Assembly: GCF_002261185.1 (NCBI RefSeq)
Contig: NZ_NEVQ01000012.1
Location: 1-64,000 of the forward strand
Direction: 5' to 3'
DNA from: Bordetella genomosp. 4
Lineage (GTDB): Bacteria > Pseudomonadota > Gammaproteobacteria > Burkholderiales > Burkholderiaceae_B
DNA length: 64,000 nucleotides
This document shows, one piece after another, positions 1 to 64,000 of the stretch. The notes under the pieces are model-generated. The model worked only from the letters and a program-made list of their open reading frames with translations, was not told where the DNA came from and ran no database searches. Numbering within the stretch: position 1 is the first letter of the stretch; the number at the start of each line of letters is the position of its first letter. Made by a program: the position numbers and the translations under genes.

Positions 1-21
1 TAGTGCGGAGTTCTTTTGGCG

Positions 22-153
22 CAGGAGGTCGGCGTGTAAAAGCCCCGCCGGGCCTATCGCCGCGACTCGGCCCAAGACCAGGGGCCTCGGCCCGCTTCGC
101 GGGCTAAATCGCGGCTCAACGGCCCGGCGGGGCTTTTACACGCCGACCTCCTG
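22..153. repeat. Family A palindrome, copy 1
   Basis: Two 33-bp arms (22-54 and 121-153) are exact reverse complements of each other. They enclose a 66-base core (55-120) that, read on the minus strand, matches the cores of the copies at 318-451 and 16217-16349. The core carries its own short hairpins, including GCCCGC/GCGGGC around a GAA-type turn. The arm sequence differs from those of the other copies except for the innermost GCCGGGCC-like bases. No credible gene overlaps it. Confidence 0.9.
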
Positions 154-317
154 CTCGCAATGTCTTCCGGTGACGGATGTCATGCGCTTTGCTGCATCAA
201 CGCTGTTGAGTTGCGTTTACGATGGCCGAATGGCGCTAGCTCAACCCATCGCATTGCCAAAGTCGGTTTCGAAAAACGAGGATGGCAATCAGCCGTCGTT
301 GCATTCCCTCATCGTGA
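154..317. other. Spacer between two family A palindromes, no gene recognised
   Basis: This 164-base stretch separates two oppositely oriented family A palindromes. Short open frames cross it on both strands, but they run on through the palindromes and encode low-complexity Arg/Gly/Pro-rich peptides, as expected of GC-rich noncoding DNA. I see no start with a ribosome binding site and no recognisable protein. Confidence 0.5.
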
Positions 318-451
318 GTCCCTGTCGCGTGCCTGGGCGTGGCGCCGGGCCGTTGAGCACGGATTTAGTCCGCGTAGCGGACCGAGGCCCCTGGTCATGG
401 GCCGAGTCCGTGCGATAGGCCCGGCGCCACGCCCAGGCACGCGACAGGGAC
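318..451. repeat. Family A palindrome, copy 2
   Basis: Arms 318-351 and 418-451 are exact 34-bp inverted repeats. The 66-base core (352-417) begins GTTGAGC and ends GCGATA. Inside the core, GTCCGC/GCGGAC forms a hairpin. It has the same orientation as the copy at 16217-16349 and the opposite one to the copy at 22-153. The arm sequence is mostly unrelated to theirs. Confidence 0.9.
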
Positions 452-502
452 GCCTTCATAGAGACAATCAAGAGCAGCAAATACCCGGCAGCAACAGCCA
501 AG

Positions 503-527
503 AAAAGCCCAGTCTGGGGGCTTTTTT
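503..527. terminator. Bidirectional intrinsic terminator next to the RDD gene
   Basis: AAAGCCC and GGGCTTT form a stem around a short loop and are followed by a T run on the plus strand. On the minus strand the same stem is followed by TTTTCTT. It lies one base past the stop of the RDD gene (528), so it most likely ends that transcript. Confidence 0.6.
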
Positions 528-1040
528 CTATCGCCGCTTGTTCCGCGGCGGCGCATTGCGCAAGCGCGTTCCCAGCAGCCGATCGTGCAGGAACTGCCCA
601 TCCGGGTCGAACCACGACCAGATGAAAATCGCGAATGGCGCTACGACGATGAACATGTCCACCGATTTCCAACCCGTAGCTGACGAGGCAACAGCCACCA
701 GGCCCGCAGCGGCCAATACGAGCGGCCAGACAAGGATATAGCGCAAGATCAGCCTGGGGACCGAGGGCGGCAGGCCATCGCGATCCACCAGCCGGATATT
801 CCAGGTCTTCATCGGCAGCGTTTGCCCATTGCGGCGCCAGCACAACACAAAATAAATGCCGATGACGACAAATAGCCACGCCTGACGTGCATGCCTGAGC
901 ATCAACGCATGTTTACTCTGCGTCAGTGTGTCAAACAAATAGCCCGCCAGAAATACGACGCCGAACAAGAGGACGGCTTCATACATCATGCAGGCAAACC
1001 GGCGTAGCCGGCTGGGCGTCAGCGAGAGCGCATCGGTCAT
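528..1040 (-). CDS. RDD family membrane protein
   Basis: The 170-residue protein fits the RDD family: small integral membrane proteins named for conserved Arg-Asp-Asp residues. Hydrophobic segments are visible at about residues 17-35, 50-66, 98-117 and 127-142. The family core is seen as MKTWNIRLVDRDG in the middle and an FDPDGQFLHDRLLGTR stretch near the C-terminus. The start is preceded by CGGAG about six bases upstream. It stands alone, with an intrinsic terminator directly after its stop. Substrate and role are unknown; some family members have been linked to ion transport, but nothing here shows that. Confidence 0.8.
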   Translation of the reverse strand: MTDALSLTPSRLRRFACMMYEAVLLFGVVFLAGYLFDTLTQSKHALMLRHARQAWLFVVIGIYFVLCWRRNGQTLPMKTWNIRLVDRDGLPPSVPRLILRYILVWPLVLAAAGLVAVASSATGWKSVDMFIVVAPFAIFIWSWFDPDGQFLHDRLLGTRLRNAPPRNKRR

Positions 1041-1099
1041 CAGAGCTCCGGAAACCTACGGGTACGCAACGCCATAGGCTGCACAAAGAGGGAAGCCAC

Positions 1100-1264
1100 T
1101 TACTTCGGAATGTGGCATGGCCAAGGGGCGCTATTATCCCGGGCATCCGGGTCCTTGGCTATAGAAATGTCCCCCAATTCGGATTCAAGCCGAACCGCCA
1201 ACATGGCGTCTTTGATGCCGATGACGAGCCGCCCGGTCAGAAACAGCAGATTCTTCGGCCACAT
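1100..1264 (-). CDS. Possible 54-residue small protein
   Basis: A short open frame starts MWPKNLLFLTGRLVIGIKD and ends CHIPK before the RDD gene. The N-terminal third is hydrophobic and the rest is polar. I do not recognise it and see no strong ribosome binding site. Its main support is position: it lies just past the terminator of the upstream small gene and before the RDD gene, on the same strand. It may be noncoding leader of the RDD transcript. Confidence 0.22.
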   Translation of the reverse strand: MWPKNLLFLTGRLVIGIKDAMLAVRLESELGDISIAKDPDARDNSAPWPCHIPK

Positions 1265-1296
1265 TGATGGCGGTACCGCCTGGCCTGCAATCAGGC

Positions 1297-1350
1297 AAAA
1301 AAAAACCCACCGGGTTAACGGTGGGTCTTAAAAGGGGCTGTAGCAGCCCC
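1297..1350 (-). terminator. Tandem hairpin terminator for the 77-residue gene
   Basis: Read on the minus strand, GGGGCTG-CTA-CAGCCCC (1350-1334) is followed by TTTT. A second hairpin, ACCCACC/GGTGGGT (1326-1305), is then followed by a run of nine T. This is a textbook intrinsic terminator 35 bases after the small gene's stop, and it argues that the gene is transcribed. Confidence 0.85.
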
Positions 1351-1384
1351 CAAGGGGAAAATCGTTACTTGCCTGTTGTTGACT

Positions 1385-1618
1385 TCAGGCGGCCGAGTGA
1401 GCGGTCTTCGTCTCAGCTTGGCGGGTAATCAGTGTCTTGACGCCTTTGCCCAATTTGCCCAGGCCACGGGCCAGAGCGCGAAACGGACGGGGGCGGAACT
1501 GCTCTTCAATCGCTTGCAACATCAGCTGGCGTTCGAGTTCGTCGGTCAGCCGGATATGGGGGTTAATGTGAGGCACGATAAATCCAGAACTTGCGTGTAT
1601 TCGTATGCAGTCATGCAT
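1385..1618 (-). CDS. Small hypothetical protein, 77 residues
   Basis: I do not recognise the family. The protein has a mixed N-terminal part, a charged stretch ELERQLMLQAIEEQF (about residues 29-43) likely to be helical, and a basic Gly/Leu-rich segment ALARGLGKLGKGVKTL. It could be a small DNA-, RNA- or membrane-interacting protein. A well-spaced sigma70-like promoter lies upstream (1713-1685) and tandem terminators lie downstream, which supports a real monocistronic gene. The ATG chosen has no strong ribosome binding site. An internal Met at about residue 33 would give a 45-residue product. Confidence 0.5.
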   Translation of the reverse strand: MHDCIRIHASSGFIVPHINPHIRLTDELERQLMLQAIEEQFRPRPFRALARGLGKLGKGVKTLITRQAETKTAHSAA

Positions 1619-1684
1619 CCCGGCTACCCGGTGTCAGCATCACGGTGAGGTGAGTGTCTACCTAGCAACCTGGGGATAACCCCT

Positions 1685-1713
1685 ATTTTAGGGTTAACCC
1701 TGAATTTACGCAA
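1685..1713 (-). promoter_or_regulatory. Sigma70-like promoter for the 77-residue gene
   Basis: On the minus strand a -35 element TTGCGT (1713-1708) and a -10 element TAAAAT (1690-1685) are separated by 17 bases. The spacer contains the palindrome GGGTTAACCC, and a related GGGTTATCCCC follows the -10, so a repressor could bind here. The predicted transcript would have a leader of about 60 bases. Confidence 0.5.
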
Positions 1714-1823
1714 GCGTCTAGTGCATCATGCGTGCTCCTGGTGCTGATGATGCGCCAGTTTTGGGCCTTGTGATCCTATTGCCACAATAATGGCGCATTG
1801 TTGCGGTGTTTTTACAACAATTA

Positions 1824-3386
1824 TCACTTGGGGTTCCGATACCCCGCTGCTACCAGTTCGAACCCGAACAGGCGGCAATCCAGCGAGCCGTTGTGCAAAG
1901 GAATCCGGCGCAGAGGTTTGAGCCGCATACGTTGAGGCAGCTCGAGGTCGCTAGAGATCACATGCAACTGCCAGCCCGAATAGGCGCGTTTCAGGTTTGC
2001 CGACCAGGCTCGCCAGAGTTCGCTATCGTCCATCGGCAGGCGTTCACCGTAGGGAGGGTTCGTGACAATCCAACCCTGTTCGGCGGGAGGGGGCACCTCG
2101 CGGGCATCACCCACCTCGAATCGAATCGTGTCGGCCGTCAGCCAGGCGCGTTCCGCGTTGTTGCGGGCATATTCCACCACCTGGGGATCCAGGTCGTAGC
2201 CGACTAGAGGCGCATCCAGCTTGGGCAAAATCCGGGCGCGCGCGTCGTCTTTCAGATCGCGCCAGCGTCGCGGATCGTGTCCGCGCATGCGTTCAAATCC
2301 CAGCGGCCGCGAAATACCTGCGGGCACGCCCAGCGCAATCCAGGCTGCCTCGATCAAAATCGTGCCGCTCCCGCAGAACGGATCCAGCAGTGGTGCGGCA
2401 GGGTCCCAGCCAGCCAGGGCCAACATCCCGGCAGCGAGGTTTTCGCGCAGCGGCGCATCCCCTTTATCCAGACGCCAACCTCGCTTGAACAGCGATTCGC
2501 CGGAGGTGTCCAGATACAGCGTCGCGGTATGTCCTGTCAGGAACAAATGTACGCGAGCGTCCGGCCGCACTGTGTCGATGCTGGGACGCGCGCCTTCGCG
2601 ATCGCGCAGGCGGTCACAGATGCCGTCCTTTGCACGCAGATTGCAGTATTGCAGGCTTTGTACCGGGCTTTTGATCGCCGAGGTGTCTACGCGCAACGTA
2701 TGCTCCGCGCCAAACCAGCGTTCCCAGGGCACGCTGTAGGCCAGATCGAGGATATCGTCCTCGTGCGAGATTTCCTCGTGTGCCACCTGCACCAGGATGC
2801 GCGTGGCCAGACGGGAATACAAATTGGCGCGCTGTATGCCCGGCCAATCGGCGCTGAAATGGCAGCCGGCACGTCCCACACGAGCGTCTTCGAAGCCCAG
2901 CGCCTGCATTTCTGCGGTCAGGGCTTCTTCCAGTCCTTGGGGGCAAGGCGCAAAAATCTCGAACGTCTCTGCGTCGCGCAGTGCACGCGGTGCGTAGTGA
3001 CGCACTTCGGGTTCTGCCGCCCATTCGATATCCGAGGGAAAGGCATCATGATCGCCAGCTGCAGCCGGCGTTGAATCGGTCCAATTATCCTCATCGCGAG
3101 CGCGTGGCGTCCTCGGCCGCCGTGGTGCGTCGAATTCGCCAGACGCACGTGAGCGTGACACCGGTTTGCCGCGCTCGGCCGACACGTTGCCTCGTGGCGC
3201 GGCGGGCGTGTCTTCGGTGTTTCGCCGTAGGCGTTGTGCTTGATCTTTCGATCGTTCAATCAGGGCAGCTGTGCGTGCACGCGCGCCGCTGCGCTTGCGT
3301 TTGGTATCGCCAGCGGCGGCATGCGCGTCACGCGCCGTTTTTTTGACCGTCAGTGTTTTACGGCGGTCTTGATCATCAGAAGACAT
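1824..3386 (-). CDS. THUMP-domain class I SAM-dependent RNA methyltransferase (RlmL/YpsC-like)
   Basis: The 520-residue protein resembles methyltransferases that put m2G on 23S rRNA (RlmL N-terminal half, YpsC family). Residues 1 to about 130 are a basic, Ala/Arg/Lys-rich and probably disordered extension. A THUMP RNA-binding region starts near residue 142 (FEIFAPCPQGLEEALTAEM). The Rossmann methyltransferase domain shows DPFCGSGTILIEAAW for SAM binding and a catalytic NPPYGERLP motif at about residue 443. It lacks the second methyltransferase domain of E. coli RlmL, so it should perform only the m2G-type reaction. The long N-terminal extension is unusual beside bacillary relatives and may add nonspecific rRNA affinity. 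The start has an AGGA about six bases upstream. Confidence 0.85.
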   Translation of the reverse strand: MSSDDQDRRKTLTVKKTARDAHAAAGDTKRKRSGARARTAALIERSKDQAQRLRRNTEDTPAAPRGNVSAERGKPVSRSRASGEFDAPRRPRTPRARDEDNWTDSTPAAAGDHDAFPSDIEWAAEPEVRHYAPRALRDAETFEIFAPCPQGLEEALTAEMQALGFEDARVGRAGCHFSADWPGIQRANLYSRLATRILVQVAHEEISHEDDILDLAYSVPWERWFGAEHTLRVDTSAIKSPVQSLQYCNLRAKDGICDRLRDREGARPSIDTVRPDARVHLFLTGHTATLYLDTSGESLFKRGWRLDKGDAPLRENLAAGMLALAGWDPAAPLLDPFCGSGTILIEAAWIALGVPAGISRPLGFERMRGHDPRRWRDLKDDARARILPKLDAPLVGYDLDPQVVEYARNNAERAWLTADTIRFEVGDAREVPPPAEQGWIVTNPPYGERLPMDDSELWRAWSANLKRAYSGWQLHVISSDLELPQRMRLKPLRRIPLHNGSLDCRLFGFELVAAGYRNPK

Positions 3387-3417
3387 TCGAATCCTGGCCT
3401 AAGGCCGGGCAGTGTGG

Positions 3418-3846
3418 TCAGAAGGGTTTGAGCACCACCAGCAGTACCACCGCCACGAGCAGTAAGACGGGAACTTCGTTGAACCAGCGGTAGAACTTGT
3501 GCGAGCGGGTGTTGCGGCCTTGTTCGAACTTGCGCAACATGACGCTACAGGCGTGATGGTAGCCGATGATGAGCAGGACAAAGAACAATTTGGCGTGCAT
3601 CCAGCCGTTGCCGGGGCCCATGCCGACACCAAATCCGATGTACAGCCATAGGCCTAGTGCGATGGCGATGATGGCCAGGATGGTGGTGAATCTGAATAGT
3701 CGGCGCGCCATGCCGAGCAGACAGGCTTGTACCGAGGGGTCGGAGGTCTGGGCCAGATTCACGTAGATCCTGGGCAGGTAAAAGAGACCTGCAAACCAGG
3801 AGGCGATGAATACGATGTGGAAGGCTTTGACCCAGAGGTACAGCAT
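3418..3846 (-). CDS. hemJ: Protoporphyrinogen IX oxidase, HemJ type
   Basis: The 142-residue membrane protein matches HemJ, the oxygen-independent enzyme that converts protoporphyrinogen IX to protoporphyrin IX in haem synthesis. Four hydrophobic segments are visible. The N-terminal KAFHIVFIASWFAGLFYLPR contains the conserved His at residue 10, and GWMHAKLFFVLLIIGYHH contains the conserved Lys of the family. Full family length argues for the Met at 3846, although the frame remains open to 4071 through the neighbouring repeat; that extra N-terminus (SRNNTKRTAK...) looks noncoding. It is 31 bases downstream of the methyltransferase start on the same strand, so it is transcribed separately or from the same upstream region. 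Confidence 0.88.
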   Translation of the reverse strand: MLYLWVKAFHIVFIASWFAGLFYLPRIYVNLAQTSDPSVQACLLGMARRLFRFTTILAIIAIALGLWLYIGFGVGMGPGNGWMHAKLFFVLLIIGYHHACSVMLRKFEQGRNTRSHKFYRWFNEVPVLLLVAVVLLVVLKPF

Positions 3847-3992
3847 GGTGGGGCTTTGGGGGAATGTGGGTGGATATGGGGATTGTAGTCGGCCTGTCGT
3901 TTGAACGGGAGAGTTGCGCTTTTTTGGCGGTATGGTGGGTTTTGTCGTTTTGGCTGTTCTCTTGGTATTGTTTCGGCTGTCTCTCGTGAGGC

Positions 3993-4214
3993 GTCCCGGG
4001 CGGGTGTCGCGCCGTGTTGCGCCGGCCCTGTCGGCTGGCCTGGACGCCTGCGCGCCCAGACTTCCCTTCACCAGGAGTGTCAGGCGGGGCGGCTGGGCAA
4101 ACTCGCTCCGCTACGCTGCGCTCAAACATGCCCAGCCGAAATCCCCCCGCCTGACACTCCTGGCTCGGCAGCCTCAACGGGCCAGCGCAACACGGCGCGA
4201 CACCCGCCCGGGAC
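3993..4214. repeat. Family B palindrome, copy 1
   Basis: Outer arms 3993-4022 and 4185-4214 are exact 30-bp inverted repeats. A second nested stem pairs CCAGGAGTGTCAGGCGGGG (from 4071) with its complement ending near 4163, followed by CGGCTGGGCA/TGCCCAGCCG. The loop contains AACTCGCTCCGCTACGCTG. The nested part matches 47600-47666 closely, while the outer arms do not match those of that copy. Open frames across it are artefacts of the repeat. The rest of the 3847-4245 gap holds no recognisable gene. Confidence 0.88.
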
Positions 4215-4245
4215 TCACAGTGGTGGCATGCGATGAGGGGAATCC

Positions 4246-5697
4246 CTAAATTACGTATAAATCCATGTATTCATGCACGGGCATTTCCTCCAACGTCTGC
4301 TGATCTAACGAGACCTCCAGAATTCGCGTCTGCTGTTTGGCAGGGAAGATCCGCGCCAGATTCGTCCTGAATTTGGCTTCGAGCAACGGAATTCCATCGC
4401 TGCGACGCCGTTTGTGCCCGATCGGGTATTCGCAGACCACCTCGTCCAGTTGCGTACCGTCGTTGAAAATCACCGTCAATGCGTTGGCGATCGATCGTTT
4501 GTCTGGGTCGTGATAGTCGCGGGTATAGGCCGGGTCCTCCACGCAGATGATCTTGTCGCGCAGGAGGTCGATGCGCGGATCGTGCGCGATGTCGTCCTCG
4601 TAGTCCGCGGCGGTGAGGCGGCCGAACAGGATGGGGATGGCCACCATGTATTGGATGCAGTGGTCGCGGTCGGCCGGGTTATTGAGCGGGCCTTTCTTGT
4701 CGATGATGCGAATGCATGCTTCGTGGGTGCGGATGATGATCTGCTTGATGTCGCCCACTGATCTGCCGGCAGCTACGAGCTGATCATGAATCGTCATGGC
4801 GCATTCCACTGCGGTTTGCGCATGAAACTCGGCCGGAAACGAGATTTTGAACAGCACGTTTTCCATGACATAGCTGCCATACGGGCGCTGAAACTTGAAG
4901 GGCTGGCCTTTGAAGAGGACGTCGTAGAACCCCCAGGTTTTTGCGCTCAGCACCGAGGGGTAGCCCATTTCGCCTGTTTTTGCGATCAACGCCAGGCGCA
5001 CCGCGCGGCTGGTGGCGTCGCCCGCGGCCCAGCTTTTGCGGCTGCCCGTGTTCGGCGCATGACGATAGGTGCGCAGGCTCTGGCCGTCGACCCAGGCCAG
5101 CGAAACCGCGTTGATGGTTTCCTCGCGGCTCAGGCCCAGCATTTGCGCGACGACGGCGGTGGAGGCGACTTTGACGAGGACGACATGATCGAGGCCGACT
5201 TTGTTGAATGAGTTCTCCAGGGCGATGCACCCCTGGATTTCATGCGCCTTGATCATGGCTGTCAGCACATCGCGCATGGTGAGTGGGGCTTTACCCAATG
5301 CAACGGCATTGCGCGACAGCCAGTCTGCGGTGGCCAGGATGCCGCCCAGATTGTCCGAAGGATGCCCCCATTCGGCCGCGAGCCAGGTGTCGTTGAAGTC
5401 CAGCCAGCGGATCATGGCGCCGATGTTGAAGGCGGCCTGGACGGGGTCGAGCTGGAATTGGGTGCCCGGGACCTTGGCTCCGTGAGGGACGATCGTGCCC
5501 GGCACGATCGGGCCGAGCAGCTTGCGGCACGCCGGGTATTCCAGTGCCTCCAGGCCGCAGCCTAGCGTGTCGATCAGACAATTGCGCGCCGTTTCATAAG
5601 CCAGGCTGCTCTGGATTTGATAGTCGAGAACGTAATCGACAATGTCTATGAGGACCTGATCGGGCTCGGGGCGGACATTGGAGATATGAGCGGACAT
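4246..5697 (-). CDS. prpD: 2-methylcitrate dehydratase PrpD
   Basis: The 483-residue protein is the iron-independent dehydratase that turns 2-methylcitrate into 2-methyl-cis-aconitate in propionate catabolism. It aligns from memory over its whole length with E. coli PrpD, which is also 483 residues. Shared stretches include [56 protein letters not shown] and [16 protein letters not shown]. The start at 5697 has AGAAGGAG five bases upstream, so the open frame beyond it is not used. It diverges from the GntR gene, with their promoters in the shared gap. It is separated from prpB and prpC by about 11 kb, and it coexists with acnD/prpF, which do the same job. Confidence 0.95.
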
Positions 5698-5804
5698 GCG
5701 GGCTCCTTCTGTGCAATCCGCGCCTATGTGCGCGGGTGGGGCAAGGGCGTACGCCAAAGCCCCGTTATCGGGGACAGGAGACGATGGGTCGAATCAAGGG
5801 CATG

Positions 5805-5878
5805 ATTGTTGACAATCTAGCCAATAAATCGCCTCATGGCTATAATTTAATCCGAAATAATCTACGAATTGTCGACAT
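5805..5878. promoter_or_regulatory. Candidate GntR operator pair between prpD and gntR
   Basis: ATTGTTGACAAT (5805-5816) and ATTGTCGACAT (5868-5878) share the pattern ATTGTyGACAw, which resembles the TTGTnnACAA-type sites of FadR-subfamily regulators. A TATAAT at 5841-5846 lies between them and would start transcription just before the second site. The second site overlaps the chosen gntR start codon. This layout would allow autorepression and control of divergent prpD. Confidence 0.45.
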
Positions 5879-6593
5879 GGTGGAAAAAGTCCTCACGCTG
5901 CCTGTACCGGCCGCGAGCGAATCGGAGACGCTCTCCGAGCACGTGTTCCGCAAGATTCAGTCCGCCATCGTCAAAGGCGACATCTCGCCCGGGAGCAAGA
6001 TTTCCGAGCCGGAATTGGCGCGCACCTATGGCATCAGCCGCGGGCCGCTGCGCGAGGCCATCCACCGTCTCGAGGGACAGCGCCTGCTGGTGCGCGTGCC
6101 GCATGTGGGCGCTCGCGTCGTGTCGCTGAGCCAGCAAGAGCTCTGCGAGCTCTACCAGATTCGAGAATCGCTTGAGGGCATGGCCTGTCGCCTGGCCGCA
6201 GAACGGATGACGCCGGCAGCCGCAGATGAGCTGCGTCGCGTGCTCGAGGCCCACGAGCGCGATGAGGCATTCCAGGCGGGACGTGGTTACTATCAGCAGG
6301 AAGGCGATTACGATTTTCACTACCGTATCGTTCAGGCCAGCGGCAACCAGATGCTGATTCGCATGCTGTGCGACGAGCTCTATCAACTGGCCCGTATGTA
6401 TCGCATTCAATATTCGACGACGCCCAATCGGCCTCGTCAGGCGTTTACCGAGCATCACCGCATTCTCGACGCTATCGCCGACGGCGATGGCGAGTTGGCT
6501 GAACTGCTGATGCGCAGACACATACGCGCATCCCGTCTCAATATCGAACATCAGATCGCGCAGAGCAACTTGCCGCAAACGGAGGCATCTTGA
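5877..6593 (+). CDS. GntR-family (FadR subfamily) transcriptional regulator of the propionate genes
   Basis: The 238-residue regulator has an N-terminal winged helix-turn-helix (about residues 20-85; SEPELARTYGISRGPLREAI is the recognition region). An all-helical FCD ligand-binding domain follows, with metal-binding-type residues in YDFHYRIVQASGN and TEHHRILDAI. The gene overlaps acnD by four bases (ATCTTGAA junction) and diverges from prpD, so methylcitrate-pathway genes are its likely targets and a methylcitrate-type acid its likely ligand; both are inferences. The start is uncertain. The Met at 5877 gives the usual family length but has no clear ribosome binding site. A Met at 5784 preceded by AGGAG would add 31 residues. 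Confidence 0.85.
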   Translation: MVEKVLTLPVPAASESETLSEHVFRKIQSAIVKGDISPGSKISEPELARTYGISRGPLREAIHRLEGQRLLVRVPHVGARVVSLSQQELCELYQIRESLEGMACRLAAERMTPAAADELRRVLEAHERDEAFQAGRGYYQQEGDYDFHYRIVQASGNQMLIRMLCDELYQLARMYRIQYSTTPNRPRQAFTEHHRILDAIADGDGELAELLMRRHIRASRLNIEHQIAQSNLPQTEAS

Positions 6594-9205
6594 ACACTCA
6601 ATTCCGCAAGCCCTTGCCGGGCACTAATCTCGACTATTTCGACGTGCGCGCTGCGGTCGAGGCTATCGCACCGGGCGCCTATGACCAATTGCCGTATACC
6701 TCGCGTGTGCTCGGCGAAAACCTGGTGCGGCGTTGTGATCCCGCTCTGTTGAACGATGCCTTGCGCCAATTGATCGAGCGCCGCCGGGATCTGGATTTCC
6801 CGTGGTTTCCGGCTCGTGTGGTCTGTCACGACATTCTGGGGCAGACCGCGTTGGTCGATCTGGCAGGCCTGCGTGACGCGATCGCCGATATGGGCGGCGA
6901 CCCCGCCAATGTCAATCCCGTGGTGCCGGTGCAGTTGATCGTGGATCACTCGTTGGCGGTCGAACACGGTGGTTTCGAACCCGATGCGTTTGCAAAGAAT
7001 CGCGCTGTCGAAGACCGCCGCAACGAAGACCGTTTCCATTTCATCGACTGGACGCGCGAGGCCTTTCACAACGTAGACGTAGTGCCGCCGGGCAACGGGA
7101 TCATGCATCAGATCAATCTGGAACGCATGTCGCCGGTGATTCATGCCCAGGATGGCGTTGCGTATCCGGATACTCTGGTGGGCACGGATAGTCATACGCC
7201 GCATGTGGATGCCTTGGGCGTGATCGCGGTCGGCGTCGGCGGCCTGGAGGCCGAGAACGTCATGCTGGGACGCGCGTCCTGGATGCGTCTGCCTGATATC
7301 GTCGGGGTCGAGTTGACGGGACGCCGTCAGCCTGGCATTACGGCTACCGACATCGTGCTGACCTTGACCGAATTCCTGCGCAAAGAAAAAGTCGTGGGCG
7401 CGTACCTGGAGTTCTATGGCGAGGGCGCTGCGAGCCTGACCCTGGGCGACCGCGCGACGATTTCCAATATGGCGCCGGAATACGGTGCGACGGCGGCCAT
7501 GTTCGCTATTGATCAGCAGACGATCGACTATCTGAAACTCACGGGCCGAGAAGACGCGCAGGTACGCTTGGTCGAAACGTACGCCAAGGTAGCAGGCCTG
7601 TGGTCAGACAGCTTGAAACAGGTTCAATACGAGCGTGTGCTGAGCTTCGATCTGTCCAGTGTGGTGCGCACTTTGGCGGGGCCTTCGAATCCGCATCGCC
7701 GCCTGCCCGTATCCGATCTGGCCGAACGCGGTATCGCCGGTGTTGTGGAAAACGAGCCCGGCCTGATGCCAGATGGCGCAGTCATTATTGCGGCTATCAC
7801 CAGCTGTACCAACACCAGTAATCCGCGCAACGTCATAGCGGCAGGTTTGCTGGCGCGCAACGCCAACCGTGCCGGCCTGACGCGCAAGCCCTGGGTCAAA
7901 ACCTCGCTGGCTCCCGGATCGAAGGCGGTCGAGTTGTATTTGGACGAAGCCGGCTTGACGCCTGAATTGGAAAAACTGGGTTTTGGTGTTGTCGCTTTTG
8001 CCTGTACCACGTGCAATGGTATGTCGGGCGCATTGGACCCCAAGATTCAGCAAGAGATCATCGACCGCGATCTATACGCCACCGCCGTGCTGTCGGGCAA
8101 TCGCAATTTTGACGGGCGTATCCATCCCTATGCCAAGCAGGCGTTCCTGGCCTCGCCGCCGTTGGTCGTCGCCTATGCCATCGCGGGGACCATCCGCTTT
8201 GATATCGAACAAGACGTGTTGGGTCAGGATGCCAATGGAAAAGACATTCGCTTGAAGGACCTCTGGCCCACCGATGAGGAGATCGACGCGGTGGTCCAGG
8301 CGGCAGTCAAACCCGAGCAGTTCCGCAAGGTCTATGCGCCGATGTTCGGCATTCGCGATCAGCGCCGCGAGGCCGTGAGCCCGCTGTACGCGTGGCGTCC
8401 GCAGAGCACCTACATCCGCCGTCCGCCGTACTGGGAGGGCGCACTGGCCGGCGAGCGCACCTTGCGCGGTATGCGCCCGTTGGCCGTGCTGGGCGACAAC
8501 ATCACGACGGATCACCTATCGCCCTCGAATGCTATTTTGCCCGACAGTGCAGCGGGCGAGTATCTGGCGAAAATGGGATTGCCCGAAGAGGATTTCAATT
8601 CCTATGCGACTCACCGTGGCGATCACCTGACGGCGCAACGCGCGACGTTTGCCAATCCCAAGTTGTTCAACGAGATGGTGCGCAACGAGGATGGCAGCGT
8701 AAAACAAGGCTCCTTGGCGCGTGTTGAGCCCGAAGGCCAGACGATGCGCATGTGGGAGGCCATCGAAACCTATATGCAGCGCAAACAGCCGCTCATCATT
8801 GTTGCGGGTGCTGACTATGGCCAAGGTTCGTCGCGCGATTGGGCCGCGAAAGGCGTGCGTCTGGCGGGCGTGGAGGCTATCGTGGCCGAGGGCTTTGAGC
8901 GTATCCACCGTACGAACCTGATCGGCATGGGCGTGTTGCCGCTGGAGTTCAAGCCGGGCACGGATCGCAAGACACTCGCCTTGGATGGCACGGAAACCTA
9001 TGACGTCGTGGGCGAACGCAAGCCGCGCGCTGATTTGACCTTGATCGTGCATCGTCGCGATGGCGAGACCATTGAGGTTCCAGTGACGTGCCGGCTGGAT
9101 ACGGCAGAGGAAGTCTCGATTTACGAGGCAGGGGGCGTGCTGCAGCGTTTTGCACAAGATTTTCTTGAGGCATCGTCTACGGACGCTGCCAGCAAGGCGG
9201 GTTAA
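6590..9205 (+). CDS. acnD: Fe-S-dependent 2-methylcitrate dehydratase AcnD
   Basis: The 871-residue protein belongs to the aconitase family and is placed in the AcnD branch by its partner prpF immediately downstream. AcnD dehydrates 2-methylcitrate to the trans isomer of 2-methylaconitate. The 4Fe-4S ligands are visible as Cys406 (SCTNTSNPRN) and Cys472/Cys475 (ACTTCNGMSG). Other aconitase signatures include GTDSHTPHVDALGVIAVGVG in the N-terminal half and the swivel-domain GADYGQGSSRDWAAKG near residue 740. It overlaps the GntR gene by four bases, so they are cotranscribed. Its function duplicates PrpD encoded on the other side of the regulator. Confidence 0.92.
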   Translation: MNTQFRKPLPGTNLDYFDVRAAVEAIAPGAYDQLPYTSRVLGENLVRRCDPALLNDALRQLIERRRDLDFPWFPARVVCHDILGQTALVDLAGLRDAIADMGGDPANVNPVVPVQLIVDHSLAVEHGGFEPDAFAKNRAVEDRRNEDRFHFIDWTREAFHNVDVVPPGNGIMHQINLERMSPVIHAQDGVAYPDTLVGTDSHTPHVDALGVIAVGVGGLEAENVMLGRASWMRLPDIVGVELTGRRQPGITATDIVLTLTEFLRKEKVVGAYLEFYGEGAASLTLGDRATISNMAPEYGATAAMFAIDQQTIDYLKLTGREDAQVRLVETYAKVAGLWSDSLKQVQYERVLSFDLSSVVRTLAGPSNPHRRLPVSDLAERGIAGVVENEPGLMPDGAVIIAAITSCTNTSNPRNVIAAGLLARNANRAGLTRKPWVKTSLAPGSKAVELYLDEAGLTPELEKLGFGVVAFACTTCNGMSGALDPKIQQEIIDRDLYATAVLSGNRNFDGRIHPYAKQAFLASPPLVVAYAIAGTIRFDIEQDVLGQDANGKDIRLKDLWPTDEEIDAVVQAAVKPEQFRKVYAPMFGIRDQRREAVSPLYAWRPQSTYIRRPPYWEGALAGERTLRGMRPLAVLGDNITTDHLSPSNAILPDSAAGEYLAKMGLPEEDFNSYATHRGDHLTAQRATFANPKLFNEMVRNEDGSVKQGSLARVEPEGQTMRMWEAIETYMQRKQPLIIVAGADYGQGSSRDWAAKGVRLAGVEAIVAEGFERIHRTNLIGMGVLPLEFKPGTDRKTLALDGTETYDVVGERKPRADLTLIVHRRDGETIEVPVTCRLDTAEEVSIYEAGGVLQRFAQDFLEASSTDAASKAG

Positions 9206-9330
9206 CGTGCCTGCCGCAGGTATCGAGCAGAGCATTTGAGACACAACACCGGCTTGGTTTGCCCATTCATGTGGCGGCCAAGCCTGAATCCTATTGCGCA
9301 GATGGCGCTATCTATTTTCAGGACTGGTCG

Positions 9331-10524
9331 ATGACTCACGCACCACAAATCAAGATACCCGCGACATACATGCGCGGCGGCACCAGCAAAGGCGTGTTTT
9401 TCAAACTGACGGATTTGCCCGAGGCGGCTCAGGTTCCCGGGCCCGACCGTGACGCACTGTTGTTGCGCGTGATCGGCAGCCCCGATCCGTATGGCAAGCA
9501 GATCGACGGCATGGGGGGAGCGACCTCCAGCACGAGCAAGGCCGTCATCTTGTCCAAGAGCAGCAGGCCGGATCACGATGTGGATTACCTGTTCGGCCAA
9601 GTTTCCATTGACCAGCCTTTCGTGGATTGGAGCGGCAATTGCGGCAATCTGTCTGCCGCGGTCGGCCCCTTCGCCATTGCCAACGGCTTGGTGGACGCAC
9701 AGCGTGTGCCCGAGAACGGCGTGGTAGTGGTGCGGATCTGGCAAGCCAATATCGGAAAGACCATCGTCGCCCATGTGCCGATCGCGCACGGCCAGGTGCA
9801 GGAAGTTGGCGACTTCGAACTGGATGGCGTCACGTTCCCTGCAGCTGAAGTCCGAATCGAGTTTCTGGATCCTGCCGACGAAGGCGAGGGTGATGGCGGC
9901 TCGATGTTTCCGACGGGTAACGTGGTCGACGAGCTGGATGTGCCGGGCGTAGGAACGTTTCAAGCGACGTTCATCAATTCCGGTATCCCTACGATCTTTC
10001 TGAATGCGGATGCGCTGGGCTATACCGGCACCGAATTACAGGACGACATCAATAGCGACCCTGCGGCTTTGGCGCGTTTTGAAGCGATCCGTGCGCATGG
10101 CGCAGTACGCATGGGCCTGATCGACTCGCCGGATCAGGCTGCAGGCCGTCAGCACACGCCTAAAGTGGCGTTTGTGGCCCCGCCGAAGGCCTATACCGCA
10201 TCGAGCGGTAAAGCCATCGCCGCGGAGGATATCGATGTGCTGGTACGCGCCTTGTCGATGGGTAAATTGCACCATGCCATGATGGGAACGGCATCGGTGG
10301 CTATCGCCACGGCGGCAGCCGTGCCTGGCACGTTGGTCAACTTGGCGGCAGGCGGCGGCGAACGCGATGGTGTACGTTTCGGACATCCCTCTGGCACGTT
10401 GCGAGTCGGGGCCGAGGCTCGCCTGGTCAATGACGAATGGACGGTCACCAAAGCCATCATGTCGCGTAGCGCACGCGTGTTGATGGAAGGCTGGGTGCGT
10501 GTGCCTTGGGCTCCGGGAGTGTGA
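9331..10524 (+). CDS. prpF: 2-methylaconitate cis-trans isomerase PrpF
   Basis: The 397-residue protein matches PrpF, which isomerises the trans-2-methylaconitate made by AcnD so that aconitase can hydrate it. The family resembles diaminopimelate epimerase in fold. Visible signatures are TYMRGGTSKGVFFKL at the N-terminus, DGMGGATSSTSKAVIL and DWSGNCGNLSAAVGPFA, the last carrying an active-site-type Cys. The Met at 9331 gives the family start (MTHAPQIKIPATYMRGG). The gap to acnD is 125 bases. A GC-rich hairpin follows the stop at 10535-10561. Confidence 0.93.
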   Translation: MTHAPQIKIPATYMRGGTSKGVFFKLTDLPEAAQVPGPDRDALLLRVIGSPDPYGKQIDGMGGATSSTSKAVILSKSSRPDHDVDYLFGQVSIDQPFVDWSGNCGNLSAAVGPFAIANGLVDAQRVPENGVVVVRIWQANIGKTIVAHVPIAHGQVQEVGDFELDGVTFPAAEVRIEFLDPADEGEGDGGSMFPTGNVVDELDVPGVGTFQATFINSGIPTIFLNADALGYTGTELQDDINSDPAALARFEAIRAHGAVRMGLIDSPDQAAGRQHTPKVAFVAPPKAYTASSGKAIAAEDIDVLVRALSMGKLHHAMMGTASVAIATAAAVPGTLVNLAAGGGERDGVRFGHPSGTLRVGAEARLVNDEWTVTKAIMSRSARVLMEGWVRVPWAPGV

Positions 10525-10534
10525 TCAGCATAAG

Positions 10535-10561
10535 CCGGTTGGCACGCTGTACGCCAACCGG
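10535..10561 (+). terminator. Hairpin after prpF
   Basis: CCGGTTGGC and GCCAACCGG pair over nine bases around a nine-base loop, 11 bases after the prpF stop. No T run follows, so it may be a weak intrinsic terminator or a 3'-end stabiliser of the gntR-acnD-prpF transcript. Confidence 0.4.
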
Positions 10562-10635
10562 ATGCACGTAATTGGGGCTATATCCCTGCTTGTTGCCAAA
10601 TCGGTGTACTTCGCTTCATAATTTGCGGCTTATTT

Positions 10636-10657
10636 GTTATTAATAAGCATTTTCATT
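10636..10657 (+). promoter_or_regulatory. Possible Fur box upstream of fecI copy 1
   Basis: The AT-rich stretch GTTATTAATAAGCATTTTCA resembles the repeated NATWAT arrangement of Fur boxes and stands out from the GC-rich surroundings. It lies about 60 bases before the sigma factor gene. The match is only approximate and weaker than that at 50622-50644. Confidence 0.4.
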
Positions 10658-10712
10658 TGTGTTCCTCTGGTTTACCGGCACGTGAGTGCCTGGTACTACG
10701 CTGGGCTGCATC

Positions 10713-11258
10713 ATGATTGTCTCGAATCCCGCAAATTGTGTCGCCCGGCTGTATGGGGATCATCACGGCTGGCTGGTCGGCTGGTTGCGTCGGCGCCTGG
10801 GTAACACCGCCGACGCCGCAGAATTGGCGCACGACGTCTTCGTGCGCCTGCTGGTCAAACCTCGCCAATTCGACGGTGCCCCTCAGGCGCGCGGGTATTT
10901 GCGCGCAATGGCCGACGGCATGTGCGTGGACTTGTGGCGCCGGCGCAGCCTCGAGCAGGCGTGGCTGGAAGTCTTGGCCCAGGAGCCTGAGCCAACGGCA
11001 CCGTCGGCTGAACGCCAGGCCATCGTGCTCGAGGCCCTGCAGGAGATCGATGCCATGCTGCAAGATCTGTCTCCCAAGGCGGCGAATGCCTTTGTCATGG
11101 CCATGGCTTGCGGGATGACCGATCGGGAAATTGCCACTGCGCTCGGGGTTTCGTCCCGCATGGTTCGCAAGTACGTCGCCAAGGCCATGCTGAATTGCAT
11201 GCTTTTGGAGGCCCGCGACGTCGCGGTCGATAGCCCCGCGCCTGCCTCGCAATCGTGA
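10713..11258 (+). CDS. ECF sigma factor, FecI-like
   Basis: The 181-residue protein is an extracytoplasmic-function sigma factor of the iron-starvation FecI type. Region 2 covers roughly residues 10-75 (LYGDHHGWLVGWLRRRLGN, AAELAHDVFVRLL, ARGYLRAMADGMCVDLWRRR). Region 4 covers roughly residues 115-165 (LSPKAANAFVMAMACGMTDR, EIATALGVSSRMVRKYVAKA). It should direct RNA polymerase to the downstream receptor promoter when released by FecR. The fecR start overlaps its stop (GTGA at 11255-11258), showing translational coupling. ATG 10713 is the first Met compatible with the family start. Confidence 0.9.
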   Translation: MIVSNPANCVARLYGDHHGWLVGWLRRRLGNTADAAELAHDVFVRLLVKPRQFDGAPQARGYLRAMADGMCVDLWRRRSLEQAWLEVLAQEPEPTAPSAERQAIVLEALQEIDAMLQDLSPKAANAFVMAMACGMTDREIATALGVSSRMVRKYVAKAMLNCMLLEARDVAVDSPAPASQS

Positions 11259-12229
11259 GTTCTCACGTCGCTACCCCCTCTCATGCGGTCCTGGAGCAGG
11301 CAGCCCAATGGTACGCATTGCTGCGCTCTGGAGAAGCCTCGTCGATAGACCGCTTGAGCTGGCAACGATGGCTGGACGCGGCCGCTGAGCACCGCCAGGC
11401 GTGGGCAGTCGTCGAGAGAGTGGGGCAGCGTTTCGAACCTCTCCAAGCCCGTCAGGACCGGCATATTGCCGCAGCCACCTTTCGGCGCGCACGCGGCGCC
11501 AGGCCTCGCCGCCGGCAGGTACTGCTGGCGCTGGTCGGGGTCGCCGGCGCGGGATGGTTGGGATGGCGCCATGGGTCCTGGCTCCATCCCGTCATGGCGT
11601 GGACGGCCGACCAGCGGGCCGATACGGGTGAAATTCGCCATCTTGCGCTGGATGATGGCAGTGAAGTCTGGCTGAATGCAGAAAGCGCGTTTAACGTAAT
11701 GTATAGCCAGCAGGCGCGGCGTTTGCACTTGCTCTACGGGGAAATGCTGGTGCAAACGGGGAAGGACGCGCGTCCTTTCTTTGTCGATACTGAACAAGGC
11801 AGTCTGCGTGCCCTTGGTACGCGTTTCACCGTGCGGCAGGAAACGGGTGACACGCTGGTCGCGGTGTACGACGGCGCTGTCGAGGTGGCCCTCGCGCGCA
11901 ATAGGCTGACCAGCATCGTCGCGGCCGGAGCGCAACTGCGTTTCACGGGCGAGGAGCTTGGCTTGCCTGTCGCGGCGGATCCGGCCAGGGCCGCGTGGAT
12001 CCGCGGGCTTATTGTTGCTGATGGCATGCGTTTGGCTGACGTGGTCGCGGAACTGCGTCGCCATCAACATGGCTATATCAACCTGGCCGATGAGGTGGCG
12101 GACTTGCGAGTGTTCGGCAGCTATCCCGCTGATGATCCGGTCCGCGCGTTGACGATGTTGGCATCTGTCATGCCCATCCAGGTGCATCGAACCCTGCCGT
12201 GGTGGATTCGGATCGACGCACGCTCGTAA
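11255..12229 (+). CDS. FecR-type inner-membrane sigma regulator
   Basis: The 324-residue protein fits FecR, which relays the receptor signal to the cognate sigma factor. Residues 1 to about 75 form the cytoplasmic sigma-binding domain (AAQWYALLRSGEASS, RLSWQRWLDAAAEHRQAW). A single hydrophobic segment (LLALVGVAGAGWLGW) spans residues near 90-104. The periplasmic part contains the FecR domain (DTGEIRHLALDDGSEVWLN). The C-terminal part (VADGMRLADVVAELRRHQHG) is typical of the receptor-contacting region. It starts with GTG overlapping the fecI stop and is followed after 122 bases by the receptor. Confidence 0.9.
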   Translation: MSSHVATPSHAVLEQAAQWYALLRSGEASSIDRLSWQRWLDAAAEHRQAWAVVERVGQRFEPLQARQDRHIAAATFRRARGARPRRRQVLLALVGVAGAGWLGWRHGSWLHPVMAWTADQRADTGEIRHLALDDGSEVWLNAESAFNVMYSQQARRLHLLYGEMLVQTGKDARPFFVDTEQGSLRALGTRFTVRQETGDTLVAVYDGAVEVALARNRLTSIVAAGAQLRFTGEELGLPVAADPARAAWIRGLIVADGMRLADVVAELRRHQHGYINLADEVADLRVFGSYPADDPVRALTMLASVMPIQVHRTLPWWIRIDARS

Positions 12230-12351
12230 ATTTTCCGCGGGCGGTTCCGCTTTTTGCTGGCTTATTCGATTAGGTATATCGAGAGCCCGATGCCCGGTCA
12301 TCGGATTTGTGCTCCTTTTTCGATAATTTCGCCAGGAAAGCCGCCATCGCC

Positions 12352-14787
12352 ATGACGCATTGTTCCCCGGATAGTCTATTGCCCGCTCGCAGCATGGGTG
12401 TACGTTCGAGTTTGCTTGCACGCCGGTTCGCATTTGCACTGGCCGTCGCCGGTCTCGCGGGATGGGTGTCGCCAGCCTATGCTCAGACACTACCTGTCAC
12501 TACGGCGGCGCGCAGTTACGATATTCCGGCGGGACCTCTGAACCAAGTGCTGGCGCGCCTGACGGCCGAGTCAGGCCTATTGCTCGCCGCCACGCCGCAA
12601 CTCGTTGCCGGCCGTCACAGCCCGGGCGTGAAAGGCAGCTATGGTGATGATGAAGCGCTGAATCGGGCATTGGCGGGCACGGGGCTCGTAGCGTTGCGTG
12701 AGGCGCCGCGTCAATTCCGATTGGCACCTGTTTCTGAGGCAGACACCGCCGTGCTCGAGCCTGTGACAGTCACTGCCGGGGCCGGAGGCGGTACTCTGCC
12801 TGAACCCTACGCAGGAGGGCAGGTCGCGCGAGGCGCACGGCTTGGTCTGCTGGGCAGTGTCGACATGATGAGTGCACCATTCAATGTCACAGCCTATACG
12901 GCTGAGCTCATGCGTGACCAGCAAATGCGCAGTCTTTCCGATGTGATGGCCAACGACCCTTCGGTGGAAGCGGGCGGCCCCTGGTATTTCGACAACTTTT
13001 ATATCCGCGGCCTCAGTGTGAATCGCGCCGAGATCGGCTTTGACGGCATGTATGGTATTGCCAGCTCGGAAGGGGTGCAGTTAGAGGGGATCGAGCGCGT
13101 CGAAGTGCTCAAGGGACCGAGCACACTCATCAATGGAACCTCGCCACGGGGTACGGCTGGCGGGGCCATTAATCTCGTACCCAAGCGTGCCGCCGACGAG
13201 CCATTGACCCGATTCGAGGCCTTGTACTTGAGCGACAGCAACGTGGGTGCCAATGTCGATATTGGGCGCCGCTTTGGCGAGAGCAATGCCTTTGGGGTGA
13301 GGTTGAACGCGGCTTATCGCGATGGGGATGCCTCGGTAGATCACGAGCAGCAGCGTGCGTCAAATGTCACTGTGGGCCTGGATTATCAGGGCGAACGTTT
13401 GCGCGCCAGCGCCGACATGGGCGTAAGCAGCCAAAAGATCACTGGCGCCAAGAGCAATTTCTACGTATCCGCCTCCGAACTGCCTGAAGCGCCGAGAGGT
13501 GACACGAATGTGTGGCCATCTTGGTCGTACCAGGACAAGGAATATGTCTTCGGCATGGCTCGTATCGAATATGACGTGACGGATTTCATGAGCGTTGGCG
13601 GGGCGTATGGTGCCTCTGACACTCGCCGAAAAATGAATACCCCTTTTGGGGTGCTGACCAACACCGAAGGCGACATTGACTTTTTCCCCAGTGCGTTGGA
13701 GGAAAAGAATAAGGCGCACAGCGGGGAACTCAATACGCGGCTGCGCTTTGACACGGGGCCGGTACGTCACGAAGCGGTCTTGGCGATGACGGATTATCGT
13801 TCCAAGGTTTCCAACTACCAGCCCCAATCGACGTATAGCGCGGCCAGCAACCTCTACGATCCAGTCGATATTCCGGAGCCGTCAGGGTTGGACTTCGATC
13901 GCTCGTTGACACCACTGTCTTCGACTCGGTTGCGCAGCTATGCGATCACAGACACGCTCTCCATGTTGGATGACAGGGTACTTTTGATTCTCGGGCTACG
14001 GCATCAGAAAATCGATGTGAACGCCTATAACTGGCAGACAGGCGCCTTCGAGTCCAATTACAAGCAGAGTGCCAATACGCCCGCCACGGGGCTGGTAGTC
14101 AAGCCATGGCAAGATGTCTCGTTGTACGCCAACTATGTAGAAGCGCTGTCTCAGGGGGATACCGCCCCGTCGACGGCGGTCAATGCCAACGAAGTCTTTG
14201 AGCCCTTTGTTTCAAGACAGATGGAGATTGGCGCGAAGGTCGACTGGGGAAGTTTCAGCACCACACTGAGTGCGTTCCAGATCAAGCGGCCTAGCGGCAT
14301 TCTGGGCTCGGACAATGTCTACCGTATCGCGGGAAAACAGCGAAACCGCGGCATAGAACTGCAGGTGTTGGGAGAGCCCGTGCGAGGCTTTCGTCTGCTG
14401 GGAGGCCTCGCTTGGACGCGTGCCATCCTGACGGAAACTCCGGACGGAGCCTTCGATGGCAACAAGGCCGCGGGTATTCCCACCTGGTCCGTAAAGCTGG
14501 GATCCGAGCTCGATATTCCTCAGATACCGGGACTGACTGCCACGGCGCGCCTGATCTACTCGTCATCGATTCCCTTCAACGCCGATAATACGGAGACCAT
14601 TCCTGCCTGGACACGGGTTGATGTGGGCGCGCGTTATGCGACGCGTATCGTGGATAGAAATGTCGTGTTTCGGGCGACCGTGGAAAACGTATTCAATCGC
14701 CGCTATTGGGATACTTCGCCAGCGTATCAGACCGTGACGTATGCAGCACCGCGTACGTATATGCTATCGGCGAGCATCGAGTTTTGA
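12352..14787 (+). CDS. TonB-dependent siderophore receptor with STN signalling domain
   Basis: The 811-residue outer-membrane receptor imports a ferric siderophore using TonB energy. A signal peptide ends near residue 44 (AYA-Q). The STN domain (RSYDIPAGPLNQVLARLTAE onward, about residues 53-115) talks to FecR. The plug follows (VEVLKGPSTLINGTSPRGTA), then a beta barrel ending in SASIEF with a terminal Phe. The Met at 12352 has AGGAAAG about 12 bases upstream; a GTG at 12307 would add 15 residues. The fecI-fecR-receptor order implies self-induction by its substrate. The siderophore cannot be named from sequence alone. Confidence 0.92.
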   Translation: MTHCSPDSLLPARSMGVRSSLLARRFAFALAVAGLAGWVSPAYAQTLPVTTAARSYDIPAGPLNQVLARLTAESGLLLAATPQLVAGRHSPGVKGSYGDDEALNRALAGTGLVALREAPRQFRLAPVSEADTAVLEPVTVTAGAGGGTLPEPYAGGQVARGARLGLLGSVDMMSAPFNVTAYTAELMRDQQMRSLSDVMANDPSVEAGGPWYFDNFYIRGLSVNRAEIGFDGMYGIASSEGVQLEGIERVEVLKGPSTLINGTSPRGTAGGAINLVPKRAADEPLTRFEALYLSDSNVGANVDIGRRFGESNAFGVRLNAAYRDGDASVDHEQQRASNVTVGLDYQGERLRASADMGVSSQKITGAKSNFYVSASELPEAPRGDTNVWPSWSYQDKEYVFGMARIEYDVTDFMSVGGAYGASDTRRKMNTPFGVLTNTEGDIDFFPSALEEKNKAHSGELNTRLRFDTGPVRHEAVLAMTDYRSKVSNYQPQSTYSAASNLYDPVDIPEPSGLDFDRSLTPLSSTRLRSYAITDTLSMLDDRVLLILGLRHQKIDVNAYNWQTGAFESNYKQSANTPATGLVVKPWQDVSLYANYVEALSQGDTAPSTAVNANEVFEPFVSRQMEIGAKVDWGSFSTTLSAFQIKRPSGILGSDNVYRIAGKQRNRGIELQVLGEPVRGFRLLGGLAWTRAILTETPDGAFDGNKAAGIPTWSVKLGSELDIPQIPGLTATARLIYSSSIPFNADNTETIPAWTRVDVGARYATRIVDRNVVFRATVENVFNRRYWDTSPAYQTVTYAAPRTYMLSASIEF

Positions 14788-14803
14788 TGCTCGCATGAGC
14801 AGC

Positions 14804-15661
14804 CTATCCCCGCGCGGCGGCCTTGAATGCTGCGGACAGCGCAATCAGCGTATCAGTCGCGCGCTGCGATTTGACTCGGGTATGCAACACGATCGGCAGG
14901 CTCGGCAGTGCAGGCAGGCCCAGCTTCGAACCTATGTCAACGGCGCCAAAAGGCAACATCCGCGGGGCCAATGCCGCCACGCCCAACCCTGCCATGACCG
15001 CTGCGGCGACGGCTGCCACGCCACCGCCAACAAAGACTTCGGTCCATGGCACAGCGGCCTCATCCAGCAGCTTGCCGGCTAGCGCTCTCACTCCACATGG
15101 CTCGGCGAGGGTGGCTAGCGGCAATGGCTCATTGGCTCGCGGCTGCCAACTCGGTGCCGCGAACCAGCCTAGCGTTTCTTCAGCAAGTATCTGCCCGTCG
15201 GTGCCTCCCAGATGCTGCCGGACGATCACGGTATCGAACTCTCTCCGTTCATACCGCTGAATCAAATCACCGGATGAGCCGATACGGATTTCGATCACCA
15301 GATCGGGATCTTGCGCATTCATGCGCGAGATCAAGGCAGGCAGCTCCGGCCCGGCGACATGGTCACTGATGCCGATAGTCAGACGTTGCCGGGTTCCGGA
15401 AAAAACCGATAGTGCGCGATCGTGGGCGTCCAGCAATGCGCGTGCATGCTCCAGGAACGCATTGCCTTGCGCAGAGAGCTCCACATACCGGGGCGTGCGC
15501 TCGACCAGCCGGAATCCCACTCTGTCCTCGAGCCGCTTGAGTTTCAGACTGACTGCCGCCTGCGTCATCTGCAGCGCTTCGGCGGCACGCGTGAAACTGC
15601 CCAGTTCGACGATCTGCACGAACGCCCGTACCGCATCCAGGTCCAGAGAGGTCGCTATCAT
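14804..15661 (-). CDS. LysR-family transcriptional regulator
   Basis: The 285-residue protein has an N-terminal winged helix-turn-helix (AVRAFVQIVELGSFTRAAEA, LQMTQAAVSLKLKRLEDRVG, residues about 10-60) and a periplasmic-binding-like effector domain from about residue 90 (RLTIGISDHVAGPELPALIS). It is convergent with the TonB receptor gene, only 16 bases from its stop, and divergent from a tautomerase gene with an 82-base gap. LysR regulators often control the divergent gene, so the tautomerase is the likeliest target. Effector unknown. Confidence 0.93.
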   Translation of the reverse strand: MIATSLDLDAVRAFVQIVELGSFTRAAEALQMTQAAVSLKLKRLEDRVGFRLVERTPRYVELSAQGNAFLEHARALLDAHDRALSVFSGTRQRLTIGISDHVAGPELPALISRMNAQDPDLVIEIRIGSSGDLIQRYERREFDTVIVRQHLGGTDGQILAEETLGWFAAPSWQPRANEPLPLATLAEPCGVRALAGKLLDEAAVPWTEVFVGGGVAAVAAAVMAGLGVAALAPRMLPFGAVDIGSKLGLPALPSLPIVLHTRVKSQRATDTLIALSAAFKAAARG

Positions 15662-15670
15662 TTCAAATTT

Positions 15671-15700
15671 TTATTAATGAAATAAGTATAAATAGCTTAT
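15671..15700. promoter_or_regulatory. LysR-type binding-site candidate between lysR and tautomerase
   Basis: TTATTAATGAAATAA (15671-15685) has TTATT/AATAA arms around a five-base centre. It overlaps a second interrupted palindrome, ATAAG...CTTAT (15682-15700). The region is strongly AT-rich beside GC-rich genes and holds the divergent promoters. Assignment to this LysR protein is by position only. Confidence 0.4.
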
Positions 15701-15743
15701 CAGAATAGATACGATGAGTGCGTCCATCACCGGGAGCATTGCT

Positions 15744-16136
15744 ATGCCATTTGTTCATGTTTCACTGCGCGCGGGAACGCCGGAAGCCTATCGGCAGGCG
15801 ATTTTCGACAATGTGTACCGTGCATTACGAGAGACGTTCAACGTCCCTGAAGACGATCAATTCATGATCTTGACCGAGCACGAGGCGGCGAACTTTCGCT
15901 ACAGTCCTTCGTATATGAATGTCGCCCGCAGCGACGACCTGGTCTACATCCAGATGACTGTCAGCAATACACGAGACCTGGACCAGAAAAAAGCGCTGTT
16001 CAAGCGGCTCGTGCAATTACTCGGCGAGGACCCTGGCATCCGTCCCGAGGACGTATTCATCAACCTGGTCGAAGTCGTCAAAGAAAACTGGTCCTTCGGC
16101 CACGGCCAAGCGCAGTACGCCTCAAGCCAAAATTAA
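15744..16136 (+). CDS. Tautomerase superfamily protein
   Basis: The 130-residue protein resembles the tautomerase superfamily (4-oxalocrotonate tautomerase and malonate semialdehyde decarboxylase relatives), whose catalytic Pro1 is exposed when Met is removed. MPFVHVSLRAGTPEAYRQAI puts Pro directly after Met. This is the reason for choosing the start at 15744 rather than an in-frame ATG 30 bases earlier; GGGAG lies upstream of it. The double-length monomer (about 130 residues) fits the malonate semialdehyde decarboxylase-like branch. It is divergent from a LysR gene. Substrate unknown; a role in breaking down an unsaturated or halogenated acid is possible but not shown. Confidence 0.82.
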   Translation: MPFVHVSLRAGTPEAYRQAIFDNVYRALRETFNVPEDDQFMILTEHEAANFRYSPSYMNVARSDDLVYIQMTVSNTRDLDQKKALFKRLVQLLGEDPGIRPEDVFINLVEVVKENWSFGHGQAQYASSQN

Positions 16137-16216
16137 CGCGCATCGCTCTCATCAATAAGAGCAACTGTAAGCCGAAAGCGTTGCGCAACAGCCCTCGTCA
16201 ATCAGTGCAATCGCAA

Positions 16217-16349
16217 GCCGGGGGCAGTCGCCTATAAGCCCCACCGGCCCGTTGAACCGCGGGCAGTCCCCGAAGGGGACCTCGGCCCCTGCTAATGGGC
16301 CGAGCCGCGGTGATAGGGCCGGTGGGGCTTATAGGCGACTGCCCCCGGC
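16217..16349. repeat. Family A palindrome, copy 3
   Basis: Arms 16217-16250 and 16316-16349 are exact 34-bp inverted repeats around a 65-base core (16251-16315) starting GTTGAACCGCGG and ending CGCGGTGATA. The core folds into two hairpins (GTCCCC/GGGGAC; CTCGGCCC/GGGCCGAG) closed by CCGCGG/CCGCGG, giving a three-way junction. The core matches the copies at 22-153 and 318-451. It sits between the convergent tautomerase and prpC genes. Two imperfect copies of a roughly 30-base unit containing ATCAATnAGnGCAA precede it (16145-16216). Confidence 0.9.
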
Positions 16350-16415
16350 GTCTAAAGAACTCATCGATCCGCGAGCAACTACTACCCCAACGCTCGCATG
16401 ATCAACACCTACCCG

Positions 16416-17621
16416 TTATTTACGCTTTTCCAAGGGCACATACTTCAGATCATCCGGCCCGATATAGTTAGCCGTAGGACGAATAATCTTGTTATCGACC
16501 CGCTGTTCAATGATGTGAGCCGACCATCCCGCCGTACGTGCAATCACGAACAACGGCGTGAACATAGCCGTAGGCACACCCATCATGTGATAGCTGACAG
16601 CCGAGAACCAATCCAGGTTCGGGAACATCTTCTTGACTTCCCACATCACCGTTTCCAGACGCTCGGCGATGTCGAACATCTTGGTGCTGCCGGCCTTCTT
16701 CGAAAGCTTGTGCGCGACTTCCTTGATGACCTTGTTGCGCGGATCCGAAACCGTGTAGACGGGGTGACCAAAACCGATGACGACTTCCTTGGCTTCGACG
16801 CGGCGGCGGATATCGGCCTCGGCTTCGTCCGGGGTGTCATAGCGTTTCTGGATTTCGAAAGCCACTTCGTTGGCGCCGCCGTGTTTCGGGCCGCGCAGCG
16901 CGCCGATCCCGCCGGTGATCGCCGAATAAATGTCCGAGCCCGTGCCGGCAATGACGCGGCTGGTGAACGTCGAGGCATTGAACTCATGCTCGGCGTACAA
17001 AATCAGCGACGTATGCATGGCGCGAACCCATTCGTCGGACGGTTTCTTGCCATGCAGCAGATGCAGGAAATGGCCGCCGATGCTGTCATCATCCGTTTGC
17101 ACATCGATGACGCGGCCGTTGTGGCTGTAGTGATACCAGTACAGCAACGAGGAACCCAGGTTGGCCATCAAACGATCGGCGATGTCGCGCGCATCGGGGA
17201 TGTTGTGATCGTCCTTTTCGGGCAACACGCAGCCCAGCACCGATACGGCCGTACGCATCACGTCCATGGGGTGGCTGGCGGCGGGCAGGCTTTCCAGCAC
17301 GTTTTGCAGTTGCACCGGCAGACCACGCAGCGCGCGGAGTTTTTCCTTGTAGGCTTTCAGCTCAGCCTTGTTCGGCAGCTTGCCATGCACCAGCAAATGC
17401 GCGATTTCTTCGAATTCGGCCTCGCCGGCAAAATCCAGGATGTCGTAACCACGATAGTGCAAATCGTTGCCCGTGCGGCCGACGGTACACAGCGCCGTGT
17501 TACCGGCCACGACGCCCGACAATGCGACGGATTTTTTAGGTTTGAAGCCCGCTTTTTCTTCTGTCGGGGCAGCCGTTTTGGTGGCCTCGGCCGTAGCGGC
17601 TTGTTTCTTCGAAGTGCTCAT
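16416..17621 (-). CDS. prpC: 2-methylcitrate synthase PrpC
   Basis: The 401-residue citrate synthase homologue condenses propionyl-CoA with oxaloacetate to 2-methylcitrate. Key signatures are [20 protein letters not shown] and [19 protein letters not shown], with the catalytic His and substrate Arg. The HPV variant of the GHRVY motif is typical of 2-methylcitrate synthases, in contrast to [15 protein letters not shown] in the gltA product of this window. Residues 1 to about 30 are a low-complexity Lys/Ala/Thr leader absent from many relatives. AAAGGAG precedes the start. It lies 94 bases after prpB on the same strand, so they form an operon prpB-prpC. Confidence 0.94.
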
Positions 17622-17715
17622 GTCTCTGACTCCTTTCCTTTGTTGGCGTCAAATGGGGCGAAAGTAGGACTTGCAGCACTGGCCGGTGGAAAATCCAGGC
17701 CGGCCAGCACGGGGA

Positions 17716-18609
17716 TTACTTGTTCTTGCCTTGCTGGAACAGCGCGTCCAGTTGCGATTCGAATGCGTGGTAGCCGATGCGATCGTACAGCTCGTCGCGC
17801 GTCTGCATCGTATCCAGCACGTTCTTCTGGTGACCGTCACGGCGAATGGCCTGGTACACGTTTTCAGCGGCCTTGTTCATGGCGCGGAAGGCGGACAAGG
17901 GATACAGCACCATGGCCACATTGACACTGGCGAGCTCCTCGACGGTGAACAACGGCGTCTTGCCGAATTCGGTGATGTTGGCCAACACCGGTACGTTGAC
18001 GGCTTTGACGAATCGGTCATACGTCGGTAGATCGTAGGCGGCTTCGGCAAAGATGGCGTCAGCGCCTGCTTCGACACATGCCAATGCACGTTCGATCGCC
18101 GCGTCTACGCCGTGCGAGGCAATCGCATCGGTGCGAGCAATCAGATAAAAATCCGAATCCGTGCGAGCGTCGGCCGCGGCCTTGACGCGATCAGCCATTT
18201 CTTCAGTGCTGACGATTTCCTTGCCGGGACGATGGCCGCAGCGTTTGGCGCCGACCTGATCTTCGATGTGGCAGGCCGCGGCGCCGAATTTGATCAGGCT
18301 CTTGACGGTACGGGCAATGTTGAATGCGGACGGACCGAAACCTGTGTCGATGTCGACCAGCAATGGCACGTCACACACATCGGTGATACGTCGTACGTCC
18401 GTCAGCACGTCATCCAGCGTGTTGATGCCCAGGTCGGGCAGGCCGAGCGACCCTGCTGCGACGCCGCCGCCGGACAGATAAATGGCGCGGTATCCGGCAC
18501 GCTTGGCCAGTAATGCATGATTGGCGTTGATGGCGCCGATGATTTGCAGCGGATTTTCTTCTGCCAGTGCCTGGCGAAAGAGGGCGCCAGGAGAGGTAGG
18601 ACGGGTCAT
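17716..18609 (-). CDS. prpB: 2-methylisocitrate lyase PrpB
   Basis: The 297-residue enzyme splits 2-methylisocitrate to pyruvate and succinate, the last step of the methylcitrate cycle. The family signature KRCGH is at residues 122-126 with catalytic Cys124. Metal and substrate residues lie in [10 protein letters not shown] (84-92) and HIEDQVG. Length is that of E. coli PrpB (about 296). GGAG lies eight bases before the ATG. It is the first gene of the prpB-prpC unit, after a 361-base gap with no recognised regulator; the GntR gene 12 kb away is the best candidate controller. Confidence 0.95.
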
Positions 18610-18970
18610 GAGCGAGTCTCCGTGAATGGCTGGGCGCTCAGTCTGGCGCCAAGGCCTGATTGATGGTGCAGAAACGCCGTCCGTGGTCTGATGCCCATGA
18701 CAGGCCGGCGGCGCGTACCGCGTACGGATGAAATGAGCAGCAAGGGGCTGCGCAATAAATCTGTTTCCTCATGACGACGGCCGCATTGCGGCGCGGCTCG
18801 GCGTCGTGGCAGGTCTGTTTGTCCGGCAGCCAGGATGTCTTCCGATAAAGGCAGGCGCTTTTTTCGGACGAGTGACCACTGCGTGGACGGCGAAGCAACA
18901 GATTTATTACGGCGCGGCAGTGTCGCCGCCGCGCCGCCCGCCAGGCCTGAGGCCTGGCAGCTTGCGGGAA
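18610..18970. other. Gap between mdh and prpB with an inverted repeat
   Basis: No convincing gene is visible. AATAAATCTGTT (18754-18765) reappears inverted as AACAGATTTATT (18897-18908), and the bases around both are similarly related (a diverged inverted repeat of about 30 bases). Near the mdh end, GCCAGGCCT/AGGCCTGGC (18940-18958) and GGCGCGGC/GCCGCGCC can form hairpins that may end the mdh transcript. The prpB promoter must lie here, but I cannot place it. Confidence 0.5.
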
Positions 18971-19960
18971 TTACTTCAGCAAGTCTTTCACGCCGTCGCG
19001 CTCTTCGAGCAGCTCTTTCAGCGTGAAGTCCATGCGTTCGCGCGAGAAGGCGTCGATTTCCAGGCCTTCGACACGCTTGTATTCGCCGTTTTCGGTCGTG
19101 ACCGGCACGCCGTAGATGATGCCTTCGGGGATGCCGTAGGAACCATCGGACGGAACGCCCATGGTGACCCATTTACCGTTGCTGCCCAGCACCCAGTCAC
19201 GCACGTGATCGATGGCGGCGTTGGCAGCCGATGCTGCCGACGACAGGCCGCGAGCATCGATGATGGCAGCGCCGCGCTTGCCCACGGTGGGGATGAAGGT
19301 GTCACGGTTCCAAGCGTCGTCGTTGATCAGCTTGGCCAGGCTCTCGCCGCCGACGGTGGCAAAGCGGTAGTCCGGGTACATGGTGGGCGAGTGGTTGCCC
19401 CACACGACCAGTTTTTCGATGTCGGCGACGGCTTTGCCCGACTTGGCGGCCAGTTGCGACAGGGCGCGGTTGTGGTCCAGGCGCAGCATGGCGGTGAAGT
19501 TCTTTGCGGGCAGGTCCGGCGCGGACTTCATGGCGATGTAGGCGTTGGTGTTGGCCGGGTTGCCCACGACCAGGACCTTGACGTTGCGGCTGGCGACGTC
19601 GTTCAGGGCCTTGCCCTGAGCCGTGAAGATCTGCGCGTTGACGCTCAGCAGGTCTTTGCGCTCCATGCCGGGGCCGCGGGGGCGGGCGCCGACCAGCAGG
19701 GCCACATCGGCGTCTTTGAACGCGGTGCGGGGATCGCTGTGAGCGGTGACTTCCTGCAGCAACGGGAAGGCGCAGTCATCCAATTCCATGATGACGCCCT
19801 TCAGGGCCTTTTGCGCTTTTTCGTCAGGGATTTCCAGCAGTTGCAGAATGACCGGTTGGTCTTTTCCCAGCATTTCGCCCGAGGCGATGCGAAATAGCAG
19901 GGCGTAGCCGATTTGGCCGGCGGCGCCGGTAACGGCGACACGCAAGGCGGGCTTGGACAT
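18971..19960 (-). CDS. mdh: Malate dehydrogenase
   Basis: The 329-residue enzyme oxidises malate to oxaloacetate with NAD. The nucleotide-binding loop [20 protein letters not shown] lies at residues 11-30. The catalytic His is His190 in [12 protein letters not shown], and the mobile loop Arg lies in [15 protein letters not shown]. It belongs to the cytosolic-type malate dehydrogenases. The Met at 19960 has GGAGAA upstream; the open frame continues 14 residues further without family similarity. It diverges from the GntR regulator and the sdh-gltA genes across a gap containing a 26-bp palindrome. Confidence 0.96.
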
Positions 19961-20094
19961 GAACGTTCTCCGTGATGAGTTCGACGAGAAAAAATCTCGC
20001 AATCAGTGTAATCGCTGGGCGCCGCGGCGTGCGTCGCCATCTATGTCTCAGGTAACTGCAAATCCTAGATCGAATTTACGTTTGCGTCAATTGC

Positions 20095-20120
20095 TCTTAT
20101 ATCTTATATAAGACATAAGA
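20095..20120. promoter_or_regulatory. 26-bp near-perfect palindrome between mdh and gntR
   Basis: The sequence is symmetric about 20107/20108, with a perfect 12-bp centre TCTTATATAAGA and flanks TCTTATA/CATAAGA that differ in one pair. It sits in the divergent promoter region of mdh and the UTRA-type GntR gene. It is a strong candidate operator for that regulator. Confidence 0.6.
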
Positions 20121-20228
20121 CGTTGGACAGTGCTGCGCCTGTTATGCCACAATACTGCGTTTGCCCGGCACGTTGATTCTGCCTTTGCAGAGGTCAGCAG
20201 ACCGTCAAACAAAGCTGATAACACCACT

Positions 20229-21008
20229 ATGGCAGACCCTAGGCCCGAACCTCCGCTACGACATCGCACCGCTCGTCCGGCGAGCGAGGGGGCCGCTTTC
20301 AGTCCGCTATACCGCCAGATCAAAGAACTATTGGTGCAGAGCCTCGAGCGCGGCGAATGGAAGCCCGGCGAGTTGATCCCCAGCGAAATCGATCTGGCTT
20401 CGCGCTTTCAGGTCAGTCAGGGCACGGTACGCAAGGCCGTTGACGAACTGGCGGCCGAACATCTCCTATTACGTCGCCAAGGCAAAGGCACCTTTGTCGC
20501 GACCCATCACGAGGCGCGCGTGCGCTATCGCTTCCTGCGGCTCGCTGCCGACGAGGAGGGCGAGGGCGGCCGCGCCGAGAGCTGTATCCTCGAATGCCGC
20601 CGCCTGCGCGCGCCTGCTGAGGTTGCCCGCGCGCTCGAGTTGCGCGCTGGCGAGACCGTCGTGATGATTCGCCGCCAATTGTCCATGAACCACCGCCCGA
20701 CTGTCATCGACGACATCTGGCTGCCAGGCTCGGTATTCCGCGGCCTGACACTGGAATTGCTGACGGCAAACAAGGCACCGCTATACGGTCTGTTTGAAAC
20801 CGAGTTCGGCGTCAGCATGGTGCGTGCGGACGAAAAAATTCGCGCCGTTGCTGCGCCTGCCGAAATTGCAGGCTTGCTGGACGTTGAACCCGGCACGCCG
20901 TTGTTACAAGTCGACCGCCTGTCATATACCTACGGAGACCGGCCGGTGGAAATCCGCCGCGGTCTTTACCTGACTGATCACTACCATTACCGCAATAGTT
21001 TGAATTGA
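20229..21008 (+). CDS. GntR-family regulator with UTRA domain (HutC subfamily)
   Basis: The 259-residue regulator has a winged helix-turn-helix at about residues 25-95 (SPLYRQIKELLVQSLERGEW, LASRFQVSQGTVRKAVDELA, LRRQGKGTFVATH). A C-terminal UTRA effector domain follows (PLYGLFETEFGVSMVRADEK, LLQVDRLSYTYGDRPVE). It is placed between mdh (divergent) and sdhCDAB-sdhE-gltA (same direction, 121-base gap). Control of these TCA-cycle genes is therefore likely, with a TCA acid or related metabolite as effector; this is an inference from position. The start is the Met that gives the usual short N-terminal tail. Confidence 0.88.
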   Translation: MADPRPEPPLRHRTARPASEGAAFSPLYRQIKELLVQSLERGEWKPGELIPSEIDLASRFQVSQGTVRKAVDELAAEHLLLRRQGKGTFVATHHEARVRYRFLRLAADEEGEGGRAESCILECRRLRAPAEVARALELRAGETVVMIRRQLSMNHRPTVIDDIWLPGSVFRGLTLELLTANKAPLYGLFETEFGVSMVRADEKIRAVAAPAEIAGLLDVEPGTPLLQVDRLSYTYGDRPVEIRRGLYLTDHYHYRNSLN

Positions 21009-21129
21009 TGAGCTTTTTTCCCACCATTTGATACCAACCGTTCTCTAGGCGAAAATAGAGTGTTTGCCCGCAAGGGCAACTCCAAATTTCGTTGTCACGA
21101 ATCCCTAGCACCGTAACACCGAGGCCGTC

Positions 21130-21543
21130 ATGTCCGACACCGCTGCCAAGCCACGTCCGCAGTTTCGCAATATTGGCATTGCACAAATCGCCAAATACCG
21201 CCTGCCCCTGGCAGGAAAACTGTCCATCTTGCACCGCGTCAGCGGCGCGCTGCTGTTTGTCTGTCTTCCCTTGGTCATTCTGCCGCTGTTCGCGGCCAGC
21301 GTGGCCTCGCCTGAAAGCTACGCTCAGATCGCCGAATACGCGGGTAATCCGCTGGTGAAACTGGTGTTCCTGGTGTTGGTGTGGGGCTATCTGCACCATT
21401 TCTGTGCCGGTATCCGCTACCTGATCCTGGACTTGCACATCGGTCTGGATAAAGTGTCGGCCCAGAAAAGCGCTGGTGTCGTTTTTGGTGTCAGCCTGGC
21501 GCTGACGCTGGTCTTCGCCCTCAAATTGTTCGGAGTTCTGTAA
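21130..21543 (+). CDS. sdhC: Succinate dehydrogenase cytochrome b556 subunit
   Basis: The 137-residue membrane subunit helps bind haem b and ubiquinone in complex II. The family motif near the N-terminus (LSILHRVSGALLFVCL) is visible, as are three transmembrane segments. The haem-ligand His lies in GYLHHFCAGIRYLILDLH. Its TAATGG junction overlaps the sdhD start by one base, so the two are translationally coupled. It opens the sdhCDAB-sdhE-gltA cluster. Confidence 0.95.
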   Translation: MSDTAAKPRPQFRNIGIAQIAKYRLPLAGKLSILHRVSGALLFVCLPLVILPLFAASVASPESYAQIAEYAGNPLVKLVFLVLVWGYLHHFCAGIRYLILDLHIGLDKVSAQKSAGVVFGVSLALTLVFALKLFGVL

Positions 21544-21926
21544 TGGCTGATACCAAAAACTATGGCCCCAAGCGCCTGGTTGTGGGGGCCCACTACGGCG
21601 TCATCGATTTCATCGCGCAACGCATCACGGCCGTCATCATGGCCGTGTATACCCTGGTATTGATCGTCGGCTTCCTGGTGATGCCGTCGTTCTCCTACGA
21701 AAACTGGAAGGCCCTGTTTACCTTCCACGCAGGCCCGATTCCCGCTGGCCAGATGCTGGCCAGCTTGTTTTTCTTTGCGTTGGCCTGGCACGCCTGGATC
21801 GGCGTGCGCGACATCTGGATGGACTACGTCAAGCCCACGGGCGTGCGCCTGTTGCTGCAAGTGCTGACGATCCTCTGGCTGGTTGCCTCGGTCGTCTATT
21901 TCGCGAAAATCCTCTGGAGTATCTAA
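21543..21926 (+). CDS. sdhD: Succinate dehydrogenase membrane anchor subunit
   Basis: The 127-residue anchor has three hydrophobic segments (about residues 25-45, 58-85 and 100-122) and the conserved LAWHAWIGVRDIWMDYVKP block with the quinone/haem-site His. It completes the membrane part of complex II with SdhC. It starts on the sdhC stop and ends four bases before sdhA. Confidence 0.94.
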   Translation: MADTKNYGPKRLVVGAHYGVIDFIAQRITAVIMAVYTLVLIVGFLVMPSFSYENWKALFTFHAGPIPAGQMLASLFFFALAWHAWIGVRDIWMDYVKPTGVRLLLQVLTILWLVASVVYFAKILWSI

Positions 21927-21929
21927 GCC

Positions 21930-23708
21930 GTGGTCTCTGTCATGAATTCCCTGCCACGCCGCCAATTTGATGTGGTGGTCGTCGGCGCCGGCGGAGCCGG
22001 CATGCGTTGTTCGCTGCAACTGGCCCAGGCCGGCCTGTCCGTAGCCGTTCTGTCCAAAGTATTCCCGACCCGTTCGCACACCGTGGCGGCCCAAGGCGGC
22101 GTGAGCGCGTCGCTGGGCAACATGAGCGAAGACAACTGGTACTGGCACATGTACGACACCGTCAAGGGTTCGGACTGGCTGGGCGACCAGGACGCCATCG
22201 AATTCATGTGCCGCGAAGCCCCCAATGCGGTCTACGAACTCGAGCATTTCGGCATGCCGTTTGACCGTAATGCCGATGGCACGATCTACCAACGTCCATT
22301 CGGTGGACACACCGCGAATTTTGGTGAAAAACCTGTGCAGCGCGCCTGTGCCGCTGCCGACCGTACCGGCCACGCCCTGTTGCACACGCTGTACCAGCGC
22401 AACGTGGCGGCCCGCACGCAGTTCTTCGTCGAATGGATGGCGCTGGACCTGCTGCGTAACGAGGCGGGTGATGTGGTCGGCGTGACCGCGCTCGAAATGG
22501 AAACGGGTGACGTCTACATCCTCGAAGCCAAGACCACCGTGCTGGCCACCGGCGGTGCAGGCCGTATCTGGGCGGCTTCCACCAACGCCTTCATCAACAC
22601 CGGCGACGGCCTGGGCATGGCGGCGCGTGCCGGCATCCCGCTGCAGGACATGGAATTCTGGCAATTCCACCCGACCGGCGTCGCTGGCGCAGGCGTGCTG
22701 ATTACCGAAGGCGTGCGCGGCGAAGGCGGCATCCTGTTGAACAAGGATGGCGAGCGCTTCATGGAACGCTACGCGCCCACGCTGAAAGACTTGGCTCCGC
22801 GTGACTTCGTGTCGCGTTCGATGGACCAGGAAATCAAAGAAGGCCGTGGTTGCGGTCCCGATGGCAGCTACGTGGTGCTCAAGCTCGATCACCTCGGTGC
22901 TGACGTCATCAACAAGCGCTTGCCCTCGATCCGCGAGATCGCGATCAAATTCGGCAACGTCGATCCCATCAAAGAACCGATCCCCGTCGTGCCGACCATC
23001 CACTATCAGATGGGCGGTATTCCGGCGAACTACCACGGCCAGGTGCTGACCCGCGTCAATGGCGAAAACAAGATCGTCAACGGCCTGTACGCCATCGGCG
23101 AATGCGCTGCCGTATCGGTGCACGGCGCCAACCGCCTGGGTACGAACTCGCTGCTCGACCTGATCGTGTTCGGCCGCGCCACGGGTAATCACATCGTGAA
23201 TTCGCACCCCGAGCGCCAGCATGCGCACCAGCCGGTGCCCAAGGAAGCCGTCGATTTCTCGATGGACCGCCTGGCCAAGCTCGAGGCCCGTACGTCCGGC
23301 GAAAAAACGCAAGACGTCGCCAACGCCATCCGTATGTCGATGCAGCGTCACTGCGGCGTGTTCCGTACGCTGGAATTGCTCAACGAAGGCGTGGGTCAGA
23401 TCGAAGACCTGGCCAAGCAAGCCGAGCACATCTACTACAAGGACAAGTCCAAGGTCTTCAACATGGCTCGCGTCGAGGCACTCGAAGTCGCCAACATGAC
23501 CGAAGTGGCACGCGCCACCATCAAGTCGGCTGCCAACCGTACCGAGAGCCGTGGCGCTCATGCGCTGGACGACCACCCGAACCGCGACGACGAAAACTGG
23601 CTGAAGCACACCCTTTGGTATTCCGAAGGCAGCCGTCTGGAATACAAACCCGTCCAGATGAAGCCCATGACCGTCGAGTCCTTCCCGCCCAAAGCGCGTA
23701 CTTTCTAA
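21930..23708 (+). CDS. sdhA: Succinate dehydrogenase flavoprotein subunit
   Basis: The 592-residue subunit carries covalent FAD and oxidises succinate to fumarate. The FAD-binding [18 protein letters not shown] is near residue 17. The flavinylation segment is [16 protein letters not shown], and the catalytic region includes [20 protein letters not shown]. The C-terminus matches known SdhA ([20 protein letters not shown]). The start may be GTG 21930, which has GGAG about ten bases upstream, or ATG 21942, four residues later. Confidence 0.96.
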
Positions 23709-23721
23709 GCAGGATGCTGTG

Positions 23722-24438
23722 ATGAGCACCAAGAGAATCGTCAAATTCGAGATTTACCGCTACGATCCGGACAAGGACGAGCGCCCGTACATGCAAAAGC
23801 TGGAAGTCGAACTCCAGCCCACCGACAAGATGCTGCTCGACGCGCTCGTGCGCATCAAGAACGACGTGGACGACAGCCTGTCGCTGCGCCGCTCGTGCCG
23901 CGAAGGCGTGTGCGGTTCCGACGCCATGAACATCAATGGCAAGAACGGCCTGTCCTGCACGACCAACCTGCGCGAGCTCAAGGAACCCATCGTTCTGAAG
24001 CCGCTGCCAGGCCTGCCCGTGATCCGCGATCTGATCGTGGACATGACGCACTTCTTCAATCAGTACCACTCGGTGCGTCCGTATCTGATCAACGATACGC
24101 CGCCGCCCGAGCGCGAGCGCCTGCAGTCGCCCGAGGCGCGCGAAGAGCTCGACGGCCTGTACGAGTGCATTCTGTGCGCCTGCTGCTCGACGTCCTGCCC
24201 GTCGTTCTGGTGGAACCCCGACAAGTTCGTCGGTCCCGCCGGCCTGCTGCAAGCCTACCGCTTCATCGCCGATAGCCGCGACGAAGCCACGGGTTCCCGT
24301 CTGGACAACCTCGAGGACCCGTACCGCCTGTTCCGTTGCCACACCATCATGAACTGTGTCGATGTCTGTCCCAAGGGTCTGAACCCGACCAAGGCGATCG
24401 GCAAGATCAAGGAACTGATGGTTCGCCGCACGGTCTAG
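23722..24438 (+). CDS. sdhB: Succinate dehydrogenase iron-sulfur subunit
   Basis: The 238-residue subunit carries three Fe-S clusters passing electrons from FAD to quinone. The 2Fe-2S ligands are in [20 protein letters not shown] and GLSC. The 4Fe-4S and 3Fe-4S ligands are in [23 protein letters not shown] and [14 protein letters not shown] 23722 follows AGGATG; a GTG one codon earlier is also possible. It is 13 bases after sdhA. Confidence 0.96.
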
Positions 24439-24460
24439 TTAACACGGTATAGAGATCAAT

Positions 24461-24721
24461 ATGAGCACCCTGACTGAACTTGAACGGGCACGCCTGCGGT
24501 GGCGGGCACGCCGTGGGCTGCTCGAAAATGACTTGATCATTACCCGTTATCTGGATGCGTACGAAACGCAGCTTACGGACGAGGACGTCGGTGCGTTGAC
24601 GCAGCTGTTCGAGATGGGAGACAACGACCTGCTCGATCTGCTGCTGGCACGCAAAGAGCTCGAAGGAGCCCTGGACACGCCTAGATTACGCACCATCGTC
24701 GCAAAGATGCGTGAGCTTTGA
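24461..24721 (+). CDS. sdhE: FAD assembly factor SdhE
   Basis: The 86-residue protein is SdhE, which promotes covalent FAD attachment to SdhA. The family motif RGxxE appears as RRGLLENDLI at about residues 18-27, and the length is typical. It lies 22 bases after sdhB and 21 bases before gltA, consistent with a single operon. Some annotations list this family as antitoxin CptB; the sdh context favours SdhE. Confidence 0.93.
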   Translation: MSTLTELERARLRWRARRGLLENDLIITRYLDAYETQLTDEDVGALTQLFEMGDNDLLDLLLARKELEGALDTPRLRTIVAKMREL

Positions 24722-24742
24722 TTAATTGTGAGGAAATTAGCG

Positions 24743-26053
24743 ATGAATCTGTCTGACAAAAAAGCCACTCTATCGTTCTCGGACGGCGCCGCGCCGATCG
24801 AGTTCCCTGTCTACAAGGGCACGGTTGGCCCGGACGTCATCGACATCCGCAAGCTGTACGGCCAAACGGGCATGTTCACGTTCGACCCCGGCTTTATGTC
24901 GACGGCGGCGTGCGAGTCCGGTATCACCTACATCGACGGTGACAAGGGCGAATTGCTGTATCGCGGCTATCCCATCGAACAGTTGGCGGTGAATTGCGAT
25001 TTCCTCGACATCTGCTATCTGATCCTGAACGGCGAGCTGCCCAACAAAGATCAAAAAACCGACTTCGATTCGCAGGTCACGAACCACACCCTGGTAAACG
25101 AACAGCTGCATTTCTTCCTGCGCGGCTTCCGTCGCGATGCTCACCCGATGGCTGTGTTGACCGGCCTGGTGGGCGCGCTGTCGGCGTTCTACCATGACTC
25201 GACCGACATCACGAATCCTCAGCACCGTCACATCTCGGCCATCCGTTTGATCGCCAAGATGCCGACGCTGGTCGCGATGGCGTACAAATACTCGGTCGGC
25301 CAACCGTTCATCTACCCGCAGAACAATCTGTCGTACACCGGCAATTTCCTGCGCATGATGTTTGCCACGCCGTGCGAAGAGTACAAGGTCAACGAAGTCG
25401 TCGAACGCGCTCTGGATCGTATCTTTATCCTGCACGCTGACCACGAACAGAACGCATCGACCTCGACCGTGCGTCTGTGCGGTTCGTCGGGCACCAACCC
25501 GTTCGCTGCGATCTCCGCTGGCGTAGCTTGCTTGTGGGGCCCGGCTCACGGCGGCGCCAACGAAGCTTGCCTGCAAATGCTCGAGGAACTGCAAGCCAAC
25601 GGCGGCGTGGCCAAGGTCGGCGAGTTCATGGAAAAGGTCAAGGACAAGAACTCGGGCGTGCGCCTGATGGGCTTTGGCCACCGTGTCTACAAGAACTACG
25701 ATCCGCGCGCCAAGCTGATGCAAGAAACTTGCAAAGAGGTGCTGCAATCGCTGGGTCTGGAAAACGATCCGCTGTTCAAGCTGGCCATGGAACTCGAGCG
25801 TATCGCTCTGGAAGACGACTACTTCGTGCAGCGCAAGCTCTACCCGAACGTGGACTTCTACTCGGGTATCGTGCAACGCGCCATTGGCATCCCGACCTCG
25901 CTGTTCACGGCCATCTTCGCATTGGCTCGTACGGTGGGCTGGATCGCTCAGTGGAACGAAATGTTGTCGGATCCCGATTACAAGATCGGCCGTCCGCGTC
26001 AGCTGTTCACCGGTTCGGTCACGCGCGACGTGCCGTCGATGGACAAGCGTTAA
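24743..26053 (+). CDS. gltA: Citrate synthase
   Basis: The 436-residue hexameric-type enzyme condenses acetyl-CoA and oxaloacetate. Motifs include [37 protein letters not shown] and [17 protein letters not shown] with the catalytic His. GAGGA lies eight bases before ATG 24743, which favours this start over a GTG at 24728. It closes the sdh cluster and is followed by an intrinsic terminator. It is distinct from prpC at 16416-17621. Confidence 0.96.
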
Positions 26054-26103
26054 TTCGTCATATGGCGCCGCCTCTTTGCGGGGCGGTTTGCTGGTGATGA
26101 GAG

Positions 26104-26136
26104 AAAGCCACGTGTCTTTGGATGCGTGGCTTTTTT
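26104..26136. terminator. Shared terminator of gltA and kdpE
   Basis: AAAGCCACG (26104-26112) pairs with CGTGGCTTT (26125-26133), with a T run on the plus strand. On the minus strand the stem is followed by CTCTC. It lies between the convergent gltA and kdpE genes and probably serves mainly gltA. Confidence 0.75.
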
Positions 26137-26154
26137 GTTATGCGGCTTTGGCCG

Positions 26155-26880
26155 CTATGATTTTTGCTGATCGATGAATCTCAGGCCTACGCCCGGCTCG
26201 GTGACGATGTAGCGCGGAGCCAGGGCGTTGTCGCCGAGTTTGTGCCGGAGTTTGCCGACGAGGATGCGCAGGTAGTGGGTGTCTTCGGTGTGCGTCGGGC
26301 CCCATATTTCCCGCAGGATTTGCGTCTGGGTGATCAGCCGGCCGGGCTGCCGGGCGAGCATGGTCAGGAGTGCAAATTCCTTGCGCGTGAGGGTGATGTT
26401 CTGCTCGTCGAGACGGACTTCGCGTCGAACCCAATCGATGCGCAGATGGCCATCGTCGTATGCTGTGCTGTCATCCGTGTTTGCTCCCGCCATGCGCAGA
26501 AAAGCGCGGATGCGGGCCATCAGTTCTTCGATGCCAAAGGGTTTGGTGACGTAGTCGTTGGCGCCTGCGTCCAGCAGGGATACTTTCTGGTCCTCGCTGG
26601 ATCGCACTGTCAGCACGATGACCGGGACGTTGGACCACTGCCGCAGTTCTCTGAGTACCTCGCTGCCGTCCATATCGGGCAGGCCCAGGTCTAGAACAAT
26701 GAGGTCTGCGCCTTTGCTGGCCAGTAATGTCAATCCTTCATGGCCGGCCTCTGCCAATAATGTCTGGTAACCCTGCGCCCGCAGGCTGATATCGACAAAC
26801 TTGCGAATCTGCGGCTCATCGTCGATGACGAGAATGCGGGCGGGTGATGTTCCTGCGTTCTCTTCATGAGGTTGTTTCAT
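26155..26880 (-). CDS. kdpE: Response regulator KdpE
   Basis: The 241-residue OmpR-type regulator activates the kdp potassium-uptake genes. The receiver domain shows the acidic pair ILVIDDEP near residue 20, the phosphorylated Asp64 in LIVLDLGLPDMDG and Lys113 in DYVTKPFG. The C-terminal winged helix is visible as LTRKEFALLTMLARQPGRLI and EDTHYLRILVGKLRHKLGD. It overlaps kdpD by 17 bases, so the two are coupled. Confidence 0.95.
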   Translation of the reverse strand: MKQPHEENAGTSPARILVIDDEPQIRKFVDISLRAQGYQTLLAEAGHEGLTLLASKGADLIVLDLGLPDMDGSEVLRELRQWSNVPVIVLTVRSSEDQKVSLLDAGANDYVTKPFGIEELMARIRAFLRMAGANTDDSTAYDDGHLRIDWVRREVRLDEQNITLTRKEFALLTMLARQPGRLITQTQILREIWGPTHTEDTHYLRILVGKLRHKLGDNALAPRYIVTEPGVGLRFIDQQKS

Positions 26881-29608
26881 CTTCTTTGGCTTCCTGGCCC
26901 GGGGACTCGCCCCAAGGCAAGATCAATCGGATCGTTGTGCCGCGATGTTGCGGGCCTGGCAGAGCCTGAACGCTGCCCATGTGAGCGCCTACGATACCCT
27001 GAACGATCGTCAATCCCAAGCCCGTGCCCTGTTTGCCTCGATCACCGCGTTCGACGCTATAAAACATATCGAAAATGGATTTTCGCTCTGTTTCCGGAAT
27101 GCCAGGACCTCGATCGGAGATGTCGATCTGCGCGTGATCCGTATCCAGGCGTTGGACTTGAATTCGTATAGGTTCGCCGGGAGGGGAAAATTTGGCCGCG
27201 TTCTCCATGACATTGAACAGGGCTTGCTCAATGAGTGCCGGGTGTACGTGGATAGGTGGCAAATCGGACGGGATGTCGTGGTCGATGCGTACCGTAGGGC
27301 TATATCGTTGTAACCGCTGACAGGCCGAGCCGACCAGTTCGTCAATACCGATCCAGTCCCTTTTCAGGCTCAGGCCCTGATGTCCCAACCGGGTCATATC
27401 GAGCAGGTTCTGGATATAGCGATCCAGGCGTTCGCCTTCCACCTGTATGGTTTCGAGCAAGGCCTTTTGATCGTCCTGATCCATATTGCTGCCATAGCGC
27501 ATCAGGCTGTCCGCGGCGCCTATCATGGATGACAAGGGTGATCTCAGATCGTGTGACACCGACGATAACAGAGCTGATCGCAACCGTTCGGTTTCTCCCG
27601 TAACGCGTGCCGATTCCAGTGCGGATACCAGATTCGTACGCAGCGCTGCCTGGCCGATGTCTTCCACCATGCTTTCGGCCAGTCGCCTTTGCTCGAAAGA
27701 AAGGCGTTTTTCATTCGAGGGAAATTTCAGGCCCACAACGCCGAAAGTTTCCTGGTCGGAGCGTATCGGCAGGAACCACCATGGGCAGTGGCTCAGCGTA
27801 TCGGTATAGCGGCCGCTAGGCTGGCCGTGCTCCCGTGTCCAATCGGCGGCGGTCATGTCCTTTTCCGTCAGTTGACCGGCAGGGGACACTGGACCCGTTT
27901 CCCCGTTGATTTGCATCCATGTCTCGGCTCGTAATGTCGATTGCAGCGCCGTCGTGCCTGCGGTGATCACTTCTCCAAGATCGGCTGCTTTGGTGAGCCG
28001 GCGTCCCAGCATTTGCATGGCTGTGGCGTGGATGTTGGCGGCTCGCAATGCGATCACCTGAGCCCGTAATCGCGATGCCAGACGGCCTGCAATCAGCGCG
28101 GCGGCGAGGAACAGCATGACGGTCGCCACACCGCGATGTGCGCCGATCAGCAACGTGAATCGAGGTTCGATAAAGAAAAAATCGTAAGCCAGAAAGCAGA
28201 GCAAGGCGGTGATGACGGCGGGCACCATGCGCGTGCGCGATGCGACCCAGATCACGGCCACGAGAAACACCAATGACAAATCCTGCAAGCCCAGGAAACG
28301 CTCTGCCAGTGTCGCGACGCCTACTGCTCCTACGCTGGTCAGTACGGCAAGCAGAGATTCCCGCCACAGCAGGCCTTTGCTGTTGATGCGGGACCTCCAG
28401 AACGATTTTTGTTTGGCGTGTGGCGTACTGATGATGGTCAGTTCGTAACGGACGCCGCGCTGCAGGAGCTGTTGCGTCAGTGTTCGATTGAAAATCCGTG
28501 CAATAGGACGTTCGCGGGTACGTCCGATCACGATCGATCGGGCGCCACGTGCGGCAGCCGCGTCCAGCAGTGCCTGGATGATGTCGCTGTTGTGGAGGAT
28601 CTCGGCTTCTCCTCCCAGCGTCCGTGCCAGCGCAAAGGCTTTGTCTATCTCCAGCAGACGTTGTTGCTCTGCACGGGCGGCCGTTCTCGCTGTCGTTTCC
28701 AGTGATTCATCGCGGCGTTTGGCGGGCACTGTCGCTTCAGCTGCCGTGCCGGTCTCTACCGTGACGACCGACCATGGCGCCCCGCGCCGTTCGGCAATGC
28801 GTGCACCTGCGCGCACCAGATATTCCGATTGCCCTTTGCCATCGATGGCAATCAGCACATGATGCTGGATGGCCAGTGCCCCCAGGCCGCGCGCCGCACG
28901 CGTCTCGCGCAGGTCAGCATCAACGTGCGCAGCCACGGTCTGCATTGCCAGCTCGCGCAGCGCCGTGAGGTTGGACGGAGAGAAGAAGGCTTGCAAGGCG
29001 CGGGCGGCTTGCTCGGGTAAATACACCTTGCCTTGATTCAGCCGTTCGATCAGCTCGCGCGCAGGCAGATCGACCAGACGAATGTCGCGCAGATGTTCGA
29101 AAACCGCATCGGGAACGGTCTCGCTGACGCGAATGCCGGTAATCTGGTGCACCACATCGTTCAAGCTTTCCAGGTGCTGGATGTTGACGGTGGTGTACAC
29201 GTCGATGCCGGCGTTCAACAGCTCCACGACGTCTTGCCAGCGCCGTTCGTGGCGGCTGCCGGGGACGTTGCGATGGGCCAGTTCATCCACGAGGGCAATG
29301 GCGGGCTGGCGGGCCAGGAGCCCGTCCAGATCCATCTCCTCCAGTTGTCGGCCTTGATAGTCCAGCAGTTTTCGCGGCTGTATCGGCAGTCCTGCGACGA
29401 GGGCCTGGGTTTCGCTGCGGCCATGCGTTTCGACAATCCCGATCACGATGTCCGCGCCCTGGCGGTGCAGTTCGTGTGCACGCGTCAGCATGGCGTAGGT
29501 TTTGCCGACACCGGGTGCTGCACCCAAAAAAACGGTCAACCGGCCAGCTGCCTGGCGGTTGAGTTCGCCCAGCAGGGCGTTGGCTTGTTCAGTCTGTTTG
29601 GCGCTCAT
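26864..29608 (-). CDS. kdpD: Osmosensitive K+ channel sensor kinase KdpD
   Basis: The 914-residue kinase senses low K+ or osmotic stress and phosphorylates KdpE. The N-terminal KdpD domain has the ATP-binding loop FLGAAPGVGKTYAM (about residues 27-40). A universal-stress-like domain follows (residues about 250-380). A four-helix membrane region lies near 410-510 (LSLVFLVAVIWVASRTRMVP), then a GAF-like region. The histidine kinase core has phospho-accepting His686 in SSVSHDLRSPLSSM, the N box NVMENAAKFSPPGE and GQ-loop GTGLGLTIVQGIVGAH. It is 121 bases downstream of kdpC and the open frame starts at a Met with family sequence. Confidence 0.95.
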   Translation of the reverse strand: MSAKQTEQANALLGELNRQAAGRLTVFLGAAPGVGKTYAMLTRAHELHRQGADIVIGIVETHGRSETQALVAGLPIQPRKLLDYQGRQLEEMDLDGLLARQPAIALVDELAHRNVPGSRHERRWQDVVELLNAGIDVYTTVNIQHLESLNDVVHQITGIRVSETVPDAVFEHLRDIRLVDLPARELIERLNQGKVYLPEQAARALQAFFSPSNLTALRELAMQTVAAHVDADLRETRAARGLGALAIQHHVLIAIDGKGQSEYLVRAGARIAERRGAPWSVVTVETGTAAEATVPAKRRDESLETTARTAARAEQQRLLEIDKAFALARTLGGEAEILHNSDIIQALLDAAAARGARSIVIGRTRERPIARIFNRTLTQQLLQRGVRYELTIISTPHAKQKSFWRSRINSKGLLWRESLLAVLTSVGAVGVATLAERFLGLQDLSLVFLVAVIWVASRTRMVPAVITALLCFLAYDFFFIEPRFTLLIGAHRGVATVMLFLAAALIAGRLASRLRAQVIALRAANIHATAMQMLGRRLTKAADLGEVITAGTTALQSTLRAETWMQINGETGPVSPAGQLTEKDMTAADWTREHGQPSGRYTDTLSHCPWWFLPIRSDQETFGVVGLKFPSNEKRLSFEQRRLAESMVEDIGQAALRTNLVSALESARVTGETERLRSALLSSVSHDLRSPLSSMIGAADSLMRYGSNMDQDDQKALLETIQVEGERLDRYIQNLLDMTRLGHQGLSLKRDWIGIDELVGSACQRLQRYSPTVRIDHDIPSDLPPIHVHPALIEQALFNVMENAAKFSPPGEPIRIQVQRLDTDHAQIDISDRGPGIPETERKSIFDMFYSVERGDRGKQGTGLGLTIVQGIVGAHMGSVQALPGPQHRGTTIRLILPWGESPGQEAKEDETTS

Positions 29609-29729
29609 GGATCACGGGGCACTCACAGTCTCGTCTTGGGCCTATTCTCGCACTTAGTGGGGGGTTATAACCACACGGCAGCATCGTCGACGCGACGTCA
29701 GCGTGGCCCATGGCTGCCGCGCTATATCG

Positions 29730-30359
29730 TTAACGCAACGTTTTTGTCCCGACTGCATCCAATGCCAGATTCAATTGCAGGACATTAACTCGCGGCTGCC
29801 CGAACACGCCCCATTGTTTTGCCTCGGTGTGTTGCGCCAGCAGATTGGCGATCTCGTCGCGCGGCACCCCTCGGGCGCGGGCGATGCGATCCACCTGAAT
29901 AGCGGCGCTCGCCGCAGTGATATGCGGATCAATGCCTGCGCCAGATTGCGTGAATAGATCACCCGGCACCGAGAGCCGGTCCACGCCTTCGCGTTGCGCG
30001 ATAGCGGCGCGAGTGTCTTCCAGACGTTTGCGCAAGTCCGGGTTGGTGCGGGCCTGATTGCTGCCCGCCAGAGCTGTCGGATCGTAATTGCTGGCCGACG
30101 GGCGAGGATGGAAATACATGTCGCTGATGAACGGTTGTGCCACCAGTGCGGATCCAATGACTTTGCCGTCACGTTCGATCAGGCTGCCATTGGCAGTGTG
30201 CGGGAACAGGGCTTGGCCAATGCCTACGCCAGCCAGCGAGTAGAGGAATCCGAATCCCGACAACGTGATGAACGTCAGGGCAATGGCGCCGCGCACAATA
30301 CTCGTGCGGCATTGAGCGGTGAATGTGCCGTGCGTAGTAGCAGTTGTAATAGCTGTCAT
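29730..30359 (-). CDS. kdpC: K+-transporting ATPase subunit KdpC
   Basis: The 209-residue subunit stabilises the KdpAB complex. It has one N-terminal membrane segment (AIALTFITLSGFGFLYSL, about residues 25-43) and a periplasmic-type domain with family motifs GSALVAQPFISDMYFHPRPS, SGAGIDPHITAASAAIQ and an Asn/Leu-rich end VNVLQLNLALDA. It lies ten bases after kdpB. Confidence 0.94.
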   Translation of the reverse strand: MTAITTATTHGTFTAQCRTSIVRGAIALTFITLSGFGFLYSLAGVGIGQALFPHTANGSLIERDGKVIGSALVAQPFISDMYFHPRPSASNYDPTALAGSNQARTNPDLRKRLEDTRAAIAQREGVDRLSVPGDLFTQSGAGIDPHITAASAAIQVDRIARARGVPRDEIANLLAQHTEAKQWGVFGQPRVNVLQLNLALDAVGTKTLR

Positions 30360-30369
30360 GGCTGTTGTC

Positions 30370-32412
30370 TCAGATACTGAATAGCGTCGATAACATCAAG
30401 TCGATGAGTTTTATCCCGGCGAACGGGAGCAGCACGCCACCCACGCCGTATACCAGCATGTTGTTGCGCAAGAGCGCCGTTGCGCTCGCAGGCTTGAAAC
30501 GCACGCCGCGCAAGGCCAGCGGGATCAGCAGCGGGATGATGATGGCGTTGAAAATCAACGCCGACAGCACCGCGCTCGTCGGGCTGGACAGTTGCATGAT
30601 GTTCAATGCCGCCATTTGTGGAATCGATGCAGCGAATAGCGCGGGCAGGATGGCAAAGTATTTGGAGACGTCATTCGCCAAGGAAAACGTCGTCAATGCG
30701 CCGCGCGTAATGAGCTGCTGCTTGCCGATTTCGACCACGGCAAGCAGCTTGGCTGGATCGGAATCCAGATCCACCATGTTGCCTGCCTCTTTTGCCGCCT
30801 GCGTTCCGGAATTCATCGCCAATCCGACGTCGGCCTGGGCCAAGGCGGGCGCATCGTTGGTGCCGTCACCGACCATCGCCACTAACCTGCCATCCATTTG
30901 TTCAGCGCGAATGCGGGCTAGTTTGTCCTCCGGTTTGGCCTGTGCAATATAGTCATCGACACCGGCTTCGGCCGCGATGCTCGCCGCAGTCAGCGGGTTG
31001 TCTCCCGTGATCATGACGGTCTTGATACCCATTGCACGCAGGCGGGCAAAGCGTTCCTTGATGCCGTGCTTGATCACATCGGATAGCTCGATGACACCCA
31101 GTATGGTGTTGTCGTCGCATACGACCAGCGGCGTTGCGCCTTTGCGTGCGACATCGGCGACTCGTGTCTGCAAGGCCGCCGGGACGTTGCCGCCGTGCAT
31201 TTGCACATACCCGGCGATCGCATCAATAGCGCCTTTACGGATGATGCGTCCGTTTGGCAGATCGACACCCGACATTCTGGTCTGGGCGGAAAACGGCACG
31301 AACTGCGCGCCTTTGGGAGCATCGCCGAGGCCGCCTTGGCTGAGGGCCAGTTTGACGATGGATTTGCCTTCTGGCGTAGGATCGGCGAGCGAGGCCAGCC
31401 ACGCTGTCTGGCGCAGTTGCAGTTCGTCGATGCCCGCCAATGCATGAAAGGCGGTCGCTTGCCGGTCGCCGAGCGTGATGGTGCCGGTCTTGTCCAAGAG
31501 CAGGACATCGACGTCACCTGCGATCTCCACGGCCTTGCCGGATTTGGCCAGTACATTGGCTTTGAGTGCGCGATTCATGCCTGCGATGCCAATGGCGGGA
31601 AGGAGGCCGCCGATCGTAGTGGGAATCAGGCACACCAGCAATGCAACCAGCAGAACGACGTCTGTCTGGATGCCTACGAAGTTGCCAATAAAGGGCAGCG
31701 TGATGACCACGATCAGAAACGTCAGAGTCATGACTGCCAGCAGCAGACCCAGCGCGATCTCATTGGGCGTTTTTTGCCGGCTGGAACCTTCGACCAAGGC
31801 GATCATGCGATCGAGAAAACTATTGCCTGGCTCGGCGGTAATGCGCACGATGATGCGGTCCGACAACACCTTGGTGCCGCCGATCACACCGGAGCGGTCC
31901 GTACCGGCTTCGCGCAGGACCGGTGCGGACTCACCCGTGATGGCGGATTCGTTGATGGATGCCAGTCCTTCGATGATCTCGCCATCTGCAGGGATCAATT
32001 GACCTTCCTGTACGACGACTTGGTCATCGGGACGCAGATCTGCTGCGGGAACAATGCTCGTGTTGCCCGTCTGATCCAGGCGATGCGCCACCAGGTCTTT
32101 GCGGGCGCGGCGCAATGCAGCGGCTTGGCCACGGCCACGTGCCTCAGCCACGGCTTCGGCGAAATTCGCGAATAGCACAGTGATGAATAGCACCGCCGTG
32201 ACGGCCCATCCAAATCCGGCGTGGGTCCAGCCTGATAGCGCCGCAATCGCTGTCAGGAGTGTTCCGGCCCAGACAACCGCCATGACGGGATTTTTCAAGA
32301 CATGGTGCGGCGCCAGTTTGATAAACGAATCGATGAGTGCGGCTTTCAGCGGAGACTCCACGTTGACGCTATCGGTGTGGTGCTCTATTTGCGCAGTATG
32401 CATGGCGTTCAT
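30370..32412 (-). CDS. kdpB: K+-transporting ATPase catalytic subunit KdpB
   Basis: The 680-residue P-type ATPase powers K+ import. The phosphorylated residue is Asp307 in [13 protein letters not shown]. The actuator loop TGES is at 159-162, and [20 protein letters not shown] is the hinge motif. Membrane helices are visible at 45-62, 65-85, 222-245 and 252-275, with more at the C-terminus. AAGGAAA precedes the Met at 32412. The frame stays open 89 residues upstream inside kdpA, but that part is antisense-like noise. Confidence 0.95.
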
Positions 32413-32423
32413 TTCGGTTTCCT

Positions 32424-34148
32424 TTATCGGGCGAGCAGCGACATCAACGACAGGTGATCCGCAACAGGCCCCAGCACCAGCACGGGCATGAACTGCAGCA
32501 GCGTGAGAATGATGACAATGCCGATCAAAGTGAGCGCGAAGGTCGGCGTTTCTATTTGCAGGGTGCCGGGGCCTTCGGCTGCCCGCCGCTTGCGCGCGAG
32601 CATGGCGGCGATGGCCAGGGGAATAATCAGAGCAGGGTATCGTCCGGCGGCCAGCACGATGGCGCAGGTGACGTTCCACCAGGGTGTGGCGTCTGCCAGC
32701 CCTTCGAATCCTGAGCCGTTGTTGGCGAACGCGGATACGTACTCATAGAACACCTGACTGATGCCATGGAATCCTGGGTTGGAGTTTCCGGTCAACGCAG
32801 GTATTGCGAGCGTCACTGCGGTAAAGGCCAGGATGACTAACGGCTGCCATACCACCAGGATGCCCAGAAGCTTGACTTCGGGACCTTCGATCTTGCGCCC
32901 GAACAGCTCTGGCGTGCGGCCCGTCATCAGGCCTGCGAGAAAGACGCTCAGCAGCAGATACACGATGAATTGCTGCAGGCCGCAGCCTATGCCGCCCCAA
33001 ATGGCATTGATCAGCATGTTCACCATGGCGACCATGCCTGTCAGCGGCGCGGCAGAGTCCAGCATCATGTTGACAGAACCGTTGTTGACCTGTGTCGTCG
33101 CAGCCGCCCATAGCGCCGAGGCATCGGTGCCCAAGCGGACTTCCTTGCCCTCCATCACTGCGATATCGGCCGTGGTGTGGGATCCGTTCTCGGACCATAA
33201 TGCCAGACCGCTGGAGATTACGGACAAGGTCAGCATCGTGCCAAAAACCATTGCGCCAAATTTGCGGCGGCCGGTGAAAGGCGAAATCATGAAAATGACG
33301 GCAACCGGAATCAAAGTGATGCCCAGCATTTCCAGGAAATTCGATAACGGTGTGGGATTTTCCAGCGGCGTTGCGCTGTTGGGGCCGTACCAGCCCCCGC
33401 CGTTGCTGCCCAACTGTTTGATTGCGACCATGGGCGCGACCGGACCCACTGGGATTTTTTGTTCTGTCATCGTCGCTGGTGCGTCTATCGGCGCGGCGGT
33501 GGCCGCACCGTCCAGCGTTGCGGGCACGCCTTGCCAAGTCAGCAGCATTGACCAGATCAGGCATAACGGCAGCACGAATCGCAGGGCGGCTCGAATCACG
33601 TCGGCCCAATAGTTGCCGACATCTATCGTCGCTGCCGTGGTCTCTGTTGTATCGTCCGGCGTAGTTTTGGCCTGGCGGCCGCCGAACAGCCCACGCAGTG
33701 TGGCGGCGGCCAATGCCAGACCCATGATGGGTGTGGCCACTTGCAGGCCGACAATGCCCGTCATCTGTGAGAAATAGGAAAGCTGCGCCTGCCCGGAATA
33801 ATGCTGCTGGTTCGTGTTGGTGAGAAACGAGACCATCGTGTGCAGCGCCAGATCCCAGTTCATGTTTGGGACATGATCAGGGTTGAACGGCAGCCACGCC
33901 TGGGTCATGAAAATAACCCATACGACCAAGGCCAGAAACAGGTTGCTCACGAGAAAGGCAGCGGCGTAGCTGCGCCAGCTCATGCCCTGATCTGCGCGCG
34001 TACCGATCAAGGCATAAAGTGGCCGTTCGATCCAGTTGAACAGGATGTCGCTGCGCATGGGCGCACCACGCATGACGGCAGCGAGATAGCGGCCTAAAGG
34101 CCAGCCGAGCGCGATAAGCAGCGCCAGGAATAAGAGATACTCGGACAT
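32424..34148 (-). CDS. kdpA: K+-transporting ATPase pore subunit KdpA
   Basis: The 574-residue channel-like subunit conducts K+ into the cell. It is almost wholly hydrophobic, with the selectivity-filter type stretches [40 protein letters not shown] and [19 protein letters not shown]. It heads the kdpABC unit. I looked for the small kdpF gene that often precedes kdpA and did not find one. The AT-rich leader (34149-34298) presumably holds the KdpE-dependent promoter. The Met at 34148 starts the usual MSEYLLF sequence; a TTG five codons earlier is possible. Confidence 0.95.
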
Positions 34149-34298
34149 GTTTTGATTTCGCAAATAAATGGCGAAACAGCCATGCCTAAGTATTCAGCTC
34201 AGGTGCGTAAACTCTCTATTACGGAAATGCACAGGCGTATAAATTCTGCGTAAATTTTTTGCACGCATGCCTGCGACAGGCGTGCGCATGTCGGGCGA

Positions 34299-34751
34299 TT
34301 ACATGCCGATACCACGCGCCATCAACACAGCAAATAGCGGCAGCAACACTAGCAGATGGGCCTCCAGCATTACCCAGCGCCGCGCGCGTTTGACTTGCTG
34401 GGCATCGGGGACATAGCCGGGTTCGGTGCGTGCTTGTTTGTTCCACCGCAGAAAAGCCAGAGTCGGTGGGATAGAACACAGCCCGATCAAGACAAACAAG
34501 CCGATCTTGGCATGAAACCATGGATTCGGCATATAAAAGGCCGCCCCTTTGGCACCAAAGCTCAAGCGTAATAGCCCGGTAATCAGCACCGCGATTGCAC
34601 AGGCCAGGTACAAGCGGTCATACAAGGCCAATCGGCGTACAACAGAGGGAGAGATATCCGGCCGCAGCAGTACGGTCTGCGCGCTCATGGCGACGATCAA
34701 GAGAAAGATCGCGAGGTAGTGAATCCAGGCGAGCAGGGCGTCTTGCAACAT
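34299..34751 (-). CDS. DUF2214-like membrane protein
   Basis: The 150-residue protein has four hydrophobic segments (about residues 10-28, 45-62, 80-100 and 128-147) and resembles DUF2214 membrane proteins by its start MLQDALLAWIHYLAIFLLIV and the NPWFHAKIGLFVLIGLCS block. His12, His80 and other polar residues inside membrane segments are compatible with cofactor binding, but function is unknown. It superficially resembles HemJ/CopD-type four-helix proteins such as the one at 3418-3846; sequence similarity between the two is weak. It is transcribed alone on the minus strand. Confidence 0.7.
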   Translation of the reverse strand: MLQDALLAWIHYLAIFLLIVAMSAQTVLLRPDISPSVVRRLALYDRLYLACAIAVLITGLLRLSFGAKGAAFYMPNPWFHAKIGLFVLIGLCSIPPTLAFLRWNKQARTEPGYVPDAQQVKRARRWVMLEAHLLVLLPLFAVLMARGIGM

Positions 34752-34803
34752 GAATGGGCTCCGGTAATCGATGCACGTCGTGTTGGCAAGGCCTGCTAGC
34801 CAA

Positions 34804-34832
34804 CTGGCGGATCAGTGTATCTGATCCGCCAG
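34804..34832 (-). terminator. Hairpin after maeB
   Basis: CTGGCGGATCAG and CTGATCCGCCAG form a perfect 12-bp stem with a five-base loop, about 45 bases past the maeB stop. There is no T run, so termination strength is unclear. Confidence 0.5.
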
Positions 34833-34874
34833 CGGTCATACAGAGCACGCGCGAGGCGTGCTTGCGGCAAGCAA

Positions 34875-37166
34875 TCAGGCCGAGCGCTTTTCAGCGGCCT
34901 CTTGCTGTGCATCGACCACGGCCAGTGCGGTCATGTTGACGATGCGGCGCACGGTAGCGCTGGTCGTCAGGATATGCACCGGACGTGCCGCACCCAGCAG
35001 GATGGGGCCCATGGCGATACCGTTGCTGCCGGTCATTTTCAGCATGTTGTAGGTGATGTTGCCCGTATCCAGATTAGGCATCACCAACAGATTGGCCGGG
35101 CCTTTGAGCTTGCTGTCGGGATAGGCCTTTTGACGGATTTTTTCCGACAGGGCCGAGTCCGCATGCATTTCACCTTCGACTTCCAGCTCGGGCGCGCGTT
35201 CTTCGACCAGACGGCGTGCTTCGGACATTTTGCGCGACGAGTCGGTGATGCGGCTGCCGAAGTTCGAGTGCGACAGCAGTGCGATTTTGGGCATGACGCC
35301 AAAGCGGCGCATTTCGTCGGCCGCCTGGATCGTGATGCTCGCGACTTCTTCGGCGGTCGGGTTTTCGTTGACGTGCGTGTCGGTGACAAACAGCGTTTGA
35401 TCCGGCAGCATCAACACGTTGAGCGCGGCAAAGGTCTGGCCCGGCTTGCGGCCGATGATTTCCTCGACGTACTTCAACTGGTTGTCGTATTTGCTGGCCA
35501 CACCGCACAGCAAGGCATCCGCATCACCGCGACGCAGCAGCATGGCGCCGATCAGTGTGTTGTGTTTGCGGATCATGGCCTTGGCGATATCGGGCGTGAC
35601 GCCTTCACGGCCCTTGAGCTGGTAATACGCGTTCCAGGTTTCGTTGAAACGGCTGTCGTCTTCTGGATCCACGATCTCGATGTTCTGGCCGTTCACCAGA
35701 CGCAGTCCCGCCTTTTTGACGCGCATTTCGATCACAGAAGGACGGCCCACCAGAATCGGTTGTGCCAGTTTTTCGTCCACGACGGTCTGTACGGCGCGCA
35801 GTACGCGTTCGTCTTCGCCGTCGGCATAGATCACGCGCTTGGGCGCTTTCTTGGCCTGCGCGAACAGCGGGCGCATCAGTTGGCCCGAGTGGTAGACAAA
35901 GCCCATCAGTTTTTGGCGATAGGCTTCGATGTCTTCGATGGGGCGCGCGGCGACGCCGGAGTCGGCGGCGGCCTGGGCCACGGCAGGCGCGATCTGCACG
36001 ATCAGACGGGGATCGAAGGGCTTGGGAATGATGTATTCCGGGCCGAACGACAGCTCCTGGCCAGCATAGGCCAGTGCGACTTCGTCATTCTGTTCGGCTT
36101 CGGCCAGCTCGGCGATGGCCTTGACGCAGGCGAGCTTCATTTCCTCGGTAATGCGCGAGGCGCCGGCGTCCATGGCGCCACGGAAAATGAAGGGGAAGCA
36201 CAGAACGTTGTTGACTTGGTTCGGGTAGTCCGAACGGCCGGTTGCAATGATGCAGTCCGGGCGCGCAGCGCGGGCGACTTCGGGGCGGATCTCGGGCTCA
36301 GGATTGGCCAACGCCAGGATCAGCGGCTTGTCGGCCATGGTCTTGACGATGTCGGCCGTCAGCACGCCAGCGGTCGAGCAACCGAGGAATACGTCAGCGT
36401 CGCGCACCACGTCGGCCAAGGTGCGTGCCTCGGTGTTTTGCGCGTAGCGCTTTTTGTTGGGCTCCATGTTTTCTTCACGGCCTTCCCAGATCACGCCGCG
36501 CGAATCGACGACGTAGATATTCTCGCGTTTGATGCCCAGGTTCACCAGCAGATCCAGGCAGGCAATGGCGGCAGCACCAGCGCCGGAGACGGCCAGTTTG
36601 ACTTGCCCGATGTCTTTTCCGACTACTTTCAGGCCATTCAGGATGGCGGCCGACGAGATGATGGCCGTGCCATGCTGGTCGTCGTGAAAGACGGGGATCT
36701 TCATGCGCTCGCGCAGCTTCTTTTCGATATAGAAGCACTCGGGCGCCTTGATGTCTTCGAGGTTGACGCCGCCCAGGGTCGGTTCGAGGGCTGCAATGAT
36801 GTCGACCAGTTTGTCCGGATCGGTTTCGGCGAGTTCGATGTCGAACACGTCGATGCCGGCGAATTTCTTGAACAGGCAGCCTTTGCCTTCCATCACGGGC
36901 TTCGCAGCCAGAGGGCCGATGTTGCCCAGACCTAGAACGGCGGTGCCGTTGGTGATCACACCAACCAGGTTGGCGCGCGAAGTGTACATGGAGGCGGCGT
37001 CATCGCCTTGATCGAAAATCGCCATGCACGCTGCGGCAACGCCGGGCGAATAGGCCAGGGACAGATCGTCCTGGTTGGCCAGGGTCTTGGTAGGCGTGAC
37101 CGAGATTTTGCCGGGGGTGGGGTAGGCGTGATAATCAAGCGCCAGTTTGGTTAGGGTTTCGTCCAT
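34875..37166 (-). CDS. maeB: NADP-dependent malic enzyme with C-terminal phosphotransacetylase-like domain
   Basis: The 763-residue protein has a malic enzyme half (residues 1 to about 420) and a phosphate acetyltransferase-like half (about 440-760), the MaeB layout. The first half decarboxylates malate to pyruvate with NADP. Its signatures are [55 protein letters not shown] and the Rossmann [19 protein letters not shown]. The second half ([40 protein letters not shown]) usually binds acetyl-CoA and regulates the enzyme rather than making acetyl phosphate. It supplies pyruvate and NADPH from the four-carbon acids of the TCA cycle encoded nearby. Confidence 0.94.
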
Positions 37167-37204
37167 GGTGAGGAAGACCTATGCTGCACTGCTGACAAAG
37201 TAGA

Positions 37205-37229
37205 AAACGGGCCCGCAAGGGGCCCGTTT
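37205..37229 (-). terminator. Terminator between the E1 gene and maeB
   Basis: AAACGGGCCC and GGGCCCGTTT form a ten-bp stem with a five-base loop. On the minus strand it is followed by TCTACTTT. It lies about 100 bases past the E1 stop and before the maeB start, so maeB has its own promoter. Confidence 0.7.
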
Positions 37230-37327
37230 GGGAATCGCGAAGGCGTATATTTCAACAGAAACCGCGCATCAATGTTTGCTGCAGTGCAGCGAATTCGTCA
37301 TGAGCGCCCGTTGACGATACCGCCGAT

Positions 37328-40099
37328 TCAGCTCAGCCATGGCACGACAGTACGTCGTGTCGTGTTCAACTGGTCCCGCAATTGCTGCCGGGCGGCATCA
37401 TGGCGCGAGTCCTGCTCGGCGAGCAAATCGAGCGCGTGCAGCGCGATCCAGTCGGCACTGACCTCAAAGAAATCACGCAACCGGGCCCGCGTATCGCTGC
37501 GGCCAAAGCCGTCAGTACCCAATGTGCGATACGGGGCCTTGATCCATGCACGGATCTGGTCCGGCACTGCGCGCACATAATCGCTGGCGGCGACCACGGG
37601 AACAGTGCCCGGCAGGCATTGTTCCAGCCAGCTTTGCGCGGATGGGCGGTTCAGGCCCAGTACGCGGTCTCGTTCGCAGGCTCGGCCATCGCGGGCCAAC
37701 TCGGAAAAGCTGGTCACGCTCCAGACTTCGGCGGCGATGCCAAAATCCTGATGCAGCCGCTCGGCAGCGCGCAGAGCTTCGTTGAGCATGGGGCCGGCCG
37801 CGAGCAGGCGCACGTGAGGCGGCTCGTCGTTGTCTACGTTGCTTTGCGCCGTCGCAGAGTCCGCCGCAGCAGAGCGGTCCGGCTCGGACCCCGTTGCCAG
37901 CTCGTCCCGAGGCATGGCAGTTCGGACTCGATGCATCCCGCGCAGGATGCCCTCGCGGGCGCTATCACCGGGCAGATTAGGCTGAGCGAGGTTCTCGTTG
38001 GTGACTGTGACGTAGTAAAACTCGTCGCATTGCTCATCCAGCATGCGCTTCATGCCGTGTTCCAGAATGACGGCGACCTCATAGGCATAGGCCGGATCAT
38101 AGGCACGGCAGTTCGGGACAGTGGATGCAATCAGATGGCTGGAGCCGTCCTGATGCTGCAGGCCTTCGCCGCCCAATGTGGTGCGGCCCGAGGTAGCGCC
38201 GATCAGGAATCCGCGCGCACGTTGATCGGCTGCGGCCCAGATCAGGTCACCGATGCGTTGGAAGCCGAACATCGAGTAGTAAATATAGAAGGGCAGCATC
38301 GGCAGGCCATTGACCGAATAGCTGGTGCCGGCCGCCGTCCACGAGGAAATCGCGCCGGCTTCGGTAATGCCTTCTTCGAGGATCTGTCCATCCAGCGCCT
38401 CACGGTAATACAGCACCGAGCCGATGTCCTCGGGTTCGTACAACTGGCCCTGCGCGGAGTAAATCCCGATTTGCCGGAACAGATTGGCCATGCCAAAGGT
38501 GCGCGCCTCGTCGGCCACGATGGGCACGATGCGCGAACCCAATTGGTCGTCTTTCAATAATCCGCCCAGCATGCGCACGATGGCCATCGTGGACGACATT
38601 TCCTTGCCATCGGCCTGCAGCGCAAAACGCGCCCATTGCTCGGTGGCGGGCACGGGCAGGCGCGGCGATTCGGTACGCCGGCGAGGCAGGTGACCGCCCA
38701 GGACTGCGCGGCGCGACTGTAAATAGCGCAGCTCGGCGCTGTCTTGAGCGGGTTTATAGAATTTCAACGCCAGACAGTCGGCGTCCGAGATCGGCAGCGC
38801 AAACCGGTCGCGAAATGCCAGCAGTGCTTCGTCATCCAGTTTTTTCTGCTGGTGGGTAGTCATTTTGCCCTGGCCGGCCGTGCCCATGCCAAAGCCTTTT
38901 TTGGTCTGGGCCAGGATGACCGTGGGCTGGCCGCGATGACGTACCGCGCGATGATAGGCGGCATGGATCTTGACGATATCGTGGCCGCCGCGGCGCAGCC
39001 GGTCGATGGCTTCGTCCGACCAATCCGCGACCAGCGCGGCTAACTCGGGGTTTTGATTGAAGAAGTGCGCACGGTTATAGGCGCCGTCATTGGCGGCGAA
39101 GGTCTGGAACTGTCCGTCTACGGTGTGGGCAAAGGCGCGTGCCAGCGCGCCATCGGTGTCGCGCGCCAGCAGGGCATCCCAGTCGCCGCCCCACACCAGT
39201 TTGATGACGTTCCATCCGGCGCCGGCGTAGAGCGTTTCGAGCTCGTCGATGATGCGGCCGTTGCCGCGCACCGGACCGTCCAGGCGTTGCAGATTGCAGT
39301 TCACGACGAACACGAGGTTGTCGAGTTTTTCACGGGCGGCCAGTGTCAATGCGGCGATCGATTCGGGTTCGTCCATTTCGCCGTCGCCGAACAGACCCCA
39401 GACCTTGCGGCCGGAGGGCTGCGCGAGTGATCGGTGTTCCAGGTAGCGCATGAAACGGGCCTGGTAGATCGCATTGATCGGCCCGATCCCCATCGACCCG
39501 GTGGGGAATTGCCAGAAATCGGGCATGAGCCACGGATGGGGATATGACGACAGCCCACGCAGGCCACGTTCGCGAGCGGTGATCTCCTGGCGGAAATGGG
39601 CCAGATCGTCTTCGCTGAGAAAGCCTTCCAGAAACGCCCGGGCATAGACGCCGGGCGCCGAATGCGGTTGCAGGTAGACGAGATCCCCGGCAAACCCCTC
39701 GCAGGGCGCGCGAAAGAAATGGTTGAATCCCACCTCGAACAGATCTGCCGCCGAGGCGTAGCTGGCAATGTGTCCGCCCAATTCACCGTGCGCCTGGTTG
39801 GCGCGCACCACCATGGCCAGGGCATTCCAGCGGTTGATCGAGGCAATGCGCTCCTCGACCGCCAGATCGCCGGGAAACGGCGGCTCATTGCGCGCCGCGA
39901 TCGTATTCAAATACGCGCTGCGCGTCTGGCCGCCTGCGCGCACGCCCAGCGCGGCCGCTTGGGCAAGCAGCGCTTCCAGAACATAGGCCGCTCGCTCGAT
40001 GCCGGCGGTCTGCACCAGCGATAGCAGCGCGTCGCGCCATTCGCTGGTTTCAATGGGGTCGATGTCGCTGGTCTGACGCGTGGCCACTATGTCGAGCAT
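37328..40099 (-). CDS. Homodimeric E1 2-oxoacid dehydrogenase (AceE/MdeB-like)
   Basis: The 923-residue protein has full similarity to AceE-type thiamine diphosphate E1 enzymes. Visible blocks are SYPHPWLMPDFWQFPTGSMG, the cofactor motif GLFGDGEMDEPESIAALTLA, RDGRACERDR and YYSMFGFQRIGDLIWAAADQ. The window contains no matching E2/E3 genes next to it, and it diverges from an Lrp/AsnC regulator. That arrangement recalls Pseudomonas mdeR-mdeB, where the E1 acts on 2-oxobutyrate from methionine breakdown and yields propionyl-CoA. Substrate here is inferred, not shown; pyruvate is the alternative. Near residues 765-795 a polar Asp/Ser/Ala stretch (ATGSEPDRSAAADSATAQS) interrupts the region that is continuous in E. 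coli AceE. Confidence 0.85.
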   Translation of the reverse strand: MLDIVATRQTSDIDPIETSEWRDALLSLVQTAGIERAAYVLEALLAQAAALGVRAGGQTRSAYLNTIAARNEPPFPGDLAVEERIASINRWNALAMVVRANQAHGELGGHIASYASAADLFEVGFNHFFRAPCEGFAGDLVYLQPHSAPGVYARAFLEGFLSEDDLAHFRQEITARERGLRGLSSYPHPWLMPDFWQFPTGSMGIGPINAIYQARFMRYLEHRSLAQPSGRKVWGLFGDGEMDEPESIAALTLAAREKLDNLVFVVNCNLQRLDGPVRGNGRIIDELETLYAGAGWNVIKLVWGGDWDALLARDTDGALARAFAHTVDGQFQTFAANDGAYNRAHFFNQNPELAALVADWSDEAIDRLRRGGHDIVKIHAAYHRAVRHRGQPTVILAQTKKGFGMGTAGQGKMTTHQQKKLDDEALLAFRDRFALPISDADCLALKFYKPAQDSAELRYLQSRRAVLGGHLPRRRTESPRLPVPATEQWARFALQADGKEMSSTMAIVRMLGGLLKDDQLGSRIVPIVADEARTFGMANLFRQIGIYSAQGQLYEPEDIGSVLYYREALDGQILEEGITEAGAISSWTAAGTSYSVNGLPMLPFYIYYSMFGFQRIGDLIWAAADQRARGFLIGATSGRTTLGGEGLQHQDGSSHLIASTVPNCRAYDPAYAYEVAVILEHGMKRMLDEQCDEFYYVTVTNENLAQPNLPGDSAREGILRGMHRVRTAMPRDELATGSEPDRSAAADSATAQSNVDNDEPPHVRLLAAGPMLNEALRAAERLHQDFGIAAEVWSVTSFSELARDGRACERDRVLGLNRPSAQSWLEQCLPGTVPVVAASDYVRAVPDQIRAWIKAPYRTLGTDGFGRSDTRARLRDFFEVSADWIALHALDLLAEQDSRHDAARQQLRDQLNTTRRTVVPWLS

Positions 40100-40225
40100 G
40101 ATGATGAAGTCTCCGTGTAGACGTTCATCCTAGCGCTTTCATCGTGGCATAAGTGATCGAATGTGCGCCTCTAAGCGCACGTTGGCGGCATAATAATCCG
40201 CAATTACCAAGTCTTTAGGATAAAC

Positions 40226-40696
40226 ATGCCGAACGCATCGCTCGATAGCATCGATCGCCGCATTCTGGGGATCTTGCAAACGGATTCCAGCCTGACCAAT
40301 GTCGAGTTGGCGCGCCGCGTCCACCTGTCGCCATCGCCCTGCCTGGCGCGGGTCAAGGCCCTCGAGGCGGCTGGCGTGATACGCGGGTATGTGGCGCTGG
40401 CCGACCCGCTGCAACTGGGCTTGAGCCTGAATGTGTTCATCCAGGTGAGCCTGGAAAAACAGATCGAGACCGAGCTGGATCGTTTCCAGAACGCCATGGC
40501 CGAATGTCCCGAAGTCATGGAATGCTATTTGATGAGTGGCGACGCAGACTATCTATTGCGCGTGGTCGTACCCGATATTCAAGGGCTGGAACGTTTTGTG
40601 GTGAGCCGATTGTCGCGGATTCCCGGGGTGCGCAATATCCGATCGGGGTTCGCGTTAAAGCAAGTCAAGTATCAGACCGCGTTACCCTTGGAATAG
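40226..40696 (+). CDS. Lrp/AsnC-family transcriptional regulator
   Basis: The 156-residue regulator has an N-terminal helix-turn-helix ([40 protein letters not shown]) and a C-terminal RAM domain ([20 protein letters not shown]), as in Lrp and AsnC. It starts 126 bases from the divergent E1 gene and probably controls it, with an amino acid or derived oxoacid as ligand. The pair matches the mdeR-mdeB arrangement, though methionine gamma-lyase (mdeA) is absent from the window. Confidence 0.93.
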
Positions 40697-40773
40697 ATTT
40701 ATTTTCCAAGCAGGGCGGTAGAATCCGCGACACTCTGAAAATCGTTATCTTTTTCGCAAGGACATGTTGACCC

Positions 40774-42921
40774 ATGGCAGAACCTGCGCGCGTTCCTGAT
40801 TCGATCACGCTGCCCGAACTCACAGTCCGGGGCGTCCTGATCGGCGCATTGATTACCGTAGTGTTCACCGCATCCAACGTGTTTCTGGGCCTGAAGGTCG
40901 GATTGACGTTTTCGTCGGCGATTCCGGCGGCTGTCATTTCCATGTCGGTGCTCAGGCTGTTTCGGACTTCTAATATTCTCGAAAACAATATGGTGCAGAC
41001 GCAGGCGTCGGCCGCGGGCACCTTGTCATCGATCATTTTCATCCTGCCCGCGTTGGTCATGATGGGGCACTGGCACGGGTTTCCTTTCTGGGAAACGCTG
41101 GGCATATGCGCCGCGGGCGGCATGCTCGGCGTGATGTTCACCATTCCGTTGCGGCACATCATGGTAGTGCAGAGTTCTCTGCCGTACCCCGAGGGCGTCG
41201 CGGCGGCAGAGATCCTGCGCGTGGGTAGCGGGACGGGCGAGGGCGCAGCCCTGGGCGACGATGGTGGCCAGACATCGCCAGGTTCGTCGCCGTCAGGACG
41301 TGTCGTGGACGCTCATTCGGCCGCGACGGACGGCGCTGCGCCGGGGGCGAGCCAGACCAAGCCGGCGGCCACGGGCATGGCCGATATTCTCAGCGGGGCT
41401 GGCATCGCCGCCGTAGTGAGTTTCGCTTCCAGCGGCCTGCGCGTCCTGGGCGATGCTGTCAGCGTGTGGCCGACGATCGGCGCTGCGGTGTTTCGCCTGC
41501 CGATGGGTTTCTCCATGGCACTGTTAGGGGCAGGGTATCTGATCGGTATCGTGGCAGGTCTGGCCATGCTGACTGGCTTGGTGATCGCCTGGGGAATTTC
41601 CGTTCCCGTGCTGACTGCCCTGGGCGACCGCCCGGCAGACCTGTCCGTGATGGACTATGCCACCGGACTGTGGAGTTCACAGGTACGTTTTATCGGGGCA
41701 GGGGTGATCGGCGTTGGTGCAATCTGGACGCTGGCCACACTTTTTATGCCGATGATGCGCGGTATCAAAACCTCTTTCTCGGCATTCAGCGCGACGCGCA
41801 GATCCGAACAAAGTGCTGCATTGCGTACTGAGCAAGATCTGTCCGGGCGTTGGATTGCGATCGTCACCTTGGTGCTGGTGGTGATTCTGGTGGTGACGTT
41901 TGCGTCGTTTTTGCGGGCAGAGCCTGTGACCGCCGGCAGTGTAGGGCTGTTGGTGACGCACGCCGTGGCATTTGCCTTTATTTTTGGCTTTCTGGTGGCT
42001 GCCGCCTGCGGCTATATGGCCGGCTTGGTGGGATCGTCGACCAGCCCGATTTCCGGGGTGGGCATTGTCGCCATCGTGTTGGTGTCCTTGTTGATGCTGG
42101 GTCTGGAGCGCTCGACCGGCTTGCTCGGCAGCCAAGAGGGTGTGCAGATGGCCATCGCGCTGGCGATTTTCACGACCTCTGCCGTGGTCGCTGTGGCGTC
42201 GATTGCCAACGACAACCTGCAGGACCTGAAAACCGGCTGGCTGGTCGGGGCTACCCCCTGGCGTCAGCAGGTGGCGCTGTTGATCGGCTGCGTGGTGGGC
42301 GCAGCAGTGATTTCCCCGATCCTGGAGTTGCTCTATAACGCCTACGGTTTTGCCGATGCCTTGCCGCATGCCGGCATGGACCCCGACCAGGCATTGTCGG
42401 CGCCGCAGGCGACCTTGATGTTGGCCATCGCGCGCGGGATTTTTACCCATCAGCTGAACTGGGCCATGATCCTGATCGGTATGGCAGTGGGCGTGGGGTT
42501 GATCGTAGTGGACGGCATTCTGAAGCGTACCTGCCGGGTCGCCCGGATGCCGGTGCTGGCGGTAGGGATCGGGATTTACCTGCCTCCGACGGTCAGTGCC
42601 CCGCTGGTCGTGGGGGCGTTGCTCGCCTGGTTGATCGAGCGGGCGCTGCGCCGCCGGGCAGAGCAGGCCGGGCAGCCTTATGACCGCTATGCTGCACTGC
42701 CGAATCGGCGCGGTACCTTGCTGGCGTCGGGCCTGATCGTCGGCGAAAGCCTGGTTGGGGTGTTGATGGCGGCCATCATCGGGGCCTCGGGCAGCGAGGC
42801 GCCCCTGGCCCTGGCAGGAACGGATTTCGCGCCGATCGCAAACTGGCTGGGACTGGCGGTGTTCGCCGGTGTGGCGGTACTCTTCTACCGACGTATCGTG
42901 TCGGCAGGACGAGTGTCATAA
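40774..42921 (+). CDS. OPT family oligopeptide transporter
   Basis: The 715-residue protein is a many-helix transporter of the OPT family (bacterial branch). The N-terminal signature LTVRGVLIGALITVVFTASN, VFLGLKVGLTFSSAIPAAVI and SLPYPEGVAAAEIL are recognisable. Between about residues 155 and 205 a cytosolic-type Gly/Ser/Asp-rich linker (GSGTGEGAALGDDGGQTSPG...) interrupts the hydrophobic pattern. OPT proteins import small peptides or metal chelates; the substrate cannot be named. It follows the Lrp gene by 77 bases in the same direction, so control by amino acid supply is plausible. Confidence 0.9.
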   Translation: MAEPARVPDSITLPELTVRGVLIGALITVVFTASNVFLGLKVGLTFSSAIPAAVISMSVLRLFRTSNILENNMVQTQASAAGTLSSIIFILPALVMMGHWHGFPFWETLGICAAGGMLGVMFTIPLRHIMVVQSSLPYPEGVAAAEILRVGSGTGEGAALGDDGGQTSPGSSPSGRVVDAHSAATDGAAPGASQTKPAATGMADILSGAGIAAVVSFASSGLRVLGDAVSVWPTIGAAVFRLPMGFSMALLGAGYLIGIVAGLAMLTGLVIAWGISVPVLTALGDRPADLSVMDYATGLWSSQVRFIGAGVIGVGAIWTLATLFMPMMRGIKTSFSAFSATRRSEQSAALRTEQDLSGRWIAIVTLVLVVILVVTFASFLRAEPVTAGSVGLLVTHAVAFAFIFGFLVAAACGYMAGLVGSSTSPISGVGIVAIVLVSLLMLGLERSTGLLGSQEGVQMAIALAIFTTSAVVAVASIANDNLQDLKTGWLVGATPWRQQVALLIGCVVGAAVISPILELLYNAYGFADALPHAGMDPDQALSAPQATLMLAIARGIFTHQLNWAMILIGMAVGVGLIVVDGILKRTCRVARMPVLAVGIGIYLPPTVSAPLVVGALLAWLIERALRRRAEQAGQPYDRYAALPNRRGTLLASGLIVGESLVGVLMAAIIGASGSEAPLALAGTDFAPIANWLGLAVFAGVAVLFYRRIVSAGRVS

Positions 42922-43311
42922 AAGGGCGGAAAAATAGCGTAACAGGATGCCATCAGTGCGGCCAGATCGTGCAAATGGCGTTTCCCGTGATGGCTCCGTG
43001 GTTTTCACGTCACAGCTTGGCCAGGACTTTTCCCAAAACCGGATGAAGGAGACTTCGAGCGTATAGCCGGCATCATGACGGATGTTGGCGGGAACTTCTC
43101 AACTATCCCAGTCTGTGGCCTCGCCCGGGCGCAGATGGGTCGTGCCGCAATGCGGCAAGACAGGTGCAATCCCGGGGAGTATACTTTTGCGCCATAGGCT
43201 TTCAGGGCTTGTACGTGCCTTCTGCCCCTGCTATCCGCTAACGGGAAGCCCGTGTCGCGGAAGGTTTTCCTGCATCGTATCGAGTGAAGCACTCGCAAGG
43301 TGAAGCAATAT
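42922..43311 (+). other. sucA upstream gap with a candidate promoter
   Basis: No gene is convincing in this 390-base gap; short frames are low-complexity. A promoter candidate is AAGACA (43157-43162), 17 bases, TATACT (43180-43185), which would give a leader of about 120 bases before sucA. Regulatory sites are not recognisable. Confidence 0.35.
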
Positions 43312-46185
43312 ATGTCTTCCGAATCAGAATCTCTGTCCACCTCATATCTATTTGGTGGCAATGCCCCTTACGTCGAAGAGCTGTACGAGGCGTATCTGGA
43401 CAACCCGGGCTCTGTGCCCGATAACTGGCGCGAGTATTTCGATCAGTTGCAGCATTCCCCTGCAACCGATGGCCAGGAAACGACGCGCGACCGCGCACAT
43501 GCCCCCATCGTCGAGTCCTTTGCTCAGCGCGCCCGCAACAATGGGTTCGTGCAGCAAGTCTCCGCCCAACCCGATCTGTCGATCGCCAGCAAACAGGTTT
43601 CGGTGCAGTCGCTGATCGGCGCCTATCGTTCGCTGGGCTCGCGCTGGGCCGATCTGGACCCGCTCAAGCGCCAAGAGCGTCCGCCGATCCCCGAGCTGGA
43701 TCCCTCGTTCTACGGCCTGACCGAGGCCGATCTGGACCAGACCTATTCGGCCACCAATACCTACTTCACGACCGCCAGCACCATGACGCTGCGCGACATC
43801 CTGAAGGCGCTGCGCGACACTTACTGCCGCAGCATCGGTGCCGAATACACCCATATATCTGATCCCGCCGCCAAGCGCTGGATCCAGGAACGCCTGGAAA
43901 AGACCTTCGGCGCGGCCTCGTATAGCAACGAAGAAAAGCGTCACATCCTGCAGCAGCTGACCGAATCCGAAGGTCTCGAGCGTTTCCTGCACACCAAGTA
44001 CGTGGGCCAGAAGCGCTTTTCCCTCGAAGGCGGCGAAAGCTTCATCGCCTCGATGGACGAGGTGGTCAACCACGCTGGCGAATCCGGTGTTCAGGAAATC
44101 GTGGTCGGCATGGCTCACCGTGGCCGTCTGAACCTGCTGGTCAACATCATGGGCAAAATGCCCGGCGACCTGTTTGCCGAGTTCGAAGGCAAGCATGCCG
44201 AAGGCCTGACCGATGGCGACGTGAAATACCACAACGGTTTCTCCAGCGATCTGTCCACGCGCGGCGGCCCAGTTCACCTGTCGCTCGCGTTCAACCCGTC
44301 TCACCTGGAAATCGTCAACCCCGTGGTCGAGGGTAGCGCCCGTGCCCGCCAAGAGCGCCGCGGTGACCCTGAAGGCAAGCAAGTCTTGCCGGTGCTGGTG
44401 CACGGCGACGCGGCCTTTGCCGGCCAGGGCGTTGTGATGGAAACCCTGAACCTGGCGCAAACGCGCGGCTACGGTACGGGCGGCACGCTGCACATTGTCA
44501 TCAACAACCAGATCGGTTTCACCACCTCCGACCCCCGCGATACGCGTTCGACGCTGTATTGCACCGACGTGGTCAAAATGATCGAAGCCCCGGTATTCCA
44601 CGTCAACGGCGATGATCCCGAGGCAGTCGTGTTCGCAACCAAGCTGGCGCTGGACTACCGTATGCAGTTCCACCACGATGTGGTGCTGGATATTGTTTGC
44701 TTCCGCAAGCTCGGCCACAACGAGCAAGACACGCCGGCATTGACCCAGCCCCTGATGTACAAGCGCATCGGCCATCACCCCGGCACGCGCAAGCTGTACG
44801 CCGACAAGCTCACCTCGCAAGGTGTGCTGGCCGAGGGCGAAGCCGACCAGATGGTCAAGGACTACCGTCAGCTCATGGAAGACGGCCAGCGCACGATCGA
44901 GCCTGTGCTGACCGACTACAAGAGCAAGTACGCGATCGACTGGTCGCCGTTCCTGGGTGCAAAATGGACCGATCAGGCCGACACCGCAGTGCCGCTGGCT
45001 GAGTTGAAGCGCATCGGTGAGCGCATCACCACGGTTCCGGACAGCTTCACGCCCCACCCGCTGGTCAAGAAACTGCTGACCGAGCGCCGCAAGATGGCCG
45101 AGGGCGAGCAGAACCTCGACTGGGGCATGGGCGAGCATCTGGCCTTCGCCACCTTGGTCGCCTCGGGCTATGCCGTCCGTATCACCGGCCAGGATTCGGG
45201 CCGCGGTACGTTCACGCACCGTCATGCCGTGCTGCACGATCAAAACCGCGAGCGTTGGAATGATGGCACCTATGTGCCGCTGCAAAATGTCTCCGATGGC
45301 CAGGCGCCGTTCACGGTGATCGACTCGGTGCTGTCCGAAGAAGCCGTGCTCGGTTTCGAATACGGTTATTCGTGCGCAGAGCCGAACACGCTGACCATCT
45401 GGGAAGCCCAGTTCGGTGACTTCGTCAACGGCGCTCAGGTCGTGATCGACCAGTTCATCAGCTCGGGCGAAGCCAAATGGGGCCGCCAATCGGGTCTGAC
45501 GCTGATGCTGCCGCACGGCTACGAGGGCCAGGGCCCCGAGCACTCGTCGGGCCGTATCGAACGTTTCCTGCAGTTGTGCGCGGACAACAACATCCAGGTG
45601 GTTCAGCCCACGACCGCCTCGCAGATTTTCCATCTGCTGCGCCGTCAGATGATCCGCCCGTTCCGCAAGCCTCTGGTGATCTTTACGCCGAAGTCGCTGC
45701 TGCGTAACAAGGATGCAGGCTCGCCTCTGACCGAGTTGGCCGGCGGCAGCTTCCGTCCGGTGATCGGCGAGCTGGACGACACGATCGACGCGAGCAAGGT
45801 CAAACGCGTGCTGGTGTGCTCGGGCAAGGTCTATTACGACTTGGTCAACGCTCGCACGGAGCGCGATGCCAAGCACGTCGCAATTGTTCGCATTGAGCAG
45901 CTGTATCCCTTTGCCCACAAGGCTTTCGAAGCCGAACTGCGCAAGTACGCTAATGCAACTGAAGTGGTCTGGGTGCAAGACGAGCCTCAGAACCAAGGTC
46001 CGTGGTTCTATGTTCAGCATCATCTCTACGAGAATATGGCCGACGGTCAGAAACTCGGCTATGCCGGTCGCCCGGCTTCGGCGTCGCCTGCGGTAGGCTA
46101 CCTGGCCAAGCACCAGGAGCAACAGAAAGCATTGGTCGAACAGGCTTTTGCCGCGAAATACAAAGGCTTCATGCTGACTAAGTAA
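43312..46185 (+). CDS. sucA: 2-oxoglutarate dehydrogenase E1 component
   Basis: The 957-residue thiamine diphosphate enzyme decarboxylates 2-oxoglutarate and passes succinyl groups to the E2 lipoyl domain. The N-terminal E2-binding helix (SYLFGGNAPYVEELYEAYLD) and the transketolase core are clear: VVGMAHRGRLNLLVNIMGKM, SLAFNPSHLEIVNPVVEGSA, GHNEQDTPALTQPLMYKRI, RGTFTHRHAVLHDQ and LPHGYEGQGPEHSSGRIERF. AAGGTGA precedes ATG 43312, favouring it over a GTG at 43300. It is followed 46 bases later by sucB. Confidence 0.96.
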   Translation: MSSESESLSTSYLFGGNAPYVEELYEAYLDNPGSVPDNWREYFDQLQHSPATDGQETTRDRAHAPIVESFAQRARNNGFVQQVSAQPDLSIASKQVSVQSLIGAYRSLGSRWADLDPLKRQERPPIPELDPSFYGLTEADLDQTYSATNTYFTTASTMTLRDILKALRDTYCRSIGAEYTHISDPAAKRWIQERLEKTFGAASYSNEEKRHILQQLTESEGLERFLHTKYVGQKRFSLEGGESFIASMDEVVNHAGESGVQEIVVGMAHRGRLNLLVNIMGKMPGDLFAEFEGKHAEGLTDGDVKYHNGFSSDLSTRGGPVHLSLAFNPSHLEIVNPVVEGSARARQERRGDPEGKQVLPVLVHGDAAFAGQGVVMETLNLAQTRGYGTGGTLHIVINNQIGFTTSDPRDTRSTLYCTDVVKMIEAPVFHVNGDDPEAVVFATKLALDYRMQFHHDVVLDIVCFRKLGHNEQDTPALTQPLMYKRIGHHPGTRKLYADKLTSQGVLAEGEADQMVKDYRQLMEDGQRTIEPVLTDYKSKYAIDWSPFLGAKWTDQADTAVPLAELKRIGERITTVPDSFTPHPLVKKLLTERRKMAEGEQNLDWGMGEHLAFATLVASGYAVRITGQDSGRGTFTHRHAVLHDQNRERWNDGTYVPLQNVSDGQAPFTVIDSVLSEEAVLGFEYGYSCAEPNTLTIWEAQFGDFVNGAQVVIDQFISSGEAKWGRQSGLTLMLPHGYEGQGPEHSSGRIERFLQLCADNNIQVVQPTTASQIFHLLRRQMIRPFRKPLVIFTPKSLLRNKDAGSPLTELAGGSFRPVIGELDDTIDASKVKRVLVCSGKVYYDLVNARTERDAKHVAIVRIEQLYPFAHKAFEAELRKYANATEVVWVQDEPQNQGPWFYVQHHLYENMADGQKLGYAGRPASASPAVGYLAKHQEQQKALVEQAFAAKYKGFMLTK

Positions 46186-46231
46186 CTCAGCCGCCGATAA
46201 CGAATCTCTCTATATTTAGGAACCTATTACC

Positions 46232-47455
46232 ATGGCTATTACTGACGTTGTTGTCCCCCAGTTGTCCGAATCCGTGTCGGAAGCAACGCTGCTCACCTGG
46301 AAAAAACAGGCTGGCGCTGCTGTCGAGGCAGACGAGATCCTGATCGAGATCGAAACCGACAAGGTGGTGCTGGAAGTGCCGGCTCCGGCATCGGGCGTGC
46401 TGGCTGAAATCGTGGAAGCCGATGGCGCCACGGTGGCGTCGGGCCAACTGATTGCCAAGATCGACACGGCTGCTCAGGCTGCCGCTGCCCCGGCTGCTGC
46501 TCCCAAGGCTGAAGCCGCTGCGCCCGCCGCCGCTCCGGCAGCTCCCGCTGCTGCTGCGCCGGCTTCGTCGGGTTCGGCAGGCATTGCTTCGCCGGCCGCT
46601 TCCAAGATTCTGGCCGAGAAAGGCGTGGACGCTGCCAGCGTGGCTGGCACGGGCCGTGACGGTCGTGTGACCAAGGCTGATGCTCAAGCCGCCAGCGCTG
46701 CGCCGGCCAAGGCCGCTGCCGCTGCACCGGCACCGACGACGTTGTCGCTGGACGGCCGTCCGGAACAGCGCGTGCCGATGAGCCGCCTGCGCGCTCGCAT
46801 TGCAGAGCGTCTGCTGCAGTCGCAACAAGAAAACGCCATTTTGACCACGTTCAACGAGGTCAACATGCAGGCTGTGATCGATCTGCGCAACAAGTACAAG
46901 GAAAAGTTCGAGAAAGAGCACGGCGTCAAGCTGGGCTTCATGTCGTTCTTCGTCAAGGCTGCTGTTGCCGCCCTGAAAAAGTACCCGCTGATCAACGCGT
47001 CGATCGACGGCAAGGACATCATCTATCACGGCTACTTTGACATCGGTATCGCGGTGGGCAGCCCCCGTGGTCTGGTGGTGCCGATCCTGCGCAACGCGGA
47101 TCAGCTCTCGCTCGCCGAGATCGAAAAGACGATCGCCGATTTCGGTAAGCGCGCTGCCGAAGGTAAGCTGGGCATCGAAGAAATGACCGGTGGCACGTTC
47201 TCGATTTCGAACGGTGGTGTGTTTGGTTCGATGTTGTCGACGCCGATCATCAACCCGCCGCAATCGGCCATTCTGGGCGTGCACGCTACCAAGGAGCGTC
47301 CGGTCGTTGAAAAGGGCCAGATCGTGATTCGTCCGATCAATTACCTGGCGCTGTCGTATGACCATCGGATTATTGATGGCCGCGAAGCGGTGTTGGGCTT
47401 GGTTGCGATGAAGGACGCGTTGGAAGATCCGCAGCGTTTGTTGTTGGATCTGTAA
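46232..47455 (+). CDS. sucB: 2-oxoglutarate dehydrogenase E2, dihydrolipoyllysine succinyltransferase
   Basis: The 407-residue E2 protein has one lipoyl domain (residues 1-75; the lipoylated Lys is in [14 protein letters not shown], about residue 44). An Ala/Pro-rich linker follows at about 78-115. The E1/E3-binding domain is [20 protein letters not shown], and the catalytic domain carries the His/Asp motif [17 protein letters not shown] near residue 378. A long palindromic repeat, not a terminator, separates it from lpd. Confidence 0.96.
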
Positions 47456-47513
47456 TTTCTAGCGTTGAATAGTTTGACGGGCGTGAGGATGGGTTCTTCT
47501 GTCGCGATGTGCC

Positions 47514-47725
47514 GGGGCCAAGAGGCTTCGGTGCGGCGGACCCGTTCGGCCGGTCTGGCCGCCTGCGCGGCCAGACTCCCCGTCGCCTACCTCGTCAGGC
47601 GGGGCGGCTGGGCAAACTCGCTCCGCTTCGCTACGCTCAAACATGCCCAGCCGACTTCCCCCCGCCTTCCTTCGGTAGCGCTCGGCGGCCTCAACGGGCC
47701 CGCCGCACCGAAGCCTCCTGGCCCC
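47514..47725. repeat. Family B palindrome, copy 2, within the sucB-lpd gap
   Basis: Outer arms 47514-47546 and 47693-47725 are 33-bp inverted repeats with two G/A differences that would still pair as G-U in RNA. The core contains GGCGGGGCGGCTGGGCAAAC, TCGCTCCGCTTCGCTACGCT and CAAACATGCCCAGCCGA, which match the copy at 3993-4214. The outer arms do not. The rest of 47456-47858 has no gene. If transcribed with sucB-lpd it would fold into a very stable structure. Confidence 0.88.
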
Positions 47726-47858
47726 AGCACATCGCTGGCGTTCATGACTCATCTGCATCTGCTCGCCTTTGAAGAGGCAGGCTGTACTTCTGATGCAATG
47801 TGCTCTGTGGTGTTTACATCGGCTGGCGCTTCTTTAATTCCCCAATTTCGAGATCATT

Positions 47859-49286
47859 ATGTCCAAACAATTTGACGTTGTTGTCATCGGTGCTGGCCCC
47901 GGCGGTTATATCGCGGCGATTCGTGCTGCGCAGTTGGGCAAGTCCGTTGCTTGCATTGACGCATGGCAAAACGGCCAAGGCGGCCCGGCGCCCGGCGGTA
48001 CTTGCACGAACGTGGGCTGCATTCCGTCGAAGGCGTTGTTGCAGTCGTCGGAGCATTTTGAACAGGCCAACCATCACTTTGCCGAGCACGGTATCGAAGT
48101 CAAAGGCGTCAGCCTGAAGCTCGATACGCTGATTGGCCGCAAGAACACGGTGGTCAAGCAGAACAACGACGGCATCCTGTATTTGTTCAAGAAGAACAAG
48201 GTCACGTTCTTCCATGGCAAGGGTGCGTTTGCTGGTCAAGTCGATGGCGGTTACGCGATCAAGGTCACCGGCACGGCCGAAGAAGACCTGGTTGCCAAGC
48301 ACGTGATCGTGGCAACAGGTTCGTCGCCTCGCGAGTTGCCGGGCCTGCCGTTCGATGAAAAGGTCGTGTTGTCCAATGACGGCGCGCTGAATATCGATGC
48401 TGTGCCGAAGAAACTCGGCGTGATTGGCGCCGGCGTGATCGGCCTGGAGCTGGGCAGCGTGTGGCGCCGCCTGGGTGCGGAAGTCACCGTCCTCGAAGCG
48501 ATGCCTGATTTCCTGGCGGTTGCCGATCAGCAAGTCGCCAAGGAAGCCCTGAAGGTGCTGACCAAGCAAGGTCTGAACATTCAGACCGGCGTGAAAATCG
48601 GCGAGGTTAAGGCGACGGCGAAATCGGTGAACGTATCGTATGTGGATGCCAAGGGCGCCGAGCAAAAGCTGGCGGTGGACAAACTGATCGTGTCGATCGG
48701 GCGTGTGCCGTACACCGGTGGTTTGAACGCCGAGTCCGTGGGCCTGAAACTGGACGAGCGCGGCTTCATCGCTGTTGATGACGACTGCAAGACCAACTTG
48801 CCCAACGTGTGGGCAGTGGGTGATGTGGTGCGTGGTCCGATGTTGGCGCACAAGGCCGAAGAAGAAGGCGTGGCGGTGGCCGAGCGTATCGCCGGTCAGC
48901 ATGGCCATGTGAATTTCGCGACGGTGCCGTCGGTGATCTACACCTCGCCGGAAATCGCCTGGGTGGGCAAGAACGAACAGCAACTCAAGGCCGAAGGCCG
49001 CGAGTACAAGGCGGGCAGCTTCCCCTTTATGGCGAACGGCCGTGCGCGCGCGTTGGGTGATACGACGGGTTTTGCCAAAGTGATTGCGGACGCCAAGACC
49101 GATGAGGTGTTGGGTGTGCATATCATTGGCCCGATGGCATCGGAACTGATTTCCGAAGCCGTGACCATCATGGAATTCCGTGGTGCGGCCGAGGATATCG
49201 CGCGTATCTGCCACGCTCACCCGACGCTGTCGGAAGCCGTGAAAGAAGCGGCTCTGGCGGTGGACAAGCGCACACTGAATTTCTGA
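47859..49286 (+). CDS. lpd: Dihydrolipoyl dehydrogenase (E3)
   Basis: The 475-residue flavoenzyme reoxidises lipoyl groups for the 2-oxoglutarate dehydrogenase complex. The FAD site ([20 protein letters not shown]), the redox disulfide [20 protein letters not shown], the NAD site ([20 protein letters not shown]) and the C-terminal base [15 protein letters not shown] are all present. It is the third gene of the suc set, but 403 bases after sucB because a family B palindrome lies between. An intrinsic terminator follows. Confidence 0.96.
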
Positions 49287-49386
49287 TTCTGAGCGATGCA
49301 TCGATGAGCGCCGGGCTATGACGGCTCGGCGCGATGGTGTCCCATTACCGGTAGTGCATGCGATAGATTGCCGGATGAACAGTACG

Positions 49387-49409
49387 AGGCGGTTGAACCG
49401 CCTTTTTTC
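49387..49409 (+). terminator. Terminator after lpd
   Basis: AGGCGGTT and AACCGCCT form a short stem followed by a run of T (with C interruptions) on the plus strand, 100 bases past the lpd stop and 23 before zapE. Confidence 0.75.
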
Positions 49410-49431
49410 TTTTTAGGTTTGCAGCTGCGAT

Positions 49432-50523
49432 ATGAACGTCCGCGAATACTATGAACAATCCCTGGCGGAGCGGGGGTATCAACCTGATGTGGCGCAAAAG
49501 CAAGCCATTGACCGATTACAGGCTTATTACGACGACTGGGTGCGTTTCAAGGCCCTGCGCTCGAATGCGTTAAAGAAGTTATTGAACCGGCCCGATGTCC
49601 CGCGCGGCGTGTACCTGTGGGGCGGAGTGGGGCGCGGTAAAAGTTTTTTGATGGACGCGTTTTACGCCACGGTACCAGTGGTTCGTAAAACACGGCTGCA
49701 CTTTCACGAGTTCATCCGTGGCGTGCATCGCGAACTGGAAAACGTCAAAGGGATGCAAGATCCCCTGGACGAGGTAGCGCGCCGTGTGGCCAAGCGCTAT
49801 CGCTTGATCTGTTTTGACGAGTTTCATGTGTCGGATGTGGCCGATGCCATGATCCTCTATCGCCTGTTGCTCAAACTATTCGAGTACGGCACCTCGTTTG
49901 TGATGACGTCCAACTATGAGCCGTCGACCTTGTATCCGGACGGGCTGCATCGAGATCGGATTTTGCCGGCAATCGAGTTGATCCAGAAACGCATGGACGT
50001 CTTGAACGTGGATGCGGGGATTGATTACCGGCGCCGTTCGCTGGAGCAGGTGCAGTGCTATCACTCGCCGCTGAATGAACAGTCCAAAGCCGCTTTGCAG
50101 GATGCTTTTGATCGACTGGCCGATACGCCGCCGCAAGAGCCCGTGTTGCATATCGAGCACCGCGAGCTGCGCGCGCAGGCGCTGGCCGGGTCTGTGGTGT
50201 GGTTCGATTTTGCAACGCTATGCGGCGGTCCGCGCTCGCAGAACGATTACCTGGAATTGGCCAGCCGTTTTCACGCGGTGATTTTGTCGGATGTGCCGCG
50301 CATGGGGCCGCGCCAGGCGTCCGAGGCTCGCCGGTTTACCTGGCTGATCGACGTGTTCTATGACCACAAGATCAAGCTGATCATGTCGGCGGAATGCGAG
50401 CCCGAGGATCTCTACACCGAAGGCGCATTGGCCAACGAGTTTCACCGCACCGTGTCGCGCATCCTGGAAATGCAGTCGCGCGAGTATCTGGAATCCGAGC
50501 GCCGTTTGACGGTAGGGCTGTAA
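49432..50523 (+). CDS. zapE: Cell division protein ZapE (AFG1-type ATPase)
   Basis: The 363-residue P-loop ATPase resembles ZapE, which destabilises FtsZ rings, and mitochondrial AFG1. Walker A is GGVGRGKS at residues 64-71, Walker B is RLICFDEFHVSD at about 120-131, and a sensor region appears as TSNYEPSTLYPDGLHRDRIL. Length is normal for the family. It comes after the lpd terminator, so it probably has its own promoter in the short gap or receives readthrough. Confidence 0.93.
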   Translation: MNVREYYEQSLAERGYQPDVAQKQAIDRLQAYYDDWVRFKALRSNALKKLLNRPDVPRGVYLWGGVGRGKSFLMDAFYATVPVVRKTRLHFHEFIRGVHRELENVKGMQDPLDEVARRVAKRYRLICFDEFHVSDVADAMILYRLLLKLFEYGTSFVMTSNYEPSTLYPDGLHRDRILPAIELIQKRMDVLNVDAGIDYRRRSLEQVQCYHSPLNEQSKAALQDAFDRLADTPPQEPVLHIEHRELRAQALAGSVVWFDFATLCGGPRSQNDYLELASRFHAVILSDVPRMGPRQASEARRFTWLIDVFYDHKIKLIMSAECEPEDLYTEGALANEFHRTVSRILEMQSREYLESERRLTVGL

Positions 50524-50621
50524 AAAGCACGACCGATCGCATCAGAGGGGATGGCTGGGTGACGTGTTGTTGTGCTAACACGTCACGGCCCGGGCGCACC
50601 GGCACTCGCTTGTAATCCTGA

Positions 50622-50644
50622 TTGATAATAATAGTAGTTATCAA
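50622..50644 (+). promoter_or_regulatory. Fur box upstream of fecI copy 2
   Basis: TTGATAA and TTATCAA form perfect 7-bp inverted arms around a nine-base centre TAATAGTAG. The match to the Fur consensus GATAATGATAATCATTATC is good, and it lies about 40 bases before the sigma factor gene. Iron repression of fecI-fecR is therefore likely. Confidence 0.7.
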
Positions 50645-50679
50645 TTACCATCGCGGTTTGCGCTTTTTTTCCGCCCGCC

Positions 50680-51204
50680 GTGAAAACCTCCATACCGAGC
50701 GTGGCCGTCGCGCCCGCGGCGGCGCCCATTGACGATCTGTACCGCGATCACCAGCCTTGGTTGTTCCGATGGCTGCGGGGCAAACTGGGCAATCCTTTCC
50801 GGGCAGAGGACCTGACTCAGGACGTATTTGTGCGGGTCATCGCCGCCCGCAAGCAAGTCCGCGCCGAGCAGGCACGCCCATTTTTGCGCACGATTGCGCA
50901 GGGCTTGTTGATCGATCATTACCGTCGCGCCGGCTTGGAGCAGGCGTATCTCGATTATCTGGCCGCCCAGCCGGAATCCCACCAACCCTCCGCAGAAACG
51001 CGCGCGGCCGTTTTGCAGCAGATCGAAATGCTGGATAGGATGCTGGCGGATCTGCCCGACAATGTGCGCCGGGCATTTGTGATGGCTCAGATTGACGGCT
51101 TGAGCTACACCGAGATTGCCGAGCGGCTCGAGGTGTCCGTGAGTTCGGTACAGCAATATATGACCCGTGCGTTGATGGCCTGCTATGTCTGCATCCAGGA
51201 TTGA
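50680..51204 (+). CDS. ECF sigma factor, FecI-like (second copy)
   Basis: The 174-residue protein is a second iron-starvation sigma factor. Region 2 is visible as LYRDHQPWLFRWLRGKLGNP and AEDLTQDVFVRVIAARKQV, and region 4 as LPDNVRRAFVMAQIDGLSYT with EIAERLEVSVSSVQQYMTRA. It starts with GTG. It is not a duplicate of the sigma factor at 10713-11258, since the two diverge strongly outside the conserved regions. It overlaps fecR by 20 bases. Confidence 0.92.
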   Translation: MKTSIPSVAVAPAAAPIDDLYRDHQPWLFRWLRGKLGNPFRAEDLTQDVFVRVIAARKQVRAEQARPFLRTIAQGLLIDHYRRAGLEQAYLDYLAAQPESHQPSAETRAAVLQQIEMLDRMLADLPDNVRRAFVMAQIDGLSYTEIAERLEVSVSSVQQYMTRALMACYVCIQD

Positions 51205-52192
51205 CACGGAGAAAGACCCCATTGCCCAGGCCGCCATAGCGTGGTGGATCGAGCTGCAGTCGGGCGAGGGCGGCGCGGCCGCATTGGATGCCTGTCGGCA
51301 GTGGCGGGCAGCAGATCCGCGTCACGAGCATGCCTGGGCGCGCTTAGAGAGCTTCGCGCATGCGGTGCGGGATGTTCCATCGGACTTCGCGCATACGCAT
51401 TTGGTCGGCGCAGCGACGGCGCGACGACGCAGTCGTTCACACGGACAGCAGCGGCGCGCCTTGCTCAAGGGGATGGCCGCTGTGGCTGTTTTAGGCGGCA
51501 CGGGCGCCGCCGCGTACGAGTGGACACCTTGGCAGCGCTTGGTCGCGGATTACAGTACACGGGTTGGCGAACGCCGCCGTGTTCTGTTGCCGGACGATAT
51601 TCGGATGGATTTGGCCAGCGATACGGCGGTGTCATCGGCGTTTCACGACGGGCGGCGTGAGCTCACGTTGTGGCGAGGTGAAATGGGTGTTGCCGTCCGT
51701 TGTGATCGCGGCGTCTCTCCTTTGGTGGTCAACGTCGACGGTAGTCGAGTGGAAGTGGACAACGCGCATTTTTCGTTGTGGCGCCAGGCGTCGGAGATGC
51801 GCGTCGATGTTTACGAGGGCTCGTTGCGCGTCAGTGCGCAGGATAGCGAGCCTCGCGTGCTGGCTGCGGGTGCAGCCTTGTATCGCAAGGCCGGCTCGTG
51901 GCATGAGGCGGCGGCGCAGAACAACCGTGCAGCCTGGATGGACGGACTACTCGTCGCGAATGGCGACCGATTGGCCGAGGTGGTCGCCCAGTTGGCGCGC
52001 TATCGTCACGGGATGCTATCGGTCAGTCCGGAGGTGGCTGATTTATCGGTATCTGGCGTATTTCCGTTGGACGATACTGATGGCGCCTTGAACATGTTGC
52101 AGCACGTACTGCCAATCACGATCAAGCGCTGGGGGCGGTGGTGGGTGAGGATCGATGGGGCTGAGGGACCCGCTCGGCAACGCAGTGCGTAG
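51185..52192 (+). CDS. FecR-type sigma regulator (second copy)
   Basis: The 335-residue protein has the N-terminal sigma-binding domain (AIAWWIELQSGEGGAAALDA, CRQWRAADPRHEHAWARLES), a transmembrane segment (LLKGMAAVAVLGGTGAAAYE, about residues 88-107) and a periplasmic FecR domain (YSTRVGERRRVLLPDDIRMD). A C-terminal receptor-contacting part follows (NGDRLAEVVAQLARYRHGML). It overlaps the sigma gene and precedes the receptor by 121 bases. Confidence 0.92.
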   Translation: MSASRIDTEKDPIAQAAIAWWIELQSGEGGAAALDACRQWRAADPRHEHAWARLESFAHAVRDVPSDFAHTHLVGAATARRRSRSHGQQRRALLKGMAAVAVLGGTGAAAYEWTPWQRLVADYSTRVGERRRVLLPDDIRMDLASDTAVSSAFHDGRRELTLWRGEMGVAVRCDRGVSPLVVNVDGSRVEVDNAHFSLWRQASEMRVDVYEGSLRVSAQDSEPRVLAAGAALYRKAGSWHEAAAQNNRAAWMDGLLVANGDRLAEVVAQLARYRHGMLSVSPEVADLSVSGVFPLDDTDGALNMLQHVLPITIKRWGRWWVRIDGAEGPARQRSA

Positions 52193-52313
52193 ATCGCTGC
52201 CCGTGCTTCCAAAATTACTTTTTGTTGCTATTCAGTCGTCTTATCGCCTGCAGGTGTCGCGTGCTCGTGCGGAATGGCTTTTGTGACCCATTCATTTCCG
52301 CAGGAGTGTTGCC

Positions 52314-54857
52314 TTGTCTTTTCTAGCATCCTTGTTCTCATCCCGGGCGGTTCGTTGCATGAGCGCTTGCCATGGCATACGAGACGGCCGGCAGCCCGCC
52401 GCATTGCCCGCGCTGGTATTGGCGTTGGCGAGCGCTGGGTTGGTGTCGGTGCCTGCGGCCGTATGGGCACAGGCGGCTGCACAGCCACGCCAGTCGGCGG
52501 CTGGCGTACGCAGCGTCTCCGTACCTGCGGGTCCGCTGGGCCAGGTGTTGACCGCCTTTGCGCGGCAGGCCGGCGTGTTGATTTCATTCGATACCGGCCT
52601 GGTATCGGGATTGAGTGCATCGGGGTTGCAGGGCAGCTATTCTGCCGGCGACGGCTTTCGCGCCATCTTGCGGGGGACGGGCCTGGAGGCCTATCCCGGA
52701 ACGGGCGGCTGGCATTTGCGGCGCGCGCCGTCGACCGCTGGCGATACGGTGAGCCTGGCTCCCGTGGTGGTGCAAGGACAGAGTGAGACCGGCACGGGCC
52801 AGACGTATGGCGTGGTTTCGACCGTCGCGTCTACTGGCACCAAGACGGACACGCCGTTGTTGGAAACGCCACAGTCTATTTCGGTGATTACGCAGGCACA
52901 GATCGCTCAACAAGGCGCAAACACGTTGAACCAGGTGCTTCGTTATACGCCTGGCGTAGCGGTGGAAACGCGGGGAGCCACCGCAACTCGATTGGATCAG
53001 TTCACGATCCGGGGCTTTTCTGCCACGACCTATCTGGATGGTCTGCGCGTGTTCGGCGGCCGGGACGCCTTGCCGCAGGTAGACGCCTATCGCCTGGAAC
53101 GCGTCGATGTCCTGAAAGGTCCTTCTTCCGTCATGTACGGCCAAGGCGGCCCCGGCGGTGTAGTGAACCAGGTCAGCAAACGGCCGGTGGCGGGGCAAGT
53201 CAACGAGGTCGGCTCCGAGTTTGGTACCAACGCGCTATTGCGCGGCATGGCTGACGTGGGCGGCAGCCTGAACGACGACGGCACCTTGCTATATCGCGTG
53301 GTCGGTGCTGGCTACAAGGCCAATGGACAATTGCACGATACCAAAGAGCGCCGCTATTACGTGTCGCCTATGTTCTTGTGGCAGCCTACAGCAGACACGC
53401 GCCTGACCGTGTTGACGCATTTCCAGCGTGATCCGGATATGGGGGCGTACGGTGCGTTGCCCGCGATGGGGACCGTCCATGCGTTACCGGATGGCAGCCG
53501 TTTCTCACGCAGTTTTTATGACGGGGATAAGGGCTTCGAGCGCAGCGACCGCAAGCATTATTCCGTGGGCTACGAATTCGAACATCGCTTTAACGACACC
53601 TTTAAAGCGACGCAGAAATTGCGCTACGTGCATGCCGATGCCGAATATCGCAGTATCTACAACAGCGGCTGGGCAGATCCCGGCACCTATCGTTACCTCA
53701 AGCGCGGCCTGACCGGGACCGACGTGAAGTTCGATGCGCTGACGCTGGACAACAACGTGCTGGCGAACTTCTCGACAGGGCCTTTCGACCACACGGCCTT
53801 GCTGGGCTTTGATTATCAACGTGTCAAGACGGATACCTTGTCAGCATCCGCCACCGGCGACTTCCTGAATCTGGATACCTGGAACCCTAATTACGACATG
53901 GGCTTCACCATGCCGGCTTTCACCAACGATCAGACCCAGACTCAATATCAAGCCGGTCTGTATTTCCAGGACCAAATCAAGCTGGACCGCTTGTCGTTAT
54001 TGCTCGGCGGCCGTTATGACTGGGCGCGCACCAACACCAATGCGACCAATCTGAACACGGGCGTGCGCACGCATACGCCTCAGCGCGCCCAGGCTTTTAC
54101 CGGCCGTGCGGGGCTGCTGTATTTGTTCGACAATGGCGTGGCACCGTACTTCAGCTATTCGCAGTCGTTCGAGCCGCAAAACGGGACGGGCTGGGATGGC
54201 GCGCCCTTTGATCCCGTCGAGGGCGAGCAATATGAACTCGGCGTGAAATATGAACCGCCCGGCTCACGGACTTTGTTGACGGCCGCGATTTACGATTTAC
54301 GCCGCAAGAATCTGACCACCACGGACCCTGACCCTACTCATATCTGCAGCGGCGGGCGCTGCAGTATTCAGGCGGGGGAGGTCCGCACACGAGGTCTGGA
54401 ACTTGAAGCCAAGACCGAGCCCGTCGAGGGCTTGAGCGTGATTGCCTCGTACAGCTGGATGCATAACGCCTATACCAAAGATAATCCCAATGCCGCAGGT
54501 GTCAGCCTGAAGGGCACACAACCAGCCGGCGTGCCCAAGCACCAAGCCTCGGCATGGGTGCACTATGAAATGCAAAGCGGGCCGCTGGCCGGTTTGGGGG
54601 TAGGCGCTGGCGTACGCTATCTGGGCGAAACCTGGGGCGATGCCAACAATACGTTCAAGGTATCCAGCGCCACACTGTTCGACTTGGGACTGGACTACGA
54701 CCTGGGCCGCTATCAACCGGCGCTGAAAGGCTGGCAAGTCAGCCTGAACGTCGCGAACGTCTTTGATAAACGTTATGTGGCCTCGTGCCTGAGCGAGGCT
54801 TGGTGCTGGTACGGCTACGACCGCACAGTGAAGGCCGCGGTGCGCTATCGCTGGTAA
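52314..54857 (+). CDS. TonB-dependent siderophore receptor with STN domain (second copy)
   Basis: The 847-residue receptor has a signal peptide ending near residue 52 (AVWA-Q), an STN signalling domain (RSVSVPAGPLGQVLTAFARQ onward), a plug (ETPQSISVITQAQIAQQGAN, RVDVLKGPSSVMYGQGGPGG) and a barrel ending in VRYRW. The FhuA/FpvA-like plug pattern suggests a hydroxamate-type ferric siderophore, but the ligand is not certain. It starts at TTG 52314 with AGGAG seven bases upstream; an ATG at 52359 would remove 15 residues. A strong terminator follows. Confidence 0.92.
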   Translation: MSFLASLFSSRAVRCMSACHGIRDGRQPAALPALVLALASAGLVSVPAAVWAQAAAQPRQSAAGVRSVSVPAGPLGQVLTAFARQAGVLISFDTGLVSGLSASGLQGSYSAGDGFRAILRGTGLEAYPGTGGWHLRRAPSTAGDTVSLAPVVVQGQSETGTGQTYGVVSTVASTGTKTDTPLLETPQSISVITQAQIAQQGANTLNQVLRYTPGVAVETRGATATRLDQFTIRGFSATTYLDGLRVFGGRDALPQVDAYRLERVDVLKGPSSVMYGQGGPGGVVNQVSKRPVAGQVNEVGSEFGTNALLRGMADVGGSLNDDGTLLYRVVGAGYKANGQLHDTKERRYYVSPMFLWQPTADTRLTVLTHFQRDPDMGAYGALPAMGTVHALPDGSRFSRSFYDGDKGFERSDRKHYSVGYEFEHRFNDTFKATQKLRYVHADAEYRSIYNSGWADPGTYRYLKRGLTGTDVKFDALTLDNNVLANFSTGPFDHTALLGFDYQRVKTDTLSASATGDFLNLDTWNPNYDMGFTMPAFTNDQTQTQYQAGLYFQDQIKLDRLSLLLGGRYDWARTNTNATNLNTGVRTHTPQRAQAFTGRAGLLYLFDNGVAPYFSYSQSFEPQNGTGWDGAPFDPVEGEQYELGVKYEPPGSRTLLTAAIYDLRRKNLTTTDPDPTHICSGGRCSIQAGEVRTRGLELEAKTEPVEGLSVIASYSWMHNAYTKDNPNAAGVSLKGTQPAGVPKHQASAWVHYEMQSGPLAGLGVGAGVRYLGETWGDANNTFKVSSATLFDLGLDYDLGRYQPALKGWQVSLNVANVFDKRYVASCLSEAWCWYGYDRTVKAAVRYRW

Positions 54858-54866
54858 TCCCGAGGC

Positions 54867-54918
54867 GGGGCCTGCGCTCCACGATGGTTTTCATCCTGGA
54901 GCGCAGGCCCCCGTTTTT
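54867..54918 (+). terminator. Terminator after the second TonB receptor
   Basis: GGGGCCTGCGCTCC pairs perfectly with GGAGCGCAGGCCCC over 14 bases, followed by CGTTTTTTC. It separates the receptor from the DUF3649 operon. Confidence 0.85.
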
Positions 54919-54923
54919 TCTCG

Positions 54924-54946
54924 TAATGATTATAATTCTCAAATTA
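54924..54946 (+). promoter_or_regulatory. Fur box upstream of the DUF3649 operon
   Basis: TAATGATTATAATTCTCA with following AATTA resembles the repeated NATWAT pattern of Fur sites in a sharply AT-rich island. It is 21 bases before the DUF3649 start and just after the receptor terminator. Confidence 0.55.
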
Positions 54947-54966
54947 TCGAGTTCGCAGGATTCGCA

Positions 54967-55272
54967 GTGAAACCTATTCCCGGCGCCGGCCTGGCGCGTT
55001 ATCGATGGGCAGTCGCCTCACGCATTATCGCTGCGGTGTTTGGCGGCTATGCGTTGGCCTCGGCTACGGCCGCCAGTCTGGCCGTGTGGTTGCCCATGGC
55101 GCGCATCGATGCCGTTGTGACGGCGGGCATGCTTGCATTCGTCGCCTATACGGTTGCCGTCATGTGGGTGTTTGCTGCTCGTAATACGTGGCGCGCATGG
55201 GCCGGGATTATCGTGCCGACGGTGTTGCTGGCAGGGCTGTTCTGGCTCAACGGGTTGACGGGGGCCGCATGA
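54967..55272 (+). CDS. DUF3649 membrane protein
   Basis: The 101-residue protein has three hydrophobic segments (about residues 17-43, 49-69 and 77-98) and matches small DUF3649 proteins that sit beside PepSY and DUF3325 genes at TonB-receptor loci. It starts at GTG with AGGA upstream. Its stop overlaps the next start (ATGA at 55269-55272). Function unknown; a part in siderophore-iron release or reduction at the inner membrane is plausible by context. Confidence 0.8.
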   Translation: MKPIPGAGLARYRWAVASRIIAAVFGGYALASATAASLAVWLPMARIDAVVTAGMLAFVAYTVAVMWVFAARNTWRAWAGIIVPTVLLAGLFWLNGLTGAA

Positions 55273-57068
55273 CAAACGCCTCAAAATCCAGCGTCGCTCA
55301 TGCCGCGTCCCAGGCGACGCCAGACAGCTCGGTCTCGTCCAAGGCTTTCGCGAAGTCGAAATCAATGCATTCTCCTTCGGAACAGGGTGAAGGCTTTCGG
55401 CAGGCGATGGCGTGGCTGCACACCTGGGCCGGCTTGGTGTTCGGGTGGATCTTGTTTGCGATGTTCCTGACCGGCACGTTGGCATTTTTCCGGCCCGAAA
55501 TCACCACGTGGATGCAGCCGGAGGTGCCAGCACAGCATCGGGTATTACCCGCAGATCAGGCCGCCGATATGGCGCAGCGCTATCTGACCCAACACGCGCC
55601 GGACGCCTCGCGCTGGTTTATCGATCTGCCCTCGACACGCGAACCTTACCTGAGTTTGTTGTACCAAATCCCCAAGCCAGCGCCGGGCGAACGGGGGTTC
55701 AAACGCGTGACGCTCGATCCCGCGACCGGCCAGGAAATCAAAGCCCGTGAAACGCGCGGCGGCGATTTTTTATATCGCTTTCATTTCGAATTGGAAATGG
55801 CTCGTCCGTGGGGGCGTTGGCTGGCCAGTATCGCGGGGATGTTCATGCTGGTGGCCATCATCAGCGGCATCGTGACGCACAAGAAAATCTTCAAAGACTT
55901 CTTTACGTTCCGGCCTGCCAAGGGCGGGCAGCGCGCGTGGATGGACGGACACAACGCCTTGTCGGTGTTGGGGCTGCCATTTCATCTGATGATTACGTTC
56001 AGTGGGCTGCTGCTCTTTGTGGTCATGCTGTTACCTGCGGGGATTTCGGCCGCCTATGACACGCCACGCGCGTATTTTGACGAGCGGTTCCCTGGCTCGC
56101 CTCAGCAGCGTCCGGTCGACGGCCAGGCCGATCTGTTGCCGCTGGGTTCGCTGGTGGCACAGGCAACCTCGCTCTGGCAGGGCGGCAGGGCGGGACGCGT
56201 GGTGGTGACGAATCCCGGCAAACAGAACGCGATGGTGTCGGTGTCTCGAGACTCGGGCGAACGCGTGTCGTATGGCCGCAATGCTCCCAGCATGCAATTC
56301 AATGGAGTCGATGGTGCGCTGCTATCGCGGCACGATAACGACAGTGCTGCGATGACGACCGCCGACACGATCCTCGGCTTGCATCTGGGCTTCTTTGCTG
56401 CGCCGTTGCTGCGGTGGCTGTATTTTCTGGTCAGCCTGGCCGGGACGGCGATGGTCGGCAGCGGTCTGGTGTTATGGGTTGCGAAACGTCGTCAGAAAGC
56501 CGGCGCCGCGGCACAGCAGAAGTTTTCGCTGCGTCTGGTCGATGCCTTGAACGCCGCCAGCATCGCCGGTTTTTGTCTGGCGGTGGTGGTGTATTTCTGG
56601 GCGAACCGCTTGGTGCCTGCTGATGTGGCCGGACGTGGCAGCTGGGAAACTCGCGCATTCTTCATCGCCTGGGGCTTGAGTTTTGCCTATGCCTTCGCAT
56701 TTCGTGCACGTAAGTGGATGGATTTGTTGTCATTGACGGCAGTGTTGGCTCTCACACTGCCTGTGTTGAATGCTTTGACGACGGACCGGCATTTAGGCGT
56801 GTCCTTGCCTGCAGGCGACTGGGTCATGGCTGGCTTTGACCTGACCTCGCTGGCTGCGGCGGCTTTGCTCGGCTGGATGGCGCACAAGTCGCGCAAGGCG
56901 TATCAGAAAAGCAAGACGGCATTGGCGCGTCCGCTTCCGCCGACTAGAGAGGCCGTTCGGTCCAGCACGGCACATCCGACCACCTCATCTTCAAACGTTG
57001 GCATCGCGCACATGACTGCTGCCACCTCAGTCACCGCCGGCTGTACCGTTAATGAGGTGACGTCATGA
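55269..57068 (+). CDS. PepSY domain-containing membrane protein
   Basis: The 599-residue protein is a PepSY-associated transmembrane family member, several of which act in reducing or releasing ferric siderophores. The first helix is WLHTWAGLVFGWILFAMFLT, with PepSY-type WFIDLPSTREPYLSLLY following. Further helices contain RFHFELEMARPWGRWLASIA and LGLPFHLMITFSGLLLFVVM, with His residues in the membrane that could bind haem. ATG 55269 overlaps the DUF3649 stop; the earlier in-frame start lacks support. It is coupled by ATGA to DUF3325. Confidence 0.88.
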   Translation: MTNASKSSVAHAASQATPDSSVSSKAFAKSKSMHSPSEQGEGFRQAMAWLHTWAGLVFGWILFAMFLTGTLAFFRPEITTWMQPEVPAQHRVLPADQAADMAQRYLTQHAPDASRWFIDLPSTREPYLSLLYQIPKPAPGERGFKRVTLDPATGQEIKARETRGGDFLYRFHFELEMARPWGRWLASIAGMFMLVAIISGIVTHKKIFKDFFTFRPAKGGQRAWMDGHNALSVLGLPFHLMITFSGLLLFVVMLLPAGISAAYDTPRAYFDERFPGSPQQRPVDGQADLLPLGSLVAQATSLWQGGRAGRVVVTNPGKQNAMVSVSRDSGERVSYGRNAPSMQFNGVDGALLSRHDNDSAAMTTADTILGLHLGFFAAPLLRWLYFLVSLAGTAMVGSGLVLWVAKRRQKAGAAAQQKFSLRLVDALNAASIAGFCLAVVVYFWANRLVPADVAGRGSWETRAFFIAWGLSFAYAFAFRARKWMDLLSLTAVLALTLPVLNALTTDRHLGVSLPAGDWVMAGFDLTSLAAAALLGWMAHKSRKAYQKSKTALARPLPPTREAVRSSTAHPTTSSSNVGIAHMTAATSVTAGCTVNEVTS

Positions 57069-57391
57069 TGAGCATTGCCGCTTTCTGCCTGGCTTATGCC
57101 GGATTCTCCGCGTTGTGTCTGGCTATGGATCGCCACTACGAGGACGTGTTCGACCGCGAATTGCCGCGCCGTCATCGAACGCCGTTGCGTATTGTCGGTT
57201 GGACCGCACTCGCGTTGTCGCTATGGGCGTCGGCCGCGGTATGGGGTTGGTCCTATGGCACCGTGGAATGGATCGGTATCTTGAGCTTCGCAGGCTTGCT
57301 TCTGATCTGGTTCGTCAGCTATCGGCCTGTCGCTGCACTCTCGGCCGGGGGACTATGCGCGGCGGCGGCACCCGTGTTGGCTTTTTTCTGA
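57065..57391 (+). CDS. DUF3325 membrane protein
   Basis: The 108-residue protein has three hydrophobic segments and matches DUF3325, the usual third gene of this operon type. AMDRHYEDVFDRELP in the first loop is a recognisable family stretch. It overlaps the PepSY gene by four bases (ATGA) and is convergent with tctA, only three bases apart. Function unknown. Confidence 0.8.
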   Translation: MMSIAAFCLAYAGFSALCLAMDRHYEDVFDRELPRRHRTPLRIVGWTALALSLWASAAVWGWSYGTVEWIGILSFAGLLLIWFVSYRPVAALSAGGLCAAAAPVLAFF

Positions 57392-57394
57392 TCC

Positions 57395-58894
57395 TTAAGT
57401 CCCGTTCGATTTCCGTTTCCGGCATTTCGATATCAGGGGAAAGAGCACCACTGACGCGGCCAACAGGAAGAATGCCAGCGAGATGGGGCGCTCGAAGAAC
57501 ACGCCCAGTCCGCCTTCGGACAGGATCAATGTTCGCCGGACATTGTTCTCCAGCATGGGACCGAGCACTACTCCCAATACCAGCGGGACTGCAGAATACT
57601 CCAGCTTTAGCATCAGATAGCCCAGCACGCCTGCGCCCAAGGCCAGCAGGACATCGGACATCGAATAATTGATCGAAAAAACACCGAACAAAATCATGCC
57701 GATCACAACGGGGTAGAGCAGGGCCGTAGATACGAACACCACACTAGCCAGCAGAGGAATCATCAGCAGCGTCAGGAACAACAGCATGACGTTGCCCACC
57801 CAGAAACTGCCGAACACCGTCCACACAAAATCCGGATTGTTCGTGAACAGCAATGGCCCCGGCTGCAGGCCCAACATCAGGAGTCCTCCCAGCATGATGG
57901 CTGTCGTCGCCGAGCCAGGAATGCCCAGTGTGAACATAGGCACCATGGACACATAGGCCGCGCTGTTGTTTGCAGCCTCAGGGGCCGCAACGCCTTGCAT
58001 GGCGCCTTTGCCAAACTCTTCTGGTGTGCGCGATACCTTTTTCGCAGCGGCGTAGGCCAGCATCGTGGCCGCCGTCGCACCCACACCAGGCAGCACGCCC
58101 ACGAGAAAACCCATGATGGATCCTAGTACCACCGCACCTTTGCAGCGGATCATGTGGCTCACACGGGGCAGTAACGAGCGCAATGAATAACTGGCTGCAG
58201 CCCGGGTGCTTTCTGTCTTTTCCGAAAGGTTGAAAAATATCTCCGCGAGCCCGAATATGCCGACAGCAATGATGGTGAAGTCCACTCCATCAAGCAGGTC
58301 CATAGATCCCAGGGTATAGCGTGGCGGTCCCGAGATGGGGTCCATGCCTATCATACCGATCCAGATACCTAGAAACAGCGCAGTGAACCCTTTGATGATG
58401 TTCCGTCCGCCCAGCACGCTCACCAGCGAAAAGGCTAGCACCATGACGGCCGTCATTTCGGTTGGTCCAAATTCAATGGCTACGCGCGCGATTGCCAATG
58501 CCAGCAGCGCCATGACCAGCAGACCGAATATGCCGCCGACGAACGAGGAAAACACACTGATGCCTAACGCCTCGCCCGCCTTGCCTTGTTTGGCCATCGC
58601 GTAGCCATCCAAGACGGTCATGACCGATGCGGATTCACCGGGGATCCCTAGCAGGATGGAGGTAACAGCGCCACCAAACATGGCGCCGTAATAAATCCCG
58701 CCCAAACCGGCAATGGCTTCGACACCGCCAAAGCCGACTGCCACGGGCAGCATGATCGCTACACCGGCCGCGGGGCCTAAACCCGGCAACACACCGACGA
58801 GCAATCCGATCAAGACACCGATCAGCGTGGCAGTCAGCACCGACCATGACAGCGCGTTGACTATCCCTTCGAGTAGCAGGACGATGGAGTCCAT
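57395..58894 (-). CDS. tctA: Tripartite tricarboxylate transporter permease TctA
   Basis: The 499-residue protein is the large membrane subunit of a TctABC transporter for carboxylic acids. Family hallmarks are LLVGVLPGLGPAAGVAIMLP, GGAVTSILLGIPGESASVMT and the repeat GVLPGVGATAATMLAYAAAK with TLGIPGSATTAIMLGGLLML. About 11-12 membrane segments are visible. It is the last gene of the tctC-tctB-tctA series. Confidence 0.94.
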   Translation of the reverse strand: MDSIVLLLEGIVNALSWSVLTATLIGVLIGLLVGVLPGLGPAAGVAIMLPVAVGFGGVEAIAGLGGIYYGAMFGGAVTSILLGIPGESASVMTVLDGYAMAKQGKAGEALGISVFSSFVGGIFGLLVMALLALAIARVAIEFGPTEMTAVMVLAFSLVSVLGGRNIIKGFTALFLGIWIGMIGMDPISGPPRYTLGSMDLLDGVDFTIIAVGIFGLAEIFFNLSEKTESTRAAASYSLRSLLPRVSHMIRCKGAVVLGSIMGFLVGVLPGVGATAATMLAYAAAKKVSRTPEEFGKGAMQGVAAPEAANNSAAYVSMVPMFTLGIPGSATTAIMLGGLLMLGLQPGPLLFTNNPDFVWTVFGSFWVGNVMLLFLTLLMIPLLASVVFVSTALLYPVVIGMILFGVFSINYSMSDVLLALGAGVLGYLMLKLEYSAVPLVLGVVLGPMLENNVRRTLILSEGGLGVFFERPISLAFFLLAASVVLFPLISKCRKRKSNGT

Positions 58895-58922
58895 GTTGTT
58901 CCCTCATCTAATGTGCGTACAG

Positions 58923-59390
58923 TCAGATTCCCAACAATCCTTTGGGCAAGGGCACGCCAAGATACACGCCGAATGCCAGTTCGCCGGCGACCGGAAACAG
59001 CACTGCCGTTGCGACGATTTTTGCCGTGAAAACCCGGTCCCAACGCGGGCGGATTATCCAGCCTATGGCAAACACCAATGCCGCGCATGCCAGCATCATG
59101 CCCAACGGTTCAGCCAGAAATACAAAGGCCACTAGGGCACCCGTGAGGGCCACCGGTTTGATCAGGCTGGGCAATGCGATTTCCTGAGTCAGTTTTTCCT
59201 TGCACACAACACTGCGCACGAAATTCACCATGCTCAGCCCTGATATGGCTAATCCCACCCATAACGGAAAAAAACCTGCGCCAGGATTGCCATCGCTCAT
59301 ATAGCCATAGGAGGGCGCGAAATATGCAATGCTCAACCCCAACAGAAACAAGAACATTGCAAAAACACGATCGAGTGTTTCGATTTTCAT
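58923..59390 (-). CDS. tctB: Tripartite tricarboxylate transporter small subunit TctB
   Basis: The 155-residue protein has the four hydrophobic segments of the TctB family and the usual GYMSDGNPGAGFFPLWVGLA stretch near the N-terminus. The frame is open further upstream, but family length and the ATG at 59390 support this start. It lies between tctC and tctA. Confidence 0.87.
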   Translation of the reverse strand: MKIETLDRVFAMFLFLLGLSIAYFAPSYGYMSDGNPGAGFFPLWVGLAISGLSMVNFVRSVVCKEKLTQEIALPSLIKPVALTGALVAFVFLAEPLGMMLACAALVFAIGWIIRPRWDRVFTAKIVATAVLFPVAGELAFGVYLGVPLPKGLLGI

Positions 59391-59407
59391 GATCGGCGTT
59401 CCGGTAG

Positions 59408-60367
59408 TTATTTGATGATGTCCAGTTCCTTCATGATGGCGACATAGCGCTGATTGGTTTGCTGGATCAGCGCCGCAGTCTGTTTCGCGTCTTCGTAGCG
59501 CGGTTCGTCCTTGTAGCGGTCCAGATAGCGCTCTTTCCACTCTTTGCTCTCTGCGACTTTACGCAGCACGTTTTCCCAGTACGCGACGACCTCCGGTTTG
59601 ACGCCCTTGGGCATCACGACGCTGCGCAGCATGGTGTGTTCGATGTCGTAGCCTTGTTCCTTGAACGTCGGGACATCAGGCATCGAGGACAGCCGTTGCC
59701 CTGCGCTCACTGCCAGGGCGCGCATAGTGCCAGCCTCGATCTGAGGCATGATTTCGCTGGGATTGCCAAACATGAAATCGATATGCTTGCCCAATACTCC
59801 CGTTGTGATTTCCCCTTCGCCATCGAAGGGCACTACGTCTACTTTGACCTTCATCTGCTTGCTTACCATGTCCGCCAGCAGCCGAGCGTCCGAGACCACG
59901 CCTACCGTGCCCGTAGTCAGCCGTTTGGATTGGGCCATGTCTTTCAGCGATTGATAAGGCGAGTCGCTCTTTACCGCCAGCACATACGGCGACATGGAAA
60001 TCGCCGCAATAGGCGTGAAATCATCTTGTTTGAACGGCGCCCTGCCCAGCAGCGGCGTCGTGAAAAAACTCACGCTGACCGTTGCCATCGTGTATGGGTC
60101 GCCCTTGCGGCGCGACGCTTCCTTGTAACCGCGCGCACCGCTGCTGCCCGGCAGATTTTCATACATGAAATCCACCGGTACGAGTTTAAGGTCCTTGATG
60201 ACCGAGCCGATCGTGCGAGCCAGCACATCGCTGCCCCCTCCCGCACCAAACGGAATGATCATGCGGATGTTCTTTTCTGGATACTCCGCATTGGCCGAGG
60301 CCGGTGCAGACAGTAGTGCAAGCGCTGCGCAGGCCGTCGCCAGGCGGGCGGCGATAGAGATATTCAT
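59408..60367 (-). CDS. tctC: TctC/Bug-type periplasmic solute-binding protein
   Basis: The 319-residue protein has a signal peptide (about residues 1-27, ALLSAPASANA) and the Bug family fold start YPEKNIRMIIPFGAGGGSDV. GGAGGAAG lies just before ATG 60367. Proteins of this family capture small organic acids and hand them to TctAB. The family is greatly expanded in Bordetella relatives. Ligand here is unknown but is presumably the substrate of the enzymes encoded upstream in the same operon. Confidence 0.92.
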   Translation of the reverse strand: MNISIAARLATACAALALLSAPASANAEYPEKNIRMIIPFGAGGGSDVLARTIGSVIKDLKLVPVDFMYENLPGSSGARGYKEASRRKGDPYTMATVSVSFFTTPLLGRAPFKQDDFTPIAAISMSPYVLAVKSDSPYQSLKDMAQSKRLTTGTVGVVSDARLLADMVSKQMKVKVDVVPFDGEGEITTGVLGKHIDFMFGNPSEIMPQIEAGTMRALAVSAGQRLSSMPDVPTFKEQGYDIEHTMLRSVVMPKGVKPEVVAYWENVLRKVAESKEWKERYLDRYKDEPRYEDAKQTAALIQQTNQRYVAIMKELDIIK

Positions 60368-60508
60368 TTGTCTTCCTCCAGGATGTATCCGGTGCCATGG
60401 ACCGGATTTTGTTTTGCTGCCGGAACTGCCTTGCGGTAAAGGTGCTCGTGGGCGAGCAGTCAACTGCAGGCCCGATGTGAGTCTTTGTAGAACTGCGGAA
60501 ACTGGGGG

Positions 60509-61675
60509 CTATATCGCCGGGATGGCCTCGCGCAGCAGATATCCGTGGCTATCGCGCCCTTCGAATCGGCTTTGAGACGGGTCCGTGATACGGGCCGCGT
60601 CCAACGCATCGTAGTTAGGTGTAAATCCCAATCCAGGCTTGCCCGATAAGGTCATGCGGCCGTTCACGGGGTCTGGGGTGCCGTAAAAGAAATGCTTGCC
60701 CGTTTGCCACATCCCGTAATGGAATTCGACCGGTCCGCCATTCATCAGACCGCACAGTAGATGCATATTGAAAATTGGCCAGCCACCACCGTTGGCCATG
60801 GGCAGGTTGTAGGCCTGCGCCAGATGCGCCACCTTCAGCGATTCGGTATAGCCGCCGTTATAGAGCACGTTAGGTTGCAAGACATCTACCGCATGATGCG
60901 AGACCAGTTCGCGATAGCGCCAACGATGGCCTTCCATTTGTCCGGCGGCAATGGGTATTGAAGTATTGGCCCGCAGGTCTGCCAGTGCACGAGCATCATT
61001 TTGCTGGATAGGCTCTTCGAACCACATCAGTTCGCAGTCCTCGATCGCGCGGCACAGCAAGCGCGCCTCATAGGGATTGAACCAGCAATTGGCGTCTATC
61101 ATCAGTGCCGCGTCCGACCCTATGGCCTCGCGTGCGGCGTGCACGCGCCGAACGTCGTCGCGCCACGTGCGCGAGGGTTCTCCACCGACCACCATCTTCA
61201 GCATCGTGTGGCCATCGTCGATGAATTTGCGCGCGTAGTCAGCGAGCTGCCTTTCATCAAAAAACGGATAGCCAAAGGTCGCATAAGTCGGCGCCCAATT
61301 CCGAAATCCGCCCAGCAGCTCATGCACAGAGCGCGACTCTTGCTTGCCGCGCAAATCCCATAGCGCAACGTCAATGGCCGACAGCGCATTGGAAATCACG
61401 CCGGTATAGGCGCGGCTGTTCAGCTGTTTCCACACGTGCGCGTGAATCGCTTCGGTGTGCAATGCGTCACGTCCCTTCAGCGCTGGTGCGAGATGATTTT
61501 CTATGCAGGCGATGACGGCCCACGGCAGGATCGAACCTGTGATACCAAACCCGCTCTGGCATTCGTCGGTCGTGACTTCGACAAAGACGAACATGCGGCT
61601 CTCGATCGATTTGCCGATATCGGGCAGGTCGATCTCATGCCGATGCAGCGTGGCGGTGATTTTTTCTATCTTCAC
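60509..61675 (-). CDS. Enolase-superfamily enzyme (mandelate racemase/muconate lactonising group)
   Basis: The 388-residue protein has the N-terminal capping domain and the barrel of the mandelate racemase group. Metal ligands are likely Asp in MIDANCWFNPYEA, Glu in LMWFEEPIQQND and Glu in AGQMEGHRWRY. The Lys of the KxK motif is present in MLKMVVGGE, but the second Lys is Val. The usual C-terminal His region reads NGGGWPIFNMH. This suggests a dehydratase or other variant chemistry rather than simple racemisation; the substrate is unknown. It starts at GTG 61675 with AGGAG seven bases upstream. It sits between tctC and a crotonase gene. Confidence 0.82.
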   Translation of the reverse strand: MKIEKITATLHRHEIDLPDIGKSIESRMFVFVEVTTDECQSGFGITGSILPWAVIACIENHLAPALKGRDALHTEAIHAHVWKQLNSRAYTGVISNALSAIDVALWDLRGKQESRSVHELLGGFRNWAPTYATFGYPFFDERQLADYARKFIDDGHTMLKMVVGGEPSRTWRDDVRRVHAAREAIGSDAALMIDANCWFNPYEARLLCRAIEDCELMWFEEPIQQNDARALADLRANTSIPIAAGQMEGHRWRYRELVSHHAVDVLQPNVLYNGGYTESLKVAHLAQAYNLPMANGGGWPIFNMHLLCGLMNGGPVEFHYGMWQTGKHFFYGTPDPVNGRMTLSGKPGLGFTPNYDALDAARITDPSQSRFEGRDSHGYLLREAIPAI

Positions 61676-61719
61676 CTTCTGTCTCCTCTTTCCGGTTGCC
61701 GGCCGTCGCCGGACGAAGA

Positions 61720-62502
61720 TCAGCGGCCAGCGAATACGGGCGGCCGTTTGTCCCGGAATGCCGCCTGGCCTTCTTTGTAGTCCTGGCTGGCAAAGCACAT
61801 GCGCAGTGCTTGTTGGCAGGCTTCGTCGCCGTACTTGCCTGGCTCGACGGCTTCGTCGATGGCCATCTTGCTGGCGCGCAGACTCAGCGGCGCCAGGCTC
61901 GCCATCCTGGTGACGAGTTCCAGTGTTTCGGCCTCGTCACGCACATCGTTGACCAGGCCTATCTTCAACGCTTGGGCTGCATCGTATCGGCGGGCCGTGA
62001 ACATGATCTCCTTTGCCACGGCAGGTCCCACGAGCGATGACAACCGTTTAAGCCAAGCAGGGTAATAGCCCACCCCCAGCTTTGCTGCGGGAATGCTGAA
62101 GCTCGCATCAGGCGTCGCGAAACGCAGATCGCAATGCAATGACAGTCCGACACCCCCCCCAAAACATAATCCGCGGATCAGCGCCACGGTGGGCTTGCCC
62201 AATCGGACCAGGCGGTCTGCCGCGGCTACCACTGTGTCGTTCCACAGTTTCACGCCGGCTTCGGTGCTGCGACGTTCGCCGAATTGCGAGATATCCGATC
62301 CCGACGAAAAGGCTTTTTCGCCTGCGCCGCGCAGTACTACTACACGTACATCGGTATCAGCGTCTGCCTGTTCAATTAGCCCGGGCAATGCCGCCCACAT
62401 GTCGAACGTCATCGCGTTATGCCGCGTGGGATGATCAATGGACAGTGTGGCCACACCACCTTCCTTTTGATAACGCAGCGCGGGAGTGTGCTCAGATGAC
62501 AT
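61720..62502 (-). CDS. Enoyl-CoA hydratase/isomerase family protein (crotonase)
   Basis: The 260-residue protein has the crotonase fold, with oxyanion-hole stretches EKAFSSGSDISQF (residues about 63-75) and CFGGGVGLSLHCDLRFA (about 110-127). Both Glu residues used by classical enoyl-CoA hydratase are missing: the CELA-type Glu is Gly (GGGVGLSL) and the QPE-type Glu is Ala (SIPAAKLGVG). Simple hydration is therefore unlikely; isomerase, decarboxylase or ring/C-C cleavage chemistry is possible. A run of eight G codes for part of the oxyanion hole. It overlaps the CoA-transferase gene by 11 bases. Confidence 0.88.
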   Translation of the reverse strand: MSSEHTPALRYQKEGGVATLSIDHPTRHNAMTFDMWAALPGLIEQADADTDVRVVVLRGAGEKAFSSGSDISQFGERRSTEAGVKLWNDTVVAAADRLVRLGKPTVALIRGLCFGGGVGLSLHCDLRFATPDASFSIPAAKLGVGYYPAWLKRLSSLVGPAVAKEIMFTARRYDAAQALKIGLVNDVRDEAETLELVTRMASLAPLSLRASKMAIDEAVEPGKYGDEACQQALRMCFASQDYKEGQAAFRDKRPPVFAGR

Positions 62503-63685
62503 GCTGGTTCCTTAGCGTCTGGAGTTCGGACGGCTCTATGCCCAGTCCTTGCAGAATCTCGGTATTGTGTTCGCCCGGCATGGGCGCAACCGTGCGCAAC
62601 GTCGGTTGGTAACGGCTGCTCTTGATGGGCTGGCCAACCAGCTGGATATCGCCGAGTTGGGGGTGCCGTACCGGCCACGCGATACCCAGATGCTGCACTT
62701 GCGGATCGGCAAAAGCCTGATCCACCGTGTTGACCGCGCCACAAGCCAGGCCGGCTGCGTTGAGTTTTTCGATCCAGTATTCACGAGGCTGCTGGACAAA
62801 GATCGCGTTGATTTCCTGATTGAGTGCTTCGCGATTGATGGATCGGTCCCGGTTGGTACGGTATTTCGGGTTGTCCAGCCACTGCGGCTTGTCCAGCGCC
62901 TTGCACAGGCGTTCCCACATCAGCTGACCGGGCACCTGCAATGTCATCGGACCGTTCTGAGCGGTGAACAAGCCTGTCGGAATGATGGTGGGATGATTGT
63001 TGCCCGCCTGCGCCGGGACTTCGCCTGCCACGAGCCAACGGGCGGCCTGCAGGTCCAGGATTGCCAACTGGGCCTCCAACAATGAGGTCTGCACCCATTG
63101 GCCGACACCCGTGCGTTCGCGATCCAGCAGTGCGATCAAAATACCGATCGAGCAATACAGGCCGGCCGTCGTGTCGGCGATGGCAATGCCTGCGCGCACA
63201 GGTCCGGATTCGGGCAGTCCGGTGACTGACATCAATCCGCCCATGCCTTGCACAATTTGGTCATAGCCAGGACGTTTGGCATAGGGACCATCCTGGCCAA
63301 AACCCGAAATGCTCGCGTAGACCAGACGAGGGTTGATCTGCCGCAGTGTGTCGTAATCGATGCCGAGTCTATGTTTGACGTCGGGCCGGTAGTTTTCCAC
63401 GATGACGTCGGCGTTTTGCACCAGTTTTTCGAGCACAGCCCGTCCTTCGGCACTCTTCAGATTGAGCGTGAGGCTCTTCTTATTGCGCTGCAGATTCTGG
63501 TAGTCGGGGCCCAGTCTCATCCCTCCCATCTCTGTTTCGGTGGCAGGGTTGACGGGCTCTTCGATTTTGATGACTTCCGCTCCCCAGTCTGCCAATTGGC
63601 GTACGGCCGTCGGGCCGGCGCGTACCCGGGTCAGATCGATGACCCGGTAGGGCGACAAGGGCAGCGAGTGTTGCGTGTCAGACAT
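62492..63685 (-). CDS. Class III (CaiB/BaiF) CoA transferase
   Basis: The 397-residue protein is a family III CoA transferase that moves CoA onto an organic acid. The N-terminal VIDLTRVRAGPTAVRQLADW and GAEVIKIEEP, the middle GFGQDGPYAKRPGYDQIVQG and the catalytic Asp in IAIADTTAGLYCSIGILIAL are visible. AGAGGAGC lies before the ATG. It is the first gene of the operon with the crotonase, enolase-type enzyme and TctCBA, so it probably activates the imported acid or its product. Confidence 0.92.
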   Translation of the reverse strand: MSDTQHSLPLSPYRVIDLTRVRAGPTAVRQLADWGAEVIKIEEPVNPATETEMGGMRLGPDYQNLQRNKKSLTLNLKSAEGRAVLEKLVQNADVIVENYRPDVKHRLGIDYDTLRQINPRLVYASISGFGQDGPYAKRPGYDQIVQGMGGLMSVTGLPESGPVRAGIAIADTTAGLYCSIGILIALLDRERTGVGQWVQTSLLEAQLAILDLQAARWLVAGEVPAQAGNNHPTIIPTGLFTAQNGPMTLQVPGQLMWERLCKALDKPQWLDNPKYRTNRDRSINREALNQEINAIFVQQPREYWIEKLNAAGLACGAVNTVDQAFADPQVQHLGIAWPVRHPQLGDIQLVGQPIKSSRYQPTLRTVAPMPGEHNTEILQGLGIEPSELQTLRNQHVI

Positions 63686-63798
63686 GGGCGAGTGCTCCTC
63701 TCATGACGTGGCGGGCCCATCCTTACCGCGAGGCGATGGGCCAGGCGAGAGCCGGGCCCTACGGGCACGGCCAGTTTTTGCTCTTGTTTTGTGAATCC

Positions 63799-63834
63799 AT
63801 CGTATGAAGCCATCGAAAAAGTGTCAACACTTTT
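63799..63834 (-). promoter_or_regulatory. Sigma70 promoter and overlapping palindrome for the CoA-transferase operon
   Basis: On the minus strand TTGACA (63827-63822) and TACGAT (63804-63799) are separated by exactly 17 bases. The -35 lies inside AAAAGTGTCAACACTTTT (63817-63834), an 18-bp inverted repeat with 8-bp arms. A repressor bound there would block RNA polymerase. The gene starting at 63960 is the obvious candidate for that repressor. Confidence 0.65.
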
Positions 63835-63959
63835 ATTTAAATCGAATACGATAATTTGAAATTTGTCTTCGATTTGGGTCGATCAGACCGCGCACAGGTA
63901 CAATTTGCCGTCATAATCGCCTTGTCGCAGCGACACGTCCTGCTCACTTTTTCGTGCCT

Positions 63960-64000
63960 ATGACTGAACCATCCGAACAAAAGCTACCGTTGCTCGCGGC
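63960..64000 (+). CDS. Start of a divergent gene, cut by the window edge
   Basis: ATG at 63960 opens a frame reading MTEPSEQKLPLLA up to the edge. Too little remains to identify it. Position opposite a catabolic operon with a palindromic operator suggests a transcriptional regulator, but this is inference. No strong ribosome binding site is visible; an in-frame GTG lies two codons upstream. Confidence 0.4.
   Translation, partial: MTEPSEQKLPLLA

Follow-up and report, generated by a model that had tools for sequence, protein, structure and literature searches.

Dispersed palindromic elements of Bordetella-like bacteria with arms that drift in sequence but stay paired, and their possible role at transcript ends

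Palindromic elements in the 64-kb window

The window, meaning the whole stretch of DNA analysed (64,000 nucleotides), carries three palindromes that an earlier note had pointed out. All three are present, although the first spans 21-154 and had been drawn one base short at each end. Each consists of two 34-bp arms around a core of 66, 66 or 65 nt, and the claim that the arms are exact inverted repeats holds for every copy (34 of 34 pairs), as does the claim that the arm sequences of the three are dissimilar. Copies 1 and 2 constitute one back-to-back pair, and copy 3 sits between convergent reading frames at 15714-16136 (plus strand) and 16416-17621 (minus strand). These A-type copies, together with two B-type relatives, are as follows, with bit scores referring to the model R1.

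21-154, minus strand: A-type copy 1; arms 121-154 and 21-54, core 55-120; 148.0 bits; -121.0 kcal/mol
155-317, no strand: spacer of the back-to-back pair, 163 bp; facing 5' flanks at about 155-187 and 285-317
318-451, plus strand: A-type copy 2; arms 318-351 and 418-451, core 352-417; 150.4 bits; z -16.2
452-531, plus strand: 3' flank and tail of copy 2; weak C excess (21 C and 18 G in 80 nt)
3993-4214, minus strand: B-type superfamily member; long arms, 150-nt core, flanks of like kind (3' GCCTCACGAGAGAC and 5' GCATGCCACCACTGTGA on the minus strand)
16187-16216, plus strand: 5' flank of copy 3
16217-16349, plus strand: A-type copy 3; arms 16217-16250 and 16316-16349, core 16251-16315; 135.7 bits
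16350-16429, plus strand: C-rich tail of copy 3; 27 C and 11 G in 80 nt, containing the GTCTAAAGAAC motif
47504-47735, minus strand: B-type member; core about 150 nt, 3' flank GACAGAAGAACC on the minus strand

The three A-type copies have RNA folding energies of -121.0, -122.7 and -125.4 kcal/mol (z -14.0 to -16.2), and none of 200 shuffled controls folds as stably. Energy alone does not single out a strand, since the opposite strand of copy 2 is almost as stable (-119.2 versus -122.7 kcal/mol). The two-hairpin core proposed earlier is recovered in the consensus fold of 40 copies and in the best single folds of copies 2 and 3, but the best fold of copy 1 has an unforked core.

A family with matches in few genera

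The source genome contains about 50 such copies, a lower bound, as 150 of 4086 candidates were scored and contigs break inside copies. Related copies are present in all nine genus genomes examined, the matches in relatives being a fetched sample rather than a complete set, and R1 matches were found in few genera. The model also matches other long palindromes. In relatives, its two hits at the site of L037, scoring 48.3 bits (L277) and 29.5 bits (L274), fall, as judged by eye, on a different repeat family. Hits with about 50 bits or less are therefore less sure than the others, examples being one in G018 (49.8) and the one in G200 (53.5). A search of named genomes for the prpC neighbour gave 80 loci (Achromobacter, Bordetella and many others), of which the 30 scanned with R1 gave no match; six prpC loci inspected beside the gene have no such palindrome, and three queries found no match in plasmid and phage collections. 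A small group of Bordetella-like bacteria carries scattered elements of which one strand is predicted to form a long hairpin that forks at its tip.

Each element is about 200 bp long and is ordered as a 5' flank of about 30 nt, a 34-nt arm, the forked core, a second 34-nt arm, a 3' flank and a C/A-rich tail. Conservation reaches past the arms into the flanks, including the 5' flank, and the cores are exchangeable, at 66, 92 or 150 nt. Genome-wide, the difference in arms seen among the window copies does not hold throughout; the arms form related classes, and recently spread copies have arms in common. Copy 1 has only 0-3 differences in the inner 30 pairs from copies at four other loci (L009, L024, L037 and L010). 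In some orthologous regions the elements themselves are unalignable (L194/L175).

The one copy tested for mobility is absent from the matching site in six relatives. The whole pair is present in three copies, with similar spacer ends found again at G000:C4:120496-120926 and G000:C9:230963-231393. The intergenic DNA of relatives is unalignable where empty sites were compared, so that element edges and any target duplication are unreadable. The Y1_Tnp domain (PF01797) is present in six of the nine genus genomes, with no match in the source genome and none found in G003 or G007, and the best R1 match at three same-genus Y1_Tnp loci is 21 bits.

Arms conserved in pairing on one strand

In total 182 hairpins were found, and with the 11 that fail the orientation rule left out, 171 were analysed. 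Even where arms differ from copy to copy, the two arms of one copy pair nearly completely. Among 40 copies, 39 of 52 pairs show at least one both-sided compensatory change. The mismatches left over in the inner 30 pairs of the 171 copies are strongly asymmetric, with 110 G.U and 14 A.C on the core strand, or 76 and 14 when each combination of genome, position and type is counted once. This excess is independent of the direction of the neighbouring genes, with G.U:A.C counts of 24:2 in 38 copies antisense to both neighbours, 27:5 in 39 sense to both, 37:5 in 56 between convergent genes and 8:0 in 8 between divergent genes. It is found both in 43 copies of the source genome (29:3 over all 34 pairs) and in a clean set of 124 copies from outside it (71:10), which replaces a count of 58:7 from 99 copies that included one G018 element twice. 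A weaker bias outside the source genome (55 versus 23) came from a count over 33 pairs in which orientation was assigned more coarsely and which included outer positions shifted by one in register.

On a DNA palindrome, or with arms maintained by copying alone, G.U and A.C should be equally frequent. These data therefore indicate selection on one single strand, most probably as RNA, and the core-motif strand is, as judged from its mismatches, the one kept able to fold. A symmetric DNA cruciform was rejected on the same asymmetry. The earlier note had offered two views of the arms, and its proposal of selection on structure, not on sequence, gains strong support from the compensatory changes and the strand-specific mismatches. 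Its other proposal, that the arms are renewed together by templated repair or copying, leaves the asymmetry unexplained, since neither strand should be favoured by such processes, although copying may play a helper role.

Comparison of five orthologous sites in two genomes, with flanks 88-97% identical, gave seven compensated changes, all of them transitions, and five one-sided changes, as expected of selection passing through G.U. Among the closest copies, in comparisons that are not independent, both-sided changes outnumber one-sided ones (37 versus 24), and 17 of 33 both-sided Watson-Crick changes are transversions. The copy at L037 differs from three sister copies by a single C-G to G-C flip in the inner 30 pairs.

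Arrangement among genes

Close neighbours are arranged almost exclusively back to back, pointing outward. Of 52 such cases, 48 are minus-plus, two are plus-plus and none is plus-minus; in the remaining two the script left the left partner unassigned, but both read as minus from their flanks, giving 50 of 52. Six of the 11 excluded hairpins, taken as members (L015, L022, L033, L177, L238 and L244), were re-added for this count only. Pair spacers are as short as 70 bp.

Both neighbouring genes were called for 141 of the 171 elements, using a simple GC-frame gene finder. Intergenic regions with elements comprise 45 convergent, 58 tandem and 7 divergent, compared with 11, 44 and 23 of those without, so that elements are enriched in convergent regions and scarce in divergent ones (convergent versus divergent, p = 4e-7). 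In tandem regions the two orientations are equally common (39 sense/sense, 38 anti/anti), which argues against a simple 3'-UTR element of the upstream gene. Gene-end targeting was also rejected as the source of the pairing rule, as two-element tandem regions divide into 20 sense and 18 antisense and the pairs are minus-plus throughout. There is no enrichment of sigma-70-like promoters upstream of the 171 copies (mean best score 7.37 forward, 7.37 reverse and 7.22 shuffled), and a sigma-70 promoter in the 5' flank was rejected accordingly.

The tail on the core strand

Downstream of the hairpin, the 80 nt of the core strand contain more C than G in 167 of 170 copies. A stricter rule, with C at least twice G, is satisfied by 85 of 170 downstream stretches and thus missed by half of the copies; upstream it is satisfied by 12 of 171, and among 60-nt stretches of element-free 3' UTR by 3 of 67. 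With a RhoTermPredict-like rule, a ratio above 2 selects 118 of 170 downstream stretches on the core (plus) strand compared with none downstream on the minus strand, 28 upstream on the plus strand and 14 upstream on the minus strand; at the loose ratio above 1, the rule also selects 129 of 170 upstream plus-strand stretches. On average the tail on the core strand is poorly structured, folding about half as strongly (mean folding energy of 80 nt -11.6) as the downstream minus (-22.7) or upstream plus (-22.1) stretches. The tail is also T-poor and A-rich, and such composition is not specific to rut. An intrinsic terminator was rejected because the U-tract after the hairpin is mostly missing, with at least four T in the 8 nt after the arm in only 3 of 171 copies, and a terminator-like site within 150 nt downstream was found in only 7 of 170.

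Possible functions

The interpretation we prefer, to which we assign a probability just short of even (about 0.48), is that this genus-level mobile intergenic family acts as a structure-constrained Rho-type transcription stop combined with a 3'-end hairpin, often as a two-way insulator. When the core strand is transcribed, Rho would load on the C-rich tail and RNA polymerase would be stopped, and 3'-5' exonucleases would then degrade the RNA as far as the highly stable hairpin, leaving a 3' end that is both defined and protected. With two elements back to back, transcription would be stopped from both sides, the pair serving as a two-way insulator. Because an arm needs only to pair, its sequence would be able to drift, in part via G.U intermediates. 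We know of no Rho-dependent terminators with trimmed 3' ends that are mobile and occur as covarying, multi-copy families arranged in back-to-back pairs.

Several observations weigh against the Rho-stop reading. The equal facing in tandem regions is unlike the prediction for a simple 3'-UTR terminator, the invariable minus-plus pairing is not accounted for by termination alone, and the C excess at copy 2 is weak, in addition to the general composition of the tails. A broader and more tentative proposal, which we put at perhaps one chance in three, is that the elements represent a new class of mobile element spreading stop cassettes (a hairpin and Rho-loading tail, with interchangeable cores and 34-bp arms that drift freely but always stay paired), and that they insert as two-way, back-to-back insulators that would set transcript ends genus-wide. 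In this family three subjects usually studied apart meet, namely mobile palindromic repeats, compensatory RNA structure and Rho-type signals. The roughly 50 natural copies with differing arms in one genome can be used to ask what a hairpin and tail need in order to stop transcription and fix 3' ends, and the G.U:A.C ratio on a palindrome offers a simple sequence-only test of RNA versus DNA action that is applicable to other repeat families.

A different, unlikely explanation is that every element is a separately transcribed structured RNA, protein-binding or trans-acting, and that a pair encodes two RNAs directed outward from shared promoter DNA. The selected strand being fixed by the element and not by neighbouring genes, the conserved 5' flank and the facing 5' ends within pairs are all consistent with small RNAs, but the lack of promoter enrichment and the shortness of some pair spacers are not, and small RNAs would have no need for a common C-rich tail. 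Less likely again is that the elements are ends of mobile DNA, recognised as a folded strand by a transposase in the style of REP/RAYT or IS200/IS605, with each pair a miniature transposon with inverted ends. The empty site in six relatives, the three copies of the whole pair, the inverted pairing and the matches in few genera fit this, but structure is still kept at fixed orthologous sites after insertion, no Y1_Tnp was found in the source genome, G003 or G007, R1 reaches at most 21 bits at the three same-genus Y1_Tnp loci scanned, and, as the folding strands of a pair lie on opposite DNA strands, one single-stranded intermediate would presumably not show both. Maintenance at the DNA level, in which template switching or copying between the arms would preserve their identity and there would be no RNA function, is improbable and is disfavoured as sole cause given the strand asymmetry, for although it suits the both-sided changes and transversions among the closest copies and the flip at L037, it predicts strand-symmetric mismatches rather than 110:14 and accounts for neither the compensated changes at orthologous sites, all of them transitions, nor the strand-specific tail.

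Relation to known repeats

Our searches agree with the earlier view that no named element has this design. Within the window only sucA, at 43228-43307, reaches its Rfam gathering score, and the best scores over copy 3 are far below theirs (mir-4041, 19.7 versus 74 bits; Twister-sister, 16.5 versus 34; mir-645, 13.9 versus 90). ERIC, NEMIS/Correia and RUP are short dispersed repeats too, some of which can fold as RNA, and their terminal repeats are conserved in sequence. Like REP, BIME and REPIN sequences, the elements are dispersed intergenic palindromes, single or often in inverted pairs, probably mobile and able to form RNA hairpins. REP stems, however, measure 5-13 bp and carry a GTAG or CGTC tag at the end (PMC3733652), and the element here has 34-bp sequence-variable arms, a forked core and a C-rich tail; the outer arm ends are mostly G...C, with GTAG inside some cores only. 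Membership in REP/REPIN (RAYT) was rejected on the 34-bp arms, the absence of Y1_Tnp matches from the source genome and R1 scores of at most 21 bits at the three same-genus Y1_Tnp loci scanned.

The rut region is characterised as C-rich, G-poor and poorly structured (PMC7815308), and the elements resemble Rho-dependent terminators, from sequence alone, in having such a stretch beside a stable hairpin on the same strand. The Beta-proteobacterial repeat element (BRE) is likewise a GC-rich, mainly intergenic repeat of Bordetella and other betaproteobacteria; according to PMC3110155 it is about 90 bp, with some in tandem arrays of varying number and one locus yielding sRNAs. Set against that description, the element here is about 200 bp and occurs singly or in inverted pairs (50 of 52 neighbours), although a part of it, such as the core of the B type, may correspond to BRE. 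The same paper (PMC3110155) names ERIC, NEMIS/Correia and RUP, from which the present elements differ in having arms conserved mainly in pairing.

Element architecture and copy number

The three palindromes with one core and differing, perfectly matched arms described in the earlier note are borne out, each consisting of a core of 65-66 nt enclosed by perfectly paired 34-bp arms, with coordinates slightly shifted:

Window 21-154, minus strand, A-type element (copy 1)
Window 318-451, plus strand, A-type element (copy 2)
Window 16217-16349, plus strand, A-type element (copy 3)

Folded together, 40 copies give a consensus of a stem bearing two hairpins, and copies 2 and 3 fold this way singly too; the core of copy 1 differs from the consensus in its best single fold. 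Tandem G.A/A.G pairs (CGAGGCCC..GGGCCGAG) are present at core junctions, for example at window 383-406, and by eye other copies have Watson-Crick pairs (CTCGGCGC..GCGCCGAG) in their place, a replacement that suggests sheared G.A pairs in the fold.

A model (R1) built from the 40 copies behind the consensus fold gives 93 matches in the own genome (5.53 Mb, 23 contigs). Forty-nine of these lie on the core strand and score 106 bits or more, one of them truncated at a contig end; one further core-strand match scores 84.9 bits. Of the other 43, 41 are the palindromes just counted read on the opposite strand and 2 are members with a different core. Among 43 own-genome copies only 40 of 1462 arm positions are unpaired, and left arms differ between copies at a mean of 14.9 of 34 positions. 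Contig ends fall within or next to element copies (the end of contig C8, at locus L025, and the start of contig C6, window 1-154), so the palindromes probably break the assembly and the copy counts are lower bounds.

The element is larger than the palindrome, with conserved flanks outside the arms. About 30 nt are conserved on the 5' side, in the own genome mostly ending TGTGA or TGCGA, and the 3' flank carries a motif that is GTCTC-NNNN-GAGAC-like or contains AAGAAC. The core is the exchangeable part, as similar arms and flanks enclose other cores in the own genome:

Window 3993-4214 and 47504-47735, and loci L012, L014, L016, L018, L032 and L163: B-type, 150-nt core
Loci L017, L157 and L163: C-type, 92-nt core with 30-bp arms

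Within the B-type core's own variable arms there is a nested hairpin, GGGCATGTTTGAGCG..GCGAGTTTGCCC (window 4071-4163; L016:1237-1331), and the B-type core with this hairpin may be the published BRE. BRE is the nearest described Bordetella repeat and, by its published description (PMC3110155), differs from the element in length and tandem layout.

Distribution and gene context

R1 matched all nine genus genomes, own included, and none of four from other families. At E <= 1e-7 it was found in 13 of 200 genomes (3 of 43 genera) of a family sample, and under strict filters, with 11 candidates scored per genome listed, in 1 of 300 of an order sample, the own genome alone. Loci were taken from part of the matches, giving an oriented A-type set of 171 copies from 13 genomes (47 own). 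A weak element match (53.5 bits) in another genus, at L150 in genome G200, lies 3' of a prpC-like gene; window copy 3 is likewise downstream of a prpC-like gene, possibly the same site.

Intergenic regions bearing elements are convergent in 45 cases, tandem in 58 and divergent in 7, as against 11, 44 and 23 for element-free regions (convergent versus divergent, p = 4e-7). Fifty-two neighbours lie within 600 bp of each other, of which 48 are back-to-back ([-][+]), 2 are [++] and none is [+][-]; in the remaining 2 the left partner was unassigned by the script and is minus judging from its flanks. A-type pairs are spaced 70-366 bp apart. Window copies 1 and 2 form a back-to-back pair, and the same pair occurs at two further sites in the own genome.

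Orthologous loci L179 and L206 have one element in common and a second in L179 only. At the gene pair that flanks the own-genome copy at L037, none of six relatives (G001-G006) has an A-type element; the sole R1 matches there (48.3 and 29.5 bits) fall, by eye, on a different palindrome family. Units of this second family, like GGTGTCTGACACC..GGAGTCAGACACC, fill the intergenic region matching the L037 site and are seen at L273, L274, L276, L277, L204:1609 and L231:1314. No Y1_Tnp gene was found in the own genome, G003 or G007, and one match each, one with an internal stop, was found in G001, G002, G004, G005, G006 and G008 (6 of 9 genus genomes). Five weak R1 matches (9.6-21 bits) adjoin Y1_Tnp at L260:635-1113, possibly that gene's own repeats.

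Arm mismatches are biased to one strand

A DNA palindrome is identical on both strands, and G.T and A.C mismatches are hence expected to be equal on the core strand after mutation. Over the inner 30 pairs of 171 copies we observe 110 G.T (G.U in RNA) and 14 A.C; with repeats of one genome, position and type collapsed to a single count, the numbers are 76 and 14 (p = 2e-11), and the 124 copies from other genomes give 71 and 10. An initial count outside the own genome, over 33 pairs with a cruder orientation rule, was weaker (55 versus 23) because register slips at the outer arm ends diluted the bias. G.A likewise exceeds C.T on the core strand (29 versus 7; 20 versus 7 counted once each, p = 0.02). 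The G.U:A.C bias is 24:2 where the element is antisense to its two neighbours, 27:5 where it is sense to both of them and 37:5 where the neighbours converge; it also persists in lone (57:8) and paired (53:6) copies. The foldable strand is therefore set by the element itself. Selection acting at the RNA level on element structure is well supported by these mismatch patterns.

Five elements were compared between orthologous sites of G078 and G180, where flanks are 88-97% identical: 12 of 150 arm pairs differ, of which 7 are compensated, by transitions only, and 5 are one-sided. Judged from sequence, these orthologues show that arm pairing is maintained after insertion, and the all-transition compensation fits a route via G.U. 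Among closest copies (1-3 of 30 pairs differing; 27 comparisons, not independent, drawn from 148 copies) there are 33 both-sided Watson-Crick changes, 17 of them transversions; a further 4 changes are both-sided but of other kinds, and 24 affect one side only. Given both-sided changes that include transversions, some arm copying may add to selection.

A C-rich tail follows the hairpin

The base composition of the core strand over the 100 nt 3' of the hairpin, in 20-nt steps, is C 0.34-0.40, A 0.23-0.35, G 0.18-0.22 and T 0.11-0.17. Over the first 80 nt, 167 of 170 copies have more C than G, and half of the set (85 of 170) have at least two C per G. The skew is similar across all gene contexts, and 67 3' UTR stretches free of elements do not show it (C and G both 0.30); window copy 2 has a weak excess (21 C, 18 G). 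A rut-like scoring rule was applied to both sides and strands of the copies: at a ratio above 2 the tail passes in 118 of 170 copies and the other sides and strands in 0, 28 and 14, and at a ratio above 1 in 162 as against 20, 129 and 87. The mean predicted fold of the tail is half the strength of that of its reverse strand or of upstream DNA. The tail resembles a Rho-loading site as characterized in PMC7815308, a C-rich, weakly folded stretch. Features of intrinsic terminators are rare, with a T-tract in 3 of 171 copies and a terminator-like site within 150 nt in 7 of 170.

In tandem regions the two orientations are evenly represented (39 versus 38), which is not expected of an element that simply ends transcription of the upstream gene. 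The combined sequence evidence (structure kept on one strand, back-to-back pairs, a C-rich tail, and scarcity where neighbouring genes diverge) agrees with a mobile stop of the Rho type whose 3' hairpin is protective. We infer that Rho would act via the tail to stop transcription, the stable hairpin would protect the RNA 3' end, and a back-to-back pair would stop transcription in both directions, as a putative insulator.

No such element was found in the open-licence papers searched, and plasmid and phage records gave no match to the queries tried. None of the copies scores above the cut-off of any Rfam family; elsewhere in the window, at 43228-43307, a sucA RNA motif (RF01070) scores 48.3 bits, exceeding the gathering score.
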